From: a virus
Virus record (IMG/VR): IMGVR_UViG_3300021373_002241
Coordinates: 1-30,220 of that record
Length of the DNA: 30,220 bases
Reading direction: 5' to 3' (one strand)
Shown here: positions 1 through 30,220 of the stretch, piece by piece
Numbering within the stretch: the stretch's first letter is position 1
Layout of the letters: every line of letters starts with the position of its first letter
The notes under the pieces: model-generated
What the model was told of the DNA's origin: nothing
What the model saw: only the letters and a program-made list of their open reading frames with translations
Databases searched by the model: none
Translations under genes and position numbers: made by a program

Positions 1-517
1 CGACAACAATTCTTTCTTCTTCGGTCAATACTGCTTCGATACACTTTGAGATCACCTCAAATCCAAACTGGTCTTCGTTGTCTGCAGATAGATTCATATC
101 GCGATAACTTGGATATTTCATCTCAAGAGAGATATCCTTTGTCAGTTCAATTATGTTGCTCCCGATTGGTTTCGAGCAATTCACGTCGCTGAGCGGAACT
201 GTGATTTCATTCTTCTCTTCACATGAGTTACACTTGATTAGGATATCAGAGTTTTCACCGGTCGATTTTGACCTCAGTTGAAGAAACATATATTCTAGAT
301 CGAACGTACAAAGTCTTGTCACATCAATTGAATCATCAATACATGCCGCAACAGTATTTTCAATCGCCCGAATGATCTCATTCTCATCTTTAGATTCTGC
401 TGCCATCAGCAGGATCTTTTCTTCTTTTACGAGATACGGTCTATACGAAACCTTCTTCCCGCTCGACGGTACTGTCAAAATGTATTCAGGTTTATCATTT
501 AAAGATGGCAAAGACAT
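1..517 (-). CDS. 26: Baseplate hub subunit, T4 gp26-like (partial, C-terminus off the left edge)
   Basis: The reverse strand reads from an ATG at 517 down to base 1 with no stop, giving 172 residues that begin MSLPSLNDKPEYILTVPSSG. This start, followed by KKVSYRPYLVKEEKILLMAAES and FDLEYMFLQLRSKS, matches the pattern I know for the T4 gp26 baseplate-hub family (Pfam T4_baseplate). T4 gp26 is 208 aa, so most of the protein is here. In T4 gp26 acts in assembly of the baseplate hub. A CxxC pair lies at C96/C99. The gene starts 18 bases after the gp54-like stop, with a GGAG ribosome site at 529-532 that touches the end of that gene, so the two are probably co-transcribed. Family assignment is from memory of family pattern, not a search. 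Confidence 0.82.
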   Translation of the reverse strand, partial: MSLPSLNDKPEYILTVPSSGKKVSYRPYLVKEEKILLMAAESKDENEIIRAIENTVAACIDDSIDVTRLCTFDLEYMFLQLRSKSTGENSDILIKCNSCEEKNEITVPLSDVNCSKPIGSNIIELTKDISLEMKYPSYRDMNLSADNEDQFGFEVISKCIEAVLTEEERIVV

Positions 518-534
518 AATTTAAAAAACTCCAA

Positions 535-1284
535 TTAATTTAAAATATCATAAATCTTGTTATTGATCGCGTTACCGATGTTAGTCGAAATGCTCGCACT
601 TCCGCTAATCCCAACTGCAGACTTACCTTCTGCTGGTTTCCCGAACCAATTCCTATACGAGAACTCTATATTTATCTCGCTTACTTCTGCTTTGGCGTCA
701 TCACTCAGCGTTTCGTGCTGAACTGTGATTGGGAAGGCGTCGACAAATTTCCACTCATATACTTTGGTTCCGGATGCTTCTAAATCGAGGTCAACTTCGA
801 GGTCGACATTTAATGGTCCAAGAGAGACTGACTTTCCACGGTTAAATAGTGGAAACCCTTGACCCTTGCGCCACTGATAGACGGAAATATCAAAAGTGTA
901 TTCGTCTGGAAAGGCAACAGAGTAATTTCCCTCTTGACTGAAAGACATGTCGTTATTTTTTATGATGCTCTGCTGCCACGACTCAAAATAATTTCGAACT
1001 TTTTGGTCGTTCAGGACTCTAAAGGAAACGTTGAGGGTCGGATTTATGAAACCATATGCGACGTCTCTCTTTTCCATACCAACAAAACGCTCGACCGAAG
1101 ACAACTGCCTCGCTGGAAGCGTGATCGACTTTGCCAACAAGGTTAGGTTTTGAGGTTTCTCAACTGTTCCGAACGACCCCTGAGCAATGCCTGCCGGAAG
1201 ATTAATCGAGTAAAGGTTTGTTTGTGCGAACCCTTTACCGTTTGATATTGATGCTTTAAAATCTTCAATCGATGGAATTGACAT
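535..1284 (-). CDS. 54: Baseplate tail tube initiator, T4 gp54/gp19-like
   Basis: This 249-residue protein has the look of the tail-tube fold shared by gp19, gp48 and gp54: an N-terminal region with FAQTNLYSINLPAG, a central LPARQLSSVERFVGMEKRDVAYGF strand-loop, and FDISVYQWRKG in the middle. T4 gp54 is 320 aa and gp19 is 163 aa; the length and the hub-gene neighbourhood favour gp54, the protein from which tail tube polymerisation starts on the baseplate. The ATG shares a base with the stop of the upstream gene (TAATG at 1282-1286 read in reverse), so translation is probably coupled. A divergent copy of the tail tube protein itself remains possible. Confidence 0.7.
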   Translation of the reverse strand: MSIPSIEDFKASISNGKGFAQTNLYSINLPAGIAQGSFGTVEKPQNLTLLAKSITLPARQLSSVERFVGMEKRDVAYGFINPTLNVSFRVLNDQKVRNYFESWQQSIIKNNDMSFSQEGNYSVAFPDEYTFDISVYQWRKGQGFPLFNRGKSVSLGPLNVDLEVDLDLEASGTKVYEWKFVDAFPITVQHETLSDDAKAEVSEINIEFSYRNWFGKPAEGKSAVGISGSASISTNIGNAINNKIYDILN

Positions 1285-1886
1285 TAGATCATGCTCCTAG
1301 AATCTCTGTATACTTGACTTCTCTTTCCGTTCTTCCATTGTGCCGCAGGCAAGAATACTGCAATTTCCCATTCTGCTGGTGGTACATAAGACAACTGTCC
1401 TTTTACATGAGAAGTCAAATAGTGTTTAAAACAAGGTTTAAAGTATCTAAGTTTTGAAGAAGACTTTAAGAAATTATATGTCAACCTGAACCTTGTCGTC
1501 TCGTCAAATTTCTTGTTCGTTGTCCTTTCCATCAATGCGTCCAGAAATCTAGCACGAAGCGGTATCGGTAGATAATGGACATTCAACCCATAGAATCCAT
1601 CCTTTGCTGCGCCCATGTTTATGATCAACGGAAACGCATCCCAATACGGCAACGTCTCTTTCCCTTTTGCGTCATAGAAAAACATATACATGTCGCCGAT
1701 ACTACCTCTTTGCCTTGCTTTACCGACCTGTCTTCTCTCAAGAGGGTCTTCTCGCAACAATGCGCGACGATTGATCGCTTTCATGTTGTATAGTCTTTTA
1801 CGAAACCACGCACGCGATTCTTTCGTTCTTGGTTGGATTCCCGCACGGAATGCTTCTAACTCTACTTTTTGAAAAAGATTAGACAT
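1284..1886 (-). CDS. Conserved T4-like virion protein, possible DNA end protector (gp2-type)
   Basis: A 200-residue, strongly basic protein. The N-terminal third is rich in Arg and Lys (for example RAWFRKRLYNMKAINRRALL), followed by a conserved-looking core with YWDAFPLIINMG and GFYGLNVHYLPIPLRARFLDAL. I recognise this core from proteins of marine T4-like phages that are often annotated as the DNA end protector gp2, but I cannot confirm that from sequence alone. In T4, gene 2 lies next to gene 4, which fits the neighbour here. An AAGGG ribosome site lies just upstream of the ATG, and a late-promoter-like AATAAATA overlaps the end of the gp4 gene. The basic N-terminus would suit nucleic acid contact. 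Treat the product name as tentative. Confidence 0.45.
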   Translation of the reverse strand: MSNLFQKVELEAFRAGIQPRTKESRAWFRKRLYNMKAINRRALLREDPLERRQVGKARQRGSIGDMYMFFYDAKGKETLPYWDAFPLIINMGAAKDGFYGLNVHYLPIPLRARFLDALMERTTNKKFDETTRFRLTYNFLKSSSKLRYFKPCFKHYLTSHVKGQLSYVPPAEWEIAVFLPAAQWKNGKRSQVYRDSRSMI

Positions 1887-1910
1887 CTTAAACCCTTAAT
1901 GTTATCACTT

Positions 1911-2399
1911 CTATTTATTCTTCTTTTTTGTAAAAGGTTTCAACGGTTTCAAAGGTTTTGTTGATTTTGGTAAAATACCCATCTTTTCCAGTTCGTTTTC
2001 AGTCCATATCTGAAAATCCCAACCACGGTCGGCGGCATACTCTGCTGCTGCTTCCCATTTATTCTGATTCTTGATGTATGTGAGACCCTCGTTGATATAA
2101 CGCTTGGTCCTTCTTTGACCGGTCGGAGGTTTCGTTTCTTTGGCAGGTTTAATTTCTACGAGAATGGTCTTTCCATTCTCGAGCACGATCTTCAAGTCCA
2201 TATAGTATCGATGGTATCTCTTATCGACTTCATAATAATACGGGATCACGACTTCTTCACTCGACCATTGTTTTACCGCTTTATTCTCATCGCACCATCT
2301 AAATGCATTTCTTTCCCACAAAGAGCGATAAATAATGTTTGTAGGATCACCCCCATATTTGGTTTTATTCTTCGGAGTGTATTTTCCTTTATATGCCAT
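1911..2399 (-). CDS. 4: Head completion protein, T4 gp4-like, TnsA-type nuclease fold
   Basis: The 162-residue product is close in length to T4 gp4 (150 aa), which acts late in head assembly before tail joining. It carries the layout of a PD-(D/E)XK/TnsA-like nuclease: RSLWERN with E29, YYMDLK with D68, and LVEIKP with E82 and K84. The N-terminal KGKYTPKNKTKYGGDP is typical of the family, and the C-terminus is a lysine-rich tail. It is the first gene of the leftward operon; an AGGG ribosome site precedes the ATG, and a TCTAAATA late-promoter-like box lies 35 bases upstream. All presumed active-site positions are filled, so it could be a real nuclease that trims or processes DNA at the portal; that activity is inference. 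Confidence 0.85.
   Translation of the reverse strand: MAYKGKYTPKNKTKYGGDPTNIIYRSLWERNAFRWCDENKAVKQWSSEEVVIPYYYEVDKRYHRYYMDLKIVLENGKTILVEIKPAKETKPPTGQRRTKRYINEGLTYIKNQNKWEAAAEYAADRGWDFQIWTENELEKMGILPKSTKPLKPLKPFTKKKNK
1912..1919 (-). promoter_or_regulatory. Late-promoter-like box AATAAATA
   Basis: Read on the minus strand this is AATAAATA, one change from the T4 late box. It overlaps the end of the gp4-like gene and lies 26 bases before the ATG of the 200-aa gene at 1886. It would give a leader of about 20 bases. One-mismatch boxes occur often by chance at this base composition. Confidence 0.35.
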
Positions 2400-2407
2400 G
2401 GTTTCCC

Positions 2408-2415
2408 TATAAATA
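2408..2415 (+). promoter_or_regulatory. Late promoter box TATAAATA for the gp48-gp25 operon
   Basis: An exact match to the T4 late promoter box, read by host polymerase with gp55/gp33 and the gp45 clamp in T4. Transcription starting about 6 bases after the box would leave a leader of about 29 bases before the gp48-like ATG at 2450. It sits in the divergent gap and points right. Confidence 0.75.
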
Positions 2416-2434
2416 ACAACTACAGTAATTTATC

Positions 2435-2442
2435 TATTTAGA
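2435..2442 (-). promoter_or_regulatory. Late-promoter-like box TCTAAATA for the leftward operon
   Basis: On the minus strand this reads TCTAAATA, seven of eight bases of the T4 late box, 35 bases before the gp4-like ATG at 2399. The spacing equals that of the rightward box to its own gene, which supports it in spite of the mismatch. Confidence 0.5.
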
Positions 2443-2449
2443 GGTTAGG

Positions 2450-3607
2450 ATGTCATCACGAGAACTAAGAGAGGAAGCAGGAGCAAATAACGAACTCCCG
2501 CAGTCTTCAAACAACCAACCACTAGCGTCGGTGTCTTTCCCGAAAAACGAGGCGGATGCATCTGACCAAGTTGATGTTGAAGCACCAGACTTTAAGTTTC
2601 CAGAATCCTTAACAACCTCGACGCACCCAGTTACGGTGATGTTTACTGCTTATAAAATTGATCCACTGGCGAGTTCAGAGATCGCCAAAAATTTATCTAA
2701 GTTGTCAGATAAGGTTCGTGGTGCTTTTTCTAGTAGCGACGAAGAAACTGAACAAGAGTCTGTCGCTGAGGAAAAGACCGAAGGTGAGGAAAAGGAAAAA
2801 GGAATCTTGGGGACTGCTCGGGATACAGCGAAGTCTTTTAGAACTGCTGGCAGTTTAAACTCGCACGAGAAATTTACGAAAGGGATCAAGCAAGGCAGAG
2901 TTCAACTACCGTTGCAACAAGGTATACAGATTGACGATGGCGTCTCTTATACCTCTGCGAATACAAACTTCGGCGCGGGTTTAATGAAGGCAGCAACTAC
3001 AGATCAAGGCGACAGAATTAATAATGTCACAAATAAACTTATCTCGCAAATGGCAGTTAAAGGTGCTGGTACAGCACTCGCTGGTGTTGCGGGTGGACTG
3101 ATCGCTGGTCCAGCAGGAGCGATTGTCGCTGGGGCGGCAGGTGGTGACATCTTTGAAAATGTTTCGAACGCGACACGAGAAGCAGCAAGGGTAACGACGA
3201 ATCCAAACACAAGGACTCTGTTCGAAAGCGTGAACATGAGAAGTTTTACATTCACGTTTAAATTGGTCGCCAAAAGCGAAAACGAAGCGAAACAGATTAA
3301 AGAGATTATAAAATTTTTCAGGAAAGAAGTATATCCTGAAGCGATTAATGTCGGTGATGTTCCTTTCGCATACGAGTTCCCAAACATATTCGAGATCAAA
3401 GTCAGAGACAGAACCGGTAAAAATAATCCTGGATTTGACTTCCAAAGGTGTTATCTTCAAAATGTAACAACCAACTTCAACCAGACTGCTGCCGGTAGCA
3501 TGTATGCTGGTCGGGAAAAAGATTATTTTATCGAAGCAGATATATCATTGAATTTCACTGAATTCGCGACAATGGATAAAGCGAAAGTAAGAGACGAGGG
3601 TTTTTAA
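2450..3607 (+). CDS. 48: Baseplate tail tube cap, T4 gp48-like
   Basis: A 385-residue protein (T4 gp48: 364 aa) that caps the hub and carries the platform for the tail tube. Diagnostic parts are the C-terminal NPNTRTLFESVNMRSFTFTF (about 251-270), the helix NEAKQIKEIIKFFRKEVYPE (278-297) and FPNIFEIKV. A Gly/Ala-rich hydrophobic stretch at 205-232 resembles a membrane segment; such stretches are usual in this family and need not mean membrane insertion. An acidic, low-complexity insert lies at about 95-117. It opens the rightward operon 35 bases after an exact TATAAATA box, with a GAGG ribosome site at 2441-2444. Confidence 0.85.
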   Translation: MSSRELREEAGANNELPQSSNNQPLASVSFPKNEADASDQVDVEAPDFKFPESLTTSTHPVTVMFTAYKIDPLASSEIAKNLSKLSDKVRGAFSSSDEETEQESVAEEKTEGEEKEKGILGTARDTAKSFRTAGSLNSHEKFTKGIKQGRVQLPLQQGIQIDDGVSYTSANTNFGAGLMKAATTDQGDRINNVTNKLISQMAVKGAGTALAGVAGGLIAGPAGAIVAGAAGGDIFENVSNATREAARVTTNPNTRTLFESVNMRSFTFTFKLVAKSENEAKQIKEIIKFFRKEVYPEAINVGDVPFAYEFPNIFEIKVRDRTGKNNPGFDFQRCYLQNVTTNFNQTAAGSMYAGREKDYFIEADISLNFTEFATMDKAKVRDEGF

Positions 3608-3609
3608 TT

Positions 3610-4458
3610 ATGTCAAAGTATTTCTCAAGTTTTCCGAATGTTCAATACCTCTTTGGAAATGAGGAGCAACCAGTCTCATACCAAAAACTCTCGAAGTATG
3701 TCGATACAATCGACGTTTTCCGAGAGTCTATCTCAACATATATTGAATACGAAATTAGAGACTTCGAAAGACCGGATACTCTAGCATACGCGTTATACGG
3801 TAAACCAGAATATGAATGGACTTTCTTCTTAATGAATGAAAGGTTGCGCGAAGTTGGTTGGCCGATGGCAACCTATGAACTCAATCTTGCCGCCAAGAAT
3901 CGGTACTTTAAGAATTACATCGCAAAACTGGATGTCTCTACTGCCGAAGAACTCGCAGCATACGCTGATATCTATAATGTCGGTCAGAGTGTTACTTTTG
4001 ACATACCCCCACAACCACTTTTACTAGAAAATAATCAGGAACTTTTGACTCAAGGCGATTTGCCAATCTTGACTGAAGGGAATACCGCATCTGATGCGGT
4101 CGGAAAGGTTCTGAAGAAAGATCTAGATGTGGGCGAAATTACTATCCAAGTGAACAGCGGTTTCGATCCGACCGGTTCGGATGGATTAGCATATGCTGAT
4201 GGATCTAATGAAGTTGTCTTATCTAATACGGTTTATGAGTATGAAGGCACTCACCACTATGAAAATGCTGATGGTGAATGGGTCAATCTTCTCGAAATGT
4301 TCTTAGATCCAGCAGAAGTTAAACTCAACGCAATTCCAGTCACCAACCTTGAATATCTGACAAGCCAAAACGACGAAGCAAGGAAGATTCGAATCATCAA
4401 GAAAGAAAATATAGAGGCGATTGTAGGCGAGTTCAAACGTCTAATGGAAGCATCTTAA
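3610..4458 (+). CDS. 53: Baseplate wedge subunit, T4 gp53-like
   Basis: The 282-residue product begins MSKYFSSFPNVQYLFG and continues with IEYEIRDFERPDTLAYALYG and YEWTFFLMNERL, the typical gp53 opening in T4-like phages. gp53 joins wedges to one another and to the hub at the end of wedge assembly. T4 gp53 is 196 aa; the extra length here comes mainly from an acidic, turn-rich middle segment (about 130-215). The C-terminus, with NLEYLTSQNDEARKIRIIKK, again fits the family. It starts 2 bases after the gp48 stop and its own stop overlaps the next ATG (TAATG at 4456-4460), so the genes are translationally coupled. It contains one of the rare GGCC sites (3860-3863). Confidence 0.83.
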   Translation: MSKYFSSFPNVQYLFGNEEQPVSYQKLSKYVDTIDVFRESISTYIEYEIRDFERPDTLAYALYGKPEYEWTFFLMNERLREVGWPMATYELNLAAKNRYFKNYIAKLDVSTAEELAAYADIYNVGQSVTFDIPPQPLLLENNQELLTQGDLPILTEGNTASDAVGKVLKKDLDVGEITIQVNSGFDPTGSDGLAYADGSNEVVLSNTVYEYEGTHHYENADGEWVNLLEMFLDPAEVKLNAIPVTNLEYLTSQNDEARKIRIIKKENIEAIVGEFKRLMEAS

Positions 4459-5819
4459 TGAAGACCAATACATCATTCACAATTATTCGTGCTGAAGTGA
4501 TTCTCACGTCGCCTGAGAGTCCAGTTCAAAGAATCGACATTCGAAACAATGTTATTGAAGCAAAGTTCTATGAGAATCTTTTCAAACCATACGTTGATGC
4601 GCGAATCAAAATTCTTGATGACTTTGGATTTCGCGGCATGCTTTCATTACAAGGGACAGAGAGAATTGTCATTACCGTCGGTGCGAGCGAAAACCCGATG
4701 GAACCATTGTTCGAAAAAATCTTTTTTGTCTCTAGTGTTATCGATGCAAAGAAAGTGAACGAGAGGTCAGAAGCACTTTCCCTAGAATTAGTTGAAGAAC
4801 ACGTGTATGTGAACTCGGTCAAACAAATCAGCAGGTCGTTTACTAAGAATATCGAAGGGATTGTTGCTGATATCTGCCAAGGTGATCTTGGCAAGAAAGT
4901 GATCAAAGGGTTTTTCCAAGGTTCGGCGCAAGGTGTGAGAAAGGTTATTGTTCCATATCTCAAACCGCTCGAAGCAGTCAACTGGTTGATCAACCGAGCA
5001 ACGACCAAAACTGGGAGTCCATTATTTCTCTCGGGTGATTTGTATAGCGATAAACTTTATCTGTCGGACCTTGATACGCTTATGAATCAAGATATAATCA
5101 ATGAAGATCTTCCGTATCGGTACAGCACAGCAACAAAGTCTGGAGACGAAGAAAGTTTAATGCTTGGACCATATTATGATATCACAGGGTTCCAAGAGAC
5201 GAATGCCGAGAATACGCTGCAATTATTTGAGGTGGGGGCAATCGGTTCTTTTCATTCCACGTTAGATGCTGGATCAGGGTTGGCATCGAATAAACATATC
5301 TCTGTCAGGGAAATTTTGTCAGAGTTGAAGATGAACGGCGTTATCGACGAATATACTGTGCAATCTATTTTTGATCCATCATTAGTGATTGACGGTAAGG
5401 TCTCGGACGAGTATAATTCTAAGCATACATTTCAAGTAACATCATCTAACACATACAATCAGTTTCAGAGTTATCACGACGAAGCGACATTGCTTGACGG
5501 AAACAACGATATTTTCGAGTCTAAGTTAAAAACAAAGAACAAAATCATTAGACACGTTCTCAAGAAGAATACAATCGACGTCGGTCTTGACGGTATCTCT
5601 CTCTTCAAAGGTAAGATCAGTGTTGGAAGAAGGGTTAGAATTTTATTCTTAAATTCCGATGCTGGCGCAGATAAAGAAACCGCAGCAGAACAAATAGATA
5701 AGAGAAAGTCGGGGGATTACCTGATACTCGCTACAAGTCATCACCTGATACAAGAGAATCATTTCTCTTCAATGCGCGTGACCAAACTGGGTGATTTGCC
5801 GAAGAACTTTAAATTATGA
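4458..5819 (+). CDS. 27: Baseplate hub subunit, T4 gp27-like
   Basis: A 453-residue protein placed immediately before the gp5 OB-fold gene, as expected for gp27, the trimeric hub ring that holds gp5. The N-terminal half (VQRIDIRNNVIEAKFYENLF, then VDARIKILDDFGF) reads like the tandem tube-like domains of gp27/gpD-type hub proteins, and LKPLEAVNWLINRA at about 170 is a family hallmark. T4 gp27 is 391 aa. Overlaps with both neighbours (TAATG before, ATGA after) imply coordinated synthesis with gp53 and gp5. Assignment rests on pattern and position. Confidence 0.8.
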   Translation: MKTNTSFTIIRAEVILTSPESPVQRIDIRNNVIEAKFYENLFKPYVDARIKILDDFGFRGMLSLQGTERIVITVGASENPMEPLFEKIFFVSSVIDAKKVNERSEALSLELVEEHVYVNSVKQISRSFTKNIEGIVADICQGDLGKKVIKGFFQGSAQGVRKVIVPYLKPLEAVNWLINRATTKTGSPLFLSGDLYSDKLYLSDLDTLMNQDIINEDLPYRYSTATKSGDEESLMLGPYYDITGFQETNAENTLQLFEVGAIGSFHSTLDAGSGLASNKHISVREILSELKMNGVIDEYTVQSIFDPSLVIDGKVSDEYNSKHTFQVTSSNTYNQFQSYHDEATLLDGNNDIFESKLKTKNKIIRHVLKKNTIDVGLDGISLFKGKISVGRRVRILFLNSDAGADKETAAEQIDKRKSGDYLILATSHHLIQENHFSSMRVTKLGDLPKNFKL

Positions 5820-6685
5820 ATATCTTAAGACCAATACAAAAAGATTTCTATGGCGATGATCACCGTTGGTTTTTCGGCACGGTAATTAACGCTCATCCGC
5901 CTGCAGGGTTAGAAGGTAGGGTGAAGATTAGAATTAATGGCGTGCACAACCCTTCTACTGGCGAGATCCCTGAGAAAGATCTTCCATGGGCGCAGGTTTT
6001 AATCCCAACCACTGAGGGCGGTTCTTCCGGAATTGGACGCATTCCTCAGATTGTTGCTGGTACTTTTGTGTTCGGTGTTTTCTTAGATGGCGTCTCTTCT
6101 CAAATACCACTGATCCTAGGTAGTTTGCCGAGAGTAGAACTCCCGACATCTAACCAAAAGGCGAGGAGAGGGTCAGGCGAAGACAATTATGACTACAAGA
6201 CGATTCGTTATCAAAATGTAGTATCCGAAACATTGAAAGACGATGGTGTGTATGATGCCAGTCTCGGACTCCGAAGATTGCAGTCCATGAAGTTCTTTAT
6301 CGACAATGGTTATAGTCTTATCCAGTCTGCTGCAATTACTGGAGCATTGATTGGAGCGAGTTCACTGGTCACTTATGTCGCAGACAAAGGTAACGTCGGA
6401 ATCGCCAATTGGGAAATCAAAAACAATGTCGGAAGTAGATACAGCGGTCTGTTGCGCTTTGCTTCTAACTATACTCCTGTTTCCAATTGGAAACTTTACT
6501 CTGTTCAACTACAGTTCGTGTTGTTCGAACTGAGGAACAGGTTCAATATTACAAACAGCAAACTCTTGGCGTCAACTGATATCAAAACAGCGAGCGAAAT
6601 TGTCAACCGTGAATATTTGCTCACGACAAAAAATACCGAGGATCTAGCGCAGACTGCTTACGACGAGGTTCTTTATTATGACTGA
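5816..6685 (+). CDS. 5: gp5-like spike base: OB-fold plus inactive lysozyme-like domain
   Basis: The 289-residue protein has two parts. Residues 1-110 are a gp5/VgrG OB-fold (HRWFFGTVINAHPP, GRVKIRINGVH, PWAQVLIPTTEGG, VFGVFLDGVSSQIPLILGSL), which seats on gp27. Residues 150-289 resemble the Phage_lysozyme2/tail lysozyme family: a helix FFIDNGYSLIQSAAITGALIG, a GIANWE element at 195-200 and QLQFVLFELRN at 231-241. In active members the first helix ends in a short AESGL-type motif with the catalytic Glu; here the matching stretch is GASSL, with Ala181 where Glu should be. The domain is therefore probably structural. Unlike T4 gp5 (575 aa) it ends before the beta-helix, which is two genes downstream. 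It overlaps the next gene by 8 bases. Confidence 0.78.
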   Translation: MNILRPIQKDFYGDDHRWFFGTVINAHPPAGLEGRVKIRINGVHNPSTGEIPEKDLPWAQVLIPTTEGGSSGIGRIPQIVAGTFVFGVFLDGVSSQIPLILGSLPRVELPTSNQKARRGSGEDNYDYKTIRYQNVVSETLKDDGVYDASLGLRRLQSMKFFIDNGYSLIQSAAITGALIGASSLVTYVADKGNVGIANWEIKNNVGSRYSGLLRFASNYTPVSNWKLYSVQLQFVLFELRNRFNITNSKLLASTDIKTASEIVNREYLLTTKNTEDLAQTAYDEVLYYD

Positions 6686-8564
6686 TAAAACAATCAATGA
6701 TCTAAAAAATACGTTAAAGGATGCTGAAGCATCTGCTAACACTTCTCACATTAAAAATCTTGCGAACCAAACAAGAGCAGATCTAGTCAACTCAACTGAG
6801 ACTGTGGCGGGTAATATCGCGGGTCAAGTGCAAGGCGGTGTTCAATCGCTAACGCAAGAAATTGATGGGTTTAAAGACGACCTCGGAAAACTCTCGACAA
6901 AAGAAGGGTTGCTTGACGCAGGAGCACAGAGTCTCGAAAATTTAAAGACAGATATTGTAAATGGTGTTGCTTCAGCGTTGACGAGTAAACTTGGTGCGAC
7001 TGTAAAAATCGAATACACTGAACCAGATTCGAATGGTCTGGTTTACCCGATATCCTCTTCCCTCGAGGAGCAAGGTGGACTCGACGGTACAATCGCTGCC
7101 GTACTTCAACTAATCACTGGACTCGGTTCTATCGACGCTGGAGCACTGCAAAAGGCAGTAGTGGATGCCGCACCTTCTGGTTTAATGGATGCGGCGAATA
7201 GTCTTTCCGGAAAGATCGGAGCATTCGACGCGCTGTCAATTAACGACCTCGCAAAGACTGCAATGGACACTGTCACCGGTGAATTGATCAATTCAGTCGT
7301 TCCTCAAGAATTGAACCGAACAATCAATTTCATTTCGGCGATTGATTCGGACGGCGATCCTACTGAAACAGGATTGGTTCTCACATATGACTCGGCGACG
7401 AGTGCCGGACCAACCGCAGACTCTGAGTTTAATAGTGCGATAAACTCGATCACAGCGGCGAAACAAGACCTTGAGAATCTGGTAACTACTGCAAAAGAAA
7501 CAAAGAAAAATGTCAAAGGGTTGGCGTCTGACCTAGAAAACATTTCTGGTGGAAAGGATCCAGAGCAGGTACAACAGTCGACCGAGAGCGCATCATTAAA
7601 CCGCGCCAGATATTCAAAGGAAGTAGACATAAGCAATTCTCTGGTTCAGTCTAGAATTGCCAAAGACGGTGGAGTGGGCATTGTGCAGTCCCTTAGCACC
7701 GAAACACTAACAGATATCAAAAAGAAAGTGAAAGACTTCGCTCCGAAATTGGACGCAACTCAAATTCAAAATGTAATCACGCTTTCACAAGGTTCTTCTA
7801 TAGACCGCGACGAAGCAGCAAACATCTTATATAAAAAGACCGGTAAACCGTATAATGAAATTCTTAATTTCTTAAAGACTATCGACACGACCATTTCTTC
7901 AGCGACGAAACAACCACCGTCAGAGTTTGTTTTCTCGGAACCGTACATCATCGGATCATATGAAAAGGAATGGCAGAAAGGGAAGGGCGATCCAGTGTTC
8001 CCTTATATCTCCTCCACTGAAGAACTACAAGCAGAATTTCGAAATGTTTCTCGGGAAATCACCGAGGTTGTTGTCCATTGGACAGAAACTCCGACGAATA
8101 AAAACATTGGAAGCGAAGAGATAAACGAGTATCACCTTGCTTCTGACCTTGAAGGAATCGGTTATCATTATGTGATTCGCCGAGACGGTTCATTGCAGAG
8201 AGGTCGACCAATTAATATTGAAGGTCAACACTCACCGCTAAATAATCATAACAACAGAAGTATTGGCGTAGTATTTGTGGGCGGAATCAATGTTCCGTCA
8301 GGTACGCCAAATCCAGAAAACTTTGTATCGGTTCAATCGTTGACTCGAAGTCAGTTCAATACCTTTGACCACATCTGTCGTGCTTTCTACAGCATTTTTG
8401 CGGGTGGACAAGTAGTTGGGCATAATGATGTGGATCAAACTGAAGACGATCCTGGATTTGATGTAAGAGAATATGTTTTGGCGAACTTTGGAAAGAAATC
8501 GAAATTTACAAGTCCATCCACACAAGAACCATTTACGGTTGACGAAATAAACAATGACGAATAA
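6678..8564 (+). CDS. Tail-associated N-acetylmuramoyl-L-alanine amidase (long helical N-terminus plus Amidase_2 domain)
   Basis: A 628-residue protein. Residues 1-100 are helical and Ala/Ser/Asn-rich, likely coiled coil; 130-410 stay mostly helical without a family I recognise. Residues 455-605 are an Amidase_2/PGRP-like zinc amidase that cuts the peptide stem from peptidoglycan: VVVHWTET (H467), GIGYHYVIRRDG (Y497), SIGVVFVGG, VVGHNDVD (H582) and DDPGFDV (D591), giving an AmpD-style His/His/Asp zinc site. The position of the catalytic Lys in T7 lysozyme and AmpD holds Glu589. Set between spike genes and overlapping both, it most likely rides on the tail tip to open the cell wall at infection, replacing the inactive lysozyme of the preceding gene. 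It could alternatively be a tape-measure-like or hub protein with a fused amidase. Confidence 0.78.
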   Translation: MTDKTINDLKNTLKDAEASANTSHIKNLANQTRADLVNSTETVAGNIAGQVQGGVQSLTQEIDGFKDDLGKLSTKEGLLDAGAQSLENLKTDIVNGVASALTSKLGATVKIEYTEPDSNGLVYPISSSLEEQGGLDGTIAAVLQLITGLGSIDAGALQKAVVDAAPSGLMDAANSLSGKIGAFDALSINDLAKTAMDTVTGELINSVVPQELNRTINFISAIDSDGDPTETGLVLTYDSATSAGPTADSEFNSAINSITAAKQDLENLVTTAKETKKNVKGLASDLENISGGKDPEQVQQSTESASLNRARYSKEVDISNSLVQSRIAKDGGVGIVQSLSTETLTDIKKKVKDFAPKLDATQIQNVITLSQGSSIDRDEAANILYKKTGKPYNEILNFLKTIDTTISSATKQPPSEFVFSEPYIIGSYEKEWQKGKGDPVFPYISSTEELQAEFRNVSREITEVVVHWTETPTNKNIGSEEINEYHLASDLEGIGYHYVIRRDGSLQRGRPINIEGQHSPLNNHNNRSIGVVFVGGINVPSGTPNPENFVSVQSLTRSQFNTFDHICRAFYSIFAGGQVVGHNDVDQTEDDPGFDVREYVLANFGKKSKFTSPSTQEPFTVDEINNDE

Positions 8565-10020
8565 AACCGACAATTATTACGCAAGGCTTGAAAAGTTCGA
8601 TTCTTCAAGAGAAAGAACCGAAGGCATAACACTGGATGGGTTTAACGATCCAACAGGAGAGTTTCCTTCGCGCGATTATTTTTATGGCACCAGCGTCAAC
8701 AAAGCATCTAAGGGCGAGGAAGTCAATAACCTCAGTTTGGGTGGTGGCGACTACGGCATCTCTTTAGACATCCCTGATCAAAAACCTTCTGTCTTTCCAT
8801 ACAATCAAGTTCAGCAAACTGCATCAGGCCACTCCTTCGAGTTAGACGATACTCCTGGAGGGGAAAGGGTTCTTGTCAAGCATAGAACTGGTGCTGGGAT
8901 CGAGTTAAGAGCAGACGGCACTGTCGTAATCTCTTCTCGCAATCAACGTGTAGAGGTTACAGGCGGCGATCATACAACAATTGTTGAAGGCGAAGGCAAA
9001 TTAATCTATAAGGGAAATCTGACTCTAGACGTCTCTGGTGACCTGAACATGAATGTCGGCGGTAACTACAATTTAAATGTTGCTGGCGATAAGAAAGAGG
9101 AAATAAAAGGTCGACACACAAAGACTGTAAATAAGGATCAGAACTACACAATCCGAGGTGCACGTGGTGCTAAGGTGATCGGGAACAACACAGAAACCGT
9201 GTTGGGCGATCATCACCATATTGTAGCAGGAAACTCAAATCAATTGGTGCAGGGAGATACCGAAATTCTAAGTGGGAATAATCTCACAACAACAGCAGTA
9301 AACGAATGGGTTGTCGCTGCTTCTACAACAAGTCTCGCGGCGAGACACATTAGTATGATTGGACACAAGGGTACGATTGGCGGTCCACTTCTCGATTATT
9401 ATGGTAAGACCTATGGCGGTTTCCCTGCCGCAGTCACCAATATGTCTACTTTTTATGGGACATTGGTTGGAAAGGCGACCGAAGCACTTCATGCTGATTA
9501 TGCTATGTATGCTGCTCAAGCAGGGTTCGCAACAGGAGCAGGACAAGCACTAACTGCTGTGACCGCGAAAGACAGCAAGCCAGGTAAACCGCCGAAGATG
9601 GTCGTTCCAAAACCTGGAATTATGCCATATACTCCGATTCCAGCAACTGCTCCGATTCCAAACCCAGCAGTGGTAGAAATGCAACTTTCGTCATCTACTT
9701 ACGGTGTTCGCAATGTTGCAGTAGATCCTAAGTTAAAAGATAAACTGAGCAGATCAGACGAGTACAAAGGGTTGTTCGATCACGATCCATCGATTCAAGA
9801 AATACGATCTAAACTCCGCGACAAAGCACACCTGAACAATAACGAGTTTACTGGATATCTGGTTAGTAGCGGAAAACTAAACGATCAATTTAAGAGAAAT
9901 ATCCCGAAGAATATCGGTCGAACAGCGAATAAGAGCGGAACAGTCAGATTCGGGACGAACCTTCTGGGCAATAATCCGATCGATAATAGAAGCAAGAGAT
10001 TCAAGGTGAATAGAAAATGA
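8554..10020 (+). CDS. gp5 C-terminal-like spike (triple-stranded beta-helix needle)
   Basis: The 488-residue product contains the VgrG/gp5 needle. GHSFELDDTPGGERVLVKH (92-110), GAGIELRADGTVVISSRN (113-130), then about 20 short strand repeats of the type VxGxxxxxVxG run from 130 to 270 (NLTLDVSGDLNMNVGGNYNL and similar). In T4 this part is the C-terminal third of gp5 and forms the membrane-piercing needle. After the helix come an Ala-rich segment (AVTNMSTFYGTL, AMYAAQAGFATGAGQA), a Pro-rich linker (593-620 in translated numbering is not reached; it lies near 345-370) and a C-terminal domain with IRSKLRDKAHLNNNEFTGYL seen in marine T4-like gp5 proteins. The first 80 residues may link to the rest of the spike. 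Three of the rare RGCY sites fall in this gene. Confidence 0.8.
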   Translation: MTNKTDNYYARLEKFDSSRERTEGITLDGFNDPTGEFPSRDYFYGTSVNKASKGEEVNNLSLGGGDYGISLDIPDQKPSVFPYNQVQQTASGHSFELDDTPGGERVLVKHRTGAGIELRADGTVVISSRNQRVEVTGGDHTTIVEGEGKLIYKGNLTLDVSGDLNMNVGGNYNLNVAGDKKEEIKGRHTKTVNKDQNYTIRGARGAKVIGNNTETVLGDHHHIVAGNSNQLVQGDTEILSGNNLTTTAVNEWVVAASTTSLAARHISMIGHKGTIGGPLLDYYGKTYGGFPAAVTNMSTFYGTLVGKATEALHADYAMYAAQAGFATGAGQALTAVTAKDSKPGKPPKMVVPKPGIMPYTPIPATAPIPNPAVVEMQLSSSTYGVRNVAVDPKLKDKLSRSDEYKGLFDHDPSIQEIRSKLRDKAHLNNNEFTGYLVSSGKLNDQFKRNIPKNIGRTANKSGTVRFGTNLLGNNPIDNRSKRFKVNRK

Positions 10021-10751
10021 AGGTTTTAGTTGACCCACAATACAATCCAGACCTACAAGAGAAGGTCACTTCTTCGACCAAACTAGGAATCGGAATCACT
10101 TGTGCTAAGTTTCTTGGTTCTAAAGGTTCGTCGACTCAATTCGAAAGACTCTATGCAGCAGACTATTTCGGTTCGGCAGATAGAAACCAGATCGCTAGAA
10201 ACCTTGTGCTTCATGCGAATGCTATCAACGCGGTATATCTGAATAACGAATTCGCGCAACACAGATTAATTGTTTCGGATGGTATCTACGAACCAAATCC
10301 AAAGTTTGAGATTAGCGAGATGCCAACCGGCACCGAAGAAAATTCTAAGAAGGTCGCGAATAGTGTTCCGAATGCTTCTTATGGAAAGGGTCCAGACGGT
10401 TGGATTGCAAGAGTCCCAGTCTATACTGGCGAAAGACCTTCTGCCGGAAGTATCAATGATCTGAGAAGAGACGGTCGGGCGATCGGTTATCAACTAATTG
10501 ATAAATATGGTAAGACCGACCCGAGGAAGTCGTTTGACCTTGCATTGTTCTGGAAAGATTATGTCGATTATGATAAACTTTCGCTTGATTACGACACCTT
10601 TGATCCAAGCGGTGAACTAACTTGTACAATTTTTTTACAAATTCCTACAGTTCCAGACTCTTGGGAGGTTAAATATAACTATGACCTTGAAACGACGTAC
10701 AACGGCGAACTTCAAGCGAAGAATGAACTATTAGAAATATTGCCAGAATAG
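10017..10751 (+). CDS. Spike-associated protein, faint M15-peptidase-like features
   Basis: A 244-residue protein I do not firmly recognise. Its start overlaps the needle gene stop (ATGA), and its N-terminus (VDPQYNPDLQ, TKLGIGITCAKFLG) reads like a continuation of the gp5 C-terminal region of marine T4-like phages. HRLIVSDGIYEP (82-93), NDLRRDGRAIGYQLID (147-162) and GELTCTIFLQIP (199-210) fall in the order of the three core elements of M15 D,D-peptidases (SGYR-like strand, SxHxxGxAxD, HxD/HxH strand). The zinc ligands are absent, so if the relation is real the domain is non-catalytic. Likely role: part of the central spike or hub. Homology is inference. Confidence 0.5.
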   Translation: MKVLVDPQYNPDLQEKVTSSTKLGIGITCAKFLGSKGSSTQFERLYAADYFGSADRNQIARNLVLHANAINAVYLNNEFAQHRLIVSDGIYEPNPKFEISEMPTGTEENSKKVANSVPNASYGKGPDGWIARVPVYTGERPSAGSINDLRRDGRAIGYQLIDKYGKTDPRKSFDLALFWKDYVDYDKLSLDYDTFDPSGELTCTIFLQIPTVPDSWEVKYNYDLETTYNGELQAKNELLEILPE

Positions 10752-10759
10752 GAATAAAA

Positions 10760-11323
10760 ATGTCAAGGGTTTTTTCAACAGAAGATAAAAGTTTACAGAG
10801 TAGTGCCAGAGTCGTCAAGAAGAGATTATATTCAGACATCGACCTGACCCTATCGACCAAGTCTTCGGGTCAAGTTGGAGACATATATAAGAAGACAGAC
10901 GCTGGTGCTGTGAAGCAATCCATTAAAACGCTCATCTTGACAAATCGTTTTGAGAAACCATATCGCCCTTCCTTTGGTGCAAACCTTGGGGGCATGTTGT
11001 TCGAATTAGCGACTGAAGAAACTGGTGACGATATTATCGAAGCGATCACTGAGTCGATTGAGAGATTCGAACCACGTGCTAAAGTTTTAAACATCGATGT
11101 GTACTCCAACCCTGATCAAAACTCTATCTCTGTTCGCCTAGAATTCAGAGTTATAAATACTAGTGTAGTCGAAACGATGAACTTGAATTTAAGACCTTCT
11201 TCACCGAGGGTTGCTGAAGTTTTACCGACCACGCCAGCACCGGTTCCACAAAGCGTGATCTTAACAGATATGGATTCAGACTTTATGATTTCTGAGCAAG
11301 GCGAATACATATCGTTCGACTGA
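10760..11323 (+). CDS. 25: Baseplate wedge subunit, T4 gp25-like
   Basis: The 187-residue product contains the gp25/GPW family core: VKQSIKTLILTNRFEKPYRP, GANLGGMLFE, and the signature ESIERFEPRAKVLNIDV, whose EPR motif is the most conserved part of the family, followed by SISVRLEFRV. gp25 sits at the wedge core beside gp6 and gp53 and helps trigger sheath contraction. T4 gp25 is 132 aa; extra residues are at both ends, including a Pro/Val-rich C-terminal tail. It starts 8 bases after the previous stop, with an AGGAAT ribosome site. An exact TATAAATA box lies inside its 3' part. Confidence 0.9.
   Translation: MSRVFSTEDKSLQSSARVVKKRLYSDIDLTLSTKSSGQVGDIYKKTDAGAVKQSIKTLILTNRFEKPYRPSFGANLGGMLFELATEETGDDIIEAITESIERFEPRAKVLNIDVYSNPDQNSISVRLEFRVINTSVVETMNLNLRPSSPRVAEVLPTTPAPVPQSVILTDMDSDFMISEQGEYISFD
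11152..11159 (+). promoter_or_regulatory. Exact TATAAATA box inside the gp25-like gene
   Basis: An exact late box within the coding sequence of gp25, 311 bases before the coiled-coil fibre ATG. It may be a secondary start for the fibre transcript or a chance match, since about one exact match per strand is expected in 30 kb of this composition. Confidence 0.3.
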
Positions 11324-11380
11324 GATCGCAAATACAATAAATATAACTGTATAAACATTGGTTGATTAACCATCATATTT

Positions 11381-11388
11381 TATAAATA
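11381..11388 (+). promoter_or_regulatory. Late promoter box TATAAATA for the coiled-coil fibre
   Basis: An exact late box in the longest intergenic gap of the window. It lies 82 bases before the fibre ATG at 11470, giving a leader of about 76 bases, longer than for the other genes here. A second near-match AATAAATA lies at 11336-11343. The leader also holds the short inverted repeat GAAAC-TCAGA-GTTTC at 11408-11422. Confidence 0.7.
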
Positions 11389-11469
11389 CAATATGTAAAA
11401 TAATTTTGAAACTCAGAGTTTCTGACTCTTTTCGTCATAAAAAAAATATAACAATAACGGAGAAAAGAG

Positions 11470-13179
11470 ATGTCAAATCAAAGAATTATGCATGACATGG
11501 ACTTGGCGAAAGTCGGTCAGATTCTTGATGCGCGCATTCAGAACGTCACCACTGCCGAGAAAAATGCCCTAGCAGGTACTCTTGGCGCTGGAAACACTGG
11601 TTTATTCGTATTCGATACTGACGAAGAAACCTTAAATATTTGGGACGGTAGTACCTTTCGTACGATATCGCCTGATGTAAGTGGCGACGTAATATTCAAG
11701 GGTCTAATCAACCCATCGAACGTTGCATCTATTGCTTCTGATCCGAGTCACGCTTCAGGTCACCAATATATCGTTGATGTTGCTGGTACACTTTCTGCCA
11801 CTGGCGTCACATTCACACCGACAGCGACTGTTGAAGTCGGTGATATGGTTCTGTGGACTTCTACCACAGAAGCATCTGTAATAAACAAAAACTTCAACGA
11901 AGCAACCGAAACTAGTGCCGGTACAGTTGAACTTGCAACTCAAGCAGAAGTAGACGCTGGAACTGACACTGAGCGTGCAATTACTCCTGCGACATTAGCA
12001 GGTTCTACACTCGCTTCTGATGTTGCGACTGCTGGAACAGATATCGACAATCTTGAATTGTTTGTTGGTAGAGATTCTTCTGGCGCAATTAACAGTCTTG
12101 CGGACAACATCACTGCAACTAACCTTATCGACGCAATCAACGAGTTGAATGCGAATTTTTTGCAAGACAGCGACGAAGTCGCCGCAAACGATTCTGACCT
12201 CGCTTCACTCGCCTCGAGTCTAACAGTTGCCGAAACACGTCTTACTGGACACGATTCAGATATCACTGCACTCGAATCAGTTGACGCTGCTCAGACTGCT
12301 CGTCTTGATTCAGCGGATCTAAGATTTGTTGCTGCGGAGACTCGTTTAACGAATAATGAAGCAGATATCGTTGCACTTCAAGGTGCTGACTCTGATCTTG
12401 ATGCTCGTCTAGATGTTGTAGAATCTCGCCTAGACTCTGCTGATGGTCGTTTCGTTACTTTAGAAGGTCGTACTACAACAGTCCATTCAAGACTCGACTC
12501 TGCGGATCTTAGATTCGTTGCCGCCGAAAGTCGTATCACACAAAACGAAGCAGACATCGTTGCCCTACAGGGTGCTGACAGTGACTTTACTGCTAGACTC
12601 GACTCTGCAGATACTCGTTTTGTAGCGATCGAAAGTCGACTGACTGGACATGATTCAGATATCACAGCGCTTCAGACTGTCGATACAGAAATCAAATCGT
12701 TTGTTGGATTTAGCGAGACGCTGGATACAACTGCAACGACTCTGGTTGGTGCAATTAATGAACTCCACGGTGAGATTGTTGCTAATGACAGTGATATCGC
12801 TGCGCTAGACACAAGAATTGTTGATCTTGAGTCGCGCGACAATGTTGCTTCATTCACAGGCACAACTTCACTGACAGCGAACACTCCACAGACTGTCAAC
12901 CACGCCATGAGTCTGGTAGATCCTAACGACTTCGTGATACACGTCATGAATTCAGTTGGTTCTGCGATTGAGTTTGACGTCGATGCAGTCGACTCAGACA
13001 ACATCACTTTGACTTCAGACGTGTCATTGACCAATGTTCAGGTCTTTATGCTTGGTAATGTTGGTGCTGGTACAAGCGGTGGTGGTTCTACTCCAACAAC
13101 TCCTGCTGGCGCGTTGATGCTGCAAGATTTGTCTGGATATCTGACTACTCAGGACGGAACAGCGATTACTATTCAATAA
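11470..13179 (+). CDS. Coiled-coil tail fibre / baseplate-attached fibre
   Basis: A 569-residue elongated protein. Residues 1-60 (HDMDLAKVGQILDARIQNVT, GLFVFDTDEETLNIWDG) look like a baseplate attachment segment. Residues 147-177 (SAGTVELATQAEVDAGTDT, ITPATLA) match the repeat typical of phage tail fibres (Phage_fiber_2-type). Residues 235-455 are heptad-like coiled-coil repeats built on RLDSADxRFVAxExR and DIxALQxxDSD. Residues 460-530 form a beta-rich domain, then a Gly/Ser/Thr linker and a short tail. It has its own late promoter (TATAAATA at 11381) and GGAG site at 11459, and is followed by a strong terminator, so it is a separate unit inserted between the gp25 and gp6 genes. Receptor and exact attachment point are unknown. 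Confidence 0.75.
   Translation: MSNQRIMHDMDLAKVGQILDARIQNVTTAEKNALAGTLGAGNTGLFVFDTDEETLNIWDGSTFRTISPDVSGDVIFKGLINPSNVASIASDPSHASGHQYIVDVAGTLSATGVTFTPTATVEVGDMVLWTSTTEASVINKNFNEATETSAGTVELATQAEVDAGTDTERAITPATLAGSTLASDVATAGTDIDNLELFVGRDSSGAINSLADNITATNLIDAINELNANFLQDSDEVAANDSDLASLASSLTVAETRLTGHDSDITALESVDAAQTARLDSADLRFVAAETRLTNNEADIVALQGADSDLDARLDVVESRLDSADGRFVTLEGRTTTVHSRLDSADLRFVAAESRITQNEADIVALQGADSDFTARLDSADTRFVAIESRLTGHDSDITALQTVDTEIKSFVGFSETLDTTATTLVGAINELHGEIVANDSDIAALDTRIVDLESRDNVASFTGTTSLTANTPQTVNHAMSLVDPNDFVIHVMNSVGSAIEFDVDAVDSDNITLTSDVSLTNVQVFMLGNVGAGTSGGGSTPTTPAGALMLQDLSGYLTTQDGTAITIQ
12232..12675 (+). repeat. Coiled-coil repeats in the 569-aa fibre
   Basis: Residues 255-402 contain repeated units of the form RLDSADxRFVAxExR followed by DIxALQxxDSD. 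The best pair, starting at residues 278 and 341, is offset by 63 residues (nine heptads, 189 bases) and is nearly identical in protein, while codons differ at many third positions. This points to an old duplication kept by selection on the protein. Confidence 0.8.
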
Positions 13180-13201
13180 TAAAGAAATAATATGAAATTA
13201 A

Positions 13202-13223
13202 GGGGACTTCGGTCCCCTTTTTT
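13202..13223 (+). terminator. Rho-independent terminator with UUCG loop after the coiled-coil fibre
   Basis: A perfect six-pair stem GGGGAC/GTCCCC, closed by a TTCG tetraloop (extra-stable in RNA) and followed by six T bases. Two A bases before the stem can pair with the first T bases. It ends the fibre transcript 22 bases after its stop and stands directly before a late promoter. Confidence 0.92.
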
Positions 13224-13226
13224 GTG

Positions 13227-13234
13227 TATAAATA
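13227..13234 (+). promoter_or_regulatory. Late promoter box TATAAATA for gp6
   Basis: An exact late box three bases after the T-run of the terminator and 29 bases before the gp6-like ATG, giving a leader of about 23 bases that includes the GGAG ribosome site. Confidence 0.8.
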
Positions 13235-13262
13235 CTTTTGTTATTAATTTTGGAGAAGGCAA

Positions 13263-15050
13263 ATGGCGACCACAATTCGTTCTTCTGAACTGGATTTCAA
13301 CGAAATAAAAAATAGTTTAAAAGAATATTTTCAGAAGCAACCTGAATTTTCGGATTACAACTTTGAGGCATCTGGTCTATCGAACCTGTTGGACGTTCTT
13401 GCCTACAACACCCACCAAAACGCATTACTCGCAAACTTTGCCCTGAACGAATCATTTCTTTCTACTGCGCAGTTGAGATCCTCGCTCGTTGGTCACGCCG
13501 GAAGTTTGGGATACACTGTCGGTTCTAGAACTGCTTCTACAGCAATTGTCCAGATGTATGTTACAGACCTCGCTGCAGTTTCAAGTAAAACAATGCCAGC
13601 AGGAATTTCTTTTTCTGCAACCGTAGATAATAAGTCTTACACATTTAAGACCAGAGAAGCATTGACTGCGACTAACGATGGATCAGGAAGGTTTTACTTT
13701 TCATTAGATGACAACATCAATGTCCCATTGTTCGAAGGTGTCTCGAAGGAAAGAAACTTTATTGCTGGAAACATAAGCGACAATGACACTTATGTCATAC
13801 CAGTCACAAACCTTGACTTGAATACAGTCACAGTTCGCGTCTACCAAGACACATCGTCGTCTTCAGATGATGATGTCTATACAAATATTCTAGAAGCAAC
13901 GAACATCACGAGCGAATCAAAGATCTATGCTATCAAAGAAACACCAAACGGTTTCTATGAATTGTCTTTCGGTAATGGTTTGATAACAGAACAAATCCCG
14001 AGTGCGGGTAATCGTATCCAAGTGGTTTATGATGTTGTTTCTGGACCAGACGCTAACGGCGCGAGCACCTTTACCCCAGAAGCACAATTAGATGGATTGG
14101 CGATCACAGTAACGACTATCGCTTCTTCGGATGGAGGAGCATTAAAAGAAGACATCGAGTCAATTCGAAAGAATGCACCATACCTGTATGCGACACAAAA
14201 CCGTATGGTGACCGCAGAGGACTACTCTTCATTGATCTTGAGGAACTTTTCAAGTCTTATCAACGACATAAAATCTTGGGGCGGCGAGGATAATATACCA
14301 CCTAAATTTGGAACGGTTTATGTTTCGATTGATTTCTCGACACAAGACAGTGTGCTACAAGAAACTGCCAAAGGCAATATTAGAAATCTTGCGAAGGATC
14401 TTTCTGTTGCATCGTTTGACATTGAATTTGTTGAACCGAACAGAACATTCATTGAGATTGATACAGTGTTCCAGTTCAATCCAAACCTCACTTCTTCTTC
14501 TCAAACAGCGGTCGAAAGTGCTGTAAAGGATACGATGCAAACATACTTTGAAAATAATCTCGGCGAATTTGACAAATCTTTTAGGCGTTCTAATCTATTG
14601 ACTGACATTGACGAAACAGATACCTCTGTTCTTTCGAGTCGCGCGACAATTAAAATGCAAAACCGTTTCACTCCGACTTCCGGCGAGTCAACTTATAAAA
14701 TTGTGTTTCCGACATCAATTGCAGAACCAGATGAAGAATTTTATACAATTGAATCTTCTTCATTTTTCTTTAGGGGCAAAGTCTGCACCCTCAGAAATAA
14801 TCTAAATTCTTCTGTTATTGAGGTTATTGACACTTCCGGAAATATCGTCAGGGATAATGTGGGCAGTTATGACTCCACTAGTGGCGTCATCACTTTGTCT
14901 GGGTTCACGGGTTCGCTCATCTCCGGAACTTATTTTAAAATCACTGCACTCCCTGCGAATCAAGCGACAATCGATCCTTTAAGAAATAACATTCTTAATT
15001 ATGACGCTGCTTCCTCGAGTGCTCGAGCAATCGTCACAAATACCGTATAA
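13263..15050 (+). CDS. 6: Baseplate wedge subunit, T4 gp6-like
   Basis: A 595-residue protein (T4 gp6: 660 aa) with clear family marks: LLDVLAYNTHQNALLANFAL and the following SFLSTAQLRSSLVGHAGSLGY (about 46-85), then RMVTAEDYSSLILRNF and IKSWGGEDNIPPKFGTVYVSI (about 313-352), which is the Baseplate_J-type core. gp6 dimers form the inner ring of the baseplate. It follows a terminator and a TATAAATA box at 13227, with a GGAG site at 13252-13255, so it starts a new late unit with gp8. The last codons overlap the next TATAAATA box. I found no RGCY site in this gene. Confidence 0.9.
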   Translation: MATTIRSSELDFNEIKNSLKEYFQKQPEFSDYNFEASGLSNLLDVLAYNTHQNALLANFALNESFLSTAQLRSSLVGHAGSLGYTVGSRTASTAIVQMYVTDLAAVSSKTMPAGISFSATVDNKSYTFKTREALTATNDGSGRFYFSLDDNINVPLFEGVSKERNFIAGNISDNDTYVIPVTNLDLNTVTVRVYQDTSSSSDDDVYTNILEATNITSESKIYAIKETPNGFYELSFGNGLITEQIPSAGNRIQVVYDVVSGPDANGASTFTPEAQLDGLAITVTTIASSDGGALKEDIESIRKNAPYLYATQNRMVTAEDYSSLILRNFSSLINDIKSWGGEDNIPPKFGTVYVSIDFSTQDSVLQETAKGNIRNLAKDLSVASFDIEFVEPNRTFIEIDTVFQFNPNLTSSSQTAVESAVKDTMQTYFENNLGEFDKSFRRSNLLTDIDETDTSVLSSRATIKMQNRFTPTSGESTYKIVFPTSIAEPDEEFYTIESSSFFFRGKVCTLRNNLNSSVIEVIDTSGNIVRDNVGSYDSTSGVITLSGFTGSLISGTYFKITALPANQATIDPLRNNILNYDAASSSARAIVTNTV

Positions 15051-15053
15051 ATA
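15046..15053 (+). promoter_or_regulatory. Late promoter box TATAAATA overlapping the gp6 stop codon
   Basis: An exact late box that includes the TAA stop of the gp6-like gene (15048-15050). It lies 30 bases before the gp8-like ATG, so gp8 can be transcribed alone or by read-through from gp6. Confidence 0.75.
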
Positions 15054-15082
15054 AACATTATAATGTAAGTAGAGATTGAAAT

Positions 15083-16420
15083 ATGACCAGCGCAGTAACA
15101 AATAATTTGAGGAATTTTCTTCTCGATCAGTTTAAAGGCGATATCGAGAGTTCGAGCAGATATTACGTCGGATTGGCAAGATCCGAAGATTTTACTGCGT
15201 CGACAGATATTTCTTCGAGGGCAGAACAGTTTAAACTCAGAAATACTTTGCAGTCTGTAAAGGTCGTCAGTAATGTTTCTTTTGTAGTCCCAACAATCAA
15301 CTGGAATAGTGGGACGGTGTATGAAGCATATGATGATAATGACCCAGCGCAAACTAATTTCTATGTGTTGAATTCGAACAACGAAGTGTTCATCTGTATT
15401 GAACAGGGAATGGGCGACACTTATGCTGCAGTTGGTTCTATCGTCGAACCAACAAATAATACGAACGGAAAAACGTTTAGAACATCGGACGGTTATAAGT
15501 GGAGATTCATGTATAAACTCTCGAATCTGGCGATCTCTAACTTTAAAACTTCATCGTATATCCCAGTAGAAACCATGGTCGACTCTGCTAGTCAATTGTC
15601 GATTCCTGAAGAAGTAGCGCAGAGGTTGCTACAAGATGCTGCCATTGGCGGCGAAATCCTCAGTATCGCAATTGATGGTGCTGGTTCGGGTTATCTATCT
15701 TCCTCTACTATTAATATCACTGGTGATGGTAACGGTGCATCATTCTCGTTGACTAGCGACGGGGATCAGATCAAAAGGGTACAAGTAGACCCTGACGGTA
15801 ACGGCGAGTTCCTTCACGGAAGTTCTTACAGTTATGCCGCAACAATTCCAACAGACGGTACTGGCGCGACGTTGAGACCAATCATTGCTCCGGCAGGAGG
15901 ACTTGCTGCCGACCCAGTCGTCTCTTTGAAATCTTCTGCATTGATGATTCAATTAGAATTTCAAGGCGACGAGACAAACACAATTCTTTCAGAAAACGAT
16001 TTCGGTCAAGTCGCATTAATTAGGGGTCCAAAAAAATATAACTCCGATTCTGATTTCACATCAAACACCGGTAACTGCTTAAAATACTTTGAAACTGCTC
16101 CGACAAGCGACGAATTTGTTGAAAACGAGTTGATCCAAAAACAAGGCGGTGGAGCAATCGCAAAGGTATTCTATCACGACACAATTAACAACAAATTATA
16201 TTATTTTCAAGATCAGAGTACTGGATTCGACTTATTCGATGGCGGCGACACAGTCGCAAACGTTGAAGGTTCAGCAAGATCGTTCCAGATTGTTAGCGTA
16301 GTTAATCCAGATGTTGACATTTATTCGGGTGAAATTTTCTACCTAAATAACATTAGTTCAGCAATACCGAGAGAAGAAACTCAAACCGAAGACATTCGCA
16401 TAGTAATTGAATTAGGATAA
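15083..16420 (+). CDS. 8: Baseplate wedge subunit, T4 gp8-like
   Basis: The 445-residue product begins MTSAVTNNLRNFLLDQFK and has SSRYYVGLARSEDF near residue 25 and RTSDGYKWRFMYKLSNLA near 133-150, the usual gp8 pattern. In T4, gp8 (334 aa) is a wedge protein linking gp6 and gp7 with gp10. The extra length is a beta-rich region after residue 190 with several Gly-Ser-Gly turns (GAGSGYLSSSTINITGDGNG, then GGLAADPVVSLKSS). A TATAAATA box at 15046-15053 gives it its own late promoter about 30 bases upstream. It is spaced only 3 bases from the next gene. Confidence 0.86.
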   Translation: MTSAVTNNLRNFLLDQFKGDIESSSRYYVGLARSEDFTASTDISSRAEQFKLRNTLQSVKVVSNVSFVVPTINWNSGTVYEAYDDNDPAQTNFYVLNSNNEVFICIEQGMGDTYAAVGSIVEPTNNTNGKTFRTSDGYKWRFMYKLSNLAISNFKTSSYIPVETMVDSASQLSIPEEVAQRLLQDAAIGGEILSIAIDGAGSGYLSSSTINITGDGNGASFSLTSDGDQIKRVQVDPDGNGEFLHGSSYSYAATIPTDGTGATLRPIIAPAGGLAADPVVSLKSSALMIQLEFQGDETNTILSENDFGQVALIRGPKKYNSDSDFTSNTGNCLKYFETAPTSDEFVENELIQKQGGGAIAKVFYHDTINNKLYYFQDQSTGFDLFDGGDTVANVEGSARSFQIVSVVNPDVDIYSGEIFYLNNISSAIPREETQTEDIRIVIELG

Positions 16421-16423
16421 AAG

Positions 16424-19400
16424 ATGGCAACAACATTTACTTCAGACACGCTCCTGAGCACATACAGAGACGATTTTAGGGACAGCGACAATTATCACCA
16501 GATTCTGTTCAACTCCGGTCGAGCACTACAGGCACGCGAATTAACCCAACTCCAGACTCTTGTCTATGAAGAAATGGGCAGGTTCGGTCGTAACATTTTT
16601 AAAGAAGGTTCTGCGGTTTCTTCAGGCGGAACGGCGATCAACTCAGAATATGATTGCGTCAAGATTGCTTCTACAAACGAACCAGCGGCATTCTCTGATA
16701 TTCCAGTCGGTGGCGTTTTTGAGGGTCTCACTTCCGGTATTAAAGCGAAAGTTCTTAGAGTCGAACCTAAATCAAACGACTTTGTGCTGGACACTCTTTA
16801 CATTCAATACATCGATAATAATGACGCGGCGGTAACTGGGTCGCCTTCAGTATTCCAAGACGGAGAAACACTTGTTGGTCCAGACGGGTATCAACTGATT
16901 ACTGAGAATCCAAATGCAACAGGTAGAGGTGTTCGGTTCGATGTTTACGAAGGCGATTTCTTTGTATTGGGTCGTTTCGTTCAAGCGAACTCACAATCAA
17001 TTATTCTTTCGCCATACACAAATACTGTTGACGCGGTTGTTGGTTTTAAAGTAGAACAAGAAGTCGTTACTGTTAACGATACAACTGCTTTGTATGACAA
17101 CACAGGTGGTACACCAAACACTGCATCTCCTGGTGCAGATCGTTACAGAATTAAACTGACACTGACAACCCAAGATAAGGTTGCGAGCGATGACATTTTC
17201 GTTTACATCGCAAGGGTAGAGAACTCAACGATCGTCGATGAAGTAAAAACATCAGACGCATACAATAAACTCGGTGATCTGTTAGCGACACGAACCAATG
17301 AAGAGTCAGGCGACTATATCGTCAATCCTTTCACTATTCATATCGACGATAATATCCCGAACGATTCGAATTTAGATTTGGTCGTTTCTGCAGGAACCGC
17401 ATATGTAAATGGTTATCGTGTCGACAATTCTTCGCCGACCAAGTTAAGTATCCCAAGACCAGTTGCGACTGAGACTGTTACGAATGATGTCATTCCTGTT
17501 TCTTATGGTAATTATGTCTTAGTTGATTCGTGTCGCGGTCTTCCAGATCTAGATTATGGTCGCGTTACCATATATGCAGCAAACAACAGTTCTTTAGGAA
17601 CGGCACATATCCGTGCCGTCGAGAAAGACGGTGCTTATCATCGCGTCTACCTTTTTGATATCGAACCATTAACTGGCATTTCAGATAACCTTAATGACGC
17701 AAGAAAAATTGGCACAGACCCGAATACCGATTATTTTGGTATTGTTTTAGAGGGCGGTAAGTTTAGATTGCATCAAACAACTGATAACGACCTGCTATTC
17801 CCTACAGCGAGACCTAGACCTGAATCGTTTTCTGATATCACGATGACCGTTCAATCGCGACAGTCTCAGGTTGCAACCGGTGGTACTATTACAATGTCTC
17901 AGTTATCCGTTGGTGAAGCATACACCGACACTTCCCTTTGGGTCGTTGCTGCGGCAGACGAATCGTTCCAAGTAATCAATCCAACAGTTTCTTCTGATGG
18001 TCGTGATGCTCAGATCACAGGATTGACTGCAGGAAAGACATACGAGGTGATTTACTACTATTCTAAAACAGCAACTCGTAAATCAAAAACACTAACAACA
18101 GCAACAGAAACTGTGCCGCTCAGAACTATTGACGGTGTTAATTTTTATGTCTTCGATCATCCAGACATTTATCAGATTGACTCGGCGAGAAATACAGATG
18201 CTTCTGGGTTAGACATGTTAGGAAGATTTACGCTAGATGATGGGCAGAGAGACAATTACTACGAAAACGGTCGTCTTATCTTAAATGCTCAAGATTCAGC
18301 GCCAAACGAAATTTATGTCAATTACCAGTATTATTCTCGCGGCGCTGGCGATTTCTATGATGCAACTTCTTATTCTCATCCTTACGCTGATATCCCAACT
18401 CACGCGTTTCAAGATGGAACTGAAATCAACTTATTCAATTACCTTGATTTCCGTCCTGACAAAGATAGCGACGATACATTCTCGAATATCCATGAATTGC
18501 CAAGAAACGGCACAAACATCACAGCAGATGTGAGTTACTATCTCCCACGCGCAGATAAGTTGATCGTGACTCAGGAAGGCGATATTCAATTGCTTATGGG
18601 TCAACAGGCAGAGAAACCGCAGTTCAAACCAACACCGGACAATGCTCTCGAACTTTATAAGGTTCTTTTGAACGCCAACACCTTGGATCAAAACGATCTT
18701 CAGACAACTCCGATCGAGCACAAGCGTTACACGATGGCAGATATCGCTAAACTAGAAGCGAAGTTGGACGAACTCGAAGAATACACCACGCTCTCTCTTC
18801 TTGAACTTGAACAGCGTATGTCACCATCTCTCGACAGCGATGGCAACGAGCGTATTGAAAGCGGTTCGTTTGTAGACGACCTTAAAGATCAATCTGGCGC
18901 AGATACTCACAACCCAGATTACTCAGCATCTATCGACCCAGAAAGTCGACTGATTCGACCTTCAGCGGATGAAGACAATATCCGTTTGGTCTGGGATTCT
19001 TCGCTGAACCCTGCTTCAAATAACATTACAAAGCAAGGCGATCAAGTTTATCTCGGTTATGACTCCGCGCAATGGGTAAGTCAACCGCTCGCCTCAAGAT
19101 CAGTTAATCCAAATCCATTCGGTATCGTCGATAATGTCGGTACTCTGAAACTTTCTCCATCTTCGGATGAGTGGAAAGAGTCTAAAGAAGAAGCAGAAAG
19201 TGCGATTACCGGCGCGAGCAAGATCGATCGTCACCAAGCATTCCTGTGGAATAACTGGATGTGGAACTGGTGCGGTAGAAGGGCAGAAGACAATCAGTTC
19301 GATTATAATTCTAGACCTAAAAATGCTGCCGAAGCGAGAAGAAGAAGAGAACTGTTCCGACGTGAAAAGTACAGTTCATCGTTCAGTTCTTTACCAACCG

Positions 19401-21763
19401 ATACGGCAAACGGCAAGTATGTTTCTCGCGTCGTTTCTTCGGATACACTTCGATCTATCGTCAATGGTAGAATCGTTGATCTTGCGTTGGTTCCATGGAT
19501 GCGTTCGAGAAAGATCTACTTCCACGCGAAGGGTCTAAAACCAAAAACTAAATTTACACCATTCTTTGACGGTCAAAACGTATCAGAGTGGTGTCGTGAA
19601 GAAGCAACCTTTGTTCGTTGGGCAGACCGTACAGACGATATCGGAAACCAATATCGTACCAGTTCTGTTTCTACTCACCCAGAAGGCACAACCGAACTCA
19701 CTTCTGATGAAAACGGAGAAGTGATCGGGTCATTCTTCATCCCGAATATCAAACCTGTGTACTATGTAACGCGCTATGGTAAGCGAAGAACGAAGAAAGC
19801 AGTTTACAGAAGATTCCGCACTGGTATTCGTGAATTCAAGTTGCTTGATATTAACGATAATAACTGGACAGAAGCGAACAGCAAATGTTTCGCATACTAC
19901 ACTGCACTCGGTGCGTTTAGCAAGCGTTACAACAACATCCTTTCAACAAGGGCACATCAAGCAATCACTCCTTGGAGTTACATTAATTCGCGAATGAGTG
20001 TCTATACTCCGAAGGAAACAAGGGATATCTTAAACAATGTTTCTGTTTCTGGCGTTTCGCTTGTTGATCCGAAGTTGGCGGGTAAGTATGGTCCAGCAAC
20101 TACTCCTCTGACGAACGCGGCATTGTCTGGATTAGATGCTACGGGTCAGATGTCTCAGGTTCTTTCGGATTACATCAGCGTAAACGAAAATCAATTTGCT
20201 GGTGCAAGAGTTAATCCACTGTCGATTCCTCAGAATCCTATGGCACAAACCTTTGTTGTCGACAATCAGTTCGGTGTTGTTCTTACTAAGATCAGTTTGT
20301 TCTTCCGTGCAAAAGACTCGGGTAATCTTCCGATCTCGATTCACCTTCGACCGGTAGAAAACGGCAAACCATCTACAACAACAATCGTTCCAGATTCTCA
20401 TGTTTTCTTGAATCCGAGCGAAGTCACTGTCGTCGGTACTGATCCGCAATTGTCAGATGTTCAAGCATCTCCAACTGATTTCGTCTTTGACGAACCAATC
20501 TTCCTACAACCGTGGACTGAGTATGCGATTGTCGTTTCAACTCAATCTACAGAGTATGATTTGTTTAGTGCGAAAACTAAGGAATCGGTGTTGGGATCAA
20601 GCGCAAGAACTGTGACGACTCAACTTGCTTCTGGATCACTATTCCTGCCACAAAATGGTGTGATGTGGTTAGAATCTAAGGATCAAGACTTGATGTATAA
20701 ACTGCATCGCGCGAAATTTGACTTGGGCGGTGGTAGTTTGATCCTCAGAAATGCTAGACTTCCTGCAACTTCATTGGATGATAATCCAATTCGTACGAAT
20801 GCAGGTTCTTCTAGAATCTATGTCTCTCAGCGTTGTCATGGTCTAGAGGTTGGCGACCAAGCATACCTCGACAGTTGCTCTGCTGATATCAACGGCATAC
20901 CATTCGCAAGTATTAATGGAGCGCATGTCGTAGACTCTGCCGACTTGAACGGTTATGTTGTTGACGTGGGTTCTGCGGCAACTTCGACCGGATTCGGTGG
21001 CGGCGATAGCATCCTTGCTAGAAAGAATAAAGTATTCTCTGTCGCTAATGCTTATGTCGAGTCGGTGATTCCTAACTTTACGTCGATCGATATGTCTGCT
21101 AAGTTCACAACAGGTAAGTATATTTCTGGAACAAATACTAGATTCAACCAAGATGCACAATATGTTCGAGTAACACCGCAACAAAATATTGATTTCAATA
21201 GTCCAAGAGCAATCTACAATCAGTCTTCAGAAGATAGCGATCTGGGCGCAGGTGTATATTCTTCTTATGTTAAAGTCGACCTGAAAACATCGAACGATTA
21301 TGTTTCACCGATTATCGATTTACAGCGTGTTTCTTTAATTCTGGCAGGTTTCTGTATGGATAACCCAGATGTGACACCTAGCATTTATCCGGTATCAGAA
21401 GCAGAACCTCAAGGCGGTACTGCGGGTTCTAAGCATATCACAACTCCGGTGACACTCGCCGAACCGGCAGTTGGTATTGATGCTCGACTTAATGTAAATA
21501 TTCCGGATGGAGCAGATATCGAATTCTGGTTCAGAACTGCTTCTGCAGATCAGAATATCAACGATCTACCGTGGACAAGACAGAATATTGAGAATCAGAT
21601 TCCGAACGATAACGATCAAACTTATCGTGAGGCAAGGTTCCTTCCTGGAGGTGCTGGTGGTAATCTACAACCGTTTAATCAAGCACAAGCGAAGATTGTT
21701 ATGAAGGGTTCGTCAGATCACCCAACCATTCGTAATCTGGGAATTACATATTGCGCCGTCTAG
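16424..21763 (+). CDS. Giant outer baseplate / fibre-network protein, DUF4815-type
   Basis: At 1779 residues this is the longest complete gene. The first 560 or so residues (STYRDDFRDSDNYHQILFNS, GRALQARELTQLQTLVYEEM, FDVYEGDFFVLGRFV) match the DUF4815 pattern found in long marine T4-like virion proteins. A Trp cluster WNNWMWNWCGRR lies near 941-952. The region near 1015-1150 has DLALVPWMRSRKIYFHAKGL and LKPKTKFTPFFDGQNVS, then DENGEVIGSFFIPN and FRTGIREFKLLD, a module typical of phage fibre-network proteins. AQTFVVDNQFGVVLTKISLF near 1270 begins a third module. By position after gp8 it may take the place of T4 gp7 and/or gp10; that is inference. No transmembrane segment or enzyme motif is seen. 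I found no RGCY site in its 5.3 kb. Confidence 0.75.
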   Translation: MATTFTSDTLLSTYRDDFRDSDNYHQILFNSGRALQARELTQLQTLVYEEMGRFGRNIFKEGSAVSSGGTAINSEYDCVKIASTNEPAAFSDIPVGGVFEGLTSGIKAKVLRVEPKSNDFVLDTLYIQYIDNNDAAVTGSPSVFQDGETLVGPDGYQLITENPNATGRGVRFDVYEGDFFVLGRFVQANSQSIILSPYTNTVDAVVGFKVEQEVVTVNDTTALYDNTGGTPNTASPGADRYRIKLTLTTQDKVASDDIFVYIARVENSTIVDEVKTSDAYNKLGDLLATRTNEESGDYIVNPFTIHIDDNIPNDSNLDLVVSAGTAYVNGYRVDNSSPTKLSIPRPVATETVTNDVIPVSYGNYVLVDSCRGLPDLDYGRVTIYAANNSSLGTAHIRAVEKDGAYHRVYLFDIEPLTGISDNLNDARKIGTDPNTDYFGIVLEGGKFRLHQTTDNDLLFPTARPRPESFSDITMTVQSRQSQVATGGTITMSQLSVGEAYTDTSLWVVAAADESFQVINPTVSSDGRDAQITGLTAGKTYEVIYYYSKTATRKSKTLTTATETVPLRTIDGVNFYVFDHPDIYQIDSARNTDASGLDMLGRFTLDDGQRDNYYENGRLILNAQDSAPNEIYVNYQYYSRGAGDFYDATSYSHPYADIPTHAFQDGTEINLFNYLDFRPDKDSDDTFSNIHELPRNGTNITADVSYYLPRADKLIVTQEGDIQLLMGQQAEKPQFKPTPDNALELYKVLLNANTLDQNDLQTTPIEHKRYTMADIAKLEAKLDELEEYTTLSLLELEQRMSPSLDSDGNERIESGSFVDDLKDQSGADTHNPDYSASIDPESRLIRPSADEDNIRLVWDSSLNPASNNITKQGDQVYLGYDSAQWVSQPLASRSVNPNPFGIVDNVGTLKLSPSSDEWKESKEEAESAITGASKIDRHQAFLWNNWMWNWCGRRAEDNQFDYNSRPKNAAEARRRRELFRREKYSSSFSSLPTDTANGKYVSRVVSSDTLRSIVNGRIVDLALVPWMRSRKIYFHAKGLKPKTKFTPFFDGQNVSEWCREEATFVRWADRTDDIGNQYRTSSVSTHPEGTTELTSDENGEVIGSFFIPNIKPVYYVTRYGKRRTKKAVYRRFRTGIREFKLLDINDNNWTEANSKCFAYYTALGAFSKRYNNILSTRAHQAITPWSYINSRMSVYTPKETRDILNNVSVSGVSLVDPKLAGKYGPATTPLTNAALSGLDATGQMSQVLSDYISVNENQFAGARVNPLSIPQNPMAQTFVVDNQFGVVLTKISLFFRAKDSGNLPISIHLRPVENGKPSTTTIVPDSHVFLNPSEVTVVGTDPQLSDVQASPTDFVFDEPIFLQPWTEYAIVVSTQSTEYDLFSAKTKESVLGSSARTVTTQLASGSLFLPQNGVMWLESKDQDLMYKLHRAKFDLGGGSLILRNARLPATSLDDNPIRTNAGSSRIYVSQRCHGLEVGDQAYLDSCSADINGIPFASINGAHVVDSADLNGYVVDVGSAATSTGFGGGDSILARKNKVFSVANAYVESVIPNFTSIDMSAKFTTGKYISGTNTRFNQDAQYVRVTPQQNIDFNSPRAIYNQSSEDSDLGAGVYSSYVKVDLKTSNDYVSPIIDLQRVSLILAGFCMDNPDVTPSIYPVSEAEPQGGTAGSKHITTPVTLAEPAVGIDARLNVNIPDGADIEFWFRTASADQNINDLPWTRQNIENQIPNDNDQTYREARFLPGGAGGNLQPFNQAQAKIVMKGSSDHPTIRNLGITYCAV

Positions 21764-21768
21764 TGTTT

Positions 21769-21776
21769 TATAAATA
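21769..21776 (+). promoter_or_regulatory. Late promoter box TATAAATA for the LamG-like adhesin
   Basis: An exact late box six bases after the stop of the 1779-aa gene. The leader would be about 47 bases and carries a GGAG ribosome site before the ATG at 21829. Confidence 0.75.
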
Positions 21777-21828
21777 AAGTTGCATATTTCGTTATAAACT
21801 TCAAATTAACGAATCAACGGAGAATAAA

Positions 21829-23724
21829 ATGCCTTCAACTTTTTTTTACAAGAGTGTTGGAACACCAACGACTTTTATTAAACCGGACAGAGTAGCAACA
21901 CCCCCAACGAATGTTGGTCCTGCTTCTGCTTGGGACGCACATTCAGGGGCAGTCACTGAAGTAACTTCTGTTGAATATTTTACCGATATTTCTACGAATG
22001 AATTTTCTGTAACGCCTACTTCAGGAGCAGTAATATCTTCTGATAATCCATATTCGGATTCTTCACTGTCAGTAGATTGTAATACAACTGCGCCTGCCCA
22101 TGGTCACCTTGTAATTGGTCCAAGCACCAACCTAGATTATGATAATAATACTTCATTTACTGTAGAATTTTGGATGAAAGCAGATCCTGCTTCCGGAACC
22201 ACTGAAAATATTGTGGGATATGGTACAACCCTTTCTGATGCAGGAATAAACTGGATGATCCGAAGAAATTCTAGCGGTATTCGTTTCATGCTTAAAAGCA
22301 ACGGAACACTTTATTATGCTGATGCAACCACAGGAATAAATGAAGATCAATGGAATCATGTTGCTGCAGTAGGGACTGGAAGTGGAATAAAACTTTGGAT
22401 AAATGGTGTATACAGAACATCCACTGCTGTTTCGACTAATCTGCAAAATACAGGCGGATCATTATATATCGGTAGGTATACAAACCAATTCAACGGTAAG
22501 ATTGCTGATTTCAGATATGTGGTTGGAACACAAGTTTATACTGGAACAAGCAATTTTACACCACCAACTGCACCACTTTCTAGCATTACAAATACACAAG
22601 TTTTGCTGCGTCCGCAGACCGAGACGTTCAATTCTTCCCGAGCATTAATCACTTTGGACCATCAGAACGCATATAATTATGGTCAGACAGGGTCGTTTCT
22701 CGGCAAAGGTATCTTTTATGTGGGTCGTATGAGATCACCAATTGATGGCGCTGACGCTTCACTTTGGACAGGACTCATGAACGGCGGAAACATATATGCT
22801 GTTGAAAATCGTGACGCAGGAGAAGACGACTTTGGCGTTTATCACTGGGGTCTTGGAAGGATAACGAATCCTGACGTTAGTATCCCAAGACCAAACCTTA
22901 ATCAGGAATTTACCACAGGGATGTATATCAATTCTAGTGGTCAGGTCGAATATTCTGTAAATGGTCAGGTGTTTCATACAACTTCAATTTCTACCGCAGT
23001 CGCAGCATATATGCTCCCTTTCATAAGAATGTATGGCACTACTACTGCTGAGTATGAACTAGAAAGGGTTGCAATCTTGACAGCAGAAAGTCACGATGAA
23101 GCTTATAACACTTCTCTAGGTGAAGGTTATGTATCTAAAATAATTAGACCGACGCCTGCTGGTACACCGACGCCTCCATTCTCATCATCTTCTGATGCAA
23201 TTTCTGCCGGTTATGGCGGATCGATCACAACATTCTATAGTAATGGAGTAACGAAGAACGCCTACATTGACAATGATGGTTGGATTCTTTATTCGTCGTT
23301 CGCGAGCGACAATACATTGACATCGACTAATGCGACTGCGTGGAATGGCAACAACGTCTTGAATGCAGACCTCACGGGTCTAGGATACACGACCAATGCT
23401 GCATCATGGAATGATGGAACTGGTGCTTCTACTAACACGCAGTATAACAGACCTCCTGAACATTATTATTTCTATGGGAGTGGAAATGGGTACGTCGATA
23501 TTTCAACATGGAACGGTCCAAGTAATGCTAACCAAATTAAAGTAATCTGGCAAGGCGTTGCTCCATATGATGCATCTTCTCGTGTTATCGTCAATGGTGG
23601 ATCAGAACTTTCAACACAACCGACCGAAGAAGCATTCTCACCTACCGGTTCAACTCCTCTGTTGAGAATGATAGAGAATGGCATCGGTATTTTTGCAGTA
23701 AATTCAATTTGGTTTAAGATGTAA
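21829..23724 (+). CDS. Adhesin / receptor-binding fibre with LamG-like lectin domain
   Basis: A 631-residue protein. The N-terminus (MPSTFFYKSVGTPTTFIKPD) is probably the attachment end. Residues about 70-240 are a concanavalin A-like/LamG (Laminin_G_3-type) domain: SFTVEFWMKADPASG near 107, QWNHVAAVGTGSGIKLWING near 178, and GKIADFRYVVGTQVYTG near 222, the usual strand order of such sugar-binding jelly rolls. A second beta-sandwich at about 265-430 is likely (GIFYVGRMR, YSVNGQVFHTTS). Residues 465-631 are a Gly/Asn/Ser-rich C-terminal domain that could be the receptor-binding tip. Own late promoter at 21769 and GGAG site before the ATG. A surface glycan receptor is the likely partner, by inference. 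It has one AGCT site at 23100. Confidence 0.75.
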   Translation: MPSTFFYKSVGTPTTFIKPDRVATPPTNVGPASAWDAHSGAVTEVTSVEYFTDISTNEFSVTPTSGAVISSDNPYSDSSLSVDCNTTAPAHGHLVIGPSTNLDYDNNTSFTVEFWMKADPASGTTENIVGYGTTLSDAGINWMIRRNSSGIRFMLKSNGTLYYADATTGINEDQWNHVAAVGTGSGIKLWINGVYRTSTAVSTNLQNTGGSLYIGRYTNQFNGKIADFRYVVGTQVYTGTSNFTPPTAPLSSITNTQVLLRPQTETFNSSRALITLDHQNAYNYGQTGSFLGKGIFYVGRMRSPIDGADASLWTGLMNGGNIYAVENRDAGEDDFGVYHWGLGRITNPDVSIPRPNLNQEFTTGMYINSSGQVEYSVNGQVFHTTSISTAVAAYMLPFIRMYGTTTAEYELERVAILTAESHDEAYNTSLGEGYVSKIIRPTPAGTPTPPFSSSSDAISAGYGGSITTFYSNGVTKNAYIDNDGWILYSSFASDNTLTSTNATAWNGNNVLNADLTGLGYTTNAASWNDGTGASTNTQYNRPPEHYYFYGSGNGYVDISTWNGPSNANQIKVIWQGVAPYDASSRVIVNGGSELSTQPTEEAFSPTGSTPLLRMIENGIGIFAVNSIWFKM

Positions 23725-23727
23725 TAT

Positions 23728-23961
23728 ATGAGTCGATATGTTCCGGTGAAAGGTCACTCGGGTCTCGTTCGTGATAAGGAGACAAATGCTATCATTAACA
23801 CCGATAGGTCTGCTATCCAACGCGCCCGAGAACAAAAAGAATTAAGAAAACAAAAGAAAGCAGAGGAAAGGGAGTTACACTTAAAGGTGGACTCCCTCGA
23901 ATCTGAACTCTCAGAAATGAGAAAAATGCTGCAGACATTAGTATCTGATAGGTATAAATAA
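23728..23961 (+). CDS. Small coiled-coil virion-region protein, function unknown
   Basis: A 77-residue protein that starts 3 bases after the adhesin stop. The first 28 residues (RYVPVKGHSGLVRDKETNAI, INTDRSA) resemble a short conserved protein present in many T4-like marine phages; the rest is a highly charged helix (REQKELRKQKKAEERELHLK, then VDSLESELSEMRKMLQTL) expected to form a coiled coil. It may act as a chaperone or connector for neighbouring fibre proteins, but nothing in the sequence proves it. Its last two codons and stop (TAT AAA TAA) form the next late promoter. Confidence 0.65.
   Translation: MSRYVPVKGHSGLVRDKETNAIINTDRSAIQRAREQKELRKQKKAEERELHLKVDSLESELSEMRKMLQTLVSDRYK
23953..23960 (+). 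promoter_or_regulatory. Late promoter box TATAAATA overlapping the end of the 77-aa gene
   Basis: An exact late box formed by the last two codons and stop of the 77-aa gene (TAT AAA TAA). It lies 35 bases before the ATG at 23995, the same distance as at gp48, giving a leader of about 29 bases. Confidence 0.75.
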
Positions 23962-23994
23962 ATACAAAGATAACTAAAGTTCTGGAACAATCTC

Positions 23995-24351
23995 ATGGCA
24001 CACTATGAAGACCTCACAATTGATCAAGGTTCAGACGTTGTAATCCAACTCAACCTTATTAACGAAGATAAGAGCAAGAAAAACTTGACAGGGTATTCTG
24101 CTGCTGCTAAGATGGCACCGAACTACACAGCATCCGATTCTGACAAAATTTCATTTACTGCGACAATTGTCGCTCCGAGTACAGATGGAATCGTTTCACT
24201 CTCCCTCAACAACGCCCAAACAGACGCATTGAATGCTAAAAGGAAGTATGTTTATGATGTTGAGATCTCATATGTTGATAGCGATGCAAACACAATCGTA
24301 GAAAGAGTTCTAGAAGGTTTGATCAAAGTCACGCCTTCTGTGACGCGCTGA
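23995..24351 (+). CDS. Small Ig-like beta-sandwich virion protein
   Basis: The 118-residue product is predominantly beta: DLTIDQGSDVVIQLNLINED, LTGYSAAAKMAPNYTASDSD, GIVSLSLNNAQTDAL, RKYVYDVEISYVDSD and ERVLEGLIKVTPSVTR. This pattern (input with an unlimited dipole of linear strands, asking a change-of-state element such as LTGYSAAAKM) resembles the small beta-sandwich domains found at the N-termini of baseplate upper proteins and as free proteins in marine T4-like phages. No signal peptide is seen. It is transcribed from the TATAAATA box at 23953-23960, with only a weak GGAA ribosome site. The role is probably structural or as an adaptor for fibres; the exact role is unknown. Confidence 0.6.
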   Translation: MAHYEDLTIDQGSDVVIQLNLINEDKSKKNLTGYSAAAKMAPNYTASDSDKISFTATIVAPSTDGIVSLSLNNAQTDALNAKRKYVYDVEISYVDSDANTIVERVLEGLIKVTPSVTR

Positions 24352-24361
24352 GGATAATATT

Positions 24362-24613
24362 ATGACAAATAAAACAATAGTCGATAAAATTGTTGTTGGA
24401 ACTCCGATTGCGAAAGTAGTTGAGGTCGGGTTTGATTCGGCAGACGTAATTGGAATTGTAGATTCAGATTACATTCAAGCACGACAGGTAGATTTTTATC
24501 GAGACTCAGCGTTTGTGGCGGCAATTGTCGACTCTGACTATGTTGCGGCAAGAGCACCAACTATAAGCGATTATCCGAATATATCGGATCTTCCGACTCT
24601 CCCTCTTCCTTAA
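24362..24613 (+). CDS. Short protein with two DSAxVxxIVDSDY repeats
   Basis: An 83-residue protein with two copies of an 18-residue unit, DSADVIGIVDSDYIQARQ (25-42) and DSAFVAAIVDSDYVAARA (48-65), and a Pro-rich end. Related DSAxV and DSD motifs occur in the larger fibres encoded just downstream, so this looks like a free-standing piece of fibre linker or a small fibre partner. A GAGG ribosome site at 24350-24353 overlaps the stop of the preceding gene, so the two are coupled. No function can be assigned. Confidence 0.55.
   Translation: MTNKTIVDKIVVGTPIAKVVEVGFDSADVIGIVDSDYIQARQVDFYRDSAFVAAIVDSDYVAARAPTISDYPNISDLPTLPLP
24434..24556 (+). repeat. Two-copy DSAxVxxIVDSDYxxAR repeat
   Basis: Two 18-residue copies with a 23-residue period (69 bases) fill the middle of the 83-aa protein. 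The protein matches at about two thirds of positions, and codons have diverged. Confidence 0.75.
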
Positions 24614-24624
24614 ATTCTAATGGG

Positions 24625-24632
24625 TATAAATA
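24625..24632 (+). promoter_or_regulatory. Late promoter box TATAAATA directly before the 123-aa frame
   Basis: An exact late box ending three bases before the ATG at 24636. With T4-like geometry transcription would start at about 24638, inside that ATG, so either the gene starts lower (Met16 at 24681, leader about 43 bases) or the box serves only genes further down. Confidence 0.6.
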
Positions 24633-24635
24633 ACC

Positions 24636-25007
24636 ATGAGTGTTTGGAATTCAGTAGATAGCGGAGGAATTAGCGACTACATGATAGTCGTTTCAGACTC
24701 TGATATTAATTATAAAGTAACTCCAAACCAATTGGTTTTAAATCATAGCACTAGGACAGATCTAAAATTTCTTGTCTATAGGGATGGCATACAGTATTCT
24801 ACAACGCCGAATGATTTTTTTCATAATTCTTTTGGCGTTGATTCTGATTATGTTTTAATTGAGAGACATGATTCTAATTTATCGAGCAACGCTTTATATT
24901 CTGCAAATAAATTAGTAACATATTTCGATTATAATATTTTATTGACTCAAAACAGTAATCAAAGATTAATAACACAAACAGGCAACAGGATAATTTTTCC
25001 AACATAG
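24636..25007 (+). CDS. Hypothetical protein of AT-rich composition; start codon uncertain
   Basis: The open frame from 24636 gives 123 residues (MSVWNSVDSGGISDYMIVVS, later TDLKFLVYRDGIQYSTTPND, ending ILLTQNSNQRLITQTGNRII plus FPT). The C-terminal LLTQ/LITQ repeats recall the ends of small phage fibre or baseplate proteins, but I do not recognise the family. The DNA is clearly more AT-rich than its neighbours. The ATG lies 3 bases after an exact TATAAATA box, too close for a normal late transcript to include it; an internal ATG at 24681 (Met16), preceded by GGAGG at 24663-24667, would give a 108-residue product with a normal leader, though the 13-base spacing is long. Confidence 0.5.
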   Translation: MSVWNSVDSGGISDYMIVVSDSDINYKVTPNQLVLNHSTRTDLKFLVYRDGIQYSTTPNDFFHNSFGVDSDYVLIERHDSNLSSNALYSANKLVTYFDYNILLTQNSNQRLITQTGNRIIFPT

Positions 25008-25024
25008 GACATAGGAGATAAAAA

Positions 25025-26833
25025 ATGTCTGAAGTTAAAATTACAGATCTGACCGCGGCCGCATCTGCTGCGGACTCAGACGTTCTCGTTATTGTTGATG
25101 TTGCGAACGACACAACGAAAAAAATCACAAAGGGTAATTTAGTCGCCGGTTTAGGCGGTTCAGGCGGTCTAGATTCTGCTGGAGTTCAATCTGTTCTCGA
25201 TGGATTACAGACTGTTTCTATTGGTGTTAATGCTAATGCAGCAACAGGTACAGTCGCAATCGGTGACACTGCAACGGTAGTTGCTAATGGTGTTGCTATT
25301 GGTCATGATGCCTATGCTTATCAGTATGGTGTTGCGATTGGTCATGATGCACACCAAGGTTGGAATGGTCATCGTGCAGTCGTTATCGGTTATGGAGCAG
25401 GTAGTAATAATACAGGTTTCGATGCTGTTGCAATTGGTTATCAGGCGGGCGGCGGTGTTAGTTCTGGAAGTTATCCATCTCAAAGACACAGAAACGTTTA
25501 TGTTGGTGGTAGTGCTGGTGCGAATCGCCCTGCACTTTATGGTGTTGCGATTGGTTGGGAAGCAGGTGAAACGAGGCACGGTACATCTTCAGTAGCAATT
25601 GGTGCGATGGCAGGAAAAACTGACCAAGGTGATAACAATATTATCGTTAATGCGACTGGTGCAGCTTTAGATAGAACTGATAATTTTGGTATCGATATCC
25701 GTACATCTGACTCTGGTTCTGTAACTTACTCGACGGATTCAGACTGGCAGTTTGGTGCTTCAGTAACTGCGCCAGAGTTCAAGTTCTCAGACGGAACTTC
25801 TATGACTACTGCTCCAACTGGTGGCGGCGGTGGTGGTCTAGACTCTGCAGCGGTTCGAGCGATGATGCTCGATTCTGTCTCTACCTCTTCGTTGACAATT
25901 TCTGAGACGGTAGATTCTGGACAAACTGCAGTCCTTACATTTGATAGCGACAATAATGCATTGTTCTCCGGTTCAGTAACTGCTTCTTCGTTTATCGGCG
26001 ATGGTTCTCAGTTGACAGGTATTTCTGCTGGTTCGAGCGGTCTGGACTCTGCAGCAGTAAATGCTATGATTGATTCAGATTTCAATGACCCAGAGGTACT
26101 GACATTCGGCACAAATTCTACTGTAATTACAATTGGCCGAACTGCTGCCAACCACACCGGTGTTGCAATTGGCAATCAAGCAGATGCTTCTGGTGGTTTA
26201 TATAACGTCGCTATCGGAACGTCTGCAAAAGCAGACACACAAGTTGGTACCACTGCCATAGGACATAATGCAAAAGCACAAGGGACATTCTCCAGTGCAT
26301 ATGGTAGAGACACCAACGCGAGCGCCCAGTATGGCCTCGCGTTGGGATATGGTGCTCAAGCGACAGGTTCGAATGCAAAGGGTATTGGCGGCAATGCTAC
26401 TGGAAATTATTCAGTCGCAGTCGGCAGTACTGCTTCGGGTGTCGGCACAATATCAATGGGTTATAGTGCCTCAGCGGCAGGAACATCATCTGTTGCTCTG
26501 GGTAATGACGCCACTACAGCATCAAATGCGCAATATGGTATTGCGATCGGTAAAAACGCTGGTGCTGATACCTCGCAAACAATCCACATTAATGCGACTG
26601 GTCAAACGACAAATCAACCACAAACAGCATATGGTATTGCGATCGAAACTAGTCCTTATGGTTCGTTGACATACGACACTACGAACGATTGGACGTTTGG
26701 TGCTGGTGTCACTATGACCGATCTCACTGCGAGCGGCGCGACTGTTGTATTCAGTAACTTACCAACAGCAGATCCAGTGAATGCTGGTCAGTTGTGGAAT
26801 GATAACGGAACGCTAAAAATTTCAGCAGGATAA
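25025..26833 (+). CDS. Tail fibre with duplicated YadA-like beta-roll modules
   Basis: A 602-residue protein. N-terminus: KITDLTAAASAADSDVLVIV, an attachment motif shared in pattern with the next fibre gene. Residues 64-215 and 366-525 are two blocks of short repeats such as GVAIGHDAYAYQYGVAIGHD and SVALGNDATTASNAQYGIAI, the left-handed beta-roll signature of YadA head domains (Pfam YadA_head). Each block ends in a related tail: VNATG, then GSVTYSTDSDWQFGASVT (231-248) or GSLTYDTTNDWTFGAGVT (546-563). Between them are GLDSAAVRAM, a FIGDGSQLTGIS motif and a second GLDSAAVNAMIDSD. The end, LPTADPVNAGQLWNDNGTLK plus ISAG, is a common phage fibre terminus. It should be a trimeric fibre. AGGAG ribosome site at 25013-25017; a terminator follows. 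Confidence 0.8.
   Translation: MSEVKITDLTAAASAADSDVLVIVDVANDTTKKITKGNLVAGLGGSGGLDSAGVQSVLDGLQTVSIGVNANAATGTVAIGDTATVVANGVAIGHDAYAYQYGVAIGHDAHQGWNGHRAVVIGYGAGSNNTGFDAVAIGYQAGGGVSSGSYPSQRHRNVYVGGSAGANRPALYGVAIGWEAGETRHGTSSVAIGAMAGKTDQGDNNIIVNATGAALDRTDNFGIDIRTSDSGSVTYSTDSDWQFGASVTAPEFKFSDGTSMTTAPTGGGGGGLDSAAVRAMMLDSVSTSSLTISETVDSGQTAVLTFDSDNNALFSGSVTASSFIGDGSQLTGISAGSSGLDSAAVNAMIDSDFNDPEVLTFGTNSTVITIGRTAANHTGVAIGNQADASGGLYNVAIGTSAKADTQVGTTAIGHNAKAQGTFSSAYGRDTNASAQYGLALGYGAQATGSNAKGIGGNATGNYSVAVGSTASGVGTISMGYSASAAGTSSVALGNDATTASNAQYGIAIGKNAGADTSQTIHINATGQTTNQPQTAYGIAIETSPYGSLTYDTTNDWTFGAGVTMTDLTASGATVVFSNLPTADPVNAGQLWNDNGTLKISAG
25214..25669 (+). repeat. YadA-like beta-roll block 1
   Basis: Residues 64-215 of the 602-aa fibre hold repeats with the core VAIGxxA, at variable spacing of about 14-27 residues, ending with an IIVNATGA strand. 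Loops carry His- and Gly-rich insertions (HQGWNGHRAV, SYPSQRHRNV). Confidence 0.8.
26120..26599 (+). repeat. YadA-like beta-roll block 2
   Basis: Residues 366-525 repeat the block 1 design at an offset of about 314 residues. Repeats are more regular, close to 14 residues (VAVGSTASGVGTISMGYSAS), as in bacterial YadA heads, and end with IHINATG. Confidence 0.8.
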
Positions 26834-26851
26834 TATCCATAACATTAATTC

Positions 26852-26879
26852 AAGGGAGACTTCGGTCTCCCTTTTTTTT
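26852..26879 (+). terminator. Rho-independent terminator with UUCG loop after the YadA-like fibre
   Basis: A nine-pair perfect stem AAGGGAGAC/GTCTCCCTT with a TTCG loop at 26861-26864, followed by a run of T bases to 26879. It lies 18 bases after the stop of the 602-aa fibre gene and closely resembles the terminator at 13202. Confidence 0.93.
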
Positions 26880-26882
26880 GCG

Positions 26883-26890
26883 TATAAATA
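26883..26890 (+). promoter_or_regulatory. Late promoter box TATAAATA for the large Ig-like fibre
   Basis: An exact late box three bases after the terminator T-run and 35 bases before the ATG at 26925. The terminator-to-promoter layout repeats that found before gp6. Confidence 0.8.
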
Positions 26891-26924
26891 ACTGCATATA
26901 TTTTATTTTTTCGGGATTCAAGAA

Positions 26925-29900
26925 ATGGCAAATAAGAAAATCTCTCAACTTCCTACCTCATCCACGGTAACGGATAGCGATCTCTTAATCATTAATGATA
27001 ATGGTGTCACCAAGACAGCAACTAGAGAAGCACTCTTAGACGGTATCACAAGGAACGTCACAGACTCTGGTAATGATGCTATTGTTGCAGGAGACCTAGT
27101 AGTTGCGAACCAGATTACTGCTGGCGGTGATATCCTCACGACCGGTAACATTTCGTTCGGTTCTTTGACAGATCACCTCACTGGTGTCACTGTTTTGACA
27201 ATGGTTGACTCAGGTGGTGGAGTCGAAACATTCGATAGTTCTATTGCCACTTCTTCTGCAATTAAAGGGTATATTTCTGCGCAAGACTTTGGTCTTGATT
27301 CGGTTGCAGTCTTACAGTTAATTAACGAAAACCCTGGAATTGATTCTGCGGGAGTTCTTTCGCTCGTCACTGGTTCAGACCTTGATATGGGTGGAAACAA
27401 AGTTTTATTTGGCAACGTCTATACTGCAGAGGGTGATCTCCCGAATGCTTCTACATATCACGGTATGTTCGCACACGTCCATAATACTGGAGCAGCATAT
27501 TTTGCCCATGCTGGAAACTGGGTTCGTTTGGCGAATAACTCAGATTTAGGATCTGGTGGGGCGGGTGTAGACTCTGCACAAGTAATCGGAATATTAGAAG
27601 ATGGTGTTAACAACATACTACCATCTTTGGATTCTACCTATGACCTTGGATCCCCGACTCAAAAGTGGAAAGACCTGTATCTCAGTGGATCAACGATTAA
27701 CCTTGGAAATAAGACTATTAGTCAGTCTGGCAACAACCTTGTAATTGGTAATGCTAATGCGGTTGTTGCGACAGCATTTATCGGTGATGGTTCTGGACTC
27801 ACAGGAATTAGTAGTGGCGGTGGTTTGACAGAAGACGATGTTCTCGACTTGATCAACCAAAACCAGCAGTCCGCCGGACTTAACGCACGTGCTGTTAAAA
27901 TCTTGCCTTTGAATGGTCAGGTTATCAGATATGATAGCGACGGCAACGAAGAAGATACTTTGACATTCCGTGCTGTTCCAGAGAATGGTGCGAATACTCT
28001 CACCTATAAATGGTCTGTGAAAGCAGCAGCTGCACCTGATAATGCTTGGATTGTTGAACAAGATGGTCCATTAACTGACTTCACGTTAGCAGATGTGGAT
28101 GAACCTGGAGCAGAAGGTGTTAAAGTAATCAAATGTGAGATGTACGAAAACACCGATGGTACAGATAGTGCCGAGAAAGCACAAGACATTATGACTGTTT
28201 ATGGTCTTGCCAATGGTTTTGGAATCACTGGATTCCTGACGAACGAATCTCACGTAGAACCAGCAGACTCGACCGGTTCTCTCTTAACAGTATTAAATGA
28301 TGCGGGCGGCACATTCAAAGTATTCCTAGGAACTAACGACATCACAACTGACCCTGCTGTTACGTTTAGCAATCCTTCTAATTCAGGAATCAATGTCACC
28401 ATCGACAACAACGGTGTGTACGCATTAAATTCTTCACCAAATGCAGATGCTGCCTTTGCGAGTCTTGCAACACTTGCAGGTTCGGCAGTATTTGAAGCGA
28501 ATATCGGATCTTCACTAATTCCAAATTCGAATACGGATATGGTAATCGAAAAGAAATATACGATTGCTAAATCGCTCAGAGGTTCGACTGGTCCATCCGG
28601 AACTGGTGTTGGTAATCCTGGAGTAGATGCAAGAGCAGTTAAACTCGTTCCAAATAACGGTCAGGTAATTCGTTACTCAGCAGACGGATCGACAGAGACT
28701 GATACACTGACATTTACTGCTCAACCGAACGGAGCATTTACCGGAACCATAACTTATGATTTCGCAGTAAAGAAAGGCGGCGGCAGTTCTTTTGAAGAAA
28801 AGCAAGGTCAGGGTAATGGTGCCGACTTCACACTAGCAGATGTAGACGAACCGAGTGTCGACTCGGCGTATGTCGTTCGTGTTCAAGCATATGAAGATGG
28901 TAATGGTGTAAAAGCACGAGACTTTGTAACGGTCTATGGTCTAGCAGATGGAACATCAATCACCGCATTCCTAACGAATGAAGCACACGTTGAAGGTTAC
29001 GACTCTGATGGAAACCTCGTGGACAATTTCGACGATGCGGGTGGCACATTTAAAGTATTCCGTGGGACGGATGAGATCACGACGTCTTGTACTTTCTCGG
29101 TTGACACTGAGGTCGGCGTTGATGTTGAGATAGGTGCTAGCACTGGGATATATGTCGTTAATGGATTCTCGGCGACGAAAAAAGGTTACGCAGATTTCCA
29201 AGTTGAAGTTCCAGCATCATTGATTAATGGCGCGACAGATCCTTTGCGGATCGATAAGAGATATTCTATCTCTAAATCGAGCGACGGTTCTTCTGGCGCA
29301 AATGGCACCTCTCCGATCACTCTGGATCTAACGAACGAAAATCATTCTGTTACTGCAGCGAGAGATGGTTCTCCGTATACAAACTCATTCAATGGCGCGG
29401 TAACAACGTTGAACATATATGATGGCGCAGATGTTTTGTCAGTTCCTAGTAATGACATCTCAGTCTCGCCAATTTCAAGCATTGATAGTGCGTCATACAC
29501 TTTATCGAATAACAATCGGACACTGACTGTCACTAACATGGCTGATGACGTCGATGTTTCGACGCTGACATTTAATATTGGCGGTTCTACAGCAGCGAGC
29601 GGAAAGTCAACAGTATTCACTTTGACAAAGGTCAAAGATGGACAGGACGGTTCAGGAATTACCGTCGACTTGACGAACGAAAACCACTCTATTACTGCAA
29701 CAAATTCTGGCGCACCGTATGACAGCGATTACATCGGAGTAGTAACATCCCTTAGCGCATTTAATGGAAGCAATCCCCTTACTATTGCCAGCGGAGAAAT
29801 CAATATCTCATCTTCTGTCACAAAGGCGACAAGTGAAGGAAATAGGGGAGCGAATAATATCGATTACACCGTTCATAACGGAAATAAAACAATTCAAATT

Positions 29901-30220
29901 GTTCACGTCGGTTCAAATGTAGATGAATTTACAATCACATTTAGTATTACTGGTGGATTGGCGAACGGTAAATCGAAAGTCTTTAGCGTCTCAAAGATAA
30001 AAGACGGCGATAATGGTGATCCTGCGACTTTTTATCGATTGAGACTGGGTTCATATGTCATCAACAAAGCATCTAATGGTGTATACACTCCCTCTGAGTT
30101 CACTGCAACAAAACAGAAAGCGGTAGGGAGTACAACACCAGCAGATACCACAGACGGAACACTAAGGATTTATCGAAATGGTGACACCGATACTTCAGAT
30201 GCCGTCGCGACGAGTTCAAG
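26925..30220 (+). CDS. Large tail fibre with tandem Ig-like repeats (partial, C-terminus off the right edge)
   Basis: An open frame of 1098 residues runs from an ATG at 26925 to the window end. Residues 1-40 (KKISQLPTSSTVTDSDLLII) repeat the attachment motif of the preceding fibre. DSAGV-type linkers (GLDSVAVLQLI, GIDSAGVLSLV) and a conserved phage block STYHGMFAHVHNTGAAYFAH near 180 follow, then a YDLGSPTQKWKDLYLSGSTI block near 231 and FIGDGSGLTGIS near 286. From 321 on there are two 248-residue Ig-like repeats, then two 114-residue ones, joined by short Gly-rich linkers (GSTGPSGTG, KDGQDGSG, KDGDNGDP). Each repeat carries an LTNExH motif (438, 683, 802, 916). It has its own late promoter at 26883. 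Likely the long or central tail fibre; the tip and any chaperone lie outside the window. Confidence 0.8.
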   Translation, partial: MANKKISQLPTSSTVTDSDLLIINDNGVTKTATREALLDGITRNVTDSGNDAIVAGDLVVANQITAGGDILTTGNISFGSLTDHLTGVTVLTMVDSGGGVETFDSSIATSSAIKGYISAQDFGLDSVAVLQLINENPGIDSAGVLSLVTGSDLDMGGNKVLFGNVYTAEGDLPNASTYHGMFAHVHNTGAAYFAHAGNWVRLANNSDLGSGGAGVDSAQVIGILEDGVNNILPSLDSTYDLGSPTQKWKDLYLSGSTINLGNKTISQSGNNLVIGNANAVVATAFIGDGSGLTGISSGGGLTEDDVLDLINQNQQSAGLNARAVKILPLNGQVIRYDSDGNEEDTLTFRAVPENGANTLTYKWSVKAAAAPDNAWIVEQDGPLTDFTLADVDEPGAEGVKVIKCEMYENTDGTDSAEKAQDIMTVYGLANGFGITGFLTNESHVEPADSTGSLLTVLNDAGGTFKVFLGTNDITTDPAVTFSNPSNSGINVTIDNNGVYALNSSPNADAAFASLATLAGSAVFEANIGSSLIPNSNTDMVIEKKYTIAKSLRGSTGPSGTGVGNPGVDARAVKLVPNNGQVIRYSADGSTETDTLTFTAQPNGAFTGTITYDFAVKKGGGSSFEEKQGQGNGADFTLADVDEPSVDSAYVVRVQAYEDGNGVKARDFVTVYGLADGTSITAFLTNEAHVEGYDSDGNLVDNFDDAGGTFKVFRGTDEITTSCTFSVDTEVGVDVEIGASTGIYVVNGFSATKKGYADFQVEVPASLINGATDPLRIDKRYSISKSSDGSSGANGTSPITLDLTNENHSVTAARDGSPYTNSFNGAVTTLNIYDGADVLSVPSNDISVSPISSIDSASYTLSNNNRTLTVTNMADDVDVSTLTFNIGGSTAASGKSTVFTLTKVKDGQDGSGITVDLTNENHSITATNSGAPYDSDYIGVVTSLSAFNGSNPLTIASGEINISSSVTKATSEGNRGANNIDYTVHNGNKTIQIVHVGSNVDEFTITFSITGGLANGKSKVFSVSKIKDGDNGDPATFYRLRLGSYVINKASNGVYTPSEFTATKQKAVGSTTPADTTDGTLRIYRNGDTDTSDAVATSS
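27885..29327 (+). repeat. Two 248-residue Ig-like repeats in the partial large fibre
   Basis: The copies start at ARAVKILPLNGQVIRY (27885) and ARAVKLVPNNGQVIRY (28629), an in-frame offset of 744 bases. Both share FTLADVDEP, TVYGLA, LTNExHVE and DAGGTFKVF. DNA identity is clearly lower than protein identity. Confidence 0.85.
29328..30012 (+). repeat. Two 114-residue Ig-like repeats in the partial large fibre
   Basis: Copies start with LTNENHSVTA (29328) and LTNENHSITA (29670), offset by 342 bases in frame, and end with GKSTVFTLTKVKDG and GKSKVFSVSKIKDG. The LTNExH start is shared with the longer repeats before them. Confidence 0.82.

Follow-up and report, generated by a model that had tools for sequence, protein, structure and literature searches.

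Near-complete loss of the word RGCY from a marine T4-like phage, probably under selection by a sequence-specific nuclease

Introduction

Why would a phage lose nearly every copy of one degenerate four-base word from its DNA? The question is raised by the record IMGVR_UViG_3300021373_002241, of which the whole stretch of 30,220 bases analysed here is called the window. Profile matches identify the window as a baseplate and tail-fibre module from a marine T4-like phage; its gene content is T4-like and its G+C content is 42.7%. A preliminary description, made by eye, had reported only about twelve RGCY sites (AGCT, AGCC, GGCT and GGCC) and a near thirty-fold depletion. It proposed long selection by an RGCY nuclease on an unmodified phage, with a phage-encoded nuclease or a context-dependent mutation process as other options. 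The window is organized as follows.

2..2399, minus strand: baseplate hub, tail tube, DNA end protector and head-closure genes (phrog_150, phrog_45, phrog_429, phrog_218, PF08722)
2450..30218, plus strand: T4-like baseplate/tail-fibre module with tail tube cap, gp53, gp5-like lysozyme, amidase, gp25, gp6, wedge subunit, DUF4815, laminin-G and YadA-head proteins
9582..23099: 13.5 kb without any RGCY, from the site list and gene matches (gp25, gp6, wedge subunit, DUF4815 and lectin-domain genes)

Results

The full count gives exactly 12 RGCY sites in the window (AGCT 3, AGCC 2, GGCT 2, GGCC 5) where base composition predicts 344, a depletion of about 29-fold, in line with both early figures. The positions are those read by eye, except that the site placed at 25056 begins at 25057. 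In the following list, the state in relatives is taken from alignments.

3860..3863: RGCY
4363..4366: AGCC; AGTC in G001 and L003
8585..8588: GGCT; GGTT in L002 and L003
8827..8830: GGCC; GGGC in G001, GGAC in L002 and L003
9578..9581: RGCY
23100..23103: RGCY
25057..25060: RGCY
25663..25666: AGCT; missing from G001
26135..26138: RGCY
26333..26336: GGCC; missing from G001
28028..28031: AGCT; AGCA in G001
29540..29543: GGCT; GGCG in G001

Residual sites show no requirement for particular flanking bases.

Stricter null models lower the expectation and leave the deficit in place. A second-order Markov model puts the RGCY count of the window at about 166, with observed/expected ratios of 0.05 for AGCT, 0.07 for AGCC, 0.04 for GGCT and 0.22 for GGCC, so that the first three words fall below 0.1 of the subword expectation and GGCC does not. 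In 30 rounds of synonymous codon shuffling the count averages 244 sites and never falls below 214, and recoding by third-base composition alone yields 337; codon usage and protein constraint are therefore rejected as the cause. The preliminary description had named two outcomes incompatible with its claim, more than 100 sites or a codon-preserving shuffle with a similarly low count, and neither was found. Against the protein-preserving expectation, AGCT, AGCC/GGCT and GGCC stand at 0.02–0.09, and the seven remaining GC-core words of the window at 0.92–1.55. The reverse pattern YGCR is frequent, as had been stated (TGCA 116, CGCA 95, TGCG 85, CGCG 62). The footprint is thus self-complementary and sharply bounded, the other seven GC-core words lying near or above expectation, and the same sharp step confined to RGCY is seen in G001, G003 and L125/135/138/141/189.

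The deficit extends over all three codon phases of the window, with 4, 3 and 5 sites observed where 76, 52 and 110 are expected. Alanine codons sorted by the preceding base give 263 R-GCR, 260 Y-GCR and 244 Y-GCY, and only 5 R-GCY. Non-coding DNA of the RGCY-poor contigs holds 14 RGCY, compared with 163–203 of each other class. Since non-coding DNA and every codon phase are depleted, an effect at the level of translation is rejected. In alignments, 8 of 229 RGCY sites of relatives are kept when all phases are taken together, and none of 905 aligned non-RGCY GC sites has turned into RGCY.

Such erosion could also be mutational, if methylated RGCY cytosines deaminate to thymine. Many losses are indeed C-to-T or G-to-A where that change is synonymous (71 of 90 in the phase in which one codon ends in RG and the next begins with CY), and the genes for TET oxygenase and TET-associated glycosyltransferase (TAGT) suggest methylated cytosine in some relatives. 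However, deamination at alanine codons alters the amino acid, and RGCY should persist there. In fact, none of the 89 alanine-phase sites of less purged or unpurged relatives is kept; all were lost via flanking third-position changes, that is, by purine–pyrimidine swaps and not by deamination, and RGCY-poor genomes gave no match to a C5 methyltransferase. Deamination of methylated cytosine is therefore insufficient as a cause, which disposes of it as the context-dependent mutation process proposed earlier, and we regard mutation in place of selection as extremely improbable.

Close relatives share the depletion, with RGCY at 0.05–0.06 of expectation in contigs of 66 and 93 kb; in a near-complete genome of 155 kb it is at 0.11. 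On the DNA polymerase tree, the label of RGCY depletion needs 6 changes, of which at least 5 are forced by well-supported branches; the loss is recurrent across clades. Sister clades have purged other words, mostly four-base palindromes: CGCG (0 observed against 164 expected), GATC (0/98), AATT (1/188) and also CCGG, and one footprint pairs AGCT (4/314) with TCGA (46/470). Such differences are expected if restriction systems differ between clades. Two variants lie closer to the footprint of the window. The G052/L333 group shows an AGCY pattern, in which AGCT and AGCC are at 0.00 and GGCC at 0.89, and G057 shows a VGCB pattern, in which purged words are at 0.05–0.22 and NGCA words at 1.3–1.7.

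Long selection against the RGCY word itself has strong support from several sides: depletion in every codon phase and in non-coding DNA, loss of sites through transversions in the flanking bases, recurrence across clades and the differing words of sister clades. The target of this selection is the DNA word as such; its specificity is precisely RGCY, and no wider sequence context is involved.

Discussion

We consider it probable that the selecting agent is a nuclease that recognizes a specific sequence; a Type II restriction system of the host that reads RGCY is the most likely candidate. Infected cells would contain a nuclease that cuts double-stranded DNA at the self-complementary RGCY, and the phage lineage would therefore have been under long purifying selection against the word, since an incoming genome would be more likely to survive with every site lost. 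The likeliest source of the nuclease would be an orthodox host Type II restriction-modification system of CviJI-like RGCY specificity. A nuclease as the agent, its origin in the host and its assignment to Type II are all inferred from the footprint. It is well established that non-temperate double-stranded DNA phages eliminate Type II sites (PMC6286503). Of the selection by an RGCY nuclease proposed in the preliminary description, the long selection on the word stands; a nuclease is its natural cause, but neither an RGCY-specific enzyme nor the host was found, and the literature searched yielded no bacterial RGCY restriction system. Avoidance alone would give only graded protection, since the residual sites, 44 in 66 kb of G001 and 161 in 155 kb of G082, could be cut by a fully active enzyme.

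A host in the Bacteroidota was considered and set aside. In one genome scan only two metagenome-assembled genomes, both of Bacteroidota, hold related phage contigs, but this binning is doubtful because 11 of 21 window genes have Shine-Dalgarno-like starts, which are not expected of Bacteroidota.

A host defence nuclease of another kind, for example a phosphorothioate-dependent or modification-dependent one, might read RGCY instead. Such systems read short words too, and the cytosine-modification genes of an A-clade relative could be an answer to, or the trigger of, a nuclease of this kind. In a published survey, however, site avoidance was almost confined to orthodox Type II systems, and for modification-dependent ones it was weak (PMC6286503), and we hold this reading to be unlikely.

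The nuclease might also belong to the phage itself or to a competing phage and serve host DNA degradation or rival exclusion, the phage being spared by lacking the word. CviJI cuts at RGCY, and degradation of host DNA is the role proposed for the restriction enzymes of chloroviruses (PMC7019647). Coverage of the early region in the clade of the window comes only from separate contigs, with gaps. One A-clade relative has genes for a protein of 441 amino acids with weak similarity to GmrSD and for a thermonuclease-like protein. On the other hand, no gene family tracks depletion in the fetched loci, and the GmrSD-like protein is confined to one contig, with just an 80-residue match of 35% elsewhere. 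Chloroviruses protect themselves by methylation, whereas no C5 methyltransferase was seen in the RGCY-poor phages. The phage-encoded nuclease of the preliminary description, for which the fetched loci gave no gene, is thus rather unlikely. A gene cluster near the DNA polymerase that appeared to track depletion proved to be a spurious antisense open reading frame over the primase gene.

Methylation of RGCY by the phages themselves was not seen. PF00145 (C5 methyltransferase) had no match in the window, which is a genome fragment, nor in G001, G003, G082–G092 and C48C1, and PF01555 (beta-class N4/N6 methyltransferase) was absent from the 155 kb RGCY-poor genome and matched only in G084. A Dam-like D12 methylase is rejected as site protector, being adenine-specific while GGCC contains no adenine.

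The assumption of an unmodified phage is doubtful, because G085, a close relative from the window's clade, encodes a TET oxygenase, a TAGT and a Dam-like methylase. Cytosine hypermodification genes in a close relative could make avoidance unnecessary, which counts as evidence against restriction avoidance. The phage's own TET-linked hypermodification of cytosine could even be aimed at RGCY, the word then being purged because bulky modified bases there are costly. TET, TAGT and ADDT were defined by Pfam PF12851, PF20691 and PF18724. TET occurs in the RGCY-poor G085 and G082 (both with TAGT), L185 and L186 as well as G066 and L319 (the latter two with ADDT). However, the TET-bearing L288, L665 and L676 are unpurged (observed/expected 0.66–0.78), and RGCY-poor G083 (0.06) lacks TET while the neighbouring genes are present. 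TET/TAGT is thus neither necessary nor sufficient and is rejected as the cause. Phage TET activity has been reported on GpC, and a GpC-directed system should hit all NGCN words, not just RGCY. C5 methyltransferase is also absent from the TET-bearing C48C1 (156 kb, complete) and G082 (155 kb). A purge driven by hypermodification is therefore very unlikely. The RGCY-poor relatives resemble phages with the known TET/TAGT/ADDT pathway in that several of them, one in the window's clade, carry its genes; they differ in that gene presence does not track depletion and in the missing C5 methyltransferase of C48C1 and G082.

The preferred reading, selection by a host Type II nuclease, has its closest parallel in the restriction-site elimination described by Rusinov et al. 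2018 (PMC6286503), where a large phage genome has likewise lost nearly all copies of a short self-complementary word, to an extent that codon usage and composition do not account for. In contrast to those cases, the word here is the degenerate RGCY, expected about once per 88 bases. Relative to composition, the purge reaches roughly 17- to 30-fold for the window and its long close relatives, and there are clades with AGCY and VGCB variants.

The word itself, seen here as a footprint in the genome, is identical to that of the chlorovirus enzymes CviJI and CviKI-1 (RG^CY). The VGCB set of G057 overlaps the relaxed GC-core specificities of CviJI. Star activity of CviJI is described (PMC7019647). 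The RGCY-poor phages differ from the CviJI system in that no C5 methyltransferase was seen in them and no chlorovirus or algal link is known. Apart from the footprints reported here, the RGCY cutting rule is, to our knowledge, well documented only from algal viruses.

Tentatively, and with considerable doubt, we suggest that the RGCY, AGCY and VGCB losses could be footprints of undescribed, diversifying GC-core-reading nucleases of uncultured marine bacteria. T4-like phages might respond to them in two layers, by word loss and, in some lineages, by decorating cytosines, which the host may have methylated, with the help of TET and either a glycosyltransferase or an amino-acid transferase. Where word loss and TET/TAGT genes occur side by side, one may ask how protection is divided between avoidance and base modification. 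More generally, word loss in phage genomes may be read as a record of the nucleases deployed by unseen hosts, and the footprints point to RGCY-cutting systems common enough in marine hosts to shape several clades. A list of purged words per clade could be matched to hosts from single-cell or proximity methods, which would make the prediction of host and defence testable for uncultured phages.

Among the other purged words, GATC-poor contigs make up 0 of 17 contigs with Dam and 16 of 202 without it (rank test, p 0.06); a contrast between modifying GATC by Dam and avoiding it is only suggestive.

Selection against RGCY in the window

The window is a 30,220-base virus fragment from IMG/VR, and its genes form the module for baseplate and tail fibres of a T4-like myovirus (baseplate hub, tail tube, DNA end protector, head closure, tail tube cap, gp53, gp5-like lysozyme, gp25, gp6, a DUF4815 protein and fibre proteins rich in repeats). 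Among isolates, phage C48C1 (Kyanoviridae) is the closest, with 41% identity in gp6. The loss of RGCY in this DNA is real, exact and selected. A full count gave 12 sites, compared with 344 predicted by composition and ~166 by a second-order Markov model. These are the twelve sites read by eye in the preliminary description; eleven of its coordinates are correct, and 25056 should be 25057. Its claim of a near-total loss also holds, since synonymous codon shuffling, which preserves protein and codon usage, left a mean of 244 and a minimum of 214 sites in 30 trials. Recoding from third-base composition alone gave 337 sites; under this model AGCT reached 0.02, GGCC 0.09 and AGCC/GGCT 0.02 of expectation, and the remaining seven GC-core words 0.92–1.55. 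The boundary of the depleted set is sharp and coincides exactly with RGCY, and residual sites of the window's clade revealed no additional context beyond RGCY.

RGCY is emptied in all three codon phases of the window, and the non-coding parts of RGCY-poor contigs contain 14 RGCY sites versus 163, 193 and 203 for the other three classes, which rules out a coding effect as the cause. Where a purine precedes an alanine codon of the window, the third base of that codon is a purine in 263 cases and a pyrimidine in 5; where a pyrimidine precedes it, both kinds of third base are common (260 and 244). The fate of sites was followed by comparison with unpurged or less purged relatives at codons with unchanged amino acids. 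In all phases together 8 of 229 RGCY sites were kept, and 0 of 905 other GC-core sites had turned into RGCY. In the alanine phase 0 of 89 were kept, all having been removed through flanking third positions. A mutation process had been put forward as an option, but deamination of methylated cytosine predicts that alanine sites stay, and their loss therefore indicates selection on the word. When the window is compared with its relative G001 (24 kb aligned, ~95% identity), the two share 3 RGCY sites, and a further 3 occur in the window alone and 1 in G001 alone, versus 66/60, 40/43 and 44/32 private sites (window/G001) in three control classes; new RGCY sites seldom arise or persist between the two. 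It is nearly certain that the DNA word itself is under selection.

Distribution among relatives

Among 80 IMG/VR relatives retrieved by gp6, RGCY loss is common to those closest to the window, and other words are purged in others. G001 (65.7 kb) contains 44 RGCY sites versus 752 expected, and G003 (92.9 kb) 55 versus 1101. Scans with further genes (DNA polymerase, ssb, helicase, dCMP deaminase, ribonucleotide reductase, isocitrate lyase and a small early gene) yielded more RGCY-poor contigs. RGCY is entirely missing from contigs L319 (82 expected) and L215 (60 expected).

Table. RGCY in further RGCY-poor contigs (length, fraction of expectation)
G082: 155 kb, 0.11
G083: 55 kb, 0.06
G084: 71 kb, 0.12
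G085: 30 kb, 0.065
G086: 19 kb, 0.07

On the DNA polymerase tree the RGCY-poor label requires 6 changes, at least 5 of them being forced by supported branches. Its history comprises either several gains or a small number of gains together with losses.

Table. Words purged in sister clades (observed/expected; expectation by codon shuffle)
G017 (144 kb): CGCG 0/164, CCGG 9/153
L325/L328/L333 group: GATC 0/98, AGCC 0/66, AGCT 0/52
G008 group: AGCT 4/314, TCGA 46/470
L154/L161: AATT 1/188, AGCT 0/74
L344: zero GATC, zero GTAC

Distinct palindromes purged in sister clades are the footprint expected of distinct Type II systems. Two variants are of the GC-core type, namely an AGCY-like avoidance in G052 that spares GGCC (0.89) and a VGCB avoidance in G057. 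Contigs L325, L328 and L333 (G052), from phage of 33% G+C, lack GATC, AGCC and AGCT across 41 kb of coding sequence. Words containing AGC or GCT are broadly scarce in G017, G011, G014, L153-L160 and L175, a shortage for which RGCY loss does not account; in G017, G011 and G014 the GC dinucleotide reaches 0.64-0.69 of the expected frequency. In the first 50 kb of the isolate Melnitz, which carries an HhaI-like methylase, CGCG is at 0.00, GATC at 0.02 and CCGG at 0.05, and in those of Pelagibacter phage HTVC008M TCGA is at 0.00 and CGCG at 0.02. Both isolates have known hosts and would suit a direct test.

Source of the selection

A nuclease that reads RGCY in infected cells would select against the word, and we consider such an enzyme the probable cause, with a Type II system of the host as its likeliest form. 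RGCY specificity is known to us only from chlorovirus enzymes of the CviJI type. That these enzymes read RGCY is documented (PMC7019647). Of the earlier reading, selection by a nuclease, the part concerning selection on the word is borne out by all codon phases, non-coding DNA and alanine sites, while a bacterial RGCY system was not found in the literature searched. Non-temperate dsDNA phages are documented to eliminate sites as strongly as this (PMC6286503); the present case is alike in strength and unusual in the degeneracy of the purged word. Host and enzyme were not found, and a fully active enzyme could still cut the 40-160 sites that long contigs retain; these are the main weaknesses of this reading.

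A less likely alternative is a lone phage nuclease encoded in early DNA of the window's clade, beyond the DNA seen; the fetched loci hold no gene that tracks the depletion. The apparent candidate proved to be an ORF lying antisense to the primase gene. C5 methyltransferases (PF00145) were not found in the window, the 27 first contigs, the RGCY-poor set, G082 (155 kb) and complete C48C1, and PF01555 (beta-class) had a match in G084 only.

For the window's clade, the early region is represented by G085, which was assigned to this clade because of 95% protein identity to a gene of contig L124, whose polymerase groups with G003. It encodes (coordinates on L717):

L717:2961-3908, Dam-like methylase
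L717:13885-15252, TET-family oxygenase
L717:15249-16052, TET-associated glycosyltransferase (PF20691, E 5.5e-18)

Near the latter two, a 441 aa protein (L717:16456-17781) has a weak GmrSD N-terminal match, a C-terminus that is HNH-like by eye and one partial relative among the loci. TET directly followed by the glycosyltransferase occurs in two RGCY-poor T4-like phages, G085 and G082 (G082:129444-131578). Judged by gene content, G066 (L531:2312-5159; P-loop nucleotide kinase 3, TET and amino acid:DNA transferase) and L319:1064-2806 (amino acid:DNA transferase, kinase and TET C-terminus, a partial cassette) carry predicted hypermodification cassettes. A TET homologue is also encoded by complete C48C1 (156 kb), in which no PF00145 methyltransferase was found. 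TET is present in L288, L665 and L676, which are not RGCY-poor, and is missing from RGCY-poor G083 where the neighbouring genes remain. The presence of TET thus does not track RGCY loss, and hypermodification fails to account for the missing word. The predicted hypermodification may form a second layer against the RGCY nuclease or other nucleases.

Additional observations

A full-length phage isocitrate lyase (L366:1325-2566; NCBIfam NF011645, 622 bits, cut-off 562), with 80 relatives in viral contigs among the matches listed, looks like an auxiliary metabolic gene. The large terminase of G003 (G003:29721-32411; L087:9721-12411) is encoded in two ORFs that match the same C48C1 terminase, and the ~0.9 kb between them is a putative intron or insertion. 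T4-like contigs in a Sphingobacteriales MAG (SW22112_bin_1; L360, JAAXIF010000028.1) and a Flavobacteriaceae MAG (ARS19; L361, NZAX01000118.1) encode terminases 77% and 71% identical, respectively, to that of G001; their placement in Bacteroidota MAGs may reflect wrong binning.
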